DNA from: Rhizobium rosettiformans
GTDB taxonomy: Bacteria; Pseudomonadota; Alphaproteobacteria; Rhizobiales; Rhizobiaceae
Assembly: GCF_016806065.1 (NCBI RefSeq)
Contig: NZ_CP032405.1
Coordinates: 496,001 to 560,000, forward strand
Length of the DNA stretch: 64,000 nt
Reading direction: 5' to 3'
Shown here: piece after piece, positions 1-64,000 of the stretch
Numbering within the stretch: the stretch's first letter is position 1
Layout: every line of letters starts with the position of its first letter
Notes under the pieces: generated by a model
Database searches by the model: none
What the model saw: the letters and a program-made list of their open reading frames with translations, nothing else
Told to the model about the DNA's origin: nothing
Translations under genes and position numbers: made by a program

Positions 1-484
1 AACCGACGGTGCCCTGCAGCTCGACCACCTTGCACGGCTTGTCGCCGACGGTGTTGACCAGCCATTCGCCGGCAACACGGCCTTCCTTCACCTGGTCGGA
101 AGCGACCGAGGTCAGGTAAAGATCCTGCGGAGCGTCAACGCCGCGGTCGAGCAGGATGACCGGGATTTCGGCTTCCTTGGCTTCGGTCAGAACGTCTTCC
201 CAGCCGGTTGCGACGACGGGAGCAACCAGGATGGCGTCAACGCCCTGGGCGATGAAGCCACGGATGGCCTTGATCTGGTTTTCCTGCTTCTGCTGGGCAT
301 CGGCGAACTTCAGTTCGATGCCGCGCTTTTCAGCTTCGAGCTTGGTGACGGAAGTTTCAGCAGCGCGCCAGCCGGATTCCGAACCGATCTGCGAGAAGCC
401 AACGGTCAGGTCTGCAGCCATGGCAGACGAGCAGCCGAGTGCGATCACGCTTGCGCTGAGCGCAAGCTTGCGAAGAAATGTCAT
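1..484 (-). CDS. Periplasmic sugar-binding protein of an ABC transporter (partial, N-terminal part)
   Basis: This is the first 161 codons of a type I periplasmic binding protein; the rest lies beyond the left edge. Reading from 484 leftwards gives a signal peptide of about 23 residues ending in AMA, then a mature start ADLTVGFSQIGSESGWR. The stretch with QENQIKAIRGFIAQGVDAI and LLDRGVD is characteristic of the ribose/galactofuranose (RbsB/YtfQ-like) family. A good ribosome binding site (GGGAGG) lies 7-8 bases before the ATG. The protein would deliver a sugar to an inner-membrane ABC permease encoded further left. The exact sugar cannot be told; YtfQ-like galactofuranose binding is the closest resemblance recalled. 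Confidence 0.85.
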   Translation of the reverse strand, partial: MTFLRKLALSASVIALGCSSAMAADLTVGFSQIGSESGWRAAETSVTKLEAEKRGIELKFADAQQKQENQIKAIRGFIAQGVDAILVAPVVATGWEDVLTEAKEAEIPVILLDRGVDAPQDLYLTSVASDQVKEGRVAGEWLVNTVGDKPCKVVELQGTVG

Positions 485-846
485 GATGTCCTCCCTTGAA
501 AAGACACCGCCTCCACGGTGCCTGGCATTATGCATAGGCAAAGCTTCGAGACCTGTAAAGTCCAAAAGTACTATTATATGTTGTGCACTGCAGCATAAGC
601 TTGAGCTACACTTCGCAGCCCCTCGTCAGGACCTCGGGGGCCGAAAGGTTAACATGGTCCAAAAGCACTGGCCGAGTATAGGCAAAGCAGGCGAACGCGA
701 AAGCCCTGAAATACAGGGGTTACAGCGACGCCTCCCCAATTTTCGTAATTTCCTGTTAACCAGTTTTCTTTATATTTCCCAATGCACGATGGCTGTGCCT
801 CCGCATGAGCGATTCCGGCTCCCGCTATTCGAGACAGGAATACCAA
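485..846. other. Intergenic region between divergent genes
   Basis: This 362-base region separates the leftward sugar-binding-protein gene from the rightward ParA-like gene. For the leftward gene a perfect TATAAT (-10) lies at 573-578 on the minus strand, with no clear -35. A 5-bp inverted repeat (CACCG at 505-509, CGGTG at 516-520) lies in its probable leader. On the right side is a short inverted repeat CCCTG/CAGGG (704-708 and 714-718). GGTTAAC at 647-653 and GTTAACC at 755-761 form a distant inverted pair. No gene is supported here. Confidence 0.5.
573..578 (-). promoter_or_regulatory. Candidate -10 box of the sugar-binding-protein gene
   Basis: Read on the minus strand this is a perfect TATAAT about 90 bases upstream of the start codon at 484. 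No convincing -35 lies 16-18 bases upstream, so an activator may be needed. Only the -10 match is seen directly; the rest is inference. Confidence 0.35.
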
Positions 847-1572
847 ATGGCAGTGATCACCTTCGCGAATACGAAGGGCGGCGCAGGAAAGACGACTGCG
901 GCCCTTCTTCTGGCCACCGAACTTCTCCACCGCAACTACCGAGTTTGCGTGATAGACGCCGACCCCCAGCGGTGGTTCTCCAAGTGGTACGAAGGCGCTG
1001 CATTGATGCCGAGGCTTTCCGTCGAGACCTATGTCTCCGCACCAACCATTCAAAAGATCGTCCACGAGCGCCGCAGCCAGTGGGATTTCGTCATCGTCGA
1101 CCTTCCCGGCCTCCAGTCACCCCTGCTCGCCTCGGCCGTTGGACTATCGGATCACGTCATCGTTCCGATCCAGGGCTCGAGCATGGACGCGCAGGGAGGC
1201 GCCCAGGTGCTTGATCTCCTGCGCTACCTCGACCGCAAGGCGGGCATTCGCATTCCGCATTCCGTCGTCCTGTCCCGGGTCAATCCGGCCATCACGACTC
1301 GTTCGATGCAGGCGGTGAAGCGTCTGCTGTCGGAGCAGGACATCCGCGTCTTCGACACACCGATTGCTGAACGCGCCGCATTCCGGGAAATGTTCGACAT
1401 GCATCGCCCGCTTCGAAAGCTCGACAATGCCCCGACCGCGGGTGGCGAAAAGGCAATCCTGAACGCACGGGCCTTCGCCGACGAGGTCCTGTCGCACGTC
1501 AATATTGGCAAGGCAGCAGCCCCTGCTTACGCTGCAAGACGCAATCTGCAGACACTGGAGACCGCCGCCTGA
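847..1572 (+). CDS. Orphan ParA-family (MinD/VirC1-like) ATPase
   Basis: A 241-residue P-loop ATPase of the ParA/MinD superfamily. The deviant Walker A motif KGGAGKTT is at residues 10-17 with the signature first lysine, and the A' motif VIDADPQ is at 35-41. The Walker B-like segment FVIVDLPG follows near residue 80. Such proteins position plasmids, chromosomes or protein complexes by ATP-driven dimerisation on DNA or membrane. The start at 847 is preferred over an in-frame ATG at 805 because a GACAGGA ribosome site lies just upstream and the Walker motif then starts at the usual distance. No parB, repB or repC partner lies next to it, so it is not a standard partition operon. VirC1-like proteins of Rhizobiaceae are a possible relative. 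Confidence 0.8.
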   Translation: MAVITFANTKGGAGKTTAALLLATELLHRNYRVCVIDADPQRWFSKWYEGAALMPRLSVETYVSAPTIQKIVHERRSQWDFVIVDLPGLQSPLLASAVGLSDHVIVPIQGSSMDAQGGAQVLDLLRYLDRKAGIRIPHSVVLSRVNPAITTRSMQAVKRLLSEQDIRVFDTPIAERAAFREMFDMHRPLRKLDNAPTAGGEKAILNARAFADEVLSHVNIGKAAAPAYAARRNLQTLETAA

Positions 1573-2214
1573 GGGCTCCATCACAACACAACCAACGGAA
1601 GCAGAAATTCTTGCGAGGCGTCGCGGCCAACAGCCCGGCGCCTCCTTTCGTTTTCTGGTCATTTTGCGACAGCGATGTCGCTGCTGCAATTTTGCCCGAT
1701 AACTTCTCTAGCCTTCGCCAAATCACGATTCCGTCAGGCGTCGTGAAAGGCAACAAGGAGATTGCGACGTAAGAGATGACGGAACAACGCGGGCGATGGG
1801 CGAAATCGCCACATTCCTGCCGGATTTCATAGTGGCCTTGAGCCCGGCCCACGCGAAATTCTCATCTGTCATTCCTTATAAAGCAGCTATCGAAAGGACC
1901 GCTGGTGCGCCAAAAAGATACAATTTTTCGCAGCGCAAAATTGCATTGGTACCATTCGCAACCGATTTGGGGCGCGCTGAGAAGTCAACTAATGCACTGA
2001 TAGAAATACGTATTTTTTCGCAAAAGTGACATGACACGCCAAAACCGGATTTTGCAGCCCAACAATTTGTCTAGAATTTTCGCGGCACTGCAACATCTTG
2101 ACACCATGGACGTTCTCCCGGACCATTCCCGCACTTGGCTAGGTGGGTGAGACTTGTTCAACCGGTTGTGACCGGAGAAGGGTTTTGTGGCGTTGTCGAA
2201 AGATTGGAGCTGCA
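1573..2214. other. Long AT-richer intergenic region, no convincing gene
   Basis: This 640-base stretch has no open frame with a ribosome site and protein-like composition. It is clearly AT-richer than its surroundings from about 1850 to 2100. It holds an inverted repeat CAATTTT/AAAATTG (1921-1927 and 1937-1943) and a perfect 12-bp palindrome AAATACGTATTT (2004-2015). The motif TTTTCGC occurs three times between 1925 and 2085. This looks like a regulatory region for the response-regulator gene at 2215, of the kind that nucleoid-associated or MucR/Ros-type silencers bind in rhizobia. That function is inferred. Confidence 0.4.
2004..2015. promoter_or_regulatory. 12-bp palindrome, candidate operator
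   Basis: AAATACGTATTT is a perfect dyad about 200 bases upstream of the response-regulator gene. Its central TACGTA resembles binding sites of dimeric regulators. No partner site or -35/-10 pair is obvious next to it, so the role is conjectural. Confidence 0.3.
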
Positions 2215-2859
2215 ATGGATTACACTAGCAAGATCAGGGTGCTGGTTCTGGACGACAACCCGGTTCTCATCGACGGGCTGAACTTCCTCATCAACTCTAC
2301 CCGCCAACTGCATGCGATTATCCTGCCGCAACGCAATCAAAAGCTGTGCGAAGCCATCGAAAAGCTCGAGCCCGACGTGATCGTGGCAGACCCGAACTTC
2401 CTGGACGGACTGGTCTCCGAATGCGGCCTGCAACTGCAGGACCTTCGCGCCAGGACCAAGCTGATCGCTTATTGTGATGCGCGAGAAACGCAGTCTGGAG
2501 AGACCTATATAAACCGTGGCTACAGTGGTGTGGTCACGAAGACGGTTGCCAGCCCACGCCTCCTGCGCGCGATCAAAAGCGTCCATGCCGGAGATGTCGT
2601 CATCGACGAAACAGTGCTCGCGCTGTCGGATCGACCGTCCAGACCCTGCGCAATCGACCAGCGGAAGCTGTCCATGAAGGAAGAGTTCGTCCTTCGCCAT
2701 GTGGCACTCGGCAAAGCGATGAAAGAGATCGCAGCTGACATTCAGCTAAGCGCAAAGACGGTCGAGACATATAAGTATAGAGCAATAAAAAAGCTCGATC
2801 TTCGGACAAGATCAGATATTGTAAATTATGCAATAAGCGTAGGCTGGCTTCAGCACTAG
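2215..2859 (+). CDS. LuxR/NarL-type response regulator
   Basis: A 214-residue two-domain transcription factor. The N-terminal receiver domain has acidic D13 D14, a probable phosphoacceptor D59 in PDVIVADPN, and a conserved VVTK lysine near residue 107. The C-terminal part (about 148-212) is a LuxR/GerE helix-turn-helix with LSAKTVETYKYRAIKKL. The start at 2215 (MDYTSKIRVLV) is chosen because the receiver fold begins there; a frame extending 72 bases upstream is non-conserved looking. No sensor kinase is adjacent, so it is an orphan. It ends with its own terminator and is followed by the exopolysaccharide operon on the same strand, which it may control; that link rests only on proximity. Confidence 0.85.
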   Translation: MDYTSKIRVLVLDDNPVLIDGLNFLINSTRQLHAIILPQRNQKLCEAIEKLEPDVIVADPNFLDGLVSECGLQLQDLRARTKLIAYCDARETQSGETYINRGYSGVVTKTVASPRLLRAIKSVHAGDVVIDETVLALSDRPSRPCAIDQRKLSMKEEFVLRHVALGKAMKEIAADIQLSAKTVETYKYRAIKKLDLRTRSDIVNYAISVGWLQH

Positions 2860-2880
2860 TAATTCCCACATAGACATTAG

Positions 2881-2912
2881 AAAAGCCGCGTCATTTTGAT
2901 TGCGGCTTTTTT
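2881..2912 (+). terminator. Rho-independent terminator after the response regulator
   Basis: A 9-bp perfect stem AAAAGCCGC/GCGGCTTTT (2881-2889 with 2902-2910), a 12-base loop and a T-run to 2912. It lies 20 bases after the stop codon at 2859 and separates this gene from the downstream operon. Confidence 0.85.
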
Positions 2913-2971
2913 GCGTTTTAATTTGCTATTTATCATGAAATTCTGAAATTTACTTTTTAGAAGACGGGAAA

Positions 2972-2999
2972 TTCCTGACAAACGTCGTATTTTCCTGAC
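2972..2999 (+). promoter_or_regulatory. Direct repeat TTCCTGAC upstream of the exopolysaccharide operon
   Basis: TTCCTGAC occurs at 2972-2979 and again at 2992-2999, exactly 20 bases apart (two helical turns). A short dyad CCTGA/TCAGG overlaps the second copy. The repeats lie 105-135 bases before the algD-like start, in the only intergenic space ahead of a 16-kb operon. They are candidate binding sites for a regulator acting on the same DNA face. No sigma-54 or AlgU-type promoter was recognised. Confidence 0.4.
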
Positions 3000-3104
3000 T
3001 TTGATCAGGACAGCAATACTGCCAATTCTACAGCCGACATTAACGGAAGTTAACAATCGGCAAGCCCCAAGCTCGGGTTCTGCCGACCGGATAGAGGGCA
3101 GCAA

Positions 3105-4424
3105 ATGGCTAGGATCAGCGTATTTGGGATCGGTTATGTCGGCGTCGTCGCCGCGGCATGCCTGGCAAAGGACGGCCATGAAGTGGTCGCGGTGGATATA
3201 GATCCTGCCAAGGTGGATACGATCAATCGCGGCAAGACCCCCATTGTCGAAAAGGGCCTTGAACCGCTGATCGAGATGACGGTGGCCAATGGCAGCCTCC
3301 GGGCCACGCTCGATATCGACGAGGCGATCGCCGCGACCGACCTCTCCTTTGTCTGCGTCGGCACACCGAGTGCGCCGGATGGTTCCGTCGGCCTGACCTA
3401 TGTCGTCAAGGCCTGCGAGGCGATTGCTGCTGCGATCGCACGCAAGAAGGCTTTCCATTCCGTTGTCGTTCGTTCGACCATCGTGCCCGGCACCATGGAC
3501 AAGGTCTGCATCCCCGCTCTGGAAGCCGCCTCCGGCCTGGTTGCTGGCAAGGATTTCGGGGTCGGCTACTACCCCGAGTTCCTGCGCGAAAGCACCGCCA
3601 TCGAAGACTACTACGATCCGGGCCTGATCGTGTTCGGTGCGATCGACGAAACGACCGACAAGATCCTGCACGAGATCAATGCCGGTCTGCCTTGCGTCTG
3701 CCACTCTGTGCCGCTCGCGACCGCCGAGATGATCAAGTATACCAGCAACTCCTGGCGCGCCGTGAAGGTCACCTTCGCCAACGAAATAGGCAACATCGCC
3801 AAGGCCTGCGGCGTCGATGGCCAGCAGGTCATGAAGATCCTGTGCTCGGATCTCAAGGTCAACATTTCCCCCTACTTCATGCGCCCGGGTTTTGCCTTTG
3901 GAGGCTCCTGCCTGCCCAAGGACGTGCGCGCGCTCCGCCATCTGGCAAAGGAAGCGCATGTCGAAAGCGCCCTCCTCGACGCAGTCCTCGAAGCCAACGA
4001 AGCCCAGATCGACCGCGCAGAGACCATGGTTTCCCAGATGGGCGGCCAGACGATCGGGATGGTCGGCATCAGCTTCAAGACGGGCACCGACGACCTGCGC
4101 GAGAGCCCGCTGGCGAGCCTCGCCTCCCGCCTGATCGCGAAGGGCTATGACCTGAAGATCTACGATCCCTTCGTCCAGCAGGCCTATGCCGAGGGCATGA
4201 GCGGGGCCGGTCGCGGCAACGACACTTCGATCGACCTGAAGAACCGGCTGGTCGGAGAACTCGACGACCTCATCGACTCCTCGGATGTCATCCTCGTCGG
4301 CAATCACTATGCCGAGGCGATGCAGGCTCTCGACCAGTCGAGCGATAAGGTGCCGATGGTCGACCTGTTGCGCATCCGGCCGGACATTCGCTCGTCCGGC
4401 ACCTACCAGGGCATCTGCTGGTAA
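3105..4424 (+). CDS. algD: GDP-mannose 6-dehydrogenase (AlgD-like)
   Basis: A 439-residue NAD-dependent nucleotide-sugar dehydrogenase, the expected length for AlgD (about 436). It oxidises GDP-mannose to GDP-mannuronate, the committed step of alginate synthesis. The N-terminal Rossmann motif GIGYVG is at residues 8-13. The catalytic cysteine is C269 in GGSCLPKD, and the C-terminal domain holds GISFKTGTDDLRESP. The related UDP-glucose dehydrogenases share these motifs; the GDP-mannose assignment rests on the operon, which also carries alg8, alg44, a GDP-mannose pyrophosphorylase and alg O-acetylation genes. It is the first gene of a tight operon; alg8 starts 12 bases after its stop. Confidence 0.88.
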   Translation: MARISVFGIGYVGVVAAACLAKDGHEVVAVDIDPAKVDTINRGKTPIVEKGLEPLIEMTVANGSLRATLDIDEAIAATDLSFVCVGTPSAPDGSVGLTYVVKACEAIAAAIARKKAFHSVVVRSTIVPGTMDKVCIPALEAASGLVAGKDFGVGYYPEFLRESTAIEDYYDPGLIVFGAIDETTDKILHEINAGLPCVCHSVPLATAEMIKYTSNSWRAVKVTFANEIGNIAKACGVDGQQVMKILCSDLKVNISPYFMRPGFAFGGSCLPKDVRALRHLAKEAHVESALLDAVLEANEAQIDRAETMVSQMGGQTIGMVGISFKTGTDDLRESPLASLASRLIAKGYDLKIYDPFVQQAYAEGMSGAGRGNDTSIDLKNRLVGELDDLIDSSDVILVGNHYAEAMQALDQSSDKVPMVDLLRIRPDIRSSGTYQGICW

Positions 4425-4435
4425 GGAGCGCCGAT

Positions 4436-5911
4436 ATGCTGGCCCACGTCATCTATCTCTTGTCCATGACGATCCTGGCGCTCAGCGTGCCGCACCCAAC
4501 CGTATCCGCAGTCTCCGGCACCCTGATCACCGTCGGACTGATTGGCGCCTGGCGTTATGCCTGGGCCGGGATCAACCTGGCGCGGGCCGCCTATTTCCTG
4601 AACTTCGCCTATCCTCGGCGGCGCCGTCAGGCCGCCGAGGCCTACAAAGCCCGGGGTCTGAAGGATCATGCCTACTTCCTGGTCACGACCTACAAGATCG
4701 CCCCTGAGATCTCGACCCGCGTCTATCGCTCGATCTTCGAGGCCGCCTTCAGGGCAACCGGCGGCGCGACCATTGTCGCTTCCATCGTCGATGAGGCAGA
4801 TGCGCGCCTCATCCGTCGGGTCATGGCATCGGTTGCCCTCCACCATCCCGGCCGCGAAGCGACCGTCGGCCTGAAGATCGACAAGATCGAGGGTACCGGC
4901 AAGCGTGACGCGCTCGCAACCGCGCTCCGCTCGATCGCAAGGCTCAATCCCGGCCGCAACGACATCGTCATCTTCGTCGACGGTGACAGCTGCGTGCCCC
5001 ATGATGTCGTTGACCGCAGCATTCCCTTCTTCACCGATCCGAGCATCGGTGCCGTCACCACCGACGAACTCAGCGACACCCAGGGCGGACGCCTCTTCCG
5101 CGACTGGTTCGACCTCCGCTTCTCGCAGCGCCACGTCATGATGTCGTCGATGTCTTTGGGCGGACGTGTGCTCACCCTTACCGGCCGCATGTCGATCTTT
5201 CGCGCAAGCCTTGCGACCGATCCCGGCTTCGTCGACCTCGTCCGCAACGATTTCATCGACCACTGGCGTCTCGGCCGTGTCCACTTCCTGACCGGTGACG
5301 ACAAGTCCACCTGGTTCTGGCTGCTGCAGCGCGGCTACAAGATGCTCTACCTGCCGGATCTCTGCACCCTGTCGATCGAGACCCAGCCCAAGGACGGCTT
5401 CTTCGAATCCGCCACGACGCTGATGACCCGCTGGTTCGGCAACATGCTGCGCACCAACGCTCGGGCGCTCGCCCTTCCCGCCTCGCGCATCGGCTATTTC
5501 ACCTGGTGGTCGATCCTCGATCAGGCGCTGTCGATCTGGACGACGTTGGCCGGCCCCGCGAGCATCCTCTTGGCCGCTTTCTTCGTCAGCCCCTGGATCC
5601 TGCCGATCTACATCGCCTGGGTCATGTTCACCCGCTACCTCTTTTGCACGGTCATCATGGCCTTCCGCGGCGAGAGCCTCCCGATCACCTACCCCTTCCT
5701 CCTGTATTTCAGCCAGGTCGGCGGCGCGATCGTCAAGAGCTTCATTCTCTTCCGCCTCGATCGCCAGAGATGGACCCGTCAGTCGGGCTCCGGCTCAAAC
5801 CGGACCATCCCACTTGGCCAGCGCTGGCGCGCCATGAGCTCCACCTACATGCACTGCCTTGCCCTCGGATGGCTCATCCTCGGCGTGGCCTATGTCGGCA
5901 ACATCATCTAA
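4436..5911 (+). CDS. alg8: Alginate-type polymerase, family 2 glycosyltransferase (Alg8-like)
   Basis: A 491-residue inner-membrane glycosyltransferase, close to the usual 494 of Alg8. It has two N-terminal membrane segments, a cytosolic GT2 domain with FVDGDSCVPHD (the acidic metal-binding motif, near residue 180) and a TRWFGNMLRTN stretch corresponding to the product-binding RW motif. Several C-terminal membrane helices include SPWILPIYIAWVMFTRYLF. In alginate producers it polymerises mannuronate from GDP-mannuronate together with Alg44 while moving the chain across the inner membrane. The gene lies between algD-like and alg44-like genes, as in Pseudomonas. Catalytic motifs look intact. Confidence 0.88.
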   Translation: MLAHVIYLLSMTILALSVPHPTVSAVSGTLITVGLIGAWRYAWAGINLARAAYFLNFAYPRRRRQAAEAYKARGLKDHAYFLVTTYKIAPEISTRVYRSIFEAAFRATGGATIVASIVDEADARLIRRVMASVALHHPGREATVGLKIDKIEGTGKRDALATALRSIARLNPGRNDIVIFVDGDSCVPHDVVDRSIPFFTDPSIGAVTTDELSDTQGGRLFRDWFDLRFSQRHVMMSSMSLGGRVLTLTGRMSIFRASLATDPGFVDLVRNDFIDHWRLGRVHFLTGDDKSTWFWLLQRGYKMLYLPDLCTLSIETQPKDGFFESATTLMTRWFGNMLRTNARALALPASRIGYFTWWSILDQALSIWTTLAGPASILLAAFFVSPWILPIYIAWVMFTRYLFCTVIMAFRGESLPITYPFLLYFSQVGGAIVKSFILFRLDRQRWTRQSGSGSNRTIPLGQRWRAMSSTYMHCLALGWLILGVAYVGNII

Positions 5912-5929
5912 CCCCGAAGGACCGTAACC

Positions 5930-7051
5930 ATGGATATCGAAACGAAGACCGTACGCGACACCGCTTCCACGGGCTACGCCGGACAGGCAGAAAGCTTCCC
6001 GATCCTGCTCGACACGGGCACCGAACACCCGAAGACCAACATCCCCTTCGTCACCGTGATCGACGGTCGCCAGTTCACCGGCCGCAGCCTTTCGCTCGTT
6101 TCGGCCACCGTCTCCGGCCTTGCCGGTCCGGAGCTTGAGGGCAAGGAGCGCATTGCCGTCCTGCGTTTCGATTTCGATGGCTACACGATTTCCCTGCAGG
6201 TCGATGTCCGCATCAGCCGCACCCATGCCGAGACCGGCGAAGTGCGCCTCGATTTCCTCGAGCCGACCGGCGAACATCTGCCAACCCTGCGCTACCTCCT
6301 GAACAGCTATATCGCGGGTGACATCACCTCGGTCGACGGCATCATCAGCCTGCGAGAGAGGGCCGCAGTCAGCGGCAGCAAGAAGCAGGCGGGTCAGGCG
6401 AGCATCGGCAACATCGTCGGTCGCGGCCTCAAGATGGCCGCAACCGTTGCCTTCAGCCTTGCCCTTGCCGGAATCGCCGCCAACCTCATCTACGAGCGCG
6501 TCTTCTCCAAGGAGGTGAAGCAGCTTGCGGTGCTGTCTGCCGGCGGCCAGCCCTTGCGCGCCATTGCAAGCGGCCAGATTTCCTATCTCGATCTCGGCGC
6601 GACCCGCGGCGAAGTGCTTTACACTCTGCAATCGGTCTCCGGCACGACGCTCAGCGTCAACATGCCCTGCGATTGCCGCATCCTGCCGACCCGCGCCGGT
6701 GAAGGCTCGACGGTCATGGCCGGCGACGCGATCGTCGAGGTTGTCGACGAAACGGCAACCCCGGTCGTGCAGGCCGTCGTTTCCGCCGAGCAGGCCAAGC
6801 AACTCGTCTCCGGTGACATCGCCGAACTGCGTTTCTCGGACGGCCAGGTCGCCTTCGGCAGCCTCGCACAGAATGTCGAAGCCCTGACGGCAGTTGGCAA
6901 CGAAGGCGAGATGCGTGCCTTGATCGAGCCGAATACCGAGCTCGGCAGCGAAGCCGTCGGCTCCCCCGTCTCCGTCCGCATCATCAGCCAGCGCATCTTC
7001 ACGCTCCGCCAGAAGCTTGGCCAGTGGTTCAGCGAAGGAGCGGCAAGCTGA
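5930..7051 (+). CDS. alg44: Alg44-like co-polymerase (PilZ domain plus periplasmic HlyD-like domain)
   Basis: A 373-residue protein (Pseudomonas Alg44 has 389). The N-terminal cytosolic part aligns by eye with the PilZ domain, including the following LRYLLNSYIAGDITS segment that matches the end of that domain. A single membrane helix is at about residues 165-185, then a periplasmic barrel-sandwich, HlyD/MFP-like domain. In Pseudomonas Alg44 binds cyclic di-GMP and activates Alg8. Here the c-di-GMP signature is eroded: where RxxxR is expected the sequence reads TEHPK, and the D-x-S-x-x-G position reads SATVSG. Control by c-di-GMP is therefore doubtful. It follows alg8 by 18 bases. Confidence 0.82.
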   Translation: MDIETKTVRDTASTGYAGQAESFPILLDTGTEHPKTNIPFVTVIDGRQFTGRSLSLVSATVSGLAGPELEGKERIAVLRFDFDGYTISLQVDVRISRTHAETGEVRLDFLEPTGEHLPTLRYLLNSYIAGDITSVDGIISLRERAAVSGSKKQAGQASIGNIVGRGLKMAATVAFSLALAGIAANLIYERVFSKEVKQLAVLSAGGQPLRAIASGQISYLDLGATRGEVLYTLQSVSGTTLSVNMPCDCRILPTRAGEGSTVMAGDAIVEVVDETATPVVQAVVSAEQAKQLVSGDIAELRFSDGQVAFGSLAQNVEALTAVGNEGEMRALIEPNTELGSEAVGSPVSVRIISQRIFTLRQKLGQWFSEGAAS

Positions 7052-7110
7052 GTAGCCCGTCCAGGCAGACTATCCCGCGCAATCACTCCAACGGATTCAC
7101 AGGAGCAGCC

Positions 7111-8526
7111 ATGCAAGACGTTCATCCCCTTATCCTCTGCGGAGGAATCGGCACGCGCCTCTGGCCTCTGTCGCGCACGGAACATCCCAAGCAGTTCCAG
7201 CGCATCGACGGCAATTCGGAGACCACCTTCTTCCACGCAACCGTGGAACGCCATCGCGCGCCGGGCTTCGCTGACCCGATCGTTGCCGTCAGCAGCGCCC
7301 ATGTCGCAACCGTGCTACGCCAGCTGAGCGACCTCAAGTGCCCGGCCCGCGTTCTCGCCGAGCCGATCTCGCGCAACACCGGTCCGGCCGTGCTCGCAGC
7401 CGCCCTGACACTTGCCAAGACCGATCCGGCATCGCTGATCTGCGTCATCCCCTCCGACCACATCGTCAAGGGAGACCTGCCGGCCAACGTGCTCGCCGCT
7501 CGCAGGGCCGCGGAACAGGGCCACATCGTCCTCTTCGGCGTTCCGCCGGAATACCCGGAGACCGGCTATGGCTACATCGTCGACGGCGGCGCCCTCGAGG
7601 ATCTCACCTGCGCCCGCAAGGTGTCGAGCTTCATCGAAAAGCCGCCGGTGGAAGTCGCAACGGCCCTCATCGACGCCGGCGGCGCTTACTGGGCCTCGGG
7701 CTTGAGCCTCTTCAGAGCCGACGTCCTGATCGAAGAGTTCAAGCGCCTCGATCCAACGACCTTCGAGGCCGTGAAGAACGCGCTCGATCATGGCTTCGAG
7801 ACCGAGCACGCATTCTATCTCAATGCCGAGGCACTGCAGCCGGCCGCCAATCTGCCAACCGAGTCCATCGTCTTCGAACATTCGCCCCGCACCGTGATTG
7901 CTCCCCTGCTCGTGGCATGGAGCGATGTCGGGGCCTGGAATGCCCTGCACCACATCGCCGAGAAAGACGATGACGGCAACGTCCTGAGCGGTGACGTCAT
8001 CAGCATCGACACTCGCAACTCCTATGTGCGCGCATCGAGCAAGCTGGTTGCCGTTGTCGGCATGGACGATGTGGTCGTGGTCGACACCGACGATGCCCTG
8101 CTCATCACGACGCGGGATCAGGCCCAGCAGGTCAAGCAGATCGTCAAGAAGCTTGAGAGCATCAAGCGCCGCGAACTCGCCCAGCACATGCGCAACCAGA
8201 TGGCCTGGGGTGAGGTCCGCCGTGTCCAATCAGGCCCGGGCTACGAGCTGCGAATGATGACGCTGCGCCCCGGCACCATGCTGCCGATCGCAGAAGATGC
8301 CTCGTCACACCGCATGGTGACGGTGACGACAGGATCCGGGCTTTTGAAGACCGGTGCCGTCACACGGCCGCTGCGCATGGGTGACAATTTCGAGGTGCCA
8401 GCCGGCGAGGCGGCGTCGATCTATTGCGGCCCGGAAACCGAAATGCAGTTGGTCGAAGTCGTCTGCGAAGTCGCTGTCGCCGCATCCGTCGATGCGGTGG
8501 CCACCCTGCAACTCGTGCACAGCTGA
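7111..8526 (+). CDS. algA: Mannose-1-phosphate guanylyltransferase (AlgA-like; isomerase half degenerate)
   Basis: A 471-residue protein with the layout of type II PMI-GMP enzymes (AlgA/ManC). The nucleotidyltransferase motif LCGGIGTRLWPLSR with PKQF is at the N-terminus, and FIEKPP lies near residue 175. This half makes GDP-mannose from mannose 1-phosphate and GTP. The C-terminal cupin, which in AlgA converts fructose 6-phosphate to mannose 6-phosphate, lacks the canonical metal-binding QxHxHRxEHW motif; the corresponding stretch reads AEDASSHRM. I infer GMP activity only. The start at 7111 is fixed by AGGAG at 7100-7104 and by the conserved N-terminus; a longer frame from 7024 overlaps alg44. 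Confidence 0.85.
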   Translation: MQDVHPLILCGGIGTRLWPLSRTEHPKQFQRIDGNSETTFFHATVERHRAPGFADPIVAVSSAHVATVLRQLSDLKCPARVLAEPISRNTGPAVLAAALTLAKTDPASLICVIPSDHIVKGDLPANVLAARRAAEQGHIVLFGVPPEYPETGYGYIVDGGALEDLTCARKVSSFIEKPPVEVATALIDAGGAYWASGLSLFRADVLIEEFKRLDPTTFEAVKNALDHGFETEHAFYLNAEALQPAANLPTESIVFEHSPRTVIAPLLVAWSDVGAWNALHHIAEKDDDGNVLSGDVISIDTRNSYVRASSKLVAVVGMDDVVVVDTDDALLITTRDQAQQVKQIVKKLESIKRRELAQHMRNQMAWGEVRRVQSGPGYELRMMTLRPGTMLPIAEDASSHRMVTVTTGSGLLKTGAVTRPLRMGDNFEVPAGEAASIYCGPETEMQLVEVVCEVAVAASVDAVATLQLVHS

Positions 8527-8529
8527 GGA

Positions 8530-10044
8530 ATGGCGATGCGCAAGGGGCTCCCTCTTCTTCTGACACTCTTGATGACGTCGACCGCTCCCGGCCTGCGCGC
8601 CGAGAGCTTCGGCCACGCTGACGTGGACGGACTGACCCGGACAGTTTCGGAGATCAGAGGACAGCTTCGCGACCCCGCCTCCCGAAAGGACGACTTGCGC
8701 GCGCTCCTCTCCGGTCGCTTGGCCGAGGTTCGACAGGACGGCGCTGAAACGCCCCTCGCCCTCGACCGCCTCGCGACCGCCGGGAAGCTGCATACGGTGC
8801 CCATCGACTTCATGCTGGCCCAGCTGCGCTTGCAGACGGCAAGGCATTTCAATGTCGAGATCGAAAAGGCGCTGGCCAACCGCGCGGCACCGGCGCTCTT
8901 CATCCGCGGCGGCTCGATGACGCTCGACCAGTTGCTGGCCGAAGCAGCAAACAGTCATCCCGGCGCTTTGGAGCAGAAGGGAGAGAAAGTCGTCTCCCAT
9001 TGGCCGATCGTCATTTGGTCCGATTCCGCGCTGGTGATTGCCCCCGGGCAGTCGCTCGAGCTGTCGACGGAGGATGGTGCCTTTATCCTGAATTCCGGGC
9101 TTCTGACCGTGGACGGCGGCGAACTCTCCGCTTCGGACGGCACCAACCCGGGTCTCAACGCCTTCCGTCCCTTCGTGGCGACTGCGATGACCGGCGCCGT
9201 GCAGGCCCGGCGAGCCCATTTCAAAAACCTCGGCTTTGGCGGTTCCGGCGCAACCAGCGGCCTCTCCGTGCTCGGCGCCGCCCTCTTCCCCTCCAAGATT
9301 GCCTCCTATCTGACGGACAGCAGCTTCGAGAACATGTCGGGCATCAGCCTCGAAAACACCCATCGGGTGGTCGTTTCGGACAACCACTTTTCCGGCGGAA
9401 CAGGCCCGGCCATCGCATTGAAAGGCGTCACCGGGGCACAAATCCGGGACAACGTGATCACCGGCACCACCGAGGCCCAGGCGATCGATGTGCAGAACAC
9501 CAGTTCTGCGATCGACGTTACCGGCAACATCCTGATCGGCAATCGCGGCAGCGGCATCTTCGTCGCCAACGATGCGCGCGACATTGCGATCACCGGCAAT
9601 CTTCTGTCGGGCAATGGACGCGGCGGTGTCTCCGTCGTTCGAAGCGCCTGCGTGACGATCGCCGACAACATCGTGCTGTCGAACAGCCAGGTCGGGATCA
9701 AGCTGCGCGCCAGCCACGCGCTGACCCTGTCGCGCAATGATCTCGTCGCCAATGCCGGCGCGGGTGTCTCGATCATCGACCAGGATGAGAACGCCCGCGT
9801 CGTCGTCGACGGCAATGTCTTTACTGGCAACAAGTCCGGCATTCATGGCGGCGCAGCGAGCGAAGTGGCGCTGACGGCCAATGATTTTGGCGGCCAGTCG
9901 CCGATCCTGCTCGACGGCGAATTCGCCCCCTATGTGCCGCATCTCCTGCGGGCAGCCGCCGGCCCCGATGCGGACAGTCGCGCCCTCACCATTCACGCCA
10001 ACACGTCATCCGCCGATCCGGTGGACTGCAAGACCGGGAGCTGA
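8530..10044 (+). CDS. algG: AlgG-like periplasmic right-handed beta-helix protein
   Basis: A 504-residue secreted protein with a signal peptide ending around residue 24 (GLRA). From about residue 200 it has many short repeats of the parallel beta-helix type (for example NVITG, NILIGN, NLLSGN, NIVLSN, NDLVAN, NVFTGN). Length, position and the CASH-type repeats point to the AlgG mannuronan C5-epimerase family, which converts mannuronate to guluronate in the chain and protects it from AlgL. The catalytic DPHD tetrad is not present anywhere in the protein. It may serve only as a structural part of the export scaffold, or act on another sugar. It starts 3 bases after algA. Confidence 0.75.
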   Translation: MAMRKGLPLLLTLLMTSTAPGLRAESFGHADVDGLTRTVSEIRGQLRDPASRKDDLRALLSGRLAEVRQDGAETPLALDRLATAGKLHTVPIDFMLAQLRLQTARHFNVEIEKALANRAAPALFIRGGSMTLDQLLAEAANSHPGALEQKGEKVVSHWPIVIWSDSALVIAPGQSLELSTEDGAFILNSGLLTVDGGELSASDGTNPGLNAFRPFVATAMTGAVQARRAHFKNLGFGGSGATSGLSVLGAALFPSKIASYLTDSSFENMSGISLENTHRVVVSDNHFSGGTGPAIALKGVTGAQIRDNVITGTTEAQAIDVQNTSSAIDVTGNILIGNRGSGIFVANDARDIAITGNLLSGNGRGGVSVVRSACVTIADNIVLSNSQVGIKLRASHALTLSRNDLVANAGAGVSIIDQDENARVVVDGNVFTGNKSGIHGGAASEVALTANDFGGQSPILLDGEFAPYVPHLLRAAAGPDADSRALTIHANTSSADPVDCKTGS

Positions 10045-10046
10045 CA

Positions 10047-11495
10047 ATGGTTTTCTCGTCAGAGACTTTCCTGTTTCTCTTTTTGCCACTGTTCCTGGCC
10101 GCCTATTACCTGACCCCGGACCGGTTCAAGTCCTGGACCATTCTGATCGGGTCCTACCTCTTTTACTGCTGGTGGCGACCGGACTTCCTCTTGCTCTTCG
10201 TCGGCGTGACGGCCTGGGCCTATGGCTGTGGCCTGATGATCGAGCGGTGGGAAGGCCAGGCCAAGGCGAAGATCCCCCTCGTTCTCGGTGTGGTGGGCTG
10301 CCTTTCGGTTCTGGGCGTCTTCAAATACCTGAACTTTTTCGTCGACAGCTTCGCCGCCCTGCTCGGCACGACGCCTGATGAACTCGGTGTTCACTGGCGC
10401 CTGATCCTGCCCATCGGCATTTCCTTCTACGTCTTCCAGGCCGTCGGTTATGTCATCGACGTCTACCGCAAGGACACGCCGGCAACCCGCAACTTCGTCG
10501 ACTTTGCCGCCTTCATTGCGCTCTTCCCCCAGTTGATCGCCGGCCCCATCCTGCGTTTCAAGGACCTGGCGGACCAGTTCCACTCCCGCACCCATAGTCT
10601 CGCTCTCTTTTCGACCGGCCTCGGTGTCTTCACGATCGGCCTAGCGAAGAAGGTCCTCCTTGCCGACTCGATCGCCCCGGTGGCGGACGCCGCCTTCTCG
10701 TCTGCCAACGTCACCTTCGTCGAGGGCTGGCTCGGCGCCGCCGCCTACACGCTGCAGCTTTATTTCGACTTCTCCGGCTATTCCGACATGGCCATCGGCC
10801 TTGGCCTGATGATGGGCTTCAAGTTCATCCGCAACTTCGACACGCCCTATGTCAGCGCCTCGATCACCGAGTTCTGGCAGCGCTGGCACATCAGCCTCTC
10901 GACCTGGCTGCGCGACTATCTCTACATCCCGCTCGGCGGCAATCGCTTAGGCCCGCTGCGCACCTACCTGAACCTCTTCCTGGTCATGCTGCTCGGCGGC
11001 CTCTGGCACGGCGCCGCCTGGACCTTCGTCCTCTGGGGGGCCTGGCACGGCGGCTGGTTGGCAGTCGAGCGTTACACGGGATACGCCCGGGCCGGGCTCA
11101 ACAAAGCCTTCACCGTTCCGGCAACCCTCCTGCTCGTCGTCATCGGCTGGGTCATGTTCCGCGCCGCAAGCGTTGGCGAAGCCTTCTCGGTCTATGCCGG
11201 CATGCTCGGACTAAACGGCATGGCGCCGAGCCTGGAATTCCTGGCAAGCGTCAACCAGGAGCACCTCGTCTTCATCATGATCGCCATCGTGGCCGTGGTG
11301 ATGGAGCCTCGCTTCAAGCACCTGACCGATCCGGACCGCGTGCCGCTTATCGGGACACCGCAGGTGGCGGCCGATGGCACGGTGATTGCAACGTCGTCGA
11401 TCGCCTATCCGCTCGCAATGACCGCTCTCCTGGCGGTGACGATCGCACGCCTCGCCGAGCAGTCGGCCTCACCATTCCTCTATTTCCAGTTCTGA
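10047..11495 (+). CDS. algI: Membrane-bound O-acyltransferase (AlgI-like)
   Basis: A 482-residue MBOAT-family integral membrane protein with about ten hydrophobic helices. The signature GGLWHGAAWTFVLWGAWHG near residue 315-333 contains the invariant histidine of the family. AlgI carries acetyl groups across the inner membrane for transfer to alginate in the periplasm by AlgJ and AlgX. The neighbours algJ, algX and algF are all present, so the full O-acetylation set is encoded. Length matches the family (about 480-520). The catalytic residues look intact, in contrast to several other genes in this operon. Confidence 0.9.
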   Translation: MVFSSETFLFLFLPLFLAAYYLTPDRFKSWTILIGSYLFYCWWRPDFLLLFVGVTAWAYGCGLMIERWEGQAKAKIPLVLGVVGCLSVLGVFKYLNFFVDSFAALLGTTPDELGVHWRLILPIGISFYVFQAVGYVIDVYRKDTPATRNFVDFAAFIALFPQLIAGPILRFKDLADQFHSRTHSLALFSTGLGVFTIGLAKKVLLADSIAPVADAAFSSANVTFVEGWLGAAAYTLQLYFDFSGYSDMAIGLGLMMGFKFIRNFDTPYVSASITEFWQRWHISLSTWLRDYLYIPLGGNRLGPLRTYLNLFLVMLLGGLWHGAAWTFVLWGAWHGGWLAVERYTGYARAGLNKAFTVPATLLLVVIGWVMFRAASVGEAFSVYAGMLGLNGMAPSLEFLASVNQEHLVFIMIAIVAVVMEPRFKHLTDPDRVPLIGTPQVAADGTVIATSSIAYPLAMTALLAVTIARLAEQSASPFLYFQF

Positions 11496-11508
11496 CAGGA
11501 GCAAGACC

Positions 11509-12636
11509 ATGCCAAGTCTGCGCCAGTACACAGCGACACTGCTTCTGCCCTCCGCCTTCTTCGGCTACGCGCTCTATGCGAATTCGGCCCTGCTGACGAA
11601 TGCGGCCTCCCCGGCAGCCCAGGCTTCGGAGGCGAGGAACCTCTCGCTTTCCTACGTCATGGACGGCGAGGCGACACGCGATCTCGATACGCTCTACAAG
11701 AATGAACTTCCCCATCGCGCAGCCTCTGTCGGTCTGTTCGGCAACGCGCGCTACGCGCTTCTCGGAGCGGGCCGAAAGGGCGTCGTCGTCGGTGACGACG
11801 GATGGTTCTTCACCGCAGAAGAATTCAAGACCGTCTCGCCCAGCGACATTGACGACGCCGTCCAGCGGATCGTGGAAGTCAAGCGAGAGCTTGAAGCCCG
11901 AGGCATCCAGTTGGTGCTCGCACCGCTGCCGGCAAAGTCCGACCTTTATGCCGAAGACGTGCCCTCCCTCGTCCGCAGCGCCGCCATGGCTGACGCCTAT
12001 CGCGACTTTTCGACTGCTCTTCAGAAACAGGGGATCATCGTCGCGGACACCCGCGCCACGATGCTGACGGCAAAACCATTCGGCGACGTATTCCTGAAGT
12101 CGGACACGCATTGGTCGCCGGCCGGCGCCAATGCCGCAGCAGAGGCCGTCCAGTCAAGCCTTCAGCTGAGCGGCATAGATCTTGCCCCGCAGGATCTGAC
12201 CGCGCAGTGGCAGACCCCGGTGACCCTGTGGGGAGATCTGACCAAGTTCGTCACCTCTCCAGACTATGCACCGACGGTCGGCCTGGCGGAGGAAAGCGTG
12301 CCGATCTACCGGACGCGGGTCAGTGAGGCGGCAAGCGGCGCCGACATCTTCGGCGACGATTCCTCCGTCCCGGTCATGCTCGTCGGCACCAGCTACAGCG
12401 CCAACGAGAACTGGTCATTCGCCGACTTCCTCCGCCAATCGCTGCAAGCCGATGTCGCGAACGTGGCGAAGGAAGGTCTCGGACCCGGCGTACCAATGAT
12501 GGACCTGCTTGCCGGTTCCACGCTCGACGAGACCGCCCCGACCGTCGTCGTCTGGGAGTTCCCGGTCCGCTATCTCGGCACCAAGACGCTCTGGCAGCGA
12601 GACGGTGAGACCAAGACGGAGGGCGGCAATGTCTGA
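11509..12636 (+). CDS. algJ: Periplasmic O-acetyltransferase component (AlgJ-like SGNH fold)
   Basis: A 375-residue protein with an N-terminal signal anchor (about residues 7-24). It belongs to the AlgX/AlgJ SGNH-hydrolase-like family. DTHWSPAGA near residue 200 carries the Asp and His of the triad, and MLVGTSYSA near residue 292 carries the serine. AlgJ takes acetyl groups from AlgI and passes them towards alginate. The ribosome site GACAGGAGC lies just before the ATG. Its stop overlaps the next start (ATGTCTGA), indicating translational coupling to the Sel1-type gene. AlgX-like function is the alternative, but a second, larger family member downstream fits AlgX better. Confidence 0.82.
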   Translation: MPSLRQYTATLLLPSAFFGYALYANSALLTNAASPAAQASEARNLSLSYVMDGEATRDLDTLYKNELPHRAASVGLFGNARYALLGAGRKGVVVGDDGWFFTAEEFKTVSPSDIDDAVQRIVEVKRELEARGIQLVLAPLPAKSDLYAEDVPSLVRSAAMADAYRDFSTALQKQGIIVADTRATMLTAKPFGDVFLKSDTHWSPAGANAAAEAVQSSLQLSGIDLAPQDLTAQWQTPVTLWGDLTKFVTSPDYAPTVGLAEESVPIYRTRVSEAASGADIFGDDSSVPVMLVGTSYSANENWSFADFLRQSLQADVANVAKEGLGPGVPMMDLLAGSTLDETAPTVVVWEFPVRYLGTKTLWQRDGETKTEGGNV

Positions 12637-13408
12637 TCGTCTCGTCCGCCTGCTCTGCTCGGCCCTTATGGGATTGCCTCTGATGGCGGCCTCGCCCGCC
12701 CATGCGGTCAAGCCCCTCTTTCCACGCAACCCGCCCGAAGCCGCCGAACCTGCCAAACCGGTGAAGCGCAAGACGATGGGGCCTGCCTCGCATCTGCCGC
12801 TCGCCTTGCAGGAGGCGCGAAAGCGGCTGCTGGCCGGCAAGCGGGTTTCCTATCGGGAGCTTCAGGCGCTCGCTGATGCCAAGGACGGGATCGGCGCCTT
12901 CAAGCTGGCCGAGCGGATCCAGAAACAGGGAGACCCGAAGCTCGCGACCGACGCGCTGCACTACTTCGCCATCGCCGCCTACCATGATCGCGGCTACGCG
13001 GTGCGGCACATGATGGACATCCTCGGCAACGACAGCCTGGAGCTCGCGCCTTCCCATCTTGAAAGCGCGGAAGCAGCCCTTCGGCGGGAGGCACGCAAAG
13101 GAAACGACCAGGCGGTTGACGGTCTCATCCGGCTCTACAGCGAGGGCCGGCGGTTCGGCGACAAGCGCGACGAACTGGAATCCCTGCTCGCCTCCGGCAA
13201 GGGCAATAAAAGCGGCGACACGGCCTTCAAACTCGCCGTGCTTCTCCTCTCCGATCGCGACCGCACGCCTGAAAAGACCGAGCAAGCCAGCCGATTTCTG
13301 ACGATCGCCAAGGAGAACGGCAGCATCGGGATGAAGGCGGCGGCCAGCAACCTTCTGGCCCAGCTTGAGACGACGTCCAGTGAAACAAACATGGAGGTTA
13401 TGCCATGA
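12629..13408 (+). CDS. Secreted Sel1/TPR-like repeat protein of the exopolysaccharide operon
   Basis: A 259-residue protein with a signal peptide (MSDRLVRLLCSALMGLPLMA, cleavage near AHA at about residue 28). The mature part is helical with SLR/TPR-like units such as YRELQALADAKDGIGAFKLAERI and ALHYFAIAAYHDRGYAVRHM. The start at 12629 overlaps the algJ stop by 8 bases; its own stop overlaps algX by 4. Such repeats are scaffolds for protein-protein contacts, as AlgK is in Pseudomonas. It has no counterpart in the Pseudomonas operon that I recognise. I infer a role in assembling the periplasmic export/acetylation complex. Confidence 0.65.
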   Translation: MSDRLVRLLCSALMGLPLMAASPAHAVKPLFPRNPPEAAEPAKPVKRKTMGPASHLPLALQEARKRLLAGKRVSYRELQALADAKDGIGAFKLAERIQKQGDPKLATDALHYFAIAAYHDRGYAVRHMMDILGNDSLELAPSHLESAEAALRREARKGNDQAVDGLIRLYSEGRRFGDKRDELESLLASGKGNKSGDTAFKLAVLLLSDRDRTPEKTEQASRFLTIAKENGSIGMKAAASNLLAQLETTSSETNMEVMP

Positions 13409-14775
13409 CCCGCGTTCGCAAGACACGCATACTCGCCGGCACCGCACTTGCGGCCGTCATCGTGGCGTCCGGCCATCACGCCCGCGCCGAAATGCCGGAA
13501 GGCGATGCCGCCTCCAGCTACGGATGCCGCAGCCTGGAGGAAATCGCCGAGCTCCAGATGATCGAAGGCCAGGATGGAATGTTCTTCCGCATCCTCGCCG
13601 ACCTGCGCCTGCAGCACGCTTTCACCGATCAGACGGTCGATCATCTTGCCGCCATGGCGAAAGCTCTGGAGAAGAATGGCACGACCCTGATCTATGTGCC
13701 GCTTCCCACCAAGTCGCAGGTTCTTCCGGAGCTCGTGCCGGAGCGCGCCTCCCTCTATGGCTTCGATGCCGGGATCGCCACGGAAATCTACGACGACGTC
13801 GTTCGCCGCCTGAACGACAAGGGCGTCGCTGCCGTCGACATCGCCACGCCGATGCGAAAGAACAATCGCAATAGTTTCGGCGAGTATTCCTTCTTCCAGG
13901 CAGACTTCCACTGGACGGCCCACGGCGCAGACGTCGCAGCCAAGGCGATCGGCGACCGGCTGAAGGCATTGCCGGCCTATGCTGACGTGACCCCGGTCCG
14001 CTTCGACATGCGGGAAGTGCCACCGCCGGAAGAATTCTCGAGCATGCGCGAAATGCTGCAGAAGCACTGCATCTCGCATGTGCCGACCGTGACGGCCCAC
14101 ACCTACGAGGCTGTGCGCGTCGAGGATGACGCAGCCGAGTCAGGCGCCATGGACATCTTCGGCAGCGGCGATGAGACCGCCATTGCCCTGATCGGCACCA
14201 GTTACTCCGACAAGCCGATCAGCAATTTCTCGGGCTATCTGGAGCACTGGAGCAGCATCCCGGTCGAAAACTACTCGATCTCGGGCGGCAACCAGTTCGG
14301 TTCGATCCTCTCCTACATCACCTCCCGCGAGTTCCAGGAGCGCCGTCCTCGTTTCCTGATCTGGGAAAACCCGATCTACAACAATCTCGGCCAGTATGGT
14401 GCAGCCCCCTGGGCGGAAATCGTCGCCGCATCGCTCGGCGAATGCAGCCCCGCCATTCCCGCCAATGCCAGCGGCAACAACGCGGTCGAAGCCGATCTTT
14501 CGACGATGAAGCTGAGCCAAGGCGACGTCATCCTTGCCGATATCGGCAGTGACGTCAGCCGCAAGGCCACCTTCACCCTGACCGGCGCCGACGGCACCGT
14601 GCGCACCCGCTCGATCGAACGCGGTGACCGCCTGCGCTCCACCGGCCGCTATTTCTTTTCGCTCGGCGGCTTCCCCGAAGGTTCGATCGAGAAAGTGGCC
14701 GTCAGCTTCGACGCCCCGATCGACGACACCACCACCCTATCCATCTGCAAGACCAAAACTGGAGAACAGTCATGA
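13405..14775 (+). CDS. algX: Alginate O-acetyltransferase (AlgX-like)
   Basis: A 456-residue secreted protein (P. aeruginosa AlgX has 474). The signal peptide ends near residue 30 (HARA). The SGNH-like domain has DFHWTAHGAD near residue 170 (catalytic Asp and His) and ALIGTSYSD near 265 (catalytic Ser). A C-terminal beta-rich, carbohydrate-binding-type domain follows from about residue 345. AlgX is the terminal O-acetyltransferase that acetylates mannuronate in the periplasm. The active-site residues appear intact. ATGA overlap with the upstream gene and a 4-base overlap with algF indicate coupled translation. Confidence 0.85.
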   Translation: MTRVRKTRILAGTALAAVIVASGHHARAEMPEGDAASSYGCRSLEEIAELQMIEGQDGMFFRILADLRLQHAFTDQTVDHLAAMAKALEKNGTTLIYVPLPTKSQVLPELVPERASLYGFDAGIATEIYDDVVRRLNDKGVAAVDIATPMRKNNRNSFGEYSFFQADFHWTAHGADVAAKAIGDRLKALPAYADVTPVRFDMREVPPPEEFSSMREMLQKHCISHVPTVTAHTYEAVRVEDDAAESGAMDIFGSGDETAIALIGTSYSDKPISNFSGYLEHWSSIPVENYSISGGNQFGSILSYITSREFQERRPRFLIWENPIYNNLGQYGAAPWAEIVAASLGECSPAIPANASGNNAVEADLSTMKLSQGDVILADIGSDVSRKATFTLTGADGTVRTRSIERGDRLRSTGRYFFSLGGFPEGSIEKVAVSFDAPIDDTTTLSICKTKTGEQS

Positions 14776-15407
14776 TGACCAAGGTCCCCACACGCTTCGC
14801 CCTCGCAACTTTTGCGGCCACCCTTGCCCTCTCGACTGCGGCTTTCGCCGACGACGGCGGGCTCTATGAAAAGCCGCTCGATCCCAACTCCGCCTTCGTC
14901 CGGGTGATTGCACCCGGTGCGACGACGGCATCCGTGCAGAACAGCGCCTTCAACCAGCTTGAAGAGGGGGTCTCGCCCTATGTGGCTGTCGCCCCCGGAG
15001 ACATTCCTGTCTCCTCCAGCTTCGGCGAAGGCAGCATCAAGGCGAGCGCCGGCAAGTTCTATTCCGTCGTCGTTACCAAGGCGGGTGCGACGACCGTCGT
15101 CGACGACATGACCAAGAATCCGTCCAAGGCGACGCTTTCGCTCTACAACCTCACCGAAAAGGCCGCGATCGATCTCTTCGTGCCCCAGGCAGGCGCAGAA
15201 GCCGTTTCGGATGTCGACAGCGGCGGCTCGAAGTCCGTGGCGCTCAGAGCACCGCTTGCCGTCGATCTGGTCGTTCGCGAAGGCGACAAGGATCTCGCCA
15301 AGCTCGACAAGGTCGAATTCAAGCGGCTCGCCGGTGTGACCATCGTAGTCACCGGCGAAGGCGATCAGGTCGACGCAGTCGCCGTTCCCAGCACCATTGC
15401 CCGATAA
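14772..15407 (+). CDS. algF: Periplasmic alginate O-acetylation protein (AlgF-like)
   Basis: A 211-residue secreted protein, the usual size of AlgF (about 216). The signal peptide ends after STAAFA near residue 26. The mature N-terminus DDGGLYEKPLDPNSAFVRV is typical of the family, followed by two beta-rich domains. AlgF is required for acetyl transfer together with AlgI, AlgJ and AlgX and probably acts as an adaptor between them. Its start overlaps the algX stop by 4 bases. Confidence 0.88.
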   Translation: MMTKVPTRFALATFAATLALSTAAFADDGGLYEKPLDPNSAFVRVIAPGATTASVQNSAFNQLEEGVSPYVAVAPGDIPVSSSFGEGSIKASAGKFYSVVVTKAGATTVVDDMTKNPSKATLSLYNLTEKAAIDLFVPQAGAEAVSDVDSGGSKSVALRAPLAVDLVVREGDKDLAKLDKVEFKRLAGVTIVVTGEGDQVDAVAVPSTIAR

Positions 15408-15433
15408 TTGAAGACAGGTTCCGGAGGTTTATC

Positions 15434-18181
15434 ATGACGATTGCAAGAATGGCGAAGTCGCTGCTGATGGCAGGCGTGATGACGATGGCCGCCGGAACCC
15501 CGGGGCGCTCGGCCGCCATCGACGTCCGGTTCGCACCGCCGGATGTCGAACTGCCGAAGCAGGCGGTCTGCGCACCGCGCGTCCGCGACGAAGACATGAT
15601 CGCCGAATGGACGGCTTGGGATCAGAAGGCCCTGCCCAAACGAGCGACCTTCGCGATCACCCGCGACATGAACCGCATGCGCGATCTCGATGCGCGCAGG
15701 TTCGAACCGATCATCACCCGCATCCAGGCGCTGATGCCGACGGTCAAGAAGAATTACGACGAAACAGACGCCCTGTTCGATCGTGTCAAACTGATGTTGG
15801 CCAAGGGCGAAGGCGACAAGGTGCGCGACGAGGGCCTAGTGCAAAAGCTCATCGACGCCGGCTCCCATCCGGCAGGCTCGCTCAACACAGTCGCCGACTA
15901 TCTGATCGAAGGCCGCGGCATCGCCCAGGACAAGCAGGCCGGTCTGAAGATGAAGGTCCAGTCGGCCTATGGCGGCAACGCCGATGCGATCCTCGATCTC
16001 GCCCGCATGACCGAAGAGGGTCAGATCGTGGACGGCTGGGACATTGAACCCGAACTTGCCGTCAACATGGCCTTCGGCTCGCTGGTCGGCGTTCTCGACG
16101 AAGGCATTTGCGACCGCATCAGCCGCGTGGCCCGCGAGTATGACGATGGCGAAGTGGTGGTGAAGGACCCGCAGCTGAGCATGGCCTGGTATCGTTTCGC
16201 CGCTGATCTCGGCGACACGGCCGCAGCCTGGGAAGTCGCCGAACTCAATCTGCTCAGCGAGAAGATCGTCAAGGACAACGATGTCCTTCTCAAATATCTG
16301 AAAAAGGCAGCCGACGGCGGCAACATGTCCGCGATCCTCGAGATGGGCCGCCTCTATGCCGAGGGCGCCCTCCTGCCGCGCGACAGAAAGAAGGCCTTCG
16401 ACTATTTCAAGCAGGCGGAAGCCGCCGGAAACCAGGCTGGCATCATCAAGCAGGCGCAACTGCTCGAACAGACCAAGGACCGGTCACCGGAAGATGCGGC
16501 TGCCTATGAAGACCTCCTGCGCCGGCTGATCGCCCGCAACGACCCGCCGCCATGGGCCTACACCCGCCTCGCGCGTGTCATCCAGGCGCGTGACGGCATC
16601 TGGAAATCGGCAGCGGAGGTCAAACCGCTCCTGGAAGAGGCCGTCAAGCGCGGCGACATCGAAGGGGGCATCGACCTGGCAGAGCTTCTCATGAGGGAAG
16701 ACCTGTCGCCCAAAACGATCGCCCGTTCGACCGACCTCTTGTCCGGCGCGATCCACATCAACGGCGAAATCAATGCGATTGCCAAGCTGCAGCGCGTCTA
16801 TCTCTGCATGGATCCGGCAGGCCCCGACATCGAGGCGTCCAAGTACTGGTCGAACATCGAGGCGGGCGCCGGCAACAAGACACTCAACCTGGCACCCGAA
16901 CAGATCGACAAGCTGCCGGAACTGAAGGATCCGATGGTTATTGCGGCTATCCAGACCCAGGCACTTTATGGGCGGGCCAGCGCGCTGGCTCTCTATCAGC
17001 GCTACCTGAAAGGGGCGGGCTATTCCGATCAGGTTCTCAAATTCTGGGCGGAGCGCGCGGAAGTTCGGCGCGGTGCCACCGTCGAAGCGGCACTCCTCGA
17101 GTTCAAGCAGAACCTGGAGAAAGGCCGCATCAACGATGCCAAGCGCAGCATCCAGATGACCGGCGAAGGCATGACCGTCGATGCCGGCCTGAGCTTTGCT
17201 CGCTTTCTCGTCAACAACTACGCGACCGATCCGGAAAGCGTCGCCCTTGCCAGGGAGATCCTGATGCCGCTCGCGGAGACCGGTTCGGGCCGGGCCGTCG
17301 GGCTGCTGAAGGACCTGGAGGGCTCCAACGTCGAGACCAGTTCCTCGCCACTCCAGCGTTTTGGTGACGTTATGCGCGGTCGCGGCGACATGTCGGCGCA
17401 ACTTCTGCTGGCTGAAAACGCGACCTCGGAAGAGGATCAGGCACGCCTGTATCACCAGGCGATCAGCACGCAGCGCTGCGACTACGACGACACGATGGCT
17501 CTGGCCGAGTTCTCCATCCGGCATCAGCGCCAGGATGCCGAGCGTTGGCTGTCGATCGCAAGCCACATTGCGGGTGACGACGCCTGGCGCAAGGTCAAGA
17601 TCGCCGACGTCTACATGGCGCTCAATCAGCCGAAGACCCGGGAACGGGCGCTTGAACTCTATCAGGAAGCGCGTCTCGGCGGCGAGCCGGCCGCCTTCTA
17701 TCGCCTCGTCAAATACTATGCCAACGACGCGACCGAGAGCTACGACCCCGAGAAGGCAAGCGACATCTTCGTGGATCTCGTGGACAGCTCGGACATCAAG
17801 GACGTGCCCGAAAAACTCCTCATGCTGGCCAATATGAAGCCGGATATCCGTCGTCAGGTATCGCAGCGCATCGACGTGCGCGGGCTCTATGAGGAGGCGG
17901 CCGAAAACGGCCAGCCGGTGGCCATGCGCGAAGTGGCAAAACTTCTGCGCAGCGATGCGAAGGACAGCAAGTCCATTCTCGCCGCCTTCAACTGGCTGAA
18001 GAAGGCGGCAGAGGCGGGCGATGCGGAGGCCATGTTCCTCCTGTCGCAATCCTACGCCTACGGGCTGGGCACGCGCCCGGCTCTCGACGACGCACAAGCC
18101 TGGATGGCACGCGCGGCGGAAGCCGGGCATCCCGCAGCCACCCAGGTCCTGAAGCTCAACAACGCAGGAACGGAGGGCTGA
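15434..18181 (+). CDS. algK: Large Sel1-repeat periplasmic protein (AlgK-like)
   Basis: A 915-residue secreted protein, about twice the length of Pseudomonas AlgK (475). It has a cleavable-type signal peptide without a lipobox, so it is probably not lipidated. The mature protein is made of Sel1/TPR-like repeats, for example LKKAADGGNMSAILEMGRLY, FDYFKQAEAAGNQAGIIKQA and the C-terminal LKKAAEAGDAEAMFLLSQSY with YGLGTRPALDDAQAW. AlgK is the periplasmic scaffold that links the polymerase to the outer-membrane porin AlgE. No algE follows here. The ribosome site GGAGG lies before the ATG. I infer a scaffold that spans the periplasm; the partner in the outer membrane is unknown. Confidence 0.75.
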   Translation: MTIARMAKSLLMAGVMTMAAGTPGRSAAIDVRFAPPDVELPKQAVCAPRVRDEDMIAEWTAWDQKALPKRATFAITRDMNRMRDLDARRFEPIITRIQALMPTVKKNYDETDALFDRVKLMLAKGEGDKVRDEGLVQKLIDAGSHPAGSLNTVADYLIEGRGIAQDKQAGLKMKVQSAYGGNADAILDLARMTEEGQIVDGWDIEPELAVNMAFGSLVGVLDEGICDRISRVAREYDDGEVVVKDPQLSMAWYRFAADLGDTAAAWEVAELNLLSEKIVKDNDVLLKYLKKAADGGNMSAILEMGRLYAEGALLPRDRKKAFDYFKQAEAAGNQAGIIKQAQLLEQTKDRSPEDAAAYEDLLRRLIARNDPPPWAYTRLARVIQARDGIWKSAAEVKPLLEEAVKRGDIEGGIDLAELLMREDLSPKTIARSTDLLSGAIHINGEINAIAKLQRVYLCMDPAGPDIEASKYWSNIEAGAGNKTLNLAPEQIDKLPELKDPMVIAAIQTQALYGRASALALYQRYLKGAGYSDQVLKFWAERAEVRRGATVEAALLEFKQNLEKGRINDAKRSIQMTGEGMTVDAGLSFARFLVNNYATDPESVALAREILMPLAETGSGRAVGLLKDLEGSNVETSSSPLQRFGDVMRGRGDMSAQLLLAENATSEEDQARLYHQAISTQRCDYDDTMALAEFSIRHQRQDAERWLSIASHIAGDDAWRKVKIADVYMALNQPKTRERALELYQEARLGGEPAAFYRLVKYYANDATESYDPEKASDIFVDLVDSSDIKDVPEKLLMLANMKPDIRRQVSQRIDVRGLYEEAAENGQPVAMREVAKLLRSDAKDSKSILAAFNWLKKAAEAGDAEAMFLLSQSYAYGLGTRPALDDAQAWMARAAEAGHPAATQVLKLNNAGTEG

Positions 18182-18184
18182 GCA

Positions 18185-19273
18185 TTGGCCGATCTCACCC
18201 ATTGGACACTGAACCGCCATATCGCAGCCTCGCTGCTCGCAATCACAGCCGCCATGGCAGCGGCGCCAGCGGCGCAGGCCGCAGACGAGACCTGCTTCAA
18301 GACGCCTACGCCGGTCATGAGTCTCGGCTTCGGCAGTCGCTACGAAGCGGATTCCAAAAATCGCTCCGACATCGATGAAGAGTCCGACGCGGCCGTGACC
18401 AAGGCTCTGAAGCCGATAGACCAGTTCATTCAAAATCTCGCCAAGGTCGTTTCGAAGGCCCAAACCGAGAAGGACATCGCGACAAGGCGCGCCTATCACC
18501 GCTGCGTCGTGGATTCTGTTTACGCCTGGGCGAAGGCGGATGCTCTCAACGACATGCGCACATTCAACGCCAAACTATCGGTACCAGCACGGATCGGCGG
18601 CCTCGCCATCCTCTTTGCCGAAAGCCGTGACCAGGTTCCGGGGCTTCACGACCGGGAACGCATCGTGGAGAAGTGGCTGCAGAAGCGCGCACAGGAGATC
18701 GTCTACTTCTTCGAAAACGAAGCGACCAAGGGGGCTGCCCGCAACAACCTGCGCGCCTGGGCCAGCATGGCTGTCGGCGAGGTCGGGGTGCTCAACCGGG
18801 ACCGAGGTCTCGTCGAATGGTCGATCCTCAGCAACAACACCATGATTACCAATGCGGCGACCGATGGCAGCCTGCCGCTGGAAATGAATCGCCAGCGTTA
18901 TGCCCTGCACTACCAATTGCACGCCATGACGCCGCTGGTCGCCTCCGTCGCAAGGCTCTGCGAGGCAGGATACGGCAAGGGCGGTGCAGATCTCGACAAA
19001 CTGCGGACCATGGCGCACTTCTCGGTCAAGGCCGTGAAGGACCCGAAGATCGTGCAGAAGATCAATGGCAAGAGCCAGACGGTGAAACCGGGGCTGAAGA
19101 ACAACCTCACGTCACTGGCTTGGCTGGAACCCTATGTGGCGCTCACCAACGATCTGGACATGGAGAAGGAATTCGCGTCGCTGAGACCGCTTTCAAATTC
19201 GAAGCTGGGCGGAAACCAGACCAATCTCTACGACGATCAAAGGATCAGTTGCACCATGACGGTACAGAACTGA
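18185..19273 (+). CDS. algL: AlgL-like alginate lyase family (PL5) protein, active site altered
   Basis: A 362-residue secreted protein with a signal peptide ending in AQAAD near residue 32. The fold family is suggested by RAYHRCVVDSVYAWA, NNLRAWASMAVGEVG and the MNRQRYALHYQLHAMTPLV block, which matches the Arg/Tyr-containing segment of polysaccharide lyase family 5. In PL5 enzymes the NNHSYW motif supplies the catalytic histidine; here it reads NNLRAW, so the His is Leu. The Arg and Tyr seven residues apart are kept. AlgL normally clears stray alginate from the periplasm. This copy may be inactive or act on a different polymer. It is the last gene of the operon. Confidence 0.75.
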   Translation: MADLTHWTLNRHIAASLLAITAAMAAAPAAQAADETCFKTPTPVMSLGFGSRYEADSKNRSDIDEESDAAVTKALKPIDQFIQNLAKVVSKAQTEKDIATRRAYHRCVVDSVYAWAKADALNDMRTFNAKLSVPARIGGLAILFAESRDQVPGLHDRERIVEKWLQKRAQEIVYFFENEATKGAARNNLRAWASMAVGEVGVLNRDRGLVEWSILSNNTMITNAATDGSLPLEMNRQRYALHYQLHAMTPLVASVARLCEAGYGKGGADLDKLRTMAHFSVKAVKDPKIVQKINGKSQTVKPGLKNNLTSLAWLEPYVALTNDLDMEKEFASLRPLSNSKLGGNQTNLYDDQRISCTMTVQN

Positions 19274-19279
19274 TCAGGG

Positions 19280-19504
19280 TCAGTCCGAGGACAGCCGGAT
19301 ACGATGACCAATCAGGGGCTGATCGCTTCGGGCAGCACCTGCCACGCTAGCGTCTGCGCCAGAGTCCATCTGCCAGTCCTGAACTTCAAGCTGGACGAGC
19401 GAACGGACGGCGTCGAGCGACCGCTCGCGGCCATGCGTGCCCGCCAGCGCCTCGCCCAGGCGGCTCAGAAGGTCTTCGGTCGGGTTATGCGGGGACTGCG
19501 TCAC
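19280..19504 (-). CDS. Possible small protein of unknown function
   Basis: A 74-codon frame from a GTG at 19504, preceded at good spacing by AGAGGAG. It is not recognised. The N-terminal half (residues about 8-43, with EDLLSRLGEALAGTHGRERSLDAVRSL split over a helix) looks amphipathic helical; the C-terminus is polar. It converges on the algL stop at 19273. The ribosome site is the main support; composition alone would not be convincing. Confidence 0.35.
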   Translation of the reverse strand: MTQSPHNPTEDLLSRLGEALAGTHGRERSLDAVRSLVQLEVQDWQMDSGADASVAGAARSDQPLIGHRIRLSSD

Positions 19505-19717
19505 CTCGATGCTCCTCTGACGACATCCTGCTACAAACATGGGCATTGCGGAAGCCGTTCGCCATCAAAGCTGGCCCCAAACACTTAAAAAAGTCGCAAT
19601 TCCTCGTGAGCGGCGCGCCCAAGCACCTCGCTTTCGAGCAGAATGGCAAACAAAGTGTGATGATCAGTCAGCGTCGGCCGGAAGACTCAACGGGGGCTTT
19701 GCGCCCCCGGAGTTAAA
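19505..19717. other. Intergenic region with a terminator-like hairpin
   Basis: No gene is supported between the possible small protein and cheW. The only structured element is the GC-rich hairpin at 19691-19709. The AT-rich stretch near 19585-19610 may hold the promoter of the small leftward gene, but no clear -35/-10 pair was found. Confidence 0.35.
19691..19709 (-). terminator. GC-rich hairpin just after cheW
   Basis: A 7-bp stem CGGGGGC/GCCCCCG with a 5-base loop, 9 bases past the cheW stop on the minus strand. It lacks a strong T-run on either side, so it is a weak intrinsic terminator or a transcript-end stabilising hairpin. Confidence 0.5.
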
Positions 19718-20188
19718 TTAGGCAGCCATGCCCCAGGCGGACGGGTCGTCATCGCCGAACATGCGCTCGAGGCTAAGGAAGCAGATCATGCTCTTGTCAT
19801 GGGCAATGATGCCGTCGGAGAAGGCTGCACTCGGGCCGGTCGCGGCCGGAAGAGGCTGCAGCGTGCTGCCAGACACTGTCAGGATGTCGGAGACGCCGTC
19901 GACCAGCAGACCGACGGTCATGCCGTTGACTTCGGTGACAACAACGGCACTGCGCTCCGTCGCCTGGGCCGCCGGCATTCCGAGCTTCACAGCGAGATCG
20001 ACGATCGGGATGACCGTCCCGCGAAGATTCATGACGCCGAGGACTTCGTAGGGCGAGTGCGGGATGGGCGTAACCGGTGCCCAGCCGCGGATTTCGCGGA
20101 TCGATGTCGTTTTGACGCAGAACTCCTGTTGGTGAAGCCGAAAGGCGATGATTTCGAGGGCATCGGCGGCGTTCGACGTCGTATTCAT
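19718..20188 (-). CDS. cheW: CheW-like chemotaxis coupling protein
   Basis: A 156-residue single-domain CheW protein. Recognisable segments are LEIIAFRLHQQEFCVKT, the SIREIRGW start of the second strand, and VLGVMNLRGTVIPIVDLAVKLG, the most conserved CheW block. CheW links transmembrane receptors to the histidine kinase CheA. The start at 20188 is set by a strong GCAGGAGGAAAT site; a longer frame to 20236 lacks one. No cheA, mcp or other che gene is in the window, so it is an orphan and could serve a receptor encoded elsewhere. Confidence 0.88.
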   Translation of the reverse strand: MNTTSNAADALEIIAFRLHQQEFCVKTTSIREIRGWAPVTPIPHSPYEVLGVMNLRGTVIPIVDLAVKLGMPAAQATERSAVVVTEVNGMTVGLLVDGVSDILTVSGSTLQPLPAATGPSAAFSDGIIAHDKSMICFLSLERMFGDDDPSAWGMAA

Positions 20189-20365
20189 CTGCGATTTCCT
20201 CCTGCTGCGAGCCTGCGTCGGCTGGCAGCTTGTCACGATGTTGGTTCACCGGGGATCCCGGCGGCAGAGGCCCGCTCTGCACTCCAAATCAATTTAGCCC
20301 ACCAGTAATTAAAGAATATCTAAATCAATCAGGAGAATCCGCAACTGGTGCCACAGACATGGCCG

Positions 20366-21253
20366 TCATCGCGCGAGCATTGTGAAATGCGCCATCTGTC
20401 CGGCACTCCACCAGGAAAATTCTTGCAGCAGCGAGGACTCGACCGCGCCGATCCGACCACCGTGAAGGCTCAGCCTCCCCTGCGTCGTCGCGATCGCCAG
20501 TACATTTCCGACGTGCTGGCGAGACACCTGAAACCGCTGCGACAGTGCATCATAGGTGAGCGCAAGCGGCCAGTCTTCACCCAGCGCACCGGCCAGGTGG
20601 GCACCCATAACGGCACAAAGAATGAGATATCCGCTGTCGCGACCGGTGAAGTCGACGACCGTCTCGAACGGTGTGAAAAGCACATCCATGGACTGGAAGG
20701 CCGTGGTCGATCGACCAATCAGGCGGCAGACACGAGAGATATCGGCGTCCAGGGCCTCCCGCAGCGGGTGATGTTCGAGCAGGGCGGACGCTGCAATAAA
20801 GGCCAGAGGGGAACGGGCAATTTCCAAGATGAGGGACGGCGTGGGCCGCAACCTGATCTCACGCCTGTCTCGTGCATTCTGTTCTGCCACGACATAGCCA
20901 CCGGCCCGAAGGCCCGATATGAGATCGCTGACCTGGCGAGCGCTGCCGGGCACCAGGGTCTGCAGCAGGGTCATGGTCGGTGCAGGACCCGTCCCCTCGT
21001 CAAAGCGGACCCACATCCCGATCAGCATGTAGCAGGTGATGTAGCGCATCTTCTGCGCAAAGATCTTGTTGGCCGGCCAGCGGAATGCACTGGCCTCCAC
21101 CATGCTGCGGCAATAGGCGAGCACCGCCCTGTCGAAGCCCGGATGGGCAAGATAGCCGCTCGCCAATTGCCACACAGGTTCGCCAAGATGCTTCTCGACA
21201 CCGGGATGGACCACCAGTCGGTCCCGATCAAGTTCGGCACGCAATTGATCCAT
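20366..21253 (-). CDS. Unrecognised protein with two helix-turn-helix-like regions
   Basis: A 295-residue protein I cannot assign to a family. A winged-helix-like segment at about residues 93-140 (MTLLQTLVPGSARQVSDLIS, then GGYVVAEQNARDRREIRLRPTP) resembles MarR-type DNA-binding domains. A second HTH-like segment lies at about 238-262 (YDALSQRFQVSRQHVGNVLA). There are no membrane helices and no signal peptide. The ribosome site TGGAG is 7 bases before the ATG. The likely role is a transcription regulator with two DNA-binding modules; the target is unknown. It sits between cheW and the sulfide module, all on the minus strand as far as the blh-like gene. Confidence 0.6.
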   Translation of the reverse strand: MDQLRAELDRDRLVVHPGVEKHLGEPVWQLASGYLAHPGFDRAVLAYCRSMVEASAFRWPANKIFAQKMRYITCYMLIGMWVRFDEGTGPAPTMTLLQTLVPGSARQVSDLISGLRAGGYVVAEQNARDRREIRLRPTPSLILEIARSPLAFIAASALLEHHPLREALDADISRVCRLIGRSTTAFQSMDVLFTPFETVVDFTGRDSGYLILCAVMGAHLAGALGEDWPLALTYDALSQRFQVSRQHVGNVLAIATTQGRLSLHGGRIGAVESSLLQEFSWWSAGQMAHFTMLAR

Positions 21254-21376
21254 GGCGCAACTCCAGATCAGAATTGTGCATAGGAGGCCAATTCACCGAC
21301 GCCGTCGATTGGTAAATCTAGTAGTCAACCCTAATCAAAGAAGGCCTTAAGGCTCAGTATGACGGCTCGCTCGGCG

Positions 21377-21712
21377 TCAGGGAACGCGTTTGGCAAGATC
21401 GTAGGCAGCAGCGCATCGTTGGCCGGATGCGCAATAAGCGAGGATCGGTCCCGACTGCCGGCTGATGATCGCTTTTAGCTCGCGCGCCTGATCAAAGGAT
21501 ATGGAGCCTGGGACGACCGGCAGATAATGCGCATCGAGCCCGACCTCACTGGCTGAATTTGCAATTTCGTCAAAGGCCGGCTGAAAGAAGCCTTCGTTGT
21601 CCGGCCGCATGCAGACGATGGCCTTGAAGCCGAGTTCGGCAATCGCTTGCAGCTCCTGCGGCTTGATCTGTCCGGTGACATGAAAGCTCGGATCGATGCT
21701 GCGGATGCTCAT
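21377..21712 (-). CDS. Blh-like / DUF442 (TIGR01244) phosphatase-fold protein
   Basis: A 111-residue protein of the family fused to or neighbouring beta-lactamase-like sulfur dioxygenases. It has the family N-terminus IRSIDPSFHVTGQI, the middle LGFKAIVCMRPDNE and the active-site loop YCASGQR, a cysteine-phosphatase/rhodanese-like signature. In rhizobia and Xylella such genes are under the repressor BigR and act in hydrogen sulfide or persulfide detoxification. The start at 21712 has AGGAAAGGA upstream; a start 33 bases earlier is possible. It is divergent from the BigR-like gene at 21844, and the 131-base gap between them holds the candidate operator. Confidence 0.75.
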   Translation of the reverse strand: MSIRSIDPSFHVTGQIKPQELQAIAELGFKAIVCMRPDNEGFFQPAFDEIANSASEVGLDAHYLPVVPGSISFDQARELKAIISRQSGPILAYCASGQRCAAAYDLAKRVP

Positions 21713-21808
21713 GACAAGTCCTTTCCTGAGGGCGCTGACCTTCATACGCCGAGGTCAAAACATATAACGTTTTTTATATATTTTAGTTCTGTGGCCCCGT
21801 GTCAACAC

Positions 21809-21836
21809 TTGCCAGTCCGGATTTCTCATATATATT
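21809..21836 (+). promoter_or_regulatory. Candidate promoter of the BigR-like gene
   Basis: TTGCCA at 21809-21814 and TATATT at 21831-21836 are 16 bases apart. The expected transcription start would fall at or next to the ATG at 21844, so the message may be leaderless; in agreement, no ribosome site precedes that ATG. Confidence 0.45.
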
Positions 21837-21842
21837 CGTATC
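21830..21842 (+). promoter_or_regulatory. Candidate BigR/SqrR operator, copy 1
   Basis: ATATATTCGTATC overlaps the -10 of the BigR-like gene. A copy with one mismatch (ATATATACGTATC) occurs at 22220-22232 before the next gene, as expected if the repressor controls both its own gene and the efflux operon. Confidence 0.5.
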
Positions 21843-21843
21843 T

Positions 21844-22161
21844 ATGAAGATTGATCCTGAACAGATGAAAGCTGGTGCCGACATGGCCAGCGAACTCCTC
21901 AAGTCGCTATCCAATCGATATCGACTGCTGATCCTCTGCCGCCTAGCCGACGGCGAGCACTCCGTCGGTCAGCTTGCCGAATTCCTCGGGATCCGCGACA
22001 GCACCGTGTCTCAGCATCTGGCACTGTTGCGCCGGGAGAAGATCATCATGGGGCGGCGCGACGGCCAGACTATCTGGTACCGGATCGAGAGCGAACCGGC
22101 GCGCGCGATCATCGGCACCCTCTACGACAGCTTCTGTAAAACCTCCGACTGCGCCGCCTGA
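21844..22161 (+). CDS. ArsR-family sulfide/persulfide-sensing repressor (BigR/SqrR-like)
   Basis: A 105-residue ArsR/SmtB winged-helix repressor. The core SNRYRLLILCRLADGEHSVGQ and the recognition helix DSTVSQHLALLRREKI match BigR, YgaV and SqrR. Two cysteines, C32 and C98, are 66 residues apart, the same spacing as the sensing pair C41/C107 of Rhodobacter capsulatus SqrR; an extra C103 lies near the end. These proteins release DNA when persulfides crosslink the two cysteines. The ATG at 21844 is preferred; a GTG at 21799 would add 15 residues and has no ribosome site either. Its neighbours (Blh-like gene, DUF2892 protein, RND pump) fit a sulfide-stress regulon. Confidence 0.82.
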   Translation: MKIDPEQMKAGADMASELLKSLSNRYRLLILCRLADGEHSVGQLAEFLGIRDSTVSQHLALLRREKIIMGRRDGQTIWYRIESEPARAIIGTLYDSFCKTSDCAA

Positions 22162-22201
22162 CGCGGCAGCCGACACCGTCATCCATTCTACGAATGGCGG
22201 C

Positions 22202-22232
22202 TTGACACAGGCTTGTCTAATATATACGTATC
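22202..22232 (+). promoter_or_regulatory. Promoter and operator copy 2 of the efflux operon
   Basis: A perfect TTGACA at 22202-22207 is followed by the operator-like ATATATACGTATC at 22220-22232, which lies where the -10 is expected. Just downstream a related half, GATATGTATC, continues the pattern. The site repeats copy 1 at 21830 with one mismatch. The start codon at 22263 follows an AAGGAG ribosome site. Confidence 0.5.
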
Positions 22233-22262
22233 ATCGTAGATATGTATCTTAAGGAGAAAAAC

Positions 22263-22463
22263 ATGTCGATCGATCGCGCCGTTCTCGTCTTTGCAGGGTT
22301 CATGATCCTGCTTTCCCTCCTGCTGACATACTTCGTGCATCCGGGCTTCGTCTGGTTCACCGCTTTTATCGGCGTGAACATGATGCAATCGGCCTTCACC
22401 GGCTTCTGCCCGGCGGCCACGATTTTCCGCAAGCTGGGGCTGCGCCCCGGCACAGCATTCTGA
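22263..22463 (+). CDS. Small DUF2892 (YgaP-type) membrane protein
   Basis: A 66-residue protein with two hydrophobic helices (about residues 6-24 and 29-45) and the family signature MQSAFTGFCPAATIFRKLG. This is the stand-alone form of the C-terminal membrane domain of the rhodanese YgaP, frequent in sulfur-detoxification operons under BigR-like repressors. The cysteine in GFCP is invariant in the family. It begins 31 bases after the candidate operator and is followed within 10 bases by the RND adaptor gene, so the three genes form an operon. Confidence 0.8.
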   Translation: MSIDRAVLVFAGFMILLSLLLTYFVHPGFVWFTAFIGVNMMQSAFTGFCPAATIFRKLGLRPGTAF

Positions 22464-22472
22464 GGTCAAGTC

Positions 22473-23450
22473 ATGCCGAAATCCGCCTTCATCGCCCTTT
22501 TTGCGGCAGCGACTGCCATGGGACTGACCGTCAGCCATGCCGCTGATCTCAAACTCGAAGCTGTCGACATCACGGAGATGAAGGCGGTCTACGGCCAGAT
22601 CCAGCCGCGCAACAGCGTCCTGGCCCGGACAAGGCTGGGAGGCACCCTGGTCGAACTGAATGTCACCGAAGGCGACATCGTCAAGGCTGGCGATGTGATC
22701 GCCGAAGTGAAGGACGACAAGATCGACTTCCAGATCAAGGCCGTCGACGCTCAGCTACAGGGCCTCAATGCTTCTCTGCGGGATTCTGAGGTCGAACTGG
22801 ATCGTGCCGATCGGCTGGTGCGCAGTGGCGCCACCAGCACCCAGCGCCTCGATCAGTTGAAGACCCAGCTGGACGTCATGACCAACCAGGTACGCCAGGC
22901 AGAAGCCCAGCGCTCCGTACTGGTCCAGCAAGCGTCGGAAGGCGCAGTGCTCGCCCCCTCTGAAGGGCGCATCATCGCCGTTCCCGTGACCCGCGATGCC
23001 GTCGTCATGGCTGGCGAGACGATTGCGACCATCGCTGGCGGCGGCTTCTTCCTGCGGCTCGCAATCCCCGAGCGTCATGCACAGGACCTGACACAGGGGG
23101 CGCCGATCCGCATCGAAGCGAGCGGCACGACGCTCGAAGGCGAACTCGTGAAGATCTATCCGCTGATCGAAGGCGGCCGGGTGACAGCCGATGTCGAGGT
23201 CGACGGACTCGATACCGATTTCGTCGCGGCAAGGGTTTTGGTGGAACTGCCGATCGGCAAACGCCGGGCACTCATGGTGCCGGCAACCTCCCTGTCGAAC
23301 CGGTCAGGCGTCAACTTCGTCGCCGTGCGCGAAAACGACAAGATCGTCGAACGCGCTGTGGTCGCGGGCAGGCCTCTGGAGATCGACGGTGAGAAGCAGG
23401 TCGAAATACTCTCGGGCCTCGTGGCCGGCGATATCGTGGTGACAGAATGA
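22473..23450 (+). CDS. RND efflux periplasmic adaptor (membrane fusion protein)
   Basis: A 325-residue protein of the HlyD/AcrA family. The signal peptide ends near residue 23 (VSHA). The lipoyl-like half-motif GTLVELNVTEGDIVKAGDVIAEV is split by a helical hairpin (about 85-150) from the second half VLAPSEGRIIAVPV, followed by a beta-barrel and a membrane-proximal domain. It bridges the inner-membrane pump encoded next to an outer-membrane channel, which is not in the window. Its stop overlaps the pump start by 4 bases. The substrate is unknown; the repressor upstream suggests sulfur-related or electrophile stress. Confidence 0.88.
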   Translation: MPKSAFIALFAAATAMGLTVSHAADLKLEAVDITEMKAVYGQIQPRNSVLARTRLGGTLVELNVTEGDIVKAGDVIAEVKDDKIDFQIKAVDAQLQGLNASLRDSEVELDRADRLVRSGATSTQRLDQLKTQLDVMTNQVRQAEAQRSVLVQQASEGAVLAPSEGRIIAVPVTRDAVVMAGETIATIAGGGFFLRLAIPERHAQDLTQGAPIRIEASGTTLEGELVKIYPLIEGGRVTADVEVDGLDTDFVAARVLVELPIGKRRALMVPATSLSNRSGVNFVAVRENDKIVERAVVAGRPLEIDGEKQVEILSGLVAGDIVVTE

Positions 23451-26400
23451 ACACTCCCGTCGACAGATCCCCCAATAGGCCGGAACCGGATGACGATACG
23501 CCCATGACCAATCTGGGCATTGCCGGCCATTTGACACGCGCTTTCATCAAGTCGCCGCTCACACCGCTCTTCCTGATTGCCGCCTTCGCATTCGGTCTTG
23601 TGGCCCTGCTCTCGCTCCCGCGTGAGGAAGAGCCACAGATCTCCGTGCCCATGGTCGATATCATCGTCCAGGCCCCGGGCCTGCGCGCCGACGATGCGCA
23701 GAAGCTGATCACCGAGCCGCTCGAGACCATCGTCAAGAGCATCAACGGCGTCGAGCACATCTACTCCCAGTCCATGGACAACATGGTCATGGTCACCGCC
23801 CGCTTCCTGGTCGGCACCTCCGCGGATGCCGCGGTGCTGCGCGTCCACGACAAGGTGCGCGCCAACATCGACCGCATCCCCGTCGGCATCGCCGAGCCCA
23901 AGGTGGTCGGCCGTGGCATCGATGACGTTGCGATCGTCACCCTCACTTTCTCCCCGACGAAAGACGCGAGCGGCCATGTCGGCGCCAATGACCTGACCCG
24001 GATCGTCCGCGAAGTCCGCAACGAGGTCGCAAAGGTCGATAATGTTGGCCTCACCTATGTCGTCGGCGAAACCAACGAGATCATCCGCATCTCGCCACAG
24101 CCGGAAAAGCTCGCCCTTTACGGCATCACCCTGCAACAGCTTGCCGGCAAGGTCGGCGGCGCCAATACCGCCATGCCGGCCTCTCAGGTGCGCGAAGGCG
24201 GTCGCCAGATCGATGTGATCGCCGGCGAAACCCTCGCTTCCCCGGCCGAGATCGGCAATCTCCTGCTGACGGCCCGCGATGGCCGGCCGGTCTATGTCCG
24301 CGATGTCGCGACCATCGACTTTGCCACAGACACCAGCGAAGCCCTCGTTTCCACCCTGCGCAAGGACGGCGACACCGTCGAACGCGTGCCCTCGGTCACG
24401 CTTGCCATCGCCAAGCGCGCCGGCTCCAACGCGGTCGTGGTCGCCGAGGCGATCCTCGAGCGCGTCGAAGCCCTGGAAGGCAAGCTGATCCCAGAGGACA
24501 TCCGTGTCGAGGTCACCCGCGACTACGGCGAAACCGCGAATGAAAAGGCGAACGAGCTCCTCTATCACCTCGGCCTCGCGACCGTTTCGATCATCGCGCT
24601 GGTCTGGCTGGCGATCGGCAGGCGCGAAGCGCTGGTCGTGGCCATCGTCATTCCCGTGACGATCCTGCTCACCCTCTTCGCTTCCTGGCTGATGGGCTAC
24701 ACGCTAAATCGGGTCTCGCTCTTCGCGCTCATCTTCTCCATCGGCATTCTCGTCGACGATGCCATCGTCGTCATCGAGAATATCGCCCGCCACTGGGGCA
24801 TGGGCGACAAGCGCTCGCGCCGTCGCAGCGCCATCGAGGCGGTCGCCGAGGTCGGCAATCCGACGATCGTCGCAACACTGACCGTCGTCGCCGCCCTCCT
24901 GCCGATGCTCTTCGTCTCCGGCATGATGGGCCCCTATATGAGCCCGATCCCGGCCAATGCCTCGGCCGCGATGATCTTCTCCTTCTTCGTCGCCGTTATG
25001 GTCACCCCCTGGCTGATGCTGAAGGTCGCCGGGAATGCGCCCGTGCACGCCCATGCCGATCACGAGACCGGCGGCATACTGGGCCGGATGTACGCGGCAA
25101 CTGCCCGCCCCATCCTTGCAACAAAGACCCGCAGCTGGGTCTTCCTGATCCTCGTCGGCGTACTGACGCTCGGATCGCTGAGCCTCTTCTACACCAAGCA
25201 TGTCACGGTGAAGCTGCTGCCCTTCGACAACAAGTCGGAGCTGCAGGTCACCATTGATCTGCCGGAAGGCTCCTCCGTCGAGGCGACCGACGCCGTGGCC
25301 CAGGCCGTGGGGCGCACCGTGCTCGACATGCCGGAAGTGGTCTCCGTCCAGACGCATGCTGGAACAGCGGCACCCTTCAACTTCAACGGTCTTGTCCGTC
25401 ACGCCTATATGCGCGCCGCTTCCTATCAGGGAGACGTCGCGATCAACCTGACGCCCAAGGCCGATCGCGATCGCACGAGCCACGATATTGCCCTCGATAT
25501 CCGCCAGAAGATTGCAGGCATCGCCATGCCCGAGGGCACCAGCCTTAAGGTCGTCGAGCCACCGCCGGGACCGCCGGTCATGGCAACCCTGCTCGCCGAG
25601 ATCTATGGCCCAACGCCTGAGATCCGCCGCGCCGTGGCCGAAAAGGTCGAGGCAGCCTTCCGCTCGGTGCCCTTCATCGTCGACGTCGACAACTCCTATG
25701 GCGTGGAAGCACCGCGCAAGCGGCTGGTCATCTCGACCGACGACGCGGAATTCTACCGTGTCGAGGAAGGCGACGTCTTCGACACAATCGCGATCCTCGC
25801 GAACGGCAAGACCATCGGCTACTCGCATCGCGGCGAAGGCCGTCCGCCGATCCCGATCCGGCTGGAACGCGCAAAGAGTGAGAAGGTGATCGACGAGCGT
25901 TTCCTTTCGACGCCGATGCCGGCCAATGTCCTGCCCGGTGACAAGGGTGTCGTCGAACTCGGCGACGTCGTGCGCGTCATCGACGAAAAGACCACGCTGC
26001 CGATCTTCCGGCACAACGGCATCAATGCAGAAATGGTGACGGCCGAACTCGCCGGCGACTTCGAAGCGCCCCTTTACGGCATGCTCGCTGTGCAGGAAGC
26101 GATTGACGCGCAGGACTGGACGGGACTTCCCAAGCCGGTGATCTCCCTCAACGGCCAGCCGACCAACGAGGATCAGGCAACGCTTCTCTGGGATGGCGAA
26201 TGGGAAGTCACCTGGGTGACCTTCCGCGACATGGGGGCAGCCTTCATGATTGCGCTCCTCGGCATCTACATCCTCGTCGTCGCCCAGTTCGGTTCGTTCA
26301 AGGTTCCGCTGGTGATCCTCACACCCGTGCCATTGACCTTCATCGGCATTCTCGGCGGCCACTGGCTCTTCGGCGCGCCCTTCTCTGCCACCTCGATGAT

Positions 26401-26692
26401 CGGCTTCATCGCCCTTGCAGGCATCATCGTCCGCAACTCGATCCTGCTGGTGGATTTCATCCGCCACGCCGATCACACCGGGAAAACGCTAACCGATGTT
26501 CTGATCGAAGCCGGGTCGATCCGTTTCAAGCCGATCCTCCTGACCGCGCTTGCCGCGATCATCGGTGCGGCCGTTATCCTGACCGACCCGATCTTCCAGG
26601 GGCTGGCGATCTCGCTGCTCTTCGGCCTTATCTCGTCGACCCTGCTGACGGTCCTGGTGATCCCCGCAATCTATCGGGTGCTACGCACCTGA
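23447..26692 (+). CDS. RND efflux pump, inner-membrane permease
   Basis: A 1081-residue transporter of the AcrB/MexB superfamily. It shows two copies of the helix 1 plus large periplasmic loop arrangement. The TM4 block LIFSIGILVDDAIVVIENI near residue 425-445 contains the paired aspartates of the proton relay. The C-terminal half has FIALAGIIVRNSILLVDFI. The protein exports small toxic compounds using the proton gradient, in complex with the adaptor encoded upstream. The N-terminus of about 25 extra polar residues makes an internal ATG (23504, MTNLGIAGHL) a possible start. The operon ends at the strong terminator at 26713. Confidence 0.88.
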   Translation: MNTPVDRSPNRPEPDDDTPMTNLGIAGHLTRAFIKSPLTPLFLIAAFAFGLVALLSLPREEEPQISVPMVDIIVQAPGLRADDAQKLITEPLETIVKSINGVEHIYSQSMDNMVMVTARFLVGTSADAAVLRVHDKVRANIDRIPVGIAEPKVVGRGIDDVAIVTLTFSPTKDASGHVGANDLTRIVREVRNEVAKVDNVGLTYVVGETNEIIRISPQPEKLALYGITLQQLAGKVGGANTAMPASQVREGGRQIDVIAGETLASPAEIGNLLLTARDGRPVYVRDVATIDFATDTSEALVSTLRKDGDTVERVPSVTLAIAKRAGSNAVVVAEAILERVEALEGKLIPEDIRVEVTRDYGETANEKANELLYHLGLATVSIIALVWLAIGRREALVVAIVIPVTILLTLFASWLMGYTLNRVSLFALIFSIGILVDDAIVVIENIARHWGMGDKRSRRRSAIEAVAEVGNPTIVATLTVVAALLPMLFVSGMMGPYMSPIPANASAAMIFSFFVAVMVTPWLMLKVAGNAPVHAHADHETGGILGRMYAATARPILATKTRSWVFLILVGVLTLGSLSLFYTKHVTVKLLPFDNKSELQVTIDLPEGSSVEATDAVAQAVGRTVLDMPEVVSVQTHAGTAAPFNFNGLVRHAYMRAASYQGDVAINLTPKADRDRTSHDIALDIRQKIAGIAMPEGTSLKVVEPPPGPPVMATLLAEIYGPTPEIRRAVAEKVEAAFRSVPFIVDVDNSYGVEAPRKRLVISTDDAEFYRVEEGDVFDTIAILANGKTIGYSHRGEGRPPIPIRLERAKSEKVIDERFLSTPMPANVLPGDKGVVELGDVVRVIDEKTTLPIFRHNGINAEMVTAELAGDFEAPLYGMLAVQEAIDAQDWTGLPKPVISLNGQPTNEDQATLLWDGEWEVTWVTFRDMGAAFMIALLGIYILVVAQFGSFKVPLVILTPVPLTFIGILGGHWLFGAPFSATSMIGFIALAGIIVRNSILLVDFIRHADHTGKTLTDVLIEAGSIRFKPILLTALAAIIGAAVILTDPIFQGLAISLLFGLISSTLLTVLVIPAIYRVLRT

Positions 26693-26712
26693 AAGAACTG
26701 ACCTGAGGATTA

Positions 26713-26743
26713 ATGGCCGCGCCGCAAGCGCGGCCATTTTTAT
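26713..26743 (+). terminator. Strong intrinsic terminator after the RND operon
   Basis: A perfect 10-bp GC-rich stem (26713-26722 with 28-37) around a CGCAA loop, followed by a T-run. It separates the sulfide module from the photosynthesis cluster. Confidence 0.9.
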
Positions 26744-26791
26744 TTGGACAGAAGATTCTCAGCACACCCCCTTCAAAGCGACATTAAAAAG

Positions 26792-26809
26792 TGTAAACTA
26801 AATTTTACA
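26792..26809. promoter_or_regulatory. PpsR/CrtJ-type operator of bchI
   Basis: TGTAAACTAAATTTTACA, a complete TGT-N12-ACA palindrome with conserved TGTAA and TTTACA arms, 21 bases before the bchI start. It contains a -10-like TAAACT at 26794-26799, with TTCAAA at 26772-26777 as possible -35. Binding of the oxygen/light-responsive repressor PpsR (CrtJ) would block the promoter. The ppsR gene itself is not in the window. Confidence 0.8.
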
Positions 26810-26829
26810 CTCAAGCTGAGGCGGGACCC

Positions 26830-27879
26830 ATGGCCCAACCATTCCCATTCGCCGCCATCGTCGCCCAAGAGGACATGAAGAAGGCCCTCCTGATGGCGGC
26901 CGTCGAACCTTTGCTCGGCGGCGTGCTGATCTTCGGCGATCGCGGCACGGGAAAATCCACGGCAGTCCGCGCCCTGACGGAGCTACTGCCACCGATCGAA
27001 ACGCGCGACGGTTGCCGTTACAACTGCCTTCCGGCAGAGCCGCAATCCGCCTGCACCGTCTGCAATGCCTCAAGCGGACTTAAGCCACCTGCTATCGTCA
27101 AGCATCGCGCACCGATGATCGATCTGCCACTAGGCGCGACCGAAGATCGTGTCTGCGGCTCGCTCGACATCGAAAAGGCCCTGGTCGCCGGGGAGAAGCA
27201 CTTCGAGCCCGGGCTCCTGGCCGCCGCCAATCGCGGCTTCCTCTACATTGATGAGATCAATCTGCTGGAAGATCACCTTGTTGATCTGCTGCTCGACGCA
27301 GCAGCCTCCGGCGTCAATGTCGTCGAGCGCGAGGGCCTGAGCATCCGCCACGCTGCCCGTTTTGTCCTCGTTGGCAGCGGCAATCCGGAAGAAGGCGATC
27401 TCAGACCGCAATTGCTCGATCGCTTCGGTCTTTCCGTCGACGTGCGCACCATCGACGATCTCGACCAGCGCATCGAGGTGATCCGTCGCCGCGATACCTA
27501 CGAGACAGACCCGCGCGGTTTCATCAAGCTCTGGGCCAAGCGAGACGCAGCCGTCGGTCGCCGGGTGATCGCCGCGCGAAAAATTCTCCGTCAGGTGGAG
27601 ATCCCCGACCATGTGGTGAGGCGCATGTCGCAGCTCTGTTTGCGTCTCGGGATCGACGGCATGCGCGGCGAGCTGACCCTGATGCGCGCCAGTCGAGCTG
27701 CCGCAGCGCTCTCCGCGCGTCTGCAGGTCACCTGGGATGATGTCGCCGACATCGCGCCCATGGTGCTTTGTCATCGCCTGCGCCGCGACCCGCTTGACGA
27801 TGCCGGTTCTGCACCACGCATCGAGCGCGCCCTGGCGTCGATCGACGACACAGGCAAAGACCGTCACGCCCATGGCTGA
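26830..27879 (+). CDS. bchI: Magnesium chelatase subunit I
   Basis: A 349-residue AAA+ ATPase. Walker A is GDRGTGKST (residues 37-45), Walker B is FLYIDEINLLEDH near 137-149, and the sensor region GSGNPEEGDLRPQLLDRFG follows. The cysteine-containing insertion after the Walker A strand is typical of BchI. With BchD it forms a two-tiered ring that drives ATP-dependent insertion of magnesium into protoporphyrin IX by BchH. It is the first gene of the bchI-bchD-bchO-crtI-crtB unit and lies under the PpsR-type site at 26792. Its stop overlaps bchD by 8 bases. Confidence 0.96.
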   Translation: MAQPFPFAAIVAQEDMKKALLMAAVEPLLGGVLIFGDRGTGKSTAVRALTELLPPIETRDGCRYNCLPAEPQSACTVCNASSGLKPPAIVKHRAPMIDLPLGATEDRVCGSLDIEKALVAGEKHFEPGLLAAANRGFLYIDEINLLEDHLVDLLLDAAASGVNVVEREGLSIRHAARFVLVGSGNPEEGDLRPQLLDRFGLSVDVRTIDDLDQRIEVIRRRDTYETDPRGFIKLWAKRDAAVGRRVIAARKILRQVEIPDHVVRRMSQLCLRLGIDGMRGELTLMRASRAAAALSARLQVTWDDVADIAPMVLCHRLRRDPLDDAGSAPRIERALASIDDTGKDRHAHG

Positions 27880-29707
27880 ACTTGGCCCCCACGACGCCTA
27901 TGAGAAGGCCCTTGACGACAGGGGGGCCGAACTGTGGGCGGATGCGCGGCTGGCGATCGAGCTACTTGGCCTGGGAGGCGCGAGCCTCGGCGGCGTCTGG
28001 CTGAAGGGCCGATCGGGCGGTGTGCGCGATTTTTTCATGTCACGACTCCAGGAACGCCTCGGGATCGGCTTTGTCCGCCTGCCACCCGGCACATCTGCGG
28101 CCAATCTCTCAGGCGGCGTGGATCTCGCGGCAACCGCTGCGACAGGAAGCCTCGTCCGACAACAGGGTCTTCTGACCAGGGCCGAAGGTGGCGGACTGAT
28201 GGTTCCCATGGCAGAACGCCTCGACCCGTCGCTCGCCGCCATGGTCGCCCGCGCGATGGATCAACCTGCAGAGAGCAGCTTTCTGCTGGTCGCCCTCGAC
28301 GAATCCCTTGATGATGAAGCCCCGCTTTCCACAGGAATTGCCGATCGCCTTGCGCTGCGCATCGATCTCGACGGCATCGGCTGGCATCATGTGAACGGCA
28401 CGGAGACAGAACCAGCACGATTGCAGGCCCCGGCCACCAACTGGCAGGATGTGACGATCAATGATCGGCTGCTGAAGGGCCTCTCCACGATCTCGGCAAT
28501 ATCAGGCCATGGCTCGACCCGCATATTGGCCCATCTCGCACGCACGGCACGACTTCTGGCGTGTCGCGAGGACCGTACGGCAGTTGAGGAGCGCGACGCC
28601 CTGACGGCCCTTCGCCTTTGCCTTGGTCTGCGACTGACGCCTCAGGCTGAAGCGCCGGCCGAGCAGCCGGACGATCCATCGACAGATGTTCCTCCCCGCC
28701 AGGACGAAGAACCGGTTAATCCTTCGGCTTCGACGGACCCGGCCGATCAGGATCAAGACAACAATGCCGATAAGCCAACACAGCTCGACGCGCTGAAGGA
28801 AATGCTGGCGGCCATCAAGGCAGGTGCGCTCTCGGCAGATCCTTGGCTCACTATCGCCCAGCGCCCCAGCCGCAACGGGGGCGGGGCGGGTAAATCGGGT
28901 GACCTGCATAAGAACACCCGGCGGGGACGGCCTTTCGGCATCGGGCTCGCGCCGCCCCATCCGGAGGCTAGGCCCGACATCATCGCGACCCTGCGCGCAG
29001 CAGCGCCCTTTCAACGCATCCGGGCCGCCCAGCGGCAGGCTCTGGGTGTGGCGAACCCTCGTCCATCGTCCGGAGCCACGGCGCCGCGCGCCTATGTCAG
29101 CCGCGATGACTTCCGGTATCTGCGTCTGCGCCATGCAGCCCCGTCCACGGCAATCTTTGTCGTCGACGCCTCGGGTTCCACCGCGCTGGAACGCCTCGGC
29201 GAAACCAAGGGCGCGATTGAACAACTCCTGACGCGCTGTTACGTCCGCCGCGACGAAGTAGCCTTGATCGCCTTCAGGGGCACAAGCGCTGAGCTGCTTC
29301 TGCCACCGACCCGCTCGCTCACCGCCGCGAAGCGCCAACTTGCCGCCCTCCCCGGCGGCGGGCCAACGCCGCTTGCTGCGGGGCTGAAAGCCGGCCTTGA
29401 GCTGGCGCTCTCTGTCGAGCGACGCGGCAGCAGCCCTGTGCTGGTCCTGCTGACCGATGGCAGCGGCAACATCGCCCTCGATGGCACCCCTGATCGGGCC
29501 TTGGCCGCCGAAGAACTCTCGCGTCTTGCCCGAAACTGCAAATCCAGGGACTTGAAGACGATCTGCATCGACATTGCACGCCGCCCCCGCGAAAGCGTGA
29601 CCACTCTTGCGAACATGCTCGGCGCCGACTTGCACATCTTGCGAAAAGCCGATGCCGGTCATGTCTCACAACTCGTGGACCGCTCGATGCAGGAGGCGCG
29701 CGCATGA
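27872..29707 (+). CDS. bchD: Magnesium chelatase subunit D
   Basis: A 611-residue protein, usual for BchD. It has an inactive AAA-like N-terminal domain, a Pro/acidic linker (about residues 265-305) and a C-terminal von Willebrand A domain with the MIDAS motif DASGSTA near residue 430. The domain reads IFVVDASGSTALERLG, and LVLLTDGSGN follows. BchD is the platform between the BchI ring and BchH. The start at 27872 (MAELGPHDAYEKAL) overlaps the end of bchI (ATGGCTGA). The longer open frame upstream is antisense-quality sequence inside bchI. Confidence 0.95.
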   Translation: MAELGPHDAYEKALDDRGAELWADARLAIELLGLGGASLGGVWLKGRSGGVRDFFMSRLQERLGIGFVRLPPGTSAANLSGGVDLAATAATGSLVRQQGLLTRAEGGGLMVPMAERLDPSLAAMVARAMDQPAESSFLLVALDESLDDEAPLSTGIADRLALRIDLDGIGWHHVNGTETEPARLQAPATNWQDVTINDRLLKGLSTISAISGHGSTRILAHLARTARLLACREDRTAVEERDALTALRLCLGLRLTPQAEAPAEQPDDPSTDVPPRQDEEPVNPSASTDPADQDQDNNADKPTQLDALKEMLAAIKAGALSADPWLTIAQRPSRNGGGAGKSGDLHKNTRRGRPFGIGLAPPHPEARPDIIATLRAAAPFQRIRAAQRQALGVANPRPSSGATAPRAYVSRDDFRYLRLRHAAPSTAIFVVDASGSTALERLGETKGAIEQLLTRCYVRRDEVALIAFRGTSAELLLPPTRSLTAAKRQLAALPGGGPTPLAAGLKAGLELALSVERRGSSPVLVLLTDGSGNIALDGTPDRALAAEELSRLARNCKSRDLKTICIDIARRPRESVTTLANMLGADLHILRKADAGHVSQLVDRSMQEARA

Positions 29708-30612
29708 CACTCGGGCGCGATCGACTGAACTGGGAAACGGACGGCCGCAACTGGCCGAACCGCAGCGCAAGCCAGTTCGTGAAGACCAATGCCTGTGACT
29801 GGCATGTTCAGATCGCGGGGCCTGACACTGCACCGATGATCCTCTTACTGCACGGCACAGGCGCGTCCTCCCATTCCTGGCGCCATCTCGTGCCGCTGCT
29901 TAGCACGCGCTTCCGCGTCGTGGCGCCCGACCTTCCCGGCCACGGCTTCACCCGTCCGCGCGGAACAACAGACCTCTCGCTCTCCGGCATGGTGCGGGCA
30001 TTGACGGAATTGCTCTCGGAGCTGGATCGCTGCCCCGCTGTCATCATCGGACATTCGGCCGGTGCTGCCATCGCCGTCACGCTGGCGGCCAGCAAGGCCG
30101 CTGCCGTGCCGCGCCATGTCATCGGTATCAACGGCGCCTACCTGCCGATCCGTGGCAACGCACTGTTTTCGCCGTTGGCCAAGGCGCTCTTCGCCAACCC
30201 ATTTTCCGCTTCGATGTTTTCCCTGATGTCACGGGTGACCCCGCTAGGCGGCAATCTGCTGACCGCCACCGGCTCACCGATCGATGAGGAAGGGCGCGCG
30301 ATCTACCGCGTGCTGCTTGCCTCCCCCGCCCATGTTCGCGGCGCGCTCGGCATGATGGCCGCCTGGGACCTGTCCCGTTTCGACGCCACCTTGCAGCGCC
30401 TGCCCTTCCCCATGACGCTGATCGCCGCCAAGGACGACCCCATGGTGCCGATCGAAAACTCTCAACACGCAGCGCGCCAAGCTCCGGGGAGCCGGCTCGT
30501 GCTGACGGACAAGGGCGGACACCTTCTGCATGAATGCCGGCCCGCCGACGTAGTCCAGTGGCTGGACGAAGCCATCGGAAACCAGCGACCAAATGGAGCG
30601 GATGCAGCATGA
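29704..30612 (+). CDS. bchO: BchO, alpha/beta hydrolase of the magnesium chelatase operon
   Basis: A 302-residue alpha/beta-hydrolase. The oxyanion-hole segment is LHGTGASSHSWRH and the nucleophile elbow is GHSAGAA near residue 119. An acidic residue in KDDPMVP and the histidine in KGGHLLHE complete a triad. BchO is conserved next to bchID in purple bacteria and is presumed to assist Mg insertion or a related pigment step; its reaction is not established. ATGA overlaps join it to bchD upstream and crtI downstream. Confidence 0.93.
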   Translation: MTLGRDRLNWETDGRNWPNRSASQFVKTNACDWHVQIAGPDTAPMILLLHGTGASSHSWRHLVPLLSTRFRVVAPDLPGHGFTRPRGTTDLSLSGMVRALTELLSELDRCPAVIIGHSAGAAIAVTLAASKAAAVPRHVIGINGAYLPIRGNALFSPLAKALFANPFSASMFSLMSRVTPLGGNLLTATGSPIDEEGRAIYRVLLASPAHVRGALGMMAAWDLSRFDATLQRLPFPMTLIAAKDDPMVPIENSQHAARQAPGSRLVLTDKGGHLLHECRPADVVQWLDEAIGNQRPNGADAA

Positions 30613-32180
30613 ATGTCGCCAGCCGTTTTCCCAGACACAAACCCAAACCTGTCGACAACAGACCGCATGCCGTCGTGATCGGTGCTGGTGTCGGAGGTCT
30701 TGCGACGGGCGCCCTGCTCGGCGCCAAGGGCTATCGCGTCACGATCATAGATCCGCTGGACGAACCCGGCGGGCGTGCCTACGCCCATCGCCAGGATGGT
30801 TTCACCTTCGACGCCGGGCCGACCATCATCACAGCCCCCTGGCTTTTCGAAAAGCTCTGGCATGACTGCGGTGGACGCCTGAGTGACGATGTCGAACTCC
30901 GGCCAAACACCCCTTTTTACCGCGTGCGCTTCGATGACGGTACAGTCTTCGACTATTCCGGCGACCGCGCGGCGATGGAAACGCAGATCGCGAAGATCGA
31001 ACCGAGGGATGTCGCGGGCTATCGCAGCTTTCTCGACGAGAGCCGGCGGATCTATGAAGTCGCCTTCGAGCAACTGGCGCACAAACCCTTCCACAGCCTG
31101 CTGTTCACGGCAAAGACGCTTGCCGGCCTCGTGCGCCTGGGCGGCTATCGCTCCGTCTATTCGGTTGTCTCGAAGCATTTCAAGAGCGACAAGCTGCGCA
31201 CCCTCTTCTCCTTCCATCCGCTGCTGATCGGCGGAAACCCCTTCTCGGCCACCTCGTTCTACTGCCTGATCGCCCATCTCGAGGGCAAATATGGCGTGCA
31301 TCATGCGATCGGCGGCACGAACGCGCTGGTGCGCGGCATCGCCTCGCTCGTCACCCGCAATGGTGGACAGATACGGCTGAATGAAACCATAACCGAAATC
31401 GAGACGGAGGGGCGTCGGGCAACGGCCGTACGCCTGGCATCCGGCGAGCGGATCGCTGCCGACATTGTCATCTCGAATGCCGATCCCGCCACCACCTATG
31501 GCAAGCTTCTGAAGCAGCATCCCCGGAAACGCTGGACCGATGCCAAGCTCAAACGTGGCGACTATTCGATGAGCCTCTTCGTCTGGTACTTCGGGACGAA
31601 CCGCCGCTATGACGATGTCCTGCATCACACGATGCTTTTCGGGCCGCGCTATCGCGGACTTCTCGACGACATCTTCCGGAATCACCGCCTCGCGGACGAT
31701 TTCAGCCTCTATCTGCACCGACCGACGGCGAGCGATCCCTCTCTGGCTCCGCCCGGCGGCGATGCCTTCTACGTCTTGAGCCCGGTGCCGAACCTCGAAA
31801 GCGGGACCGACTGGAACGAGGCAGCCGAAATCTACCGCCGCAAGATCGAAAAACGGCTCGAGGAAACCATGCTGCCCGGTCTTTCAGAGAGCATCGTCTC
31901 CTCGCGAATTGCGACCCCGCTCGACTTCCGCGACAGGCTTCTCTCCTGGCAGGGGGCCGCCTTCGCGCTTGAACCCAAGCTCTTTCAGAGCGCCTGGTTC
32001 CGACCGCATAACAGAAGCGAGGAACTCGACAATCTCTTCCTCTGCGGTGCTGGCACACATCCCGGTGCAGGCCTCCCGGGCGTCGTGTCGTCGGCGCGCA
32101 TCGTTGCCGATCTCGTACCGGATCCAGCCAGCATCTTGGCCGAAACCTGGCATCGCCAGACACGGGAGAAGCGCCCATGA
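30609..32180 (+). CDS. crtI: Phytoene desaturase
   Basis: A 523-residue FAD enzyme. The N-terminal dinucleotide motif is VIGAGVGGLATGALLGAKGY (residues about 20-39) followed by PGGRAY. The C-terminal FLCGAGTHPGAGLPGVVSSA is the bacterial phytoene dehydrogenase signature. It converts phytoene to neurosporene or lycopene at the membrane. The start at 30609 shares ATGA with the bchO stop. The crtD product in this window is a paralogue. CrtI rather than CrtD is chosen because crtB follows directly. Confidence 0.93.
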   Translation: MNVASRFPRHKPKPVDNRPHAVVIGAGVGGLATGALLGAKGYRVTIIDPLDEPGGRAYAHRQDGFTFDAGPTIITAPWLFEKLWHDCGGRLSDDVELRPNTPFYRVRFDDGTVFDYSGDRAAMETQIAKIEPRDVAGYRSFLDESRRIYEVAFEQLAHKPFHSLLFTAKTLAGLVRLGGYRSVYSVVSKHFKSDKLRTLFSFHPLLIGGNPFSATSFYCLIAHLEGKYGVHHAIGGTNALVRGIASLVTRNGGQIRLNETITEIETEGRRATAVRLASGERIAADIVISNADPATTYGKLLKQHPRKRWTDAKLKRGDYSMSLFVWYFGTNRRYDDVLHHTMLFGPRYRGLLDDIFRNHRLADDFSLYLHRPTASDPSLAPPGGDAFYVLSPVPNLESGTDWNEAAEIYRRKIEKRLEETMLPGLSESIVSSRIATPLDFRDRLLSWQGAAFALEPKLFQSAWFRPHNRSEELDNLFLCGAGTHPGAGLPGVVSSARIVADLVPDPASILAETWHRQTREKRP

Positions 32181-33346
32181 CCCCTCCCGACAGCGCCGCC
32201 CTGGACAGTTTGCTCGCCCGTCCGCTCGCCCGTCGCCCCATCCTCTTGAATTATGGTTTCTCGGGCGACTTCGAGGATCAAAGGGCCTGTTCGGCGGCCA
32301 TCCGTCGTGGCTCGAAATCCTTTCACCTCGCCTCTCTGCTTCTGCCTGGACCGACCCGCGAGGCCGCCCGCGCGCTTTATGCCTTCTGCCGGCATTCCGA
32401 TGACCTGATCGACGATCCACGCAGCGGCATGCCAGCCCTTCAGCGCCTCCGCGTGCGGCTGGATCTGATCTATGCCGGCGACCCGGCACCCTTTGCCTGC
32501 GACCGTGCCTTCGCACGGGTGGTGCATGACCATGCGATCGCCAAGCCGGTCGTCGAAGCCCTGCTCGACGGCTTCGCCATGGATCTCGACGGGCGGCGCC
32601 ACGCGACCATCGACGACGTAAAGGCCTATGCGACCTGCGTGGCTGCAAGCGTCGGGCTGATGATGGCATCGGTGATGGGCGTCAGCGACAGGGCAGCACT
32701 TGCCCGCGCGGCCGATCTCGGGATCGCGATGCAATTGACCAACATCGCCCGAGATGTCGGAGAAGACGCGCGAAACGGAAGACTCTATCTGCCGCTCGAC
32801 TGGCTGGAAGAACAGGGTATCGACGTCGCGGCCTTCCTCGAGACTCCGCATTTTACCCCCGCGCTCGGTCTGGTGGTAAGGCGGCTGCTCGACGAGGCTG
32901 CCCGCCACTACCGGCTCGGCCATGCCGGCATTCGCAGCCTGCCGAAACCCTGTCGTCATGCGATCCGCACGGCCGCCCTGGTCTATGAGGCGATCGGCGA
33001 GAGTATCGCAGCCAATGGCTATGACAGCGTCAACCATCGTGCGACGACGGGGCTCAGCACCAAGCTTGGCCTCCTGATCAAGGCACGCTCCGACGATCGC
33101 CGCTGGACGGCGACGGCCGTGCGCGATCTCCATGCCGGAACAGAACCTGTCGCGCGATCGCTGGTGACACTAAGTGGACTCTTACGCGAGAGTGCACCAA
33201 TGCAACGTGCTGTTAAGCCTACCTCCGATGCGGAAACGGCCGTCGGACGGGTCACCGACATCCTGCTCAGGCTGCATACCGACGCTCGACTTGAGACGCT
33301 GAGACGCCGAGAGGCGGCGCGAGAAAAGGCGGCGAGCCTTGCTTGA
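32177..33346 (+). CDS. crtB: Phytoene synthase
   Basis: A 389-residue squalene/phytoene synthase. The first aspartate-rich motif is HSDDLIDD near residue 75 and the second is NIARDVGEDARNGRLYLP near 190. It joins two geranylgeranyl diphosphates to phytoene. The C-terminus is longer than in the shortest family members and ends with a basic tail. ATGA overlap with crtI; the short membrane-protein frame starts inside its last codons. Confidence 0.95.
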   Translation: MTPPDSAALDSLLARPLARRPILLNYGFSGDFEDQRACSAAIRRGSKSFHLASLLLPGPTREAARALYAFCRHSDDLIDDPRSGMPALQRLRVRLDLIYAGDPAPFACDRAFARVVHDHAIAKPVVEALLDGFAMDLDGRRHATIDDVKAYATCVAASVGLMMASVMGVSDRAALARAADLGIAMQLTNIARDVGEDARNGRLYLPLDWLEEQGIDVAAFLETPHFTPALGLVVRRLLDEAARHYRLGHAGIRSLPKPCRHAIRTAALVYEAIGESIAANGYDSVNHRATTGLSTKLGLLIKARSDDRRWTATAVRDLHAGTEPVARSLVTLSGLLRESAPMQRAVKPTSDAETAVGRVTDILLRLHTDARLETLRRREAAREKAASLA

Positions 33347-33503
33347 GCATTATTTCGGCATCATTGAAGCCATCTTCGTCTTCAGTCTGGCGATCGCCTT
33401 CTATGTCTGGCAGATGCGCGATCTGAAAAAAGCGAAGCGCGAGGCGGAAGCCCGCAAGCGGCAGGCGAGCCAGCCTCTTACAGACGAGCCGAAAACCGAC
33501 TAG
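33339..33503 (+). CDS. 54-residue membrane protein after crtB
   Basis: A short frame from a TTG at 33339 that overlaps the crtB stop by 8 bases, with AAGG upstream. The product begins with LEHYFGIIEAIFVFSLAIAF, one membrane helix, then a highly charged basic segment (DLKKAKREAEARKRQ) and a polar tail. This layout is that of a real small membrane protein with a cytosolic basic tail rather than a chance frame. Its TAG stop overlaps the crtC stop on the other strand in the tetramer CTAG. Function unknown; similar small frames occur near crtB in other photosynthesis clusters as far as I recall. Confidence 0.6.
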   Translation: MLEHYFGIIEAIFVFSLAIAFYVWQMRDLKKAKREAEARKRQASQPLTDEPKTD

Positions 33504-34351
33504 GCGCGCCGCGGCATACGAAACGGAAGCATCATCCTGACAACAGGATTTGCCAGTCGGCGACAATCGAGCGTCTCGTGCATCATTTCGACCGGATCCC
33601 CGGCAATCACCGTTTCGACCAGCGAGCGCCTATAGAACGGCGTATCTTCCAGAGCGTTCTTCAAGACGGGACTTGCGCCGCCGTCGCAGGCGATCCCGCC
33701 GCCGACGCCCCAGAACCCGCGCTTCAGCGGTTTCCTCGACGGAGGATCGAACTCCGCCACCGCACCGTCACGCCCACATACGAGCCCGAAACGGCTGTTT
33801 GTCCCGTCGGCCAGCACGGAATCGTAAAGGATCACCGTACGGCCATCATCCGTAGTGCCCCTCGCCCAATCCCAGCCGGAAAAATCCGTCTCGAGCGGCC
33901 GGGCGCCATGGTTCATGTCGTGATAGCCTGTCCCTATCCATCCACCATCGGCCAGCGCCTCGCAGGCGACGGTGACCCGCCCATTGGGAGCGACCGGCTG
34001 CCAGATGTGAAACCCGGCGCGATCGAGACCATAGGCCCGCGCACCGAGAAAATCCGGGGCAAGACGGATGTCGCCCCGCATGCGTTTTGGCAGCAAACGC
34101 TGGCCGGGCCAGGGCAGGAAGATCTCGTCGAAGCTGATCACGAAACCTGACCCATCGTAGCGGAACGAACTTTTGCCGATCGCCAGGGAATGCCGGTCGC
34201 GACTGAGCCGGGCCTTGCCACGCTCGGTCATCGCCCAGGCGTGTCCCTGCGGCCCGTAGAGCGCGACATTGAAGGCGATATGGTCTTCCGGATCATGCCG
34301 GCCGGACCAGTGATAGTAGGGCGAAAACACGGAGCCGATAAAGGCGATCAC
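33500..34351 (-). CDS. crtC: Hydroxyneurosporene synthase (carotenoid 1,2-hydratase)
   Basis: CrtC adds water across the terminal double bond of neurosporene/lycopene-type carotenoids. Recognised blocks are VIAFIGSVFSPYYHW at the start given here, GWDWARGTTDDGRTVILYD and HGARPLETDFSG. From the GTG at 34351, whose GTGA overlaps the crtD stop, the product is 283 residues, near the short Rhodobacter form (281). However, the frame continues upstream and shows AVAPGGYHWWYADGTSDCG, which belongs to the family consensus. The true start may therefore be a GTG at 34579 (359 residues), inside crtD. It is convergent with the small frame after crtB. Confidence 0.88.
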   Translation of the reverse strand: MIAFIGSVFSPYYHWSGRHDPEDHIAFNVALYGPQGHAWAMTERGKARLSRDRHSLAIGKSSFRYDGSGFVISFDEIFLPWPGQRLLPKRMRGDIRLAPDFLGARAYGLDRAGFHIWQPVAPNGRVTVACEALADGGWIGTGYHDMNHGARPLETDFSGWDWARGTTDDGRTVILYDSVLADGTNSRFGLVCGRDGAVAEFDPPSRKPLKRGFWGVGGGIACDGGASPVLKNALEDTPFYRRSLVETVIAGDPVEMMHETLDCRRLANPVVRMMLPFRMPRRA

Positions 34352-35931
34352 GGTGAAGGCGAAGCGCCCGCAGTCGCTTGTTCCGTCGGCATACCACCAG
34401 TGATACCCGCCGGGCGCGACCGCCTGGTCAAAGGCCGGTCCGCCATCAACCGTTCGGCCGCGAGCTTGCCGGAGAGCGCCGCCATCGGCAGGCCCGGGCC
34501 CGGATGTACGCTGCCCCCCGCCAGATAGAGCCCCGGCACCGGCCCCTCCGATCCCGGCCGAGCGAAGGATGCCATCCACCCGTGCGAGGCCATCCCGTAA
34601 AGGGCTCCTCCCGTTCCCGGATAGAGGCTCGCAAAGCGATCCGGCGTGGTGATACTCGCCGAGCCCTGCTGGTTCGAGAGCGTCAGGCCGTTCAGCTCCA
34701 GTCGCCGTTCCATGCTCTTGAGACATGCATTGACCTCGCTTTCATCGAACCGGTGCCGATCGCCATCCGCCGGAAGGTTCATCAGGGCGTAGATGCGTTC
34801 GGGCCCGACAGAGCCGGCCTGAAGGCAACCGGTCGCATCGCGGTCCTGAGCACAGAGATAGACGGTCGGGTCGGAAGGTGCTTCACGCCGCCTGAAGACC
34901 GCCTCGAACTCGCGCTCATAGTCGTCGGAAAAGAACACCGTATGATGGGCAATCTCGACACCTTTGGGCTCGGCGACGCTGCAGGACACCAGGGCCGACA
35001 GAGACCGTTGTGCCCTGCTGCGAGCTGGGTCCGGAAGCGGGGCGCCGATCAGCCGGGGCAGCGCGGCGACATCGCCGTTGTAGACGATCTGCCGGGCCTC
35101 GACTTTTCGGCCGCTGCGGGTGACGACCCCGGACACGGCCCGTCGCGAGGGATCGATGAGGATCTCGCTGACAGCATCGCCATAACGGAACTCGACACCG
35201 AGATCGGCGGCAAGCGCTTCGAGACGAATGGCAAGCGCCCTGATCCCGCCCTCGACGGTCCACACACCCTCCTGCTCGACATGCGCGACCAGCATCAGCG
35301 TTGCCGGAGACAGAAAGGGCGAAGAGCCGCAATAGGTCGCGTAACGGCCGAAAAGCTGGCGCAGGCGCACATCGGAAAAATAGCCGCCGAGCGCGGACCA
35401 GAGCGTCGAGAACGGCTTGATCGCGAACAGATCCGCCGGCCGACCGAGCCCGATGCGGCGGGAGAGCGAAACCGGATTGGGTCTGGAGGCGTCGATGAAG
35501 CTGTCTTTCAACACCTCGAACGTCCGCCGGCTGTCGGCAGCAAAGCGTCGATATCCCTCGGCCTCCCGCCGTCCGGCAAAGTCTCCGATTGCCCTGATCG
35601 TTTCCTCCTGGTCGGCATGGAGATCGAGACAGGCACCACTCCGCCAGTAATGGCGCGCGATCACGGTCGATGGGACCAGCTTGAGGTCATCGTCAATCCT
35701 GCGGCCCGCAGACGCAAACAGGGCATCGAACACCCATTTCATCGTGAGAACCGTGGGGCCGGCGTCGAAGCCACGGCCTGCCGATTCGACACGCCGCATC
35801 TTGCCTCCGGCCTCGGCCTGCGCCTCGCAGACGACGACCGGGTATCCGGCAGCGGCGAGTCGAATAGCAGCCGACAGCCCCGCCATGCCCGCACCGATCA
35901 CCAGCACGCCATCGTCTGTCGAAACGGGCAC
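34348..35931 (-). CDS. crtD: Hydroxyneurosporene / methoxyneurosporene desaturase
   Basis: A 527-residue FAD-dependent desaturase related to CrtI. The N-terminus has VLVIGAGMAGLSAAIRLAAA and PVVVCEAQAEAGGKMRR. The C-terminus has GLYLAGGSVHPGPGLPMAAL, the CrtD/CrtI signature. It introduces the 3,4 double bond in the spirilloxanthin pathway. It starts with GTG after AGGAGACC and is transcribed away from crtE, so both probably share the PpsR-controlled region 35932-36040. The 3' end overlaps crtC by at least 4 bases and perhaps by over 200. Confidence 0.92.
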   Translation of the reverse strand: MPVSTDDGVLVIGAGMAGLSAAIRLAAAGYPVVVCEAQAEAGGKMRRVESAGRGFDAGPTVLTMKWVFDALFASAGRRIDDDLKLVPSTVIARHYWRSGACLDLHADQEETIRAIGDFAGRREAEGYRRFAADSRRTFEVLKDSFIDASRPNPVSLSRRIGLGRPADLFAIKPFSTLWSALGGYFSDVRLRQLFGRYATYCGSSPFLSPATLMLVAHVEQEGVWTVEGGIRALAIRLEALAADLGVEFRYGDAVSEILIDPSRRAVSGVVTRSGRKVEARQIVYNGDVAALPRLIGAPLPDPARSRAQRSLSALVSCSVAEPKGVEIAHHTVFFSDDYEREFEAVFRRREAPSDPTVYLCAQDRDATGCLQAGSVGPERIYALMNLPADGDRHRFDESEVNACLKSMERRLELNGLTLSNQQGSASITTPDRFASLYPGTGGALYGMASHGWMASFARPGSEGPVPGLYLAGGSVHPGPGLPMAALSGKLAAERLMADRPLTRRSRPAGITGGMPTEQATAGASPSP

Positions 35932-35969
35932 GATGGTCTCCTGTGGCCAGTTGACTTACGGATCGAATA

Positions 35970-36013
35970 TGTCAATCTTGATTTACACATTATTGAGTTG
36001 CGCGAAATTTACA
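35970..36013. promoter_or_regulatory. PpsR/CrtJ-type operator pair between crtD and crtE
   Basis: A full site TGTCAATCTTGATTTACA (35970-35987) is followed, 8 bases on, by a degenerate one (35996-36013) that keeps only the right arm TTTACA. This layout in the divergent crtD/crtE promoter region suggests joint repression of both genes by PpsR. Only the first site is a strong match. Confidence 0.7.
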
Positions 36014-36040
36014 ACTGCGCATTTTCCGGAGGTGAGCCTT

Positions 36041-36907
36041 ATGGATTTCCCCGAGCGCATCGAAACCGGCATGCAGCGCGCCTTGCGTTACGCGACCGCC
36101 AACGGATGTCCGCCCATCCTGGCGAAAGCCCTGCGGCATGCGGTGTTTCCCGGTGGTGCGCGCATAAGGCCCCGCCTCTGCCTCGCGGTCGCTGCAGCCT
36201 GCGGCGACCGCGAACCTCTTGCCGCCGACAGCGCCGCCGTGGCCATCGAGCTTCTGCATTGCGCCTCGCTCGTGCATGACGACATGCCGTGTTTCGATAA
36301 CGCGATGACCCGCCGCGGAGCACCGAGCGTGCATGCCCAGTTCGGCGAGGAAATCGCCCTTCTCGTTGGCGACGGCCTGATCATCGCCGCTTTTGAGACG
36401 GTAGCGCGAGAGACGCAACAGACGCCACTGCTGACGGCGCCAATGATCGCCACCATCGCCAATGCCGTGGGCAGCCCCTATGGCCTCGTGGCCGGCCAGG
36501 CCTGGGAAAGCGAACCCGAGATCAACATCGCCGCCTATCACCGGGCCAAGACCGCCTCCCTGTTCAGCGGCGCGGTCTCGACGGGCGCCATCGCCTCCGG
36601 CGGCAATCCACGCGAATGGCTGGTGCTCGCCGATGCCCTCGGCGCCGCCTATCAGGTGGCGGACGACCTCTATGATGCCGTGGGGCAGTCCGATGCCGGC
36701 AAGCCGGCAGGACAGGACAGCCGCAACGGCAAGCCCAACATCGTCGCCAGCATCGGCCTCGAAGCCGCGTTGGTCCGCCTCAAGCGCCTCGTCGCTGAGG
36801 CTGTCGACAGCGTGCCCGATTGCCCCGGCGCAGACGGTTTCCGTGCGATGATCCGCAACGAGGCGACGCGGTTGATGCCGAAGACGCTAGCCACCAGCGC
36901 CGCGTAG
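36041..36907 (+). CDS. crtE: Geranylgeranyl diphosphate synthase
   Basis: A 288-residue trans-prenyltransferase. The first aspartate-rich motif is LVHDDMPCFDN near residue 78-88 and the second is YQVADDLYDAVG near 205-216. It elongates farnesyl diphosphate to the C20 precursor of carotenoids and of the bacteriochlorophyll phytyl tail. The start at 36041 has a clear CCGGAGGTG ribosome site. It is the first gene of the large crtE-pufC unit. Confidence 0.95.
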   Translation: MDFPERIETGMQRALRYATANGCPPILAKALRHAVFPGGARIRPRLCLAVAAACGDREPLAADSAAVAIELLHCASLVHDDMPCFDNAMTRRGAPSVHAQFGEEIALLVGDGLIIAAFETVARETQQTPLLTAPMIATIANAVGSPYGLVAGQAWESEPEINIAAYHRAKTASLFSGAVSTGAIASGGNPREWLVLADALGAAYQVADDLYDAVGQSDAGKPAGQDSRNGKPNIVASIGLEAALVRLKRLVAEAVDSVPDCPGADGFRAMIRNEATRLMPKTLATSAA

Positions 36908-36911
36908 TGCG

Positions 36912-38108
36912 ATGGATACCGGCAGCCGACACAGCCTGCCGGCACAACCCGGTTTGACCGGCACCGGTGACCGACCGGGGCGCGAGCCCGGACTGTTGCA
37001 GTCCCTGACGATCCGCATGCGGCTCTGGCGAAACCGCCAGATCGCCTCACCCCGTTTCCGCTCGCTGGTCGCGCGTCTGCCGCTGTTGCGGCGGATCTCC
37101 AATCGCAAGGCGAACCATCTTTTCCGCCTGACGTCCGGCTTCGTGCACACCCAGATCCTCTCGGCCTGCGTCAGCCTTGGTCTTTTCGAAGCCCTGAACG
37201 GCAAGGCGCTGCCGAGTTCCGCCCTTTCAGCGCGCTGCGGCGTACCGCTGGAGCCCATGCGCCGCCTGCTGGAGCAGGCAAGACGCCTCGATCTCGTCGT
37301 CAGCCCCGCCCCGGATCTGTGGATGCTGACCGATGCGGGCACCGTGCTGTCCACCGATCGCGGGCTGCGCGAGATGATCCGCCATCATGACATGCTTTAT
37401 CGCGACCTCGCCGATGCCGAAACCTTCTGGCGCGGCGATGGCGGCGAAACGGAGTTGCGCCGTTACTGGGCCTATGTTCGGGGCATTGATCCCGCCGCGC
37501 TGCAAAATGACGACGCGGCCCCTTATTCGGCGCTGATGCGCGAAAGTCAGGCCATGTTGGCCGACTGTATCCTTGCCTCCTTCGATTTCGGTCGGTTCAG
37601 GTCCGTGCTGGATGTCGGAGGCGGCGAAGGCGCGTTCCTTGCCGCGCTTGGCGCGCACCATCCCGCTCTTGACCTCGCCCTCTTCGATCTGCCCGTGGTC
37701 TCCCAACTGGCGCGCAGACATCTGCACGAGAGAGGCGTTCTGCACAGGACACAGATCCACGGCGGAGATTTTGCCAGAGACACCATTCCGGCGGACAGCG
37801 ACTGCGTGACCCTGATCCGCATTCTCTGCGACCACGATGATGACCGCGTGCTTCTGATTCTGGCAAACCTTCAGCGATCGCTGAAGCCGGGCACGCGCCT
37901 GGTGGTCGCGGAGGCCATGGCCGGGGAGAGCGAAGGCGCCAATCTCGCGGCCCTTTATTTCACCAGTTATTTCGCCGCCATGGGCTCAGGCCGTTGCCGT
38001 TCGTCTCATGAAATCATCGACCTGCTGACGCGCTCAGGCTTTCGCAATGCCCGCGCCCTCACCACCACCAATCCGCTTCTGGCGACGCTGGTGACCGCAG
38101 AACGGTGA
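36912..38108 (+). CDS. crtF: Hydroxyneurosporene O-methyltransferase
   Basis: A 398-residue SAM-dependent O-methyltransferase. The SAM motif VLDVGGGEGAFLAAL lies near residue 231-245, preceded by a helical dimerisation domain that contains FRLTSGFVHTQILSACVSLGLFE split over a helix. It methylates the tertiary hydroxyl made by CrtC, in the spirilloxanthin/spheroidene pathways. It starts 4 bases after crtE, and no good ribosome site is seen, so it is probably coupled to crtE translation. Confidence 0.93.
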   Translation: MDTGSRHSLPAQPGLTGTGDRPGREPGLLQSLTIRMRLWRNRQIASPRFRSLVARLPLLRRISNRKANHLFRLTSGFVHTQILSACVSLGLFEALNGKALPSSALSARCGVPLEPMRRLLEQARRLDLVVSPAPDLWMLTDAGTVLSTDRGLREMIRHHDMLYRDLADAETFWRGDGGETELRRYWAYVRGIDPAALQNDDAAPYSALMRESQAMLADCILASFDFGRFRSVLDVGGGEGAFLAALGAHHPALDLALFDLPVVSQLARRHLHERGVLHRTQIHGGDFARDTIPADSDCVTLIRILCDHDDDRVLLILANLQRSLKPGTRLVVAEAMAGESEGANLAALYFTSYFAAMGSGRCRSSHEIIDLLTRSGFRNARALTTTNPLLATLVTAER

Positions 38109-38135
38109 ATGACACCCGTTCTGGACACCTTCATG

Positions 38136-38179
38136 TGTAAATTTAGATTGACACTCTGTTGCGTAATCTTAAGATGACA
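38136..38179. promoter_or_regulatory. Tandem PpsR/CrtJ operators over the bchC promoter
   Basis: Site 1, TGTAAATTTAGATTGACA (38136-38153), and site 2, CGTAATCTTAAGATGACA (38162-38179), are separated by exactly 8 bases. A -35 TTGACA (38148-38153) and a -10-like TAAGAT (38170-38175) sit inside the two sites. This is the arrangement known for CrtJ repression of bchC in Rhodobacter capsulatus. Expected effect: repression under high oxygen. Confidence 0.82.
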
Positions 38180-38220
38180 TTGGGAGCAGAAAGCATCCCG
38201 TGTCCGGGGAGGGCACGACA

Positions 38221-39159
38221 ATGCGCAGTGCAGCCATCGTCTTCGAAAAACCGGGAATACTCGCCGTCAGGCGATTGGGGCTCCGTGCGCCCGAGGCGTC
38301 GGACGTGGTTGTCGAATCCCGCTTCAGCGGCGTTTCGAGTGGCACAGAGAAGATGCTCTATGACGGCACCATGCCCGCCTTTCCGGGCATGCGTTACCCG
38401 CTCGTCCCAGGCTATGAGACGGTTGGCACGGTGGTCGAGGCCGGGCCAGACTCCGGCCGCTCCGTCGGAGATCAGGTCTTCGTCCCGGGCGCCAATTGTT
38501 ATGAAGATGCTGCTGGACTGTTCGGTGCCAGCGCCGCAAGGCTCGTGGTTCCCGGTGCCCGCACCGTCAAGACCCAATTTGAGCACGCGGAAGAGGCAGC
38601 CCTGCTTGCGCTGGCGGCAACCGCACACCACGCCGTCTGTCGGTCGGCGAATCCAGCCACACTTGTAATCGGCCATGGCGTCCTCGGCCGCCTGATTGCG
38701 CGAATTATCATGGCAACCGGGCATTCGGCGCCAACCGTCTGGGAGACACGCCTTGCCCGCCGCGATGGAGCAACCGGATATGTCGTCGAGACGCCGGAGG
38801 CCGCCGGCGACCAGCGTCACGACGCCATAGTCGATGCAAGCGGCGATCCCTGCGTAGTCGACAAGGCCATCGCGCGCCTCAACCGGCGCGGAGAACTCGT
38901 GCTCGCCGGCTTCTATGGAGAACGGGTCGATTTCACCTTCCCGGCGGCCTTCATGAAGGAAGCCTCCATCGCCATCTCCGCAGAGTTTACGCCGGCGGAT
39001 GTCCAGGCGGTGCTCGCCCTTGTCGACTCCGGGCGCCTCTCCTTAGGCGGCCTGATTACCCACCATTCCGCCCCATCGAATTCGGCCTCGGCCTATCGGA
39101 CCGCATTCAACGACCCCGACTGCCTGAAAATGATCATCGACTGGAGGAATGCAGCATGA
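38221..39159 (+). CDS. bchC: Bacteriochlorophyllide a dehydrogenase (3-hydroxyethyl to 3-acetyl)
   Basis: A 312-residue medium-chain dehydrogenase-like protein. The family N-terminus MRSAAIVFEKPG and the blocks SGVSSGTEKMLYDG and PLVPGYETVGTVVEAG are visible. BchC oxidises the 3-hydroxyethyl group to acetyl, the last ring modification of bacteriochlorophyllide a. The start at 38221 is preferred because GGGGAGGG lies 9 bases upstream; a GTG at 38200 is also in frame. It has its own PpsR-controlled promoter within the crtE-puf unit and overlaps bchX by 4 bases. Confidence 0.95.
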   Translation: MRSAAIVFEKPGILAVRRLGLRAPEASDVVVESRFSGVSSGTEKMLYDGTMPAFPGMRYPLVPGYETVGTVVEAGPDSGRSVGDQVFVPGANCYEDAAGLFGASAARLVVPGARTVKTQFEHAEEAALLALAATAHHAVCRSANPATLVIGHGVLGRLIARIIMATGHSAPTVWETRLARRDGATGYVVETPEAAGDQRHDAIVDASGDPCVVDKAIARLNRRGELVLAGFYGERVDFTFPAAFMKEASIAISAEFTPADVQAVLALVDSGRLSLGGLITHHSAPSNSASAYRTAFNDPDCLKMIIDWRNAA

Positions 39160-40163
39160 GCCTCGACCTCGCACAAGACGGCCTGGAGCGCCTGCAGGAG
39201 AACCTTCGCGAAGAAGCCGCCATCGAACCCGATGCCCCGGCGACCGGCAAGGTGACCAAGGACACGCAGATCATCGCGATCTACGGCAAGGGTGGCATCG
39301 GCAAGAGCTTCACGCTCGCCAACCTCTCCTACATGCTCGCCCAGCTGGGCAAGAAGGTCCTGCTGATCGGCTGTGACCCGAAGAGCGATACGACCTCGCT
39401 GCTCTTTGGTGGACGCGCCTGCCCGACCATCATCCAGACGGCCTCGCGCCGTAAGGAAGCCGGCCAGGAAGTCTCGATCTCGGATGTCTGTTTCAAACGC
39501 GACGGCGTCTTCGCCATGGAACTCGGCGGACCGGAAGTCGGCCGCGGCTGTGGTGGCCGCGGCATCATTCACGGCTTCGAAACGCTGGAAAAGCTCGGCT
39601 TCCATGACTGGGACTTCGATTTCATCCTGCTCGACTTCCTCGGCGACGTGGTCTGCGGTGGCTTCGGTCTGCCGATTGCGCGTGACATGTGCCAGAAGGT
39701 CGTGGTCGTCGGCTCGAACGATCTGCAATCGCTCTATGTCGCCAACAATGTCTGCTCTGCGGTAAAATACTTCCGCAATCTCGGCGGCAATGTCGGCGTC
39801 GCCGGCCTCGTCATCAACAAGGACGACGGCACAGGCGAGGCTCAGGCTTTCGCCGAAGCGGTCGGCATCCCGGTGCTCGCCTCGATCCCGCAAGACGACG
39901 ACATCCGCCGCAAGAGCGCCAATTACCAGATCATTGGCACGCATGAGAGCCATTGGGGACCGCTTTTCGAAGCGTTGTCTATCAATCTAGCCGAAGCACC
40001 GCCGATCCTCCCAAAACCGCTCGACCAGGATGGCCTGCTCGGCCTCTTCGACGCCAGCGAAACAGGCGCCGACTACAAGCTCCAGCCAGCCCTGCCGGAA
40101 GACATGTGCGCCACGGGCGCGCTGAAACGGCCGTCGCTGGAAGTCGTCTACGACAACGTGTGA
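39156..40163 (+). CDS. bchX: Chlorophyllide a reductase iron protein
   Basis: A 335-residue NifH-like ATPase. The P-loop is [10 protein letters not shown] near residue 44-53. The [4Fe-4S] cysteines lie in GGRACPTI-type and GRGCGGRGII contexts, and [12 protein letters not shown] supplies the second ligand region. BchX passes electrons with ATP hydrolysis to BchYZ for reduction of the C7=C8 bond, giving the bacteriochlorin ring. The N-terminal extension of about 35 residues relative to BchL is usual for BchX. Overlaps bchC by ATGA. Confidence 0.95.
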   Translation: MSLDLAQDGLERLQENLREEAAIEPDAPATGKVTKDTQIIAIYGKGGIGKSFTLANLSYMLAQLGKKVLLIGCDPKSDTTSLLFGGRACPTIIQTASRRKEAGQEVSISDVCFKRDGVFAMELGGPEVGRGCGGRGIIHGFETLEKLGFHDWDFDFILLDFLGDVVCGGFGLPIARDMCQKVVVVGSNDLQSLYVANNVCSAVKYFRNLGGNVGVAGLVINKDDGTGEAQAFAEAVGIPVLASIPQDDDIRRKSANYQIIGTHESHWGPLFEALSINLAEAPPILPKPLDQDGLLGLFDASETGADYKLQPALPEDMCATGALKRPSLEVVYDNV

Positions 40164-40178
40164 GATCGGGTGAAAACA

Positions 40179-41762
40179 ATGGATGACCTGCGCAAGGAAT
40201 TCGAGCTGGACGACGCTGGCGGGATCGCTCCCGTCGGCAACGATGCCGCCGTCCTTGGCGACATGGCGGCCGCAGACACAAACGGCATTGGCTGCCATGG
40301 CGGCGTCGAGCTTTCCAAGTCAGCGGCCCGTGCCGCTGGCCAGGGCGAGTTGATGGATCGCTTCGAAGCGGACTATCCCAAGGGTCCGCATGACCAACCA
40401 CAGTCCATGTGCCCGGCTTTCGGATCGCTCCGCGTCGGGCTTCGCATGCGGCGCGTCGGCACGATCCTCTCAGGGTCTGCCTGCTGCGTCTACGGCCTGA
40501 CCTTCACCTCGCATTTCTATGGCGCCAAGCGCTCGGTTGGCTACGTGCCCTTCTCCTCCGAAACACTGGTCACCGGCAAGCTCTACGAGGACATCGTCGA
40601 GGCCGTGCATCAGATGGCGGATCCTGAGAAATTCGATGCCGTCGTGGTCACCAACCTCTGTGTCCCCACCGCCTCGGGCGTGCCGCTCAAGATGTTGCCG
40701 CGCGAGATCGATGGCGTGCGCATCGTTGGCATCGACGTCCCCGGCTTTGGTGTCCCGACCCATGCCGAAGCGAAGGACGTTCTGTCAGGCGCGATGCTCG
40801 CCTATGCCCGCCAGGAAATTGGCGAAGGCCCGGTTCAGCGCCCGCGCGGCGGGCTGAAGGACAGGCCGACAGTCACCCTGCTCGGCGAAATGTTCCCGGT
40901 CGATCCGGTTGTGATCGGCGGCATGCTGGAGCCCATGGGGCTTGCAGCCGGCCCGACGGTCCCCGTCCGCGAATGGCGTGAACTCTATTCCGCCCTCGAC
41001 TGCGCTGCGGTCGCGGCGATCCATCCGTTTTACACGGCAAGTATCCGCGAATTTCAGGCAGCCGGTCGTCCGATCATCGGCTCGGCCCCGGTGGGTGTCG
41101 ACGGAACGGATGCTTGGTTGAAAGCTATTGGTGATAGCTGCGGCGTGGCTGAAGCCAAGACCAACATCAGCCGCAACGCCATGCGCGGCGCAATCAAGGC
41201 GGCACTCGCCGAAAACAGGATCAACGGCCGCATCACGCTCTCGGGCTATGAGGGCTCCGAACTCCTCGTTGCCCGCCTGCTGGTCGAACTCGGCGCTGAC
41301 CTGCGCTATGTCGGCACGGCCTGTCCGAAGACGCCTTATAACAGCGAGGACGCCGAGTGGCTGGCGGCCCATGGTGTGGAACTGCGCTTCCGGGCCTCGC
41401 TGGAGCAGGACCTCGCCGCATTCCAGGAATTCAAGCCGGATCTCGCCATCGGCACGACCCCTGTCGTGCAGAAAGCGAAGGAGAGCGCCACACCCGCCCT
41501 ATACTTCACCAATCTGATCTCAGCTCGTCCCCTGATGGGTCCGGCTGGTGTCGCCTCGCTGCCAGCGGTCATCAACGCCGCGATCGGTAACAAGGACCGC
41601 TTCCTCGCCATGAACGCCTTCTTTGAAGGCGTAGGCCAGGGCGACGGCGCCGGCATCTGGGAAGACGTGCCGGAAGATCGCAGCGCCTATCGCAAGAAAT
41701 TCGCCGCCAAGGTCAAGCAGTCCCGCAACGCCGTCGACAATGGGGAGAGCGTCGGATGCTGA
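40179..41762 (+). CDS. bchY: Chlorophyllide a reductase subunit Y
   Basis: A 527-residue NifD-like subunit that with BchZ holds the [4Fe-4S] cluster and substrate site of chlorophyllide a reductase. Family blocks are [34 protein letters not shown] with the ligand cysteines, and [13 protein letters not shown]. The start is between a GTG at 40170 and the ATG at 40179 ([11 protein letters not shown]); the ATG is preferred. Its stop overlaps bchZ by 7 bases. Confidence 0.94.
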
Positions 41763-43207
41763 TCCTCGACCACGACAGAGCCGGCGGTTACTGGGGCAGC
41801 GTCTATGCCTTTACCGCGATCAAGGGCCTGCAGGTGATCATCGACGGCCCGGTGGGCTGCGAAAACCTGCCGGTCACTTCGGTGCTCCACTACACGGACG
41901 CCCTGCCGCCGCACGAATTGCCGATCGTAGTCTCCGGTCTGTCGGAAGACGAACTCGGCCAGCACGGCACGGAAGGCGCGATGAAGCGGGCGCGGCTCGC
42001 TCTCGATCCGGACCTGCCCGCCGTCGTCGTCACCGGCTCGATCGCCGAAATGATCGGTGGTGGCGTGACGCCTGAAGGATCCAACATCGTCCGCTTTCTG
42101 CCGCGCACGATCGACGAAGACCAGTGGCAGAGCGCCGACCGCGCCTTGAAATGGCTCTGGACCGAATTCGGCCCGAAGGGCGGCAAGGTGCCGGCTCCGC
42201 GCCGACGCCCGGAAGGCGCCAAGCCCCGCGTCAACATCATCGGCCCGATCTACGGCACCTATAACATGCCCTCAGACCTCGCCGAGATCCGCCGCCTCGT
42301 CGAGGGGCTAGGCGCCGAGATCAACATGGTCTTCCCCTTGGGCAGCCATCTTGAAGACGTGCGCAAGCTCGCCGATGCCGATGCCAATATCTGCCTGTAC
42401 CGCGAGTTCGGCCGTCTGCTCTGCGAAACACTCGACCGCCCCTATCTGCAGGCACCGATCGGCATCCATTCGACGACGGCCTTCCTGCGTGAACTCGGCG
42501 ACATGCTCGGGCTCGACCCTGAACCTTTTATCCTGAAGGAAAAGCACACGACGCTGAAACCGCTCTGGGATCTCTGGCGCTCCGTCACCCAGGACTTCTT
42601 TGCAACTGCAAGCTTCGCGATCGTCGCCAACGAGACCTATGTGCGCGGCATCCGTAATTTCCTCGAAGAAGAAATGGGCCTGCCCTGCAACTTCGCGATC
42701 CCGCGCAAGGCCGGCTCGAAAACCGACAATATCGAGGTCGCGGAGCTGACCGCAAAGAAACCACCGATGATCATGTTCGGCTCGTTCAACGAGCGCATGT
42801 ACATGGCCGAGCGCGGTGCGCGCGGCAAGTTCGTGCAGCTGTCCTATCCCGGCGCCATCGTCCGCCGCCATCCCGGCACGCCGGTCATGGGCTATTCAGG
42901 TGCGGCCTGGCTGATCCAGGAAGTCTGCAACGCCCTCTTCGACATGCTGTTCGACATCCTGCCGCGCGCCGGAGAACTCGACGCGATCGAGGCGACGACG
43001 GCACGCCCGCGCACGGAGATGGCCTGGCAATCGGATGCTCAGGCATCGCTGGAAAAACTCATCGGCAACGAGCCGGTCCTCGTCCGCATCTCGGCCGCCA
43101 AGCGGCTGCGGGAAACAGCGGAACGCGAGGCTCGCCGTGCCGAAGACCACGAAGTTACCCGGGATCATGTCGAAACGGCCGCCCGACTTGAGGGAGCCTA
43201 CGCATGA
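41756..43207 (+). CDS. bchZ: Chlorophyllide a reductase subunit Z
   Basis: A 483-residue NifK-like partner of BchY. It has the N-terminal [18 protein letters not shown], the cysteine region [17 protein letters not shown] and later [19 protein letters not shown]. The C-terminal protochlorophyllide-reductase-like tail contains [17 protein letters not shown]. With BchX and BchY it reduces the C7=C8 bond. GGGGAGAG precedes the start. In other purple bacteria the puf promoter lies within bchZ, and the same may hold here, but I did not find a clear site. Confidence 0.94.
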
Positions 43208-43251
43208 ATATCGGAACGACACCCATCAACGGGACAACTGGAGGCAAAGCC

Positions 43252-43485
43252 ATGATCACTGCAACCCGATCCGATCAGGACCTGCGTCGACATCGCGACC
43301 GCCAGTCCGAGCGCCAGAACATGCGGCGCCTCTACCTGCTCCTCTATCCGCTCTGCCTGTTCGCGGCCGTCGCGTCGCGCATGACCGGCCATGCGGAAGA
43401 GGCCGCCGAGCGGCCCGCTCAATCGATCTTCGCCGAGGCTCGCTGCTCGGCCTATGCAGCTGCCGGTTACGCCTTCCACGCGTAA
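43252..43485 (+). CDS. pufQ: PufQ, bacteriochlorophyll-related assembly protein
   Basis: A 77-residue single-helix membrane protein. The N-terminus is basic (DLRRHRDRQSERQNMRRL), then a helix LYLLLYPLCLFAAVASRM, and the C-terminus SIFAEARCSAYAAAGYAFHA matches the end of PufQ from other alphaproteobacteria. The start at 43252 is chosen for CTGGAGG 7 bases upstream; an ATG at 43204 overlapping bchZ would add 16 residues. PufQ is needed for normal pigment and LH/RC assembly; its exact action is not settled. It lies between bchZ and pufB as usual. Confidence 0.85.
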   Translation: MITATRSDQDLRRHRDRQSERQNMRRLYLLLYPLCLFAAVASRMTGHAEEAAERPAQSIFAEARCSAYAAAGYAFHA

Positions 43486-43497
43486 CCCGATCCCTTT

Positions 43498-43518
43498 GCC
43501 GGTGTTCTCGACACCGGC
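43498..43518 (+). other. RNA hairpin after pufQ
   Basis: A perfect 8-bp stem GCCGGTGT/ACACCGGC with a TCTCG loop, 12 bases past the pufQ stop and without a T-run. Likely a transcript-processing or stabilising element ahead of pufB. Confidence 0.6.
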
Positions 43519-43529
43519 AGAAACCCGGC

Positions 43530-43547
43530 AGGTCTTTTCAAAGACCT
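43530..43547 (+). other. Second RNA hairpin before pufB
   Basis: AGGTCTTT/AAAGACCT inverted repeat (43530-43537 and 43540-43547), effectively a 7-bp stem with a 4-base loop. A further GC-rich region (43555-43576) can form alternative stems before the pufB ribosome site at about 43588. Confidence 0.55.
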
Positions 43548-43601
43548 CCCGAAACCCCGCCGCGGGGGCGCCGCGGTGTTCGAGACTAGGAGGTGAATTT
43601 G

Positions 43602-43823
43602 ATGGCTGAAACATCAAATGTTTCACTTTCGGGTCTGACCGAAAGCGAAGCGCGCGAGGTCCATGGATTCTTCATCCAAGGCTTCATGATATTCACGGCG
43701 ATTGCCATCGTCGCGCATATCTTGGTCTGGATGTGGCGTCCCTGGATCCCGGGTCCGGAAGGTTACAGCTCTCTCGAGGGCATTAACCAGACGGCTCTCA
43801 CGCTTCTGCCGATGTTGACCTGA
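43602..43823 (+). CDS. pufB: LH1 antenna beta polypeptide
   Basis: A 73-residue antenna protein. [17 protein letters not shown] is the family N-terminus, and H39 in [12 protein letters not shown] ligates bacteriochlorophyll of the LH1 ring; H21 is the second conserved histidine. AGGAGG lies upstream of the ATG. Unlike the common 48-50-residue beta chains that end at the WRPW motif, this one continues with 25 residues after W48 (start [12 protein letters not shown]). It is followed by pufA after 12 bases. Confidence 0.95.
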
Positions 43824-43835
43824 GGAGGACGCGAT

Positions 43836-44033
43836 ATGTGGAGAGTCTGGCTTATGTTCGACCCGCGCAAGGCGCTGGTTGCACTGTCTGTATTCCTGTT
43901 CACGCTTGCGATCCTGATCCACTTCATCCTGCTGAGCACGGAACGCTTCAACTGGCTGGAGGGCAGGCCCCTCACAACCAGTTCGATCGAGCATTCGATC
44001 TCTGAAGGTGTGGATCTCCGGCTCATTGGCTGA
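43836..44033 (+). CDS. pufA: LH1 antenna alpha polypeptide
   Basis: A 65-residue antenna protein. The N-terminus [17 protein letters not shown] and the membrane helix with H29 ([18 protein letters not shown]) are the LH1 alpha signature; H29 ligates the pigment. It pairs with PufB around the reaction centre. GAGGAG precedes the start. The C-terminal tail of about 22 residues beyond WLEG is polar and of moderate length. Confidence 0.95.
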
Positions 44034-44048
44034 AGAACCAAGACGGCA

Positions 44049-44074
44049 GCGGGCGGCACTTCGGTCTCGCCCGC
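44049..44074 (+). other. pufA-pufL intercistronic hairpin with UUCG loop
   Basis: A 7-bp stem GCGGGCG/CGCCCGC (44049-44055 with 44068-44074) capped by an inner ACUUCGGU element, a cUUCGg tetraloop. It sits 16 bases after pufA and lacks a T-run. In Rhodobacter such hairpins between pufBA and pufLM slow 3' decay and raise the antenna to reaction-centre ratio; the same role is inferred. Confidence 0.7.
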
Positions 44075-44132
44075 CGCCAAACGGCATGACCCGACAACGC
44101 CGCCTGGCTGATCACCTCTGGAGGAAACGAAC

Positions 44133-44978
44133 ATGGCGCTGCTGAGTTTTGAACGCAAATATCGCGTACGAGGCGGGACGCTGCTCGGAGGCGATCTCTT
44201 CGATTTCTGGGTGGGACCCTTTTATGTAGGGTTCTTCGGCGTCACCACGGCATTCTTCGCGATCCTCGGGACGGCACTCCTGATCTATGGCGCAGCCATC
44301 GGTCCGACCTGGAACATCTGGCGGATCTCGATCGCGCCACCCGACCTGTCCTACGGTCTGGCGCTGGCGCCACTGAAGGAAGGCGGCCTCTGGCAGATCG
44401 TGACCGTCTGCGCGCTCGGCGCCTTCATATCCTGGGCGCTTCGTGAAGTGGAGATCTGCCGCAAGCTCGGCATGGGCTACCACGTACCCTTTGCCTTCTC
44501 CGTCGCGATCTTCGCCTATGCGACGCTCGTCGTTTTCCGTCCGTTGCTGCTCGGCGCTTGGGGGCATGGCTTTCCCTACGGCATCTTCAGCCATCTCGAC
44601 TGGGTTTCGAACGTCGGCTACCAATATCTGCATTTCCATTACAATCCGGCGCATATGATCGCGGTGACCTTCTTCTTCACCACGACGCTGGCTCTTTCTC
44701 TGCACGGTGGCCTCATTCTGTCAGCCGCCAATCCAGGTGCATCGAACACCGAGGCCGGCAAGCAGGCGGAAGTGAAGACACCCGAATACGAAGACACCTT
44801 CTTCCGCGACATCATCGGCTACTCGATCGGCACGCTCGGCATCCACCGCCTCGGCCTGATCCTGGCGCTGAACGCGGGCTTCTGGAGCGCCGTCTGCATC
44901 GTCATCAGCGGACCGTTCTGGAACCAGGGCTGGCCGCAATGGTGGAACTGGTGGCTGACGCTGCCGATCTGGAACTGA
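44133..44978 (+). CDS. pufL: Photosynthetic reaction centre L subunit
   Basis: A 281-residue five-helix membrane protein of the expected size. It begins [20 protein letters not shown] and contains [20 protein letters not shown], the segment with histidine ligands to accessory and special-pair bacteriochlorophyll. The later [11 protein letters not shown] segment carries the iron/quinone-site histidine. With PufM and PuhA it forms the type II reaction centre. CTGGAGG precedes the ATG. Confidence 0.97.
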
Positions 44979-44991
44979 GGGGGACCGGACC

Positions 44992-45957
44992 ATGTTCTTA
45001 GCGCAGTATCAAAATATCATCACGCCGATCCAGGTCAGCGGTCCAGCGGAAGAGGGCATGCCCCTTCCCGCAGGCGACAGCCCGCGCACCGGCAAACCTA
45101 TCTTCGTCCGTCTGTTCGGCATCATCGGCAACGCCCAGATCGGACCGATCTACCTCGGCTGGCTCGGCACACTGTCGCTGGTCTTCGGCTTCATCGCCTT
45201 CGAGATCATCGGCCTCAACATGCTGGCCTCGGTCGGCTGGGATCCGATCCAGTTCGTACGCCAGCTATTCTGGCTGGGGCTGGAGCCGCCAGCTGCCGAA
45301 TACGGCCTGAAAGTCCTGCCGCCGCTCGCGGAAGGTGGCTGGTGGCTGATCGCAGGCTTCTTCCTCACCATCTCGGTCCTGTTGTGGTGGGTGCGCGTCT
45401 ATCGCCGCGCACGTCAGCTGGAAATGGGCACGCATGTCGCCTGGGCTTTCGCCGCCGCGATCTGGCTCTTCCTGGTGCTCGGTTTCATTCGTCCACTGTT
45501 GATGGGCAATTTCTCGGAAGCCGTGCCCTTCGGCATCTTCCCGCATCTCGACTGGACGGCGGCTTTCTCGATCCGCTACGGCAACCTCTACTACAATCCC
45601 TTCCACTGCCTCTCGATCGTCTTCCTCTATGGCTCGGTCCTGCTCTTTGCGATGCATGGTGCAACGATCCTGGCCGTTGGCAAATACGGCGGTGAACGCG
45701 AGCTGGAACAGATCACCGATCGCGGTACTGCCTCCGAACGTGCAGCCCTCTTCTGGAGATGGACCATGGGCTTCAACGCCACCATGGAATCCGTCCACCG
45801 CTGGGCCTGGTGGTTCGCGATCCTCACCCCCATCACCGGTGGCATCGGCATCCTGCTCACGGGCACCGTCGTCGACAACTGGTACCTCTGGGGCATCAAT
45901 CACGGGATCGTCTCCCCGCTGCCGGGCTATCCCGGTGTCGTCGACCCGGCGCTTTAA
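44992..45957 (+). CDS. pufM: Photosynthetic reaction centre M subunit
   Basis: A 321-residue five-helix protein. Recognised are the N-terminal [16 protein letters not shown], the pigment-binding [20 protein letters not shown] and [20 protein letters not shown], and [20 protein letters not shown] near the quinone/iron site. It is the partner of PufL. The gene starts 13 bases after pufL, and pufC follows 11 bases after its stop. Confidence 0.97.
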
Positions 45958-45968
45958 GGAGAAGGACG

Positions 45969-47225
45969 ATGAAACTCTGGATTCCCTTCGCTATCTCCGC
46001 CGGTTCCCTGCTGACGATCGCGAGCTTCGTCGGCGCCGGCTGGGATGCTCCACCCGTCGAGAGCGAACAGATCGGCTTTCGCGGTACCGGCATGTATGTC
46101 CACCGGGATGTCGAAAATCAGGAAGCATTGAAGCTGGCAAACGTCGTGCCGCCCGCCCCGTGGGAGGCGGACCCTTCGGGCGACCGGGCCGGCGACATCT
46201 ATGAAAACGTCCAGGTACTGGGCGATCTGTCGGACGATCAGTTCAACCAGTTCATGGCCTCGATCACCGAATGGATCGCCCCGGAAGCTGGCTGCAACTA
46301 CTGCCACAATCCGGAAAACCTCGCCTCCGACGAGGTCTACCAGAAGGTGGTCTCCCGCCGCATGATCCAGATGACCCAGGCGATCAATGTCGACTGGCAG
46401 AGCCATGTCGGTCAGGTTGGCGCCACCTGCTACACCTGTCACCGCGGACAGGCGATCCCCGCCAACTACTGGTACGAGGATCTCGAACCGAAGCCGGCCG
46501 GCGGCATGACACAGAACCGCGCGGGACAGAATGTCGTCGCAATGTTCGCCGGCAATTCCTCGCTGCCGCAGAATGTCCTCAAGGATTACCTCCTCGATGC
46601 AAAGCAGATCCGCGTGCATTCCACCACGGCTCTGCCGACAAGCGCCAATCTGGCTGGCACCAAGGAAACCGAAGCCACGTGGTCTCTGATGATGCACATG
46701 TCGGAATCGCTCGGCGTGAACTGCACCACCTGCCACAACTCCAGAGCCTTCAACGCCTGGGATGAAAGCCCGCCGCAGCGCGTCACCGCCTGGCACGGCA
46801 TCCGCATGGTCAGGGACATCAACGCGAACTACATGGTCGGCCTGACGCCGGTCTTCCCGGACACCCGCAAGGGACCGGAAGGCGATGTCTTCAAGGTCGG
46901 CTGCGGCACCTGCCATGCCGGTGTTCAGAAGCCGCTCTACGGTGTCTCGATGCTGCAGGATTATGCCGACTCGCTGACGAGGAAGGGACCGACGGAAGTT
47001 CCAGACTTTGCGAGCTACCAGCCCGGCACGACCCAGAGATTGGCACCTGCAGGCGACACCACGACGCCCCCGGCCGCCCCTGCGGACGTTACCCCCCCTG
47101 CTGATCCGGTCGAAGCCACACCTCCGGCAGACCCCGCCGCCGTCACGCCACCGGCTGACCCGGCGACACCCTCGACACCCGAGGCGACCTCACCACCTGC
47201 GGCGACCCCGCCCGCAACGCCCTAA
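45969..47225 (+). CDS. pufC: Reaction-centre tetrahaem cytochrome subunit
   Basis: A 418-residue tetrahaem cytochrome c that donates electrons to the photo-oxidised special pair on the periplasmic side. Four CxxCH motifs are visible: CNYCH (C109), CYTCH (C154), CTTCH (C252) and CGTCH (C312). The N-terminal hydrophobic segment (residues 4-24) has no lipobox cysteine, so it may stay as a membrane anchor. After the last haem comes a Pro/Ala/Thr-rich tail (about residues 365-418) with three TPPADP units. The start at 45969 follows AAGGAGAAGG. It is the last gene of the puf operon. Confidence 0.95.
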   Translation: MKLWIPFAISAGSLLTIASFVGAGWDAPPVESEQIGFRGTGMYVHRDVENQEALKLANVVPPAPWEADPSGDRAGDIYENVQVLGDLSDDQFNQFMASITEWIAPEAGCNYCHNPENLASDEVYQKVVSRRMIQMTQAINVDWQSHVGQVGATCYTCHRGQAIPANYWYEDLEPKPAGGMTQNRAGQNVVAMFAGNSSLPQNVLKDYLLDAKQIRVHSTTALPTSANLAGTKETEATWSLMMHMSESLGVNCTTCHNSRAFNAWDESPPQRVTAWHGIRMVRDINANYMVGLTPVFPDTRKGPEGDVFKVGCGTCHAGVQKPLYGVSMLQDYADSLTRKGPTEVPDFASYQPGTTQRLAPAGDTTTPPAAPADVTPPADPVEATPPADPAAVTPPADPATPSTPEATSPPAATPPATP

Positions 47226-47244
47226 GAAGGCGGACCACAATGAA

Positions 47245-47275
47245 AAGGGGAGCTCTCGAGCTCCCCTTCTTTTTG
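47245..47275. terminator. Bidirectional intrinsic terminator between pufC and idi
   Basis: A perfect 10-bp stem AAGGGGAGCT/AGCTCCCCTT with loop CTCG, T-run on the plus side and an A-run on the other side that reads as a T-run on the minus strand. It ends the puf operon 20 bases after pufC and could also stop transcripts from the opposing bchF-idi unit. The remaining bases to 47410 show no gene. Confidence 0.88.
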
Positions 47276-47410
47276 TCCTTGATCGAATTCGCTGACTAAC
47301 GTGGCCAGGCTCCGAGCTTCAGTGAAGTTGGGCGGATTATACCCGCATATAGGCGCGCACGACGGCACCGATCGCGGCTGGATCATGATGGGGAGAGACA
47401 GGCCGGAGGG

Positions 47411-47944
47411 TCAGGCAGCTTCGGCGAAACTCAAGCCGGGGAAGCGCTGAAGATAGATGCGGAACCAGGGCGTGAAATCCTGCGGGCGCTCACGCACCTC
47501 CCGCATCAGTTCACGAGGGCCAATCCAGCGGGTTTCTTCGACCTCGCCTTCCACAGGCGCGATCTCAAGTGTCCGGCTGTCGACTTGGGCGCTGAACAGC
47601 GTCACGCGCTCGTGCTCCCTCAGCCCCTGACCGACATCGGCGGCATATTCGACTGTCTGATGACGGGTGAGCGGGACAGTGAAGCCGAGCTCTTCGGAGA
47701 GGCGGCGCTCGGCGCAGTCCTCGATCCTTTCCTCCCAATGCGGATGGGTGCAGCAGGTATTCGCCCAGAGTCCAGCGCAGTGATACTTCGTCGAGGCACG
47801 TTTCTGGATGAGCAACAGGTCACCGTCGAAGACGAAGACGGACACGGCCAGATGCAGCTGGCCATCGAGATGCGCCTGCATCTTTTCGATCGGATAAAGC
47901 GATCCGTCGCCGGCAATTGCCGGAATGTAAATGCTGTCCGTCAT
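47411..47944 (-). CDS. idi: Isopentenyl-diphosphate delta-isomerase, type 1
   Basis: A 177-residue Nudix-fold isomerase. Visible motifs are HLAVSVFVFDGDLLLIQKRA, TCCTHPHWEE with the active-site cysteine and metal-binding histidines, and GEVEETRWI with conserved glutamates. It interconverts IPP and DMAPP for carotenoid and phytol synthesis. The start at 47944 (MTDSIYIP) is chosen; a TTG at 47959 adds five residues. It is the last gene of the long minus-strand unit, after hemA. Confidence 0.92.
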   Translation of the reverse strand: MTDSIYIPAIAGDGSLYPIEKMQAHLDGQLHLAVSVFVFDGDLLLIQKRASTKYHCAGLWANTCCTHPHWEERIEDCAERRLSEELGFTVPLTRHQTVEYAADVGQGLREHERVTLFSAQVDSRTLEIAPVEGEVEETRWIGPRELMREVRERPQDFTPWFRIYLQRFPGLSFAEAA

Positions 47945-47998
47945 CCTGTCCGGCTCCAAACTCCTGGCTGCGCCGTGCCGATACGGCTTTTGTAAGCC

Positions 47999-49216
47999 TC
48001 AGGCAACCGCCCTGGCCAATGCACATTTCGACCAAAGCGAACAGAGCGCTTCGGCAAGGTGTTCGATATCCGCGTCTGTATGAAGCGGCGTTGGCGTGAT
48101 CCGCAGTCTTTCCTTGCCAACGGCGACTGTCGGATAGTTGATCGGCTGGACATAGATGCCGAAGTCATCGAGCAACACGTCCGAGATCCATTTGCACTTG
48201 GCCGCATTGCCGACCATGACCGGCACGATATGGCTTGGGTTATGCATATGCGGGATCCCCCGCACGTCGAGCGCCCGCCTGACCTTCGCAACCGTCGCCT
48301 GGTGCATATGGCGCTCGAAGGGGCTTTCTTTCAGATGGCGGATCGACGCAGTCGCGCCGGCCGCAAGCGCCGGGGGGATCGCGGTGGTGAAGATGAAGCC
48401 TGATGCGAATGAGCGAACGAAGTCAACCAGAACGGCCGGACCGGTGATATAGCCGCCCATGACGCCGAAAGCCTTGCCGAGCGTCCCCTCAATGACCGTC
48501 AACCGGTCCATGAGACCTTCGCGCTCAGCCACGCCACCGCCGCGCGGCCCGTACATGCCGACGGCATGCACCTCATCAAGATAGGTCAGGGCGCCGAACT
48601 GGTCGGCGACATCGCAGATCTCCTTGATCGGCGAGATGTCGCCATCCATCGAATAGACGCTTTCGAAGGCGACGAGCTTCGGCGCTGCCGGATCATCCGC
48701 CGCCATCAGCTCACGCAGATGCTTGTAATCATTGTGACGGAACTGTCGCTTGATGCAGCGCGAATGCCGGATACCTTCGATCATCGAGGCGTGATTGAGC
48801 GAGTCCGAATAGCAGATGATGCCGGGGATCTTTGCGAGCAGCGTGCCGAGCGCTGCCCAATTCGAGACATAGCCCGACGTGAAGATCAACGCGCCTTCCT
48901 TGCCGTGCAGGTCGGCGAGTTCGTGCTCCAGCAAGACATGATAGTGGTTGGTGCCTGAAATGTTGCGTGTACCGCCGGCACCGGCGCCGCACTTGCGCAC
49001 GACCTCGATCATCCGTTCGGTCACGAGCGGGTTCTGGCCCATGCCGAGATAATCGTTGGAGCACCAGACGGTGACATCGCGGGCCGTCCCGTCAGCATGA
49101 TGAAACGCGGCTTTCGGAAAGGCCGAGCAGTGACGCTCCAGATCCGCGAAAACGCGGTAATTGCCGGCGGTATGCAGGCCGGCGAGCGCCTCTTCCATGT
49201 GCTGGAAAACAGTCAT
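47999..49216 (-). CDS. hemA: 5-aminolevulinate synthase
   Basis: A 405-residue PLP-dependent alpha-oxoamine synthase that condenses glycine and succinyl-CoA to 5-aminolevulinate, the first tetrapyrrole precursor (the alphaproteobacterial C4 route). Visible are [26 protein letters not shown], the cofactor pocket [11 protein letters not shown] and [16 protein letters not shown], and the PLP lysine region [22 protein letters not shown] precedes the ATG at 49216, which overlaps the puhE stop. A gene inside the photosynthesis cluster suggests a dedicated copy co-regulated with pigment synthesis. Confidence 0.96.
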
Positions 49217-50115
49217 CAGTCTTTCCTCTTCCCGATCGTGTCGTGTCCGATTGTTGTCCAGGCGGTGTGTGGCCCGGACACCGGCCCACCCTCCTTGAGT
49301 GCGGAAACGCCGTCCGCCACCGGGCGAATGGCAAGATTGCCCCGATCCTGACGCGCCATCGCCCAGCGCCAGAGCGCTGTGTCCGAGACGGGAAGGACGA
49401 GAACCAGATGCTCGATGATGGCAAGCGCCATGAAAGTCGCGAGCAGCGTATGGCCAACGACCGAATGCGCCTGCGTCGCGCGGTTGGCACCGACGACGAG
49501 GACGGCGAAGATGCCAGCCGCGAGGGCCAGGAAGATCGGAAACAGCGGCGTCATCCGATCGGTCTTGAAATAACTTTTGAGGTGACGGATGCCCTTCGGC
49601 ATCAACTCGCTGATCGCATGCGGCGCGCCAAGGAAAATTACCAGCTTGGCGGAGATCCGCATGCCCCAGAGGAGCCCGAACGCGGCAAGCCCGAAGAGGT
49701 TGGCCGATCCCTCGAGCGCTAACCACAGAGCAATCGCGGTCACCAGGATGGCGATCTCGTGATCGCTGACCGCCTCCCAGGCCGCGCGGAAGCGGGAAAA
49801 GCCTGTCAGTCCGGGCGGGCATTCACCGGTCCGTCTACCTGTCAGTATCCCTGTCAGGAAGGCCGCTTCATGCCAAGCCCAGACGAGCAGCGCGCCGAAG
49901 AAGCCGAGATAGGAACCGAGCACCGTTGGTTCCCCTGCGCCCCAGAGCATGAGGGCGAAGCCGAAGGCGCCGACAACGGTCATCAGCGCCATGAGGACGA
50001 AGCTCCTCGCCCGTGGCCCGTCGGATCGATTGACCATGGCGAGCACCAGCCCGGTCGAAAGCCACCATACCGAGATGGCGACCAGAACGACAACGAGCGG
50101 GTGCGTGAGCGTCAT
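49216..50115 (-). CDS. puhE: PuhE, photosynthetic complex assembly protein (DUF3623 family)
   Basis: A 299-residue polytopic membrane protein with about seven to eight hydrophobic helices. Family-like segments are [35 protein letters not shown] and [16 protein letters not shown]. PuhE-type genes lie between acsF and hemA in many photosynthesis clusters and affect reaction-centre amount; the molecular action is not known. The start at 50115 has TGAGGAGAT upstream. It is translationally coupled to hemA by ATGA overlap. Confidence 0.88.
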
Positions 50116-50125
50116 GGCAATCTCC

Positions 50126-51235
50126 TCACCAGACTGGCTGCAGGCGGGACGTCGCCGGAATGGCATTCGACTTGGTCGGGATCGCATACATCCTGATAAA
50201 ATTGACCGCTGCAGCCGCCGACCAGAAACCCTTGGCGATCTTGCCCGAGGGGCCACCCTTTGCATCAGCCGCCATGACCTTGCGGTTGATCCGCTCCATG
50301 CGGCGGAAGCCTTCATGCAGGGCCGGATTGTCGAGATCGAGCACCAGTGGGAAGCACTGGCGCGAGATTTCGCTCGTCAGCCGGAAGACCTTCATGTCGT
50401 AATCGTCGATATCGACGCCGAGCCCCTTGTGGAAGGCCGGCCGCATGTGATCGCGCACATACATGGTGGCAAAGACGGCAAGCAGGAAGAACTTGATCCA
50501 ATACTTGTTCACGCCCTCCATCAACCGCTTGTCGGAGCGGATGATCAGCGAGAAGGCCTCGCCATGCGAGAACTCGTCGTTGCACCATTCACGGAACCAC
50601 TTGAAGATGGGATGGAACCGCTTGTCCGGATGTTTTTCCAAATGGCGGAAGATCGTGATGTAGCGGGCATAGCCGATCTTCTCGGACAGATAGGTCGCGT
50701 AGTAGATGAACTTTGGCTTGAAGAAGGTGTATTTCTTCGCCTTGGCCAGAAAGCCCATGTTCACGCCGATACCGAATTCCTTCAGCGCATCATTGATGAA
50801 GCCGGCATGACGGGACTCGTCACGGCTCATGTAGCCGAAGAGCTCGCAGATTTCCTGGTTCTTTCCGCGTCGCTTCATCTCCTTGTAGAGGACGCAGCCG
50901 GAAAACTCCGAGGTGAGCGACGAGACGAGGAAGTCGATGAACTCCTCGCGCAGATCGTCCGGCAGGGCGTCGATGTCGATATCGTCCCACTGCTCGTTGC
51001 GCTTGAAGTGTCCGCGGTTCGGATCGCTCTTCATCTGCGCGATAAGCATGTCCCATTCGGCACGCACCGGCTCGACATTGATCTTGTCCATCTCTTCGAA
51101 ATCGGTGGTGTAGAAGCGCGGTGTCAGCATCGTCGAGACGAGCGCGCTGCGGGTCGTGTCGCTGACACCGGCCATGCGTTCCTCGACGGTCGGTTCGTGA
51201 TCGGCAAGATCAACAGGCGAAACATGATTGTTCAT
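50126..51235 (-). CDS. acsF: Mg-protoporphyrin IX monomethyl ester oxidative cyclase (aerobic)
   Basis: A 369-residue diiron oxygenase-like protein. Recognised are TPRFYTTDFEEMDKINVEPV, EEFIDFLVSSLTSEFSGCVL, the diiron-ligand segments with DESRHAGFIND and HGEAFSLIIRSD. AcsF closes the isocyclic ring E with molecular oxygen, so pigment synthesis here can proceed in air; the anaerobic cyclase bchE is not in the window. The start at 51235 follows GGAGAGG. The next upstream gene overlaps it by 4 bases. Confidence 0.95.
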   Translation of the reverse strand: MNNHVSPVDLADHEPTVEERMAGVSDTTRSALVSTMLTPRFYTTDFEEMDKINVEPVRAEWDMLIAQMKSDPNRGHFKRNEQWDDIDIDALPDDLREEFIDFLVSSLTSEFSGCVLYKEMKRRGKNQEICELFGYMSRDESRHAGFINDALKEFGIGVNMGFLAKAKKYTFFKPKFIYYATYLSEKIGYARYITIFRHLEKHPDKRFHPIFKWFREWCNDEFSHGEAFSLIIRSDKRLMEGVNKYWIKFFLLAVFATMYVRDHMRPAFHKGLGVDIDDYDMKVFRLTSEISRQCFPLVLDLDNPALHEGFRRMERINRKVMAADAKGGPSGKIAKGFWSAAAAVNFIRMYAIPTKSNAIPATSRLQPVW

Positions 51236-51537
51236 GACAGTGCCCTCTCCGTGAAGCTGAATTCGCACAATTCCATCATGTCGAGATCGCCGGTGGCGCG
51301 GGTCCAGGCCCGCTCCAGGAAACCCGCCCGGGTGATGGTGGCCTTCCGGCGAAAATTCTGGCAGGAGCCATAGGGGATCTGGACCGGTGCGCCATGCACC
51401 AAGACCTCGTCACCCGGATGCACCACCACCCCGTTGTCGAACCTCAGATGCGCACCGAGCGCCTCGAAGGTGTTGTTGATCTCGACGGTACAATCGACCG
51501 TCTCCTTCCGTCGCATCAAGGCAAAGACCGGGTTCAT
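51232..51537 (-). CDS. Conserved small protein between puhC and acsF
   Basis: A 101-residue soluble protein (MNPVFALMRRKETVDCTVE, then a beta-rich stretch RFDNGVVVHPGDEVLVHGAP and a polar tail). Frames of about 100 residues occur at this position in other purple bacteria, so it is a real member of the puh/acsF block, but its function is not known to me. GGAGGAGAAAA precedes the ATG. It overlaps puhC upstream and acsF downstream by 4 bases each. Confidence 0.82.
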   Translation of the reverse strand: MNPVFALMRRKETVDCTVEINNTFEALGAHLRFDNGVVVHPGDEVLVHGAPVQIPYGSCQNFRRKATITRAGFLERAWTRATGDLDMMELCEFSFTERALS

Positions 51538-52028
51538 TGGTTTTCTCCTCCCTGTGAGCCCAGAAGGGCTTCGAATGCGGCCACGTTGTCCGGGCCGAAT
51601 GCATCGAGATAGATCCGCTCGCCTGTGCCCGTATCGGACAGGCTCAGTCCACCGGCATCCCATTTGATCAGTCGGTAAGGCGTATCGAACGGTACCTTCG
51701 AGACCTGGCGCATGCGCTCGAACGCGCGCAACGAGCCCGGCACAAAGCCACCGGCCTGTGGCGCATAGCTTGCGATCTCCTGATCCGTCGCAGCGTCTCT
51801 CACGACGACGAAGTCTGAAGTGGTGCGGGTGATGATGAGATCGCGGATGGCGATCGGTGCGGCCTGCTGCTGCTTGACGAGCCCGATCCCTGTCGTTGTT
51901 CCGAAAAGGATTGCGCCTGCCGTGAAAGCCAGCAGACCGACAAGACCAAGAAACACGCCGCGAGGCACACGATTGGGCGTCTTGCCCTTGCGGTCTGCCC
52001 AGTAACCGAGATGCGAGGCCGATCCCAT
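51534..52028 (-). CDS. puhC: PuhC, photosynthetic complex assembly protein
   Basis: A 164-residue protein with one membrane helix (about residues 26-48, GVFLGLVGLLAFTAGAILFG) and a periplasmic domain. The signature stretch IRDLIITRTTSDFVVVRDA and the C-terminal LSDTGTGERIYLDAFGPDN are typical. PuhC assists organisation of LH1 and the reaction centre. The start at 52028 has TAGGAG at 11 bases. Lies after puhB in the usual order. Confidence 0.9.
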   Translation of the reverse strand: MGSASHLGYWADRKGKTPNRVPRGVFLGLVGLLAFTAGAILFGTTTGIGLVKQQQAAPIAIRDLIITRTTSDFVVVRDAATDQEIASYAPQAGGFVPGSLRAFERMRQVSKVPFDTPYRLIKWDAGGLSLSDTGTGERIYLDAFGPDNVAAFEALLGSQGGENQ

Positions 52029-52038
52029 CACACGGCTC

Positions 52039-52713
52039 CTATTCGGCGGCAACGACGGAAGGCGGCATGGCGCTTCCGGCAGTCTCTTGGATGATGATCC
52101 GCGGCTGTTCGGCCCGCGCGCCACGATACTGGCCGATCGCGGCCGACAGCACATTCGCCACCTTGTCCGCGTCGGGCAGGCAGATCAGGCTCGGCTCCGG
52201 CCTCGAGAACCGGAAGCCCCGCACATGCGGCCACTGGATGAGCCAGGAGAGACGCTGCTCTGGCAGCAGGGCAATGGCGATCATGCCCGCCTTTTCGCCG
52301 AGCCGTGCGAGAGCCACACCATCCACCTGCCGATACGGCAGGTTCAGCGTCATCGAAATTGCCACACCGAAGCGAATGACGATGCGCTCCGTGGTGATCG
52401 TGTAGAGGGTCGTCTTTTCAACGGCCCAGGCGAAGAGTTCGATCATGCCGATCAGCACCCCGGCCAGGGCGGTCAGGACAGCCACCGAAAAGACGATACC
52501 GCCAACAGGTTGAGCATCGTTCAAGCCGGCAAGCACGGCCCAGCTGGCGAGGATCAGGAAATAGCCGACGATCCAGCGAACTTTCAAAAGGTGCCGGGCG
52601 ACAAGGGCGGACGATGGCCGCCCCTGCCAGAGGATGACTTCACCTGCCGGAGGCACGCCTGGAAGGCCCGGCAGCGGCTCGATCTCATGTTCTCGAGTGA
52701 CGAACTGTTTCAC
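52039..52713 (-). CDS. puhB: PuhB, reaction-centre assembly protein
   Basis: A 224-residue protein with two to three membrane helices and a bacterial PH-like domain. Recognised are EIEPLPGLPGVPPAGEVILW near the N-terminus and TLYTITTERIVIRFGVAISM with LNLPYRQVD in the PH-like part. In Rhodobacter PuhB promotes reaction-centre assembly. It starts with GTG at 52713 after a GTCAGGAG site and overlaps the puhA stop. Confidence 0.92.
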   Translation of the reverse strand: MKQFVTREHEIEPLPGLPGVPPAGEVILWQGRPSSALVARHLLKVRWIVGYFLILASWAVLAGLNDAQPVGGIVFSVAVLTALAGVLIGMIELFAWAVEKTTLYTITTERIVIRFGVAISMTLNLPYRQVDGVALARLGEKAGMIAIALLPEQRLSWLIQWPHVRGFRFSRPEPSLICLPDADKVANVLSAAIGQYRGARAEQPRIIIQETAGSAMPPSVVAAE

Positions 52714-53489
52714 AGCAGTGGCTCCTGACGAAAGCGATCCGCATAGAGGAGACCGGCACCGAAATAGGCGGCGATCTTGTCCTCCTCGAGCAGGGTCACG
52801 AGTTCGGGGCGGGCGGTGGCCGGCACATCGACGAATTGCGCGGCTGTTACCGCATGCACATAGAGATACCGGACATTGCCACGACCGGTCTGGAAGACGA
52901 CGAAGTTGTTCGGCAAAAGCACGGTGCGTCCGCCATCGGCGAGTTCCACCTCATAGTAGCGAATCAGATGCTCGGCCCGGTCGACCCAGATATCCTTGAC
53001 GGTGCCGGCAATCTGCTTGTCGCAACCGAGGACGGCGAGACCTCGCGGATCGGCAGCGCCTTCGGCAAGCCCGAAGCCTTCGGCGACACGGAGTGGCACG
53101 ATGCGGGCATCGCCATGAGCCGTCACGTCAGGCCTGTCGGAACGTTCGGCCCAGGAGCCGGGGCCGATGCCCGCGAGCAGCGGATTACCAACCGGCTCGC
53201 TCGGATAGCCCGGCGCCGGCGCGATGCGGCGGCTCGAGAACGTCCGCTCGTCACGCTTGAAGTCAGGCGCATGTCGGACGCCCTGGCCATGCGGCAGGAT
53301 GAAGGTCTTCTTCGGCGGCACGAACAGCCAGGGGCTCTTGTTGTAGCGGCCCGTCACATCTTCTTCGAGCGGATAGCCCTCACGACGATCTTCCTGGCGC
53401 AGATACCAGATCAGCCCCGCGAAGAAGAGCCAGAACGCATAGAGCACCACTTGTGCGACATCGATATTCCCAACCAGCGACCCGGTCAT
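52710..53489 (-). CDS. puhA: Photosynthetic reaction centre H subunit
   Basis: A 259-residue protein with one membrane helix (VVLYAFWLFFAGLIWYL, about residues 13-30) and a large cytoplasmic PRC-barrel domain. REDRREGYPLEED-type sequence follows the helix (here RQEDRREGYPLEED), then PPKKTFILPHG. The PRC barrel includes AGTVKDIWVDRAEHLIRYYE. It caps PufLM on the cytoplasmic side and controls proton supply to the secondary quinone. The start at 53489 (MTGSLVGNIDVAQ) has GGGAGGG upstream. Confidence 0.96.
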   Translation of the reverse strand: MTGSLVGNIDVAQVVLYAFWLFFAGLIWYLRQEDRREGYPLEEDVTGRYNKSPWLFVPPKKTFILPHGQGVRHAPDFKRDERTFSSRRIAPAPGYPSEPVGNPLLAGIGPGSWAERSDRPDVTAHGDARIVPLRVAEGFGLAEGAADPRGLAVLGCDKQIAGTVKDIWVDRAEHLIRYYEVELADGGRTVLLPNNFVVFQTGRGNVRYLYVHAVTAAQFVDVPATARPELVTLLEEDKIAAYFGAGLLYADRFRQEPLL

Positions 53490-53526
53490 ATCCAGACCCT
53501 CCCGTGTAAAGCGCATCTGCCGGCGG

Positions 53527-54966
53527 TCAGCCGGGCAGCTCCGCCAATCCAAAACGCATGTCTTGCAGATAGTCCCTCTGATAGCGCCGGCCGGTCAGCG
53601 GACCGAGAACCGCCAGGCACAGGAAGAGGAGAATGATTTCAAAGCTATAGACGACCAGATAGCCAGCAGCCGGCGTCATCATGACGTCACCCAGCGAGCC
53701 ATTGAGCGCCAGTGCATTGATCGTGTTCTTGATCACGCCGCCGGCCAGCATGGCCGCACCGATGGCGGTCGCCTGCACGGCACCCCAGGCGCCCACGACG
53801 AGGCCACTGTCCGAGCGCTCGGCGATACCCATGGCGGCGAGCATCGTGCCGACGGCAAACAGTCCGCCGCCGAGACCGATGCCAAAGGCACCAAGATGGA
53901 AGAGCGGGTTGACGCCAAGCGGCGAGGCGAAGATGACGGCCGAGAAGGCACCGAGACCGATCAGCAAGCCCCGCGCCGCGACACGGTACATCTGGGCGCC
54001 ATTCTGCAGGCTGCGGGCCGCCCAGGCAAAGCCGACCATGGTGCCGAGGGCCCAGATTCCCGTCAGCCTTGTCGTCTCACCGACGGATAGACCCAGGATC
54101 TCCCCGCCATAGGGCTCAAGCAGGATGTCCTGCATCGAGAAGGCTGCAGATCCGATGGCGACGGCCAGAAGAAGCCGCATCACGCCGGGCGCGCTGCGAT
54201 AGTCGTCGAGCGCATCGAAAAAGCTTGCGAGATCGCGATCGACGGCCGTGCGGCGCACATCGCGCGCTTCCTGCTTCCAGATGGCGATGACATTGATGAC
54301 GATGGTCAGAAGCGCCGTTCCCTGGATGACCTGGATCAAGAGCTTCGGTGAGAAGTCGACCAGGAAAAAGCTGTAGAAGCTCGATGCCCCGATCATGCCG
54401 ATAAGCAGCATGAAGTAGAGAAGTGCGACGACCCGCGGGCGCTTTTCTTCAGGAACGAGATCGCTGGCCAGCGCCAGGCCTGCAGTCTGCGACATGTGCA
54501 TGCCGAAGCCGGTCAAGATGAAGGCGAGGCTCGCACCTGCAGCACCGGCCCATTCGGGGCCAAGCGTCTGCGACTGGAGCAGAAGCAGCGCGAACGGCAT
54601 GATCGCGAGCCCGCCGAATTGCAGCAGGCTGCCGAGCCAGACATACGGCACCCGCCGCCAGCCGAGCACGGACTTGTAGGTGTCCGAGCGGAAACCGAAG
54701 AGGAGCCTGAGTGGAGCGGCAAGAACCGGAATGGCGACCACCGCCGAGACGAGCGCAACGGAAACGCCGAGTTCGACAATCAGCACGCGGTTCAGTGTCC
54801 CGGTCAAAAGGACGAGCACGCAACCGGCAGAGATCTGGAAGAGCGACAGGCGCAACAACCTCGACAACGGCATCTCCGCCGACGCCGCATCCGCAAACGG
54901 CATGAAGCGCGTTCCGAGCTTCTGCCAGAACGAGATCATTTTGCGGTTGGCGGCAGCGATCGTCAT
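53527..54966 (-). CDS. lhaA: LhaA, LH1 assembly protein (PucC/BCD family)
   Basis: A 479-residue major-facilitator-like membrane protein with about twelve helices. Family blocks are LSLFQISAGCVLVLLTGTLN, RVPYVWLGSLLQFGGLAIMP and GFGMHMSQTAGLALASDLVP. LhaA assists LH1 assembly, probably by delivering pigment or antenna polypeptides; members at this position between bchM and puhA are LhaA rather than PucC. The start at 54966 has GGAGG at 9 bases. It overlaps the bchM stop by 4 bases. Confidence 0.92.
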   Translation of the reverse strand: MTIAAANRKMISFWQKLGTRFMPFADAASAEMPLSRLLRLSLFQISAGCVLVLLTGTLNRVLIVELGVSVALVSAVVAIPVLAAPLRLLFGFRSDTYKSVLGWRRVPYVWLGSLLQFGGLAIMPFALLLLQSQTLGPEWAGAAGASLAFILTGFGMHMSQTAGLALASDLVPEEKRPRVVALLYFMLLIGMIGASSFYSFFLVDFSPKLLIQVIQGTALLTIVINVIAIWKQEARDVRRTAVDRDLASFFDALDDYRSAPGVMRLLLAVAIGSAAFSMQDILLEPYGGEILGLSVGETTRLTGIWALGTMVGFAWAARSLQNGAQMYRVAARGLLIGLGAFSAVIFASPLGVNPLFHLGAFGIGLGGGLFAVGTMLAAMGIAERSDSGLVVGAWGAVQATAIGAAMLAGGVIKNTINALALNGSLGDVMMTPAAGYLVVYSFEIILLFLCLAVLGPLTGRRYQRDYLQDMRFGLAELPG

Positions 54967-55679
54967 GACCGGATCACCTCCATGGCCTGCGAGGTGTAGA
55001 AGCCGACGGCAACCTTGTGGCTGCGACCAGCCTGCCAATGGGCAAACTCCGGATGGTTGACCATCTGCGCGACAAGCCGCACCGGATCGACCGGGTAGAT
55101 CGCCGGCGCACGATTGCCACGAGGGAAAACCTTGCCGGCAGCGAGCATCGCCCGCAGCAGGCGGGATCCAGGCGCCAGGGTGAAGATCATCTGGCGCGAG
55201 GTGCGCCCGGCCAAAGTGTGAAGCACCCGAACGGCGTCCGCAGGGCGGTAATGGATCAGCACATCCATCGCGACCACGGCATCGAAACGGCCATGACGCG
55301 GGTCGAGCATGTCGCCGCTGTGGAAGGTGACCGAGCCCTTGAAGCGTCCCTGCGATGCTTCGATTTCATGCGCCCGCTGGCGGGCGTGGGCGATCATCTG
55401 CGCCGAGAGATCGATGCCGACGACTTCTGCACCACGTGCGATCAGTTCGAACGAGAGAACGCCCGAGCCACAGCCTGCATCGAGGATGCGCCAGCCGGTG
55501 AGGTCCTGCGGCAGCCACGAAGCAAGCGTGCCACGCATCTCTTCGCGCCCCTTGCGGACCGTCGCGCGAATGCCGCTCACCGGCTGGTCGCCGGTCAGCC
55601 GCTTCCAGGCATCGAGCGCGGTGCGGTCGAAGTAGTGTTCGATCTCGCCGGTGCGTCTGATGTAATCGGCCTGGCTCAT
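54963..55679 (-). CDS. bchM: Mg-protoporphyrin IX O-methyltransferase
   Basis: A 238-residue SAM-dependent methyltransferase. The SAM motif is ILDAGCGSGVLSFEL near residue 65-79, and HSGDMLDPRHGRFDAVVAMD follows. The N-terminus YFDRTALDAWKRLTGD is characteristic of BchM. It methylates the ring C propionate before AcsF closes ring E. It lies 7 bases after bchL and overlaps lhaA. Confidence 0.95.
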   Translation of the reverse strand: MSQADYIRRTGEIEHYFDRTALDAWKRLTGDQPVSGIRATVRKGREEMRGTLASWLPQDLTGWRILDAGCGSGVLSFELIARGAEVVGIDLSAQMIAHARQRAHEIEASQGRFKGSVTFHSGDMLDPRHGRFDAVVAMDVLIHYRPADAVRVLHTLAGRTSRQMIFTLAPGSRLLRAMLAAGKVFPRGNRAPAIYPVDPVRLVAQMVNHPEFAHWQAGRSHKVAVGFYTSQAMEVIRS

Positions 55680-55686
55680 GGCAACC

Positions 55687-63763
<8,077 letters not shown>

Positions 63764-63830
63764 CCCTTCTCCCATCCCCTCCCAAGGGAAATCGGGATTG
63801 ACTGAAGACTACGCCCGCCACGATGAAAGT

Positions 63831-63864
63831 GTCAACTTAGATTGACGTATATTTTGATTTACAG
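63831..63864. promoter_or_regulatory. PpsR/CrtJ-type operators upstream of bchF
   Basis: TGTCAACTTAGATTGACG (63831-63848) and CGTATATTTTGATTTACA (63847-63864) are two near-perfect TGT-N12-ACA palindromes that abut, sharing two bases. On the minus strand the first contains a TTGACA usable as the -35 of bchF, 65-70 bases before its start codon. They probably put the whole bchF-idi unit, and perhaps a divergent gene to the right, under PpsR. Confidence 0.7.
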
Positions 63865-63970
63865 AAATGAAAACTGGGTACATGTTACTCGTGCTCGTCT
63901 GACGGGATGCCTGCCGTCCACGCCTGACGCCGCATTGAAACGGTTTCGCGGGCGGGGGGCACGGCGCGGG

Positions 63971-64000
63971 ATGATGGACGGATCACTTCAGGGAATGAAT
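63971..64000 (+). CDS. Possible start of a divergent gene (partial)
   Basis: An ATG at 63971 opens a frame that runs ten codons to the right edge (MMDGSLQGMN). A weak purine-rich site (GCGCGGG) lies directly before it. The divergent position next to the PpsR-type sites would suit a photosynthesis regulator or assembly gene, but ten codons give no homology signal. It could equally be non-coding. Confidence 0.2.
   Translation, partial: MMDGSLQGMN

Follow-up and report, generated by a model that had tools for sequence, protein, structure and literature searches.

An alginate-operon variant conserved in Alphaproteobacteria, probably for an O-acetylated polymannuronate without guluronate

The alg operon of Rhizobium rosettiformans described here is a variant of the alginate system that is conserved in Alphaproteobacteria and probably makes an O-acetylated polymannuronate without guluronate. 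The polymerisation and acetylation parts are kept, while the epimerase site of AlgG, the known switch and the known exit are missing, so the operon may make a mannuronate-only polymer; an acetylated, mannuronate-only product, offered by an earlier note on this DNA as a coherent reading, still fits. The stretch of DNA analysed (the window) comprises 64,000 nucleotides (contig NZ_CP032405.1, positions 496,001 to 560,000). In it, twelve collinear genes from algD to algL, all on the + strand, occupy positions 3105-19273, gene set and coordinates having been rechecked. The earlier note had listed algD, alg8, alg44, algA, algG, algI, algJ, algX, algF and algL in one direction, with signature residues missing in Alg44, AlgA, AlgG and AlgL; the list holds, and the missing residues were confirmed by alignment and family-wide motif counts. 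Positive controls are other alg clusters of the class and the genus, which keep the DPHD motif of AlgG and the PilZ motifs of Alg44, among them the DPHD-containing cluster L130. In control loci, two antisense frames contain DPHD as well and the PilZ pattern also matches unrelated open frames; both were counted solely inside the homologous protein.

The precursor gene algD (3105..4424) encodes a GDP-mannose 6-dehydrogenase. In the PDB, residues 3-439 match the GDP-mannose dehydrogenase of P. aeruginosa (1mfz) best, with 434 bits, and a UDP-glucose dehydrogenase follows with 242 bits; Cys269 is conserved at 95% or more in the family. Based on Pfam and motif counts, algA (7114..8526; a longer GTG ORF from 7024 is possible) encodes a GDP-mannose pyrophosphorylase with a degenerate isomerase cupin. 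The guanylyltransferase domain is present in the window protein and in 34/34 aligned members. The isomerase domain PF01050 scores 17.3 bits, below the cut-off of 23.6, compared with 166.2 for ManC of the same genome, and is still detectable at E<=1e-3 in 10 of the 34 aligned members. The metal motif H.HR..H was found in 0/74 proteins and the shorter H.HR in 2/74, with HYHR retained in Cohaesibacter; the longer pattern also misses the AlgA of L130 (HRHRSEL), which Pfam accepts. Going by its sequence, the isomerase domain is degenerate rather than gone. This loss is not peculiar to the present operon type, as the genus's other type also shows it. Two intact PF01050 domains with the metal motif are encoded elsewhere in the genome.

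The polymerase Alg8 (4436..5911) was assigned by Pfam to the family 2 glycosyltransferases and its motifs are conserved, with Asp182, Asp184, Asp288 and Asp289 kept at 95% or more. The acetylation genes encode the MBOAT acetyl transporter AlgI (10047..11495; PF03062, 110 bits), the SGNH acetyltransferase AlgJ (11509..12636; PF16822, 243 bits), AlgX, an SGNH acetyltransferase with a C-terminal domain (13405..14775; PF16822, 159 bits), which aligns to AlgX 4knc over 51-441, and AlgF (14772..15407; PF11182, 47.7 bits, cut-off 34.4). Conserved at 95% or more are His321 of AlgI, Asp199, His201 and Ser295 of AlgJ, and Asp167, His169 and Ser266 of AlgX. These residues, like those listed for AlgD and Alg8, we take to be catalytic, and the five sites can be regarded as intact, as had been proposed. 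The co-polymerase Alg44 (5930..7051) keeps a PilZ fold in its N-domain (predicted structure, residues 30-131) without the c-di-GMP motifs, both of which are present in 0/69 family members; a PCDC motif at 246-249 is near-invariant. Going by these motifs, Alg44 is presumably not under c-di-GMP control, though it might bind c-di-GMP in some other way. For the controls, the Pfam PilZ score is 29.9 bits for L130, above the cut-off, and 20.0 for L144, below it, with no match for L143; a pattern demanding D missed the Alg44 of L131 (genome G334), which carries RQHVR and NISVGG.

In the AlgG-like right-handed beta-helix (8530..10044), ALKG takes the place of DPHD according to sequence and profile alignment, and DPHD is found in 0/75 family members. 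Among 34 aligned proteins, no residue of catalytic type is conserved, and neither is any His, Tyr, Arg or Lys; the only ionisable residues conserved at 75% or more are Asp452 and two Cys. All AlgG scores, controls included, lie under the NCBIfam cut-off of 700 bits. As described in the accessible text of PMC4444821, AlgG-mutated laboratory strains make mannuronan and mutants lacking AlgG make unsaturated oligomers.

AlgL (18185..19273) is a PL5-like lyase with a remodelled site consisting of Leu189, Arg190, Trp192, Arg236, Tyr243, Gln244 and His246. The catalytic Tyr243 (Y256) and the carboxylate Arg236 (R249) are present in 76/76 loci, and a profile alignment agrees. At the position of His202, Leu is found in the window and in 73/76 loci, and His in the other three; NNH has become NNL with Arg190, His257 has become Gln244 and Tyr259 has become His246, giving a new invariant His beside the catalytic Tyr and Arg. 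The earlier note was right that a signature His is lost, but this His is not the acid/base, a role of the Tyr that is kept; the accessible text of PMC8829089 and PMC4444821, from which the residue roles are taken, has His202 stabilising the intermediate. With both catalytic residues invariant and a new invariant His, the enzyme is, by its residues, remodelled and not simply dead.

Such a coordinated, invariant remodelling would be expected for a new substrate. Together with an AlgG just 23% identical to the DPHD-bearing AlgG of L130, it might point to a related but different polymer. Alg8 would then use another NDP-uronate or linkage, and a polymer other than mannuronan would explain the changes in AlgL (24% identical to AlgL of L130) and AlgG. 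We consider this unlikely: along its full length AlgD resembles GDP-mannose dehydrogenase far more than UDP-glucose dehydrogenases, a GDP-mannose pyrophosphorylase gene lies within the operon, and the Alg8 proteins of this operon and of L130 share 42% identity across 488 columns. Had the specificity of Alg8 or AlgD shifted, the sugar could be a different uronate.

Because the known porin is missing, the operon poses a concrete export problem. The AlgE family (PF13372) was not found in the window's own genome, operon included, or in 34 of 38 further genomes with the operon, in line with the earlier claim that algE is missing, and the four matches among these 38 sit on contigs other than that of the operon. 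As a control, the same search found PF13372 beside the alg genes of genomes G233 and G334. Among congeners with either operon type, a set that partly overlaps the 38, the family is absent in 19/22; its absence is common to both operon types of the genus and not special to this one. AlgK's place is taken by a 915-aa Sel1/TPR solenoid without a beta-barrel (15434..18181; Pfam Sel1 and model). Its model (pLDDT 86) contains only helices and no strand of three or more residues, and no lipobox was found near the N-terminus. Of the double-length AlgK-like scaffold proposed before, the solenoid and its length stand, but it scores only 35 bits against AlgK, far below the up to 183 bits reached with generic Sel1 proteins. 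A small conserved protein gene (12629..13408) is present in 78/79 loci; its product had been called a Sel1 protein, a label that was dropped, as 0/5 proteins (the window protein and four relatives) match any Pfam family at E<=0.1.

Ordinary alginate of mannuronate and guluronate would require an unlinked epimerase to add guluronate and an unlinked AlgE-like pore to export the chain. Azotobacter has secreted epimerases besides AlgG, according to the accessible text of PMC4444821, and one weak PF12708 match lies elsewhere in the genome (L128; 29.3 bits with frame neighbours included), so an unlinked epimerase could act on the polymer. This explanation is nevertheless improbable given the AlgE results above, and in the flanks compared no conserved epimerase or porin gene was found. 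Slightly more doubtful still is a polymer that stays in the periplasm, e.g. as an osmotic or envelope polymer. It would agree with the all-helical Sel1 protein lacking a lipobox and with the finding of no outer-membrane protein in the operon or the compared flanks; however, a pore encoded outside these flanks is equally possible, and free periplasmic alginate is harmful in Pseudomonas according to the accessible text of PMC8829089 and PMC4444821.

The gene-order search suggested by the earlier note found the order on one strand kept, for the genes present, in 76/79 named alphaproteobacterial loci, 65 of which have the full set of 12 genes. The system had been called rhizobial, which is too narrow, since it also occurs in Devosia, Roseibium, Cohaesibacter and many Rhodobacterales. 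Agrobacterium albertimagni AOL15 is among its carriers. The word "eroded", applied to its sites, is misleading because dN/dS is 0.008-0.34 for every operon gene or domain tested against 8 relatives, indicating purifying selection, and the losses are clade-wide. A degenerating operon heading for loss, as residue losses in several proteins and a patchy distribution (this Alg8 type in at least 20/63 congener genomes) might suggest, is very improbable and already largely contradicted by these 8 comparisons, by identical losses and order across families and orders and by twelve frames that are all open within the window. The operon type is undescribed among the literature matches listed, most subscription journals lying outside the search coverage. 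In one annotated record, from Salipiger, 5/12 operon products are named "hypothetical" and a single product name mentions alginate.

Upstream of algD lies a LuxR-family regulator gene (2143..2859, + strand), likely starting at an internal ATG at 2215. Its GerE HTH scores above the Pfam cut-off and its receiver-like N-terminus just below. The gene was present in 19/20 upstream regions compared, the Devosia sample being the one without; in the alignment the HTH is conserved, and the receiver acidic residues are not conserved in all lineages. Between this gene and algD, the direct repeat CCTGAC-N14-CCTGAC (2974..2999, + strand) is a candidate operator. It occurs in 6/6 near relatives with N14 spacing (N15 in L110), the first copy 128-131 and the second 107-111 bases before algD. 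Among 14 further lineages, 12 of them scorable, one copy was found in 8 and none in 4.

For polymer chemistry, the roles of AlgG and AlgL, regulation and export, we infer the following route. Mannose-6-phosphate would be supplied by isomerases encoded elsewhere, AlgA would form GDP-mannose and AlgD would oxidise it to GDP-mannuronate, which Alg8 and Alg44 would polymerise into the periplasm. There, AlgI, AlgJ, AlgX and AlgF would acetylate the chain, the AlgG beta-helix without its active site might guide or shield it, and the remodelled AlgL may remove stray chain. Scaffolding of the complex would fall to the 915-aa Sel1 protein, perhaps together with the small protein, and the polymer would leave via an outer-membrane pore that is encoded outside the operon and belongs to a family other than AlgE. 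Control would lie with the adjacent LuxR-type regulator and not with c-di-GMP on Alg44.

According to the accessible part of a 2015 review, a mannuronate-only polymer had not been found in nature; the operon points to dozens of candidate species for one. As AlgG and the AlgA cupin have lost their motifs yet remain under purifying selection, the operon is also a natural experiment that can help to tell catalytic from structural parts of the alginate machine. A broader reading, plausible but tentative, is that the natural product of a whole alphaproteobacterial clade is an acetylated mannuronan free of guluronate, made by machinery uncoupled from c-di-GMP and AlgE. Some species would also run a second operon that retains the epimerase and c-di-GMP motifs, which would allow a single cell to make two different uronans under two different controls.

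Bundalovic-Torma et al. 2020 (PMC7112194) described atypical alginate operons in which modification loci or the outer-membrane transport loci (algKE) are missing; for alginate, the accessible text neither analyses residues nor mentions Alphaproteobacteria, and a legend names deep-sea bacteria. Within the same class, L130 (genome G233; algA pieced from two overlapping frames) has related algD, alg8, alg44, algA, algG, algI, algJ, algX, algF and algL genes and keeps Pseudomonas-type sites: DPHD, RQFVR/DLSSGG, NNHMYW, an AlgE-family barrel and PF01050 at 121.9 bits. The AlgA cupin of L131 is degenerate by eye, and the 20 kb searched there yielded neither AlgG nor AlgL; L129 is cut off where its contig ends. 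The genus has a second alg-like operon (L143, L144, L145), whose Alg8 is 47-51% identical to the one described here. In 3/3 examined, its AlgG is encoded in an open frame of 1244-1319 codons that contains DPHD, and its Alg44 carries RxxxR..DxSxxG; the AlgE family was not found in 8/9 genomes carrying this operon, and two AlgA proteins scanned gave no PF01050 at E<=1e-3. Compared with Pseudomonas and Azotobacter alginate, the present operon has no AlgE, a Sel1 protein of twice the AlgK length, an extra small protein and an attached LuxR-type regulator, and its AlgG lacks DPHD, its AlgA the isomerase motif, its Alg44 the c-di-GMP motifs and its AlgL His202. Its gene order is also different from what we take to be that of Pseudomonas. 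Shared with these systems are the GDP-mannose dehydrogenase, Alg8, the PilZ fold of Alg44, the beta-helix AlgG, the full AlgI/J/X/F acetylation set and a PL5-family AlgL.

Twelve collinear genes on the plus strand span positions 3105–19273 of the window, in the order algD, alg8, alg44, algA, algG, algI, algJ, a small gene, algX, algF, a gene for a 915-aa Sel1 protein and algL. Models from Pfam and NCBIfam back algD, the family 2 glycosyltransferase, the algA guanylyltransferase, algI (MBOAT), algF and algL, and also algJ and algX as members of the ALGX family. AlgG is a beta-helix protein with a weak match to the NCBIfam AlgG model (43 bits). Alg44 has no Pfam match at E 0.001; it is recognised from a profile match to the PilZ domain of Pseudomonas Alg44 (E 0.0004), a structure model and its position in the operon. 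In its periplasmic part, a P-C-D-C motif (residues 246–249, window 6665–6676) is near-invariant. Both the operon and the losses of signature residues described in the earlier note hold, and its proposal is still the best reading: judged from sequence, the operon would make an acetylated, mannuronate-only polymer that leaves by an exit other than AlgE. The term 'eroded', however, is wrong.

In the window's AlgG (8530–10044), ALKG stands opposite the epimerase motif DPHD, and against the family profile DPHD falls on a variable region. None of 75 sequences (the window and 74 loci) contains DPHD. Despite its absence, AlgG is under purifying selection, with a dN/dS of 0.10–0.34, which exceeds that of every other operon gene in 7 of 8 comparisons. 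The homology is sound, since 32 of 34 AlgG sequences match the NCBIfam model at E 0.001. Across the 34 aligned sequences, conservation of ≥75% among ionisable residues is limited to Asp452 and two cysteines, which leaves no obvious candidate for a substitute base or carboxylate partner. Cysteines 374 and 500 are invariant and possibly form a disulfide. According to the available text of a 2015 review (PMC4444821), mutants lacking AlgG make unsaturated oligomers, whereas mannuronan comes from strains whose AlgG is mutated; these phenotypes would fit a structural AlgG in this operon. The same text states that no mannuronan-producing organism was known from nature, although later reports are possible beyond the literature searched. 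Elsewhere in the R. rosettiformans genome (contig C1, 2691150–2691332), a weak PF12708 match could be a beta-helix epimerase or lyase not linked to the operon.

AlgL had been described as having lost its catalytic His, which needs another reading. The protein aligns to PL5 structures (E 1e-41). With residue roles taken from the available text of PMC8829089, the acid/base Tyr256 corresponds to Tyr243, the carboxylate Arg249 to Arg236, Trp205 to Trp192 and the lid Lys66 to Arg52, the last invariant in 34 sequences; His202 is replaced by Leu189 and Tyr259 by His246. Arg190, Trp192, Arg236, Tyr243, Gln244 and His246 are each kept in 76/76 loci. Position 189 is Leu in 73 of these and His in a single group of three (Agrobacterium rosae, A. 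rubi and a related isolate; L059, L062 and L065). As reported in that text of PMC8829089, H202A has no detectable activity in vitro, but in vivo it resembles the complemented strain; Y259F retains about 30% efficiency. Changes at these two positions are thus not enough to call the enzyme dead. AlgL is read as a remodelled, probably active clearing enzyme. In a second type of alg-like operon in the genus, with positions placed by eye, all six AlgL-like proteins have Asn-His at the place of His202, and two (L147 and L148) already have His at that of 246, suggesting that His246 may have arisen before His202 was lost.

AlgA keeps its guanylyltransferase domain, but its isomerase cupin has 17.3 bits, under the cut-off, compared with 166 bits for another ManC of this genome. 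None of 74 AlgA sequences has the metal pattern H.HR..H, though this pattern is strict and misses the AlgA of L130, an alphaproteobacterial alg cluster (HRHRSEL, good Pfam score); H.HR occurs in two of the 74, both Cohaesibacter. PF01050 still matches 10 of the 34 aligned sequences at E 0.001, so the cupin is degenerate, not uniformly gone. Two intact isomerase domains with H.HR..H are encoded elsewhere in the genome, in which no type I isomerase (PF20511) was found; the isomerase step is therefore probably supplied in trans. On contig C2, an intact-motif ManC is followed by a GDP-mannose-dehydrogenase-like gene (L138:8891-11948). With no alg8 match in the surrounding 19.9 kb, this region may make another mannose-based polymer.

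A search of named genomes with AlgX as query found 79 loci, spread over Rhizobiaceae, Devosia, Roseibium, Cohaesibacter and many Rhodobacterales; those of Agrobacterium albertimagni AOL15 and Rhizobium sp. RU33A are the closest, at 97% in AlgX. For the genes present, 76/79 loci have the window's order on one strand; all twelve genes are found in 68, with the order kept in 65. The window's Alg8 type occurs in at least 20 of 63 genomes of the genus (matches ≥58% identity), a lower bound since one genome (G015) has AlgX without an Alg8 match. Only 11 of 385 sampled genomes of the class have any AlgX match, at best 134 bits and 28% identity beyond the own genome, indicating a patchy distribution. 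A plasmid of Salipiger sp. CCB-MM3 carries the complete operon in identical order, with 5 of 12 products annotated as hypothetical. AlgL relatives are also plasmid-encoded in Rhizobium, Loktanella, Salipiger, Tateyamaria and Jannaschia (records H1–H8 and L141). In a Roseivivax MAG (L074), algI, algJ and algF are missing from an operon whose adjoining genes are present; this may be a version that does not acetylate, or a fault of the assembly.

The AlgE family was not found in the R. rosettiformans genome, in 34 of 38 operon genomes (the four matches are on contigs other than the operon's) or in 19 of 22 congeners with either operon type, a partly overlapping set. The 915-aa Sel1 protein is modelled as helical throughout (pLDDT 86), and no lipobox was seen near its N-terminus. 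In the operon flanks, no further broadly conserved gene was seen within the 25 largest clusters. Downstream lie genes for an HlyD-family adaptor and an AcrB-family pump (22473–26692), and a related long frame is downstream in four near relatives (L002, L004, L009 and L018). Since the available text of PMC7112194 reports atypical alginate operons without algKE, export-gene loss as such is not new.

Other alg clusters serve as positive controls. Pseudomonas-type sites are kept in the L130 cluster (genome G233), which has DPHD, RQFVR/DLSSGG, NNHMYW and an isomerase domain of 121.9 bits; its AlgG scores 325 bits against the NCBIfam model. A 657-codon open frame (L130:13465-15435) joins a Sel1 repeat to an AlgE-family barrel, as if it were an AlgK-AlgE fusion. 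In genome G334, AlgE adjoins the alg genes and Alg44 has RQHVR and NISVGG; AlgG and AlgL were not found in the stretch fetched. The second operon type, with an Alg8 47–51% identical, occurs in 9 of the 63 genomes of the genus, six of which also carry the window's type. All three examples looked at have DPHD, with AlgG in a 1244–1319-codon open frame, and RxxxR..DxSxxG in Alg44; two scanned AlgG score 273 and 308 bits. AlgG forms the end of these frames (L143/L146, L144/L147 and L145/L148), preceded by several hundred residues of unknown content. The two second-type AlgA proteins scanned have no recognisable isomerase domain, and AlgE was not found in 8 of the 9 genomes; both losses are therefore common to the two types. 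The missing epimerase and PilZ motifs set the window's type apart from the second.
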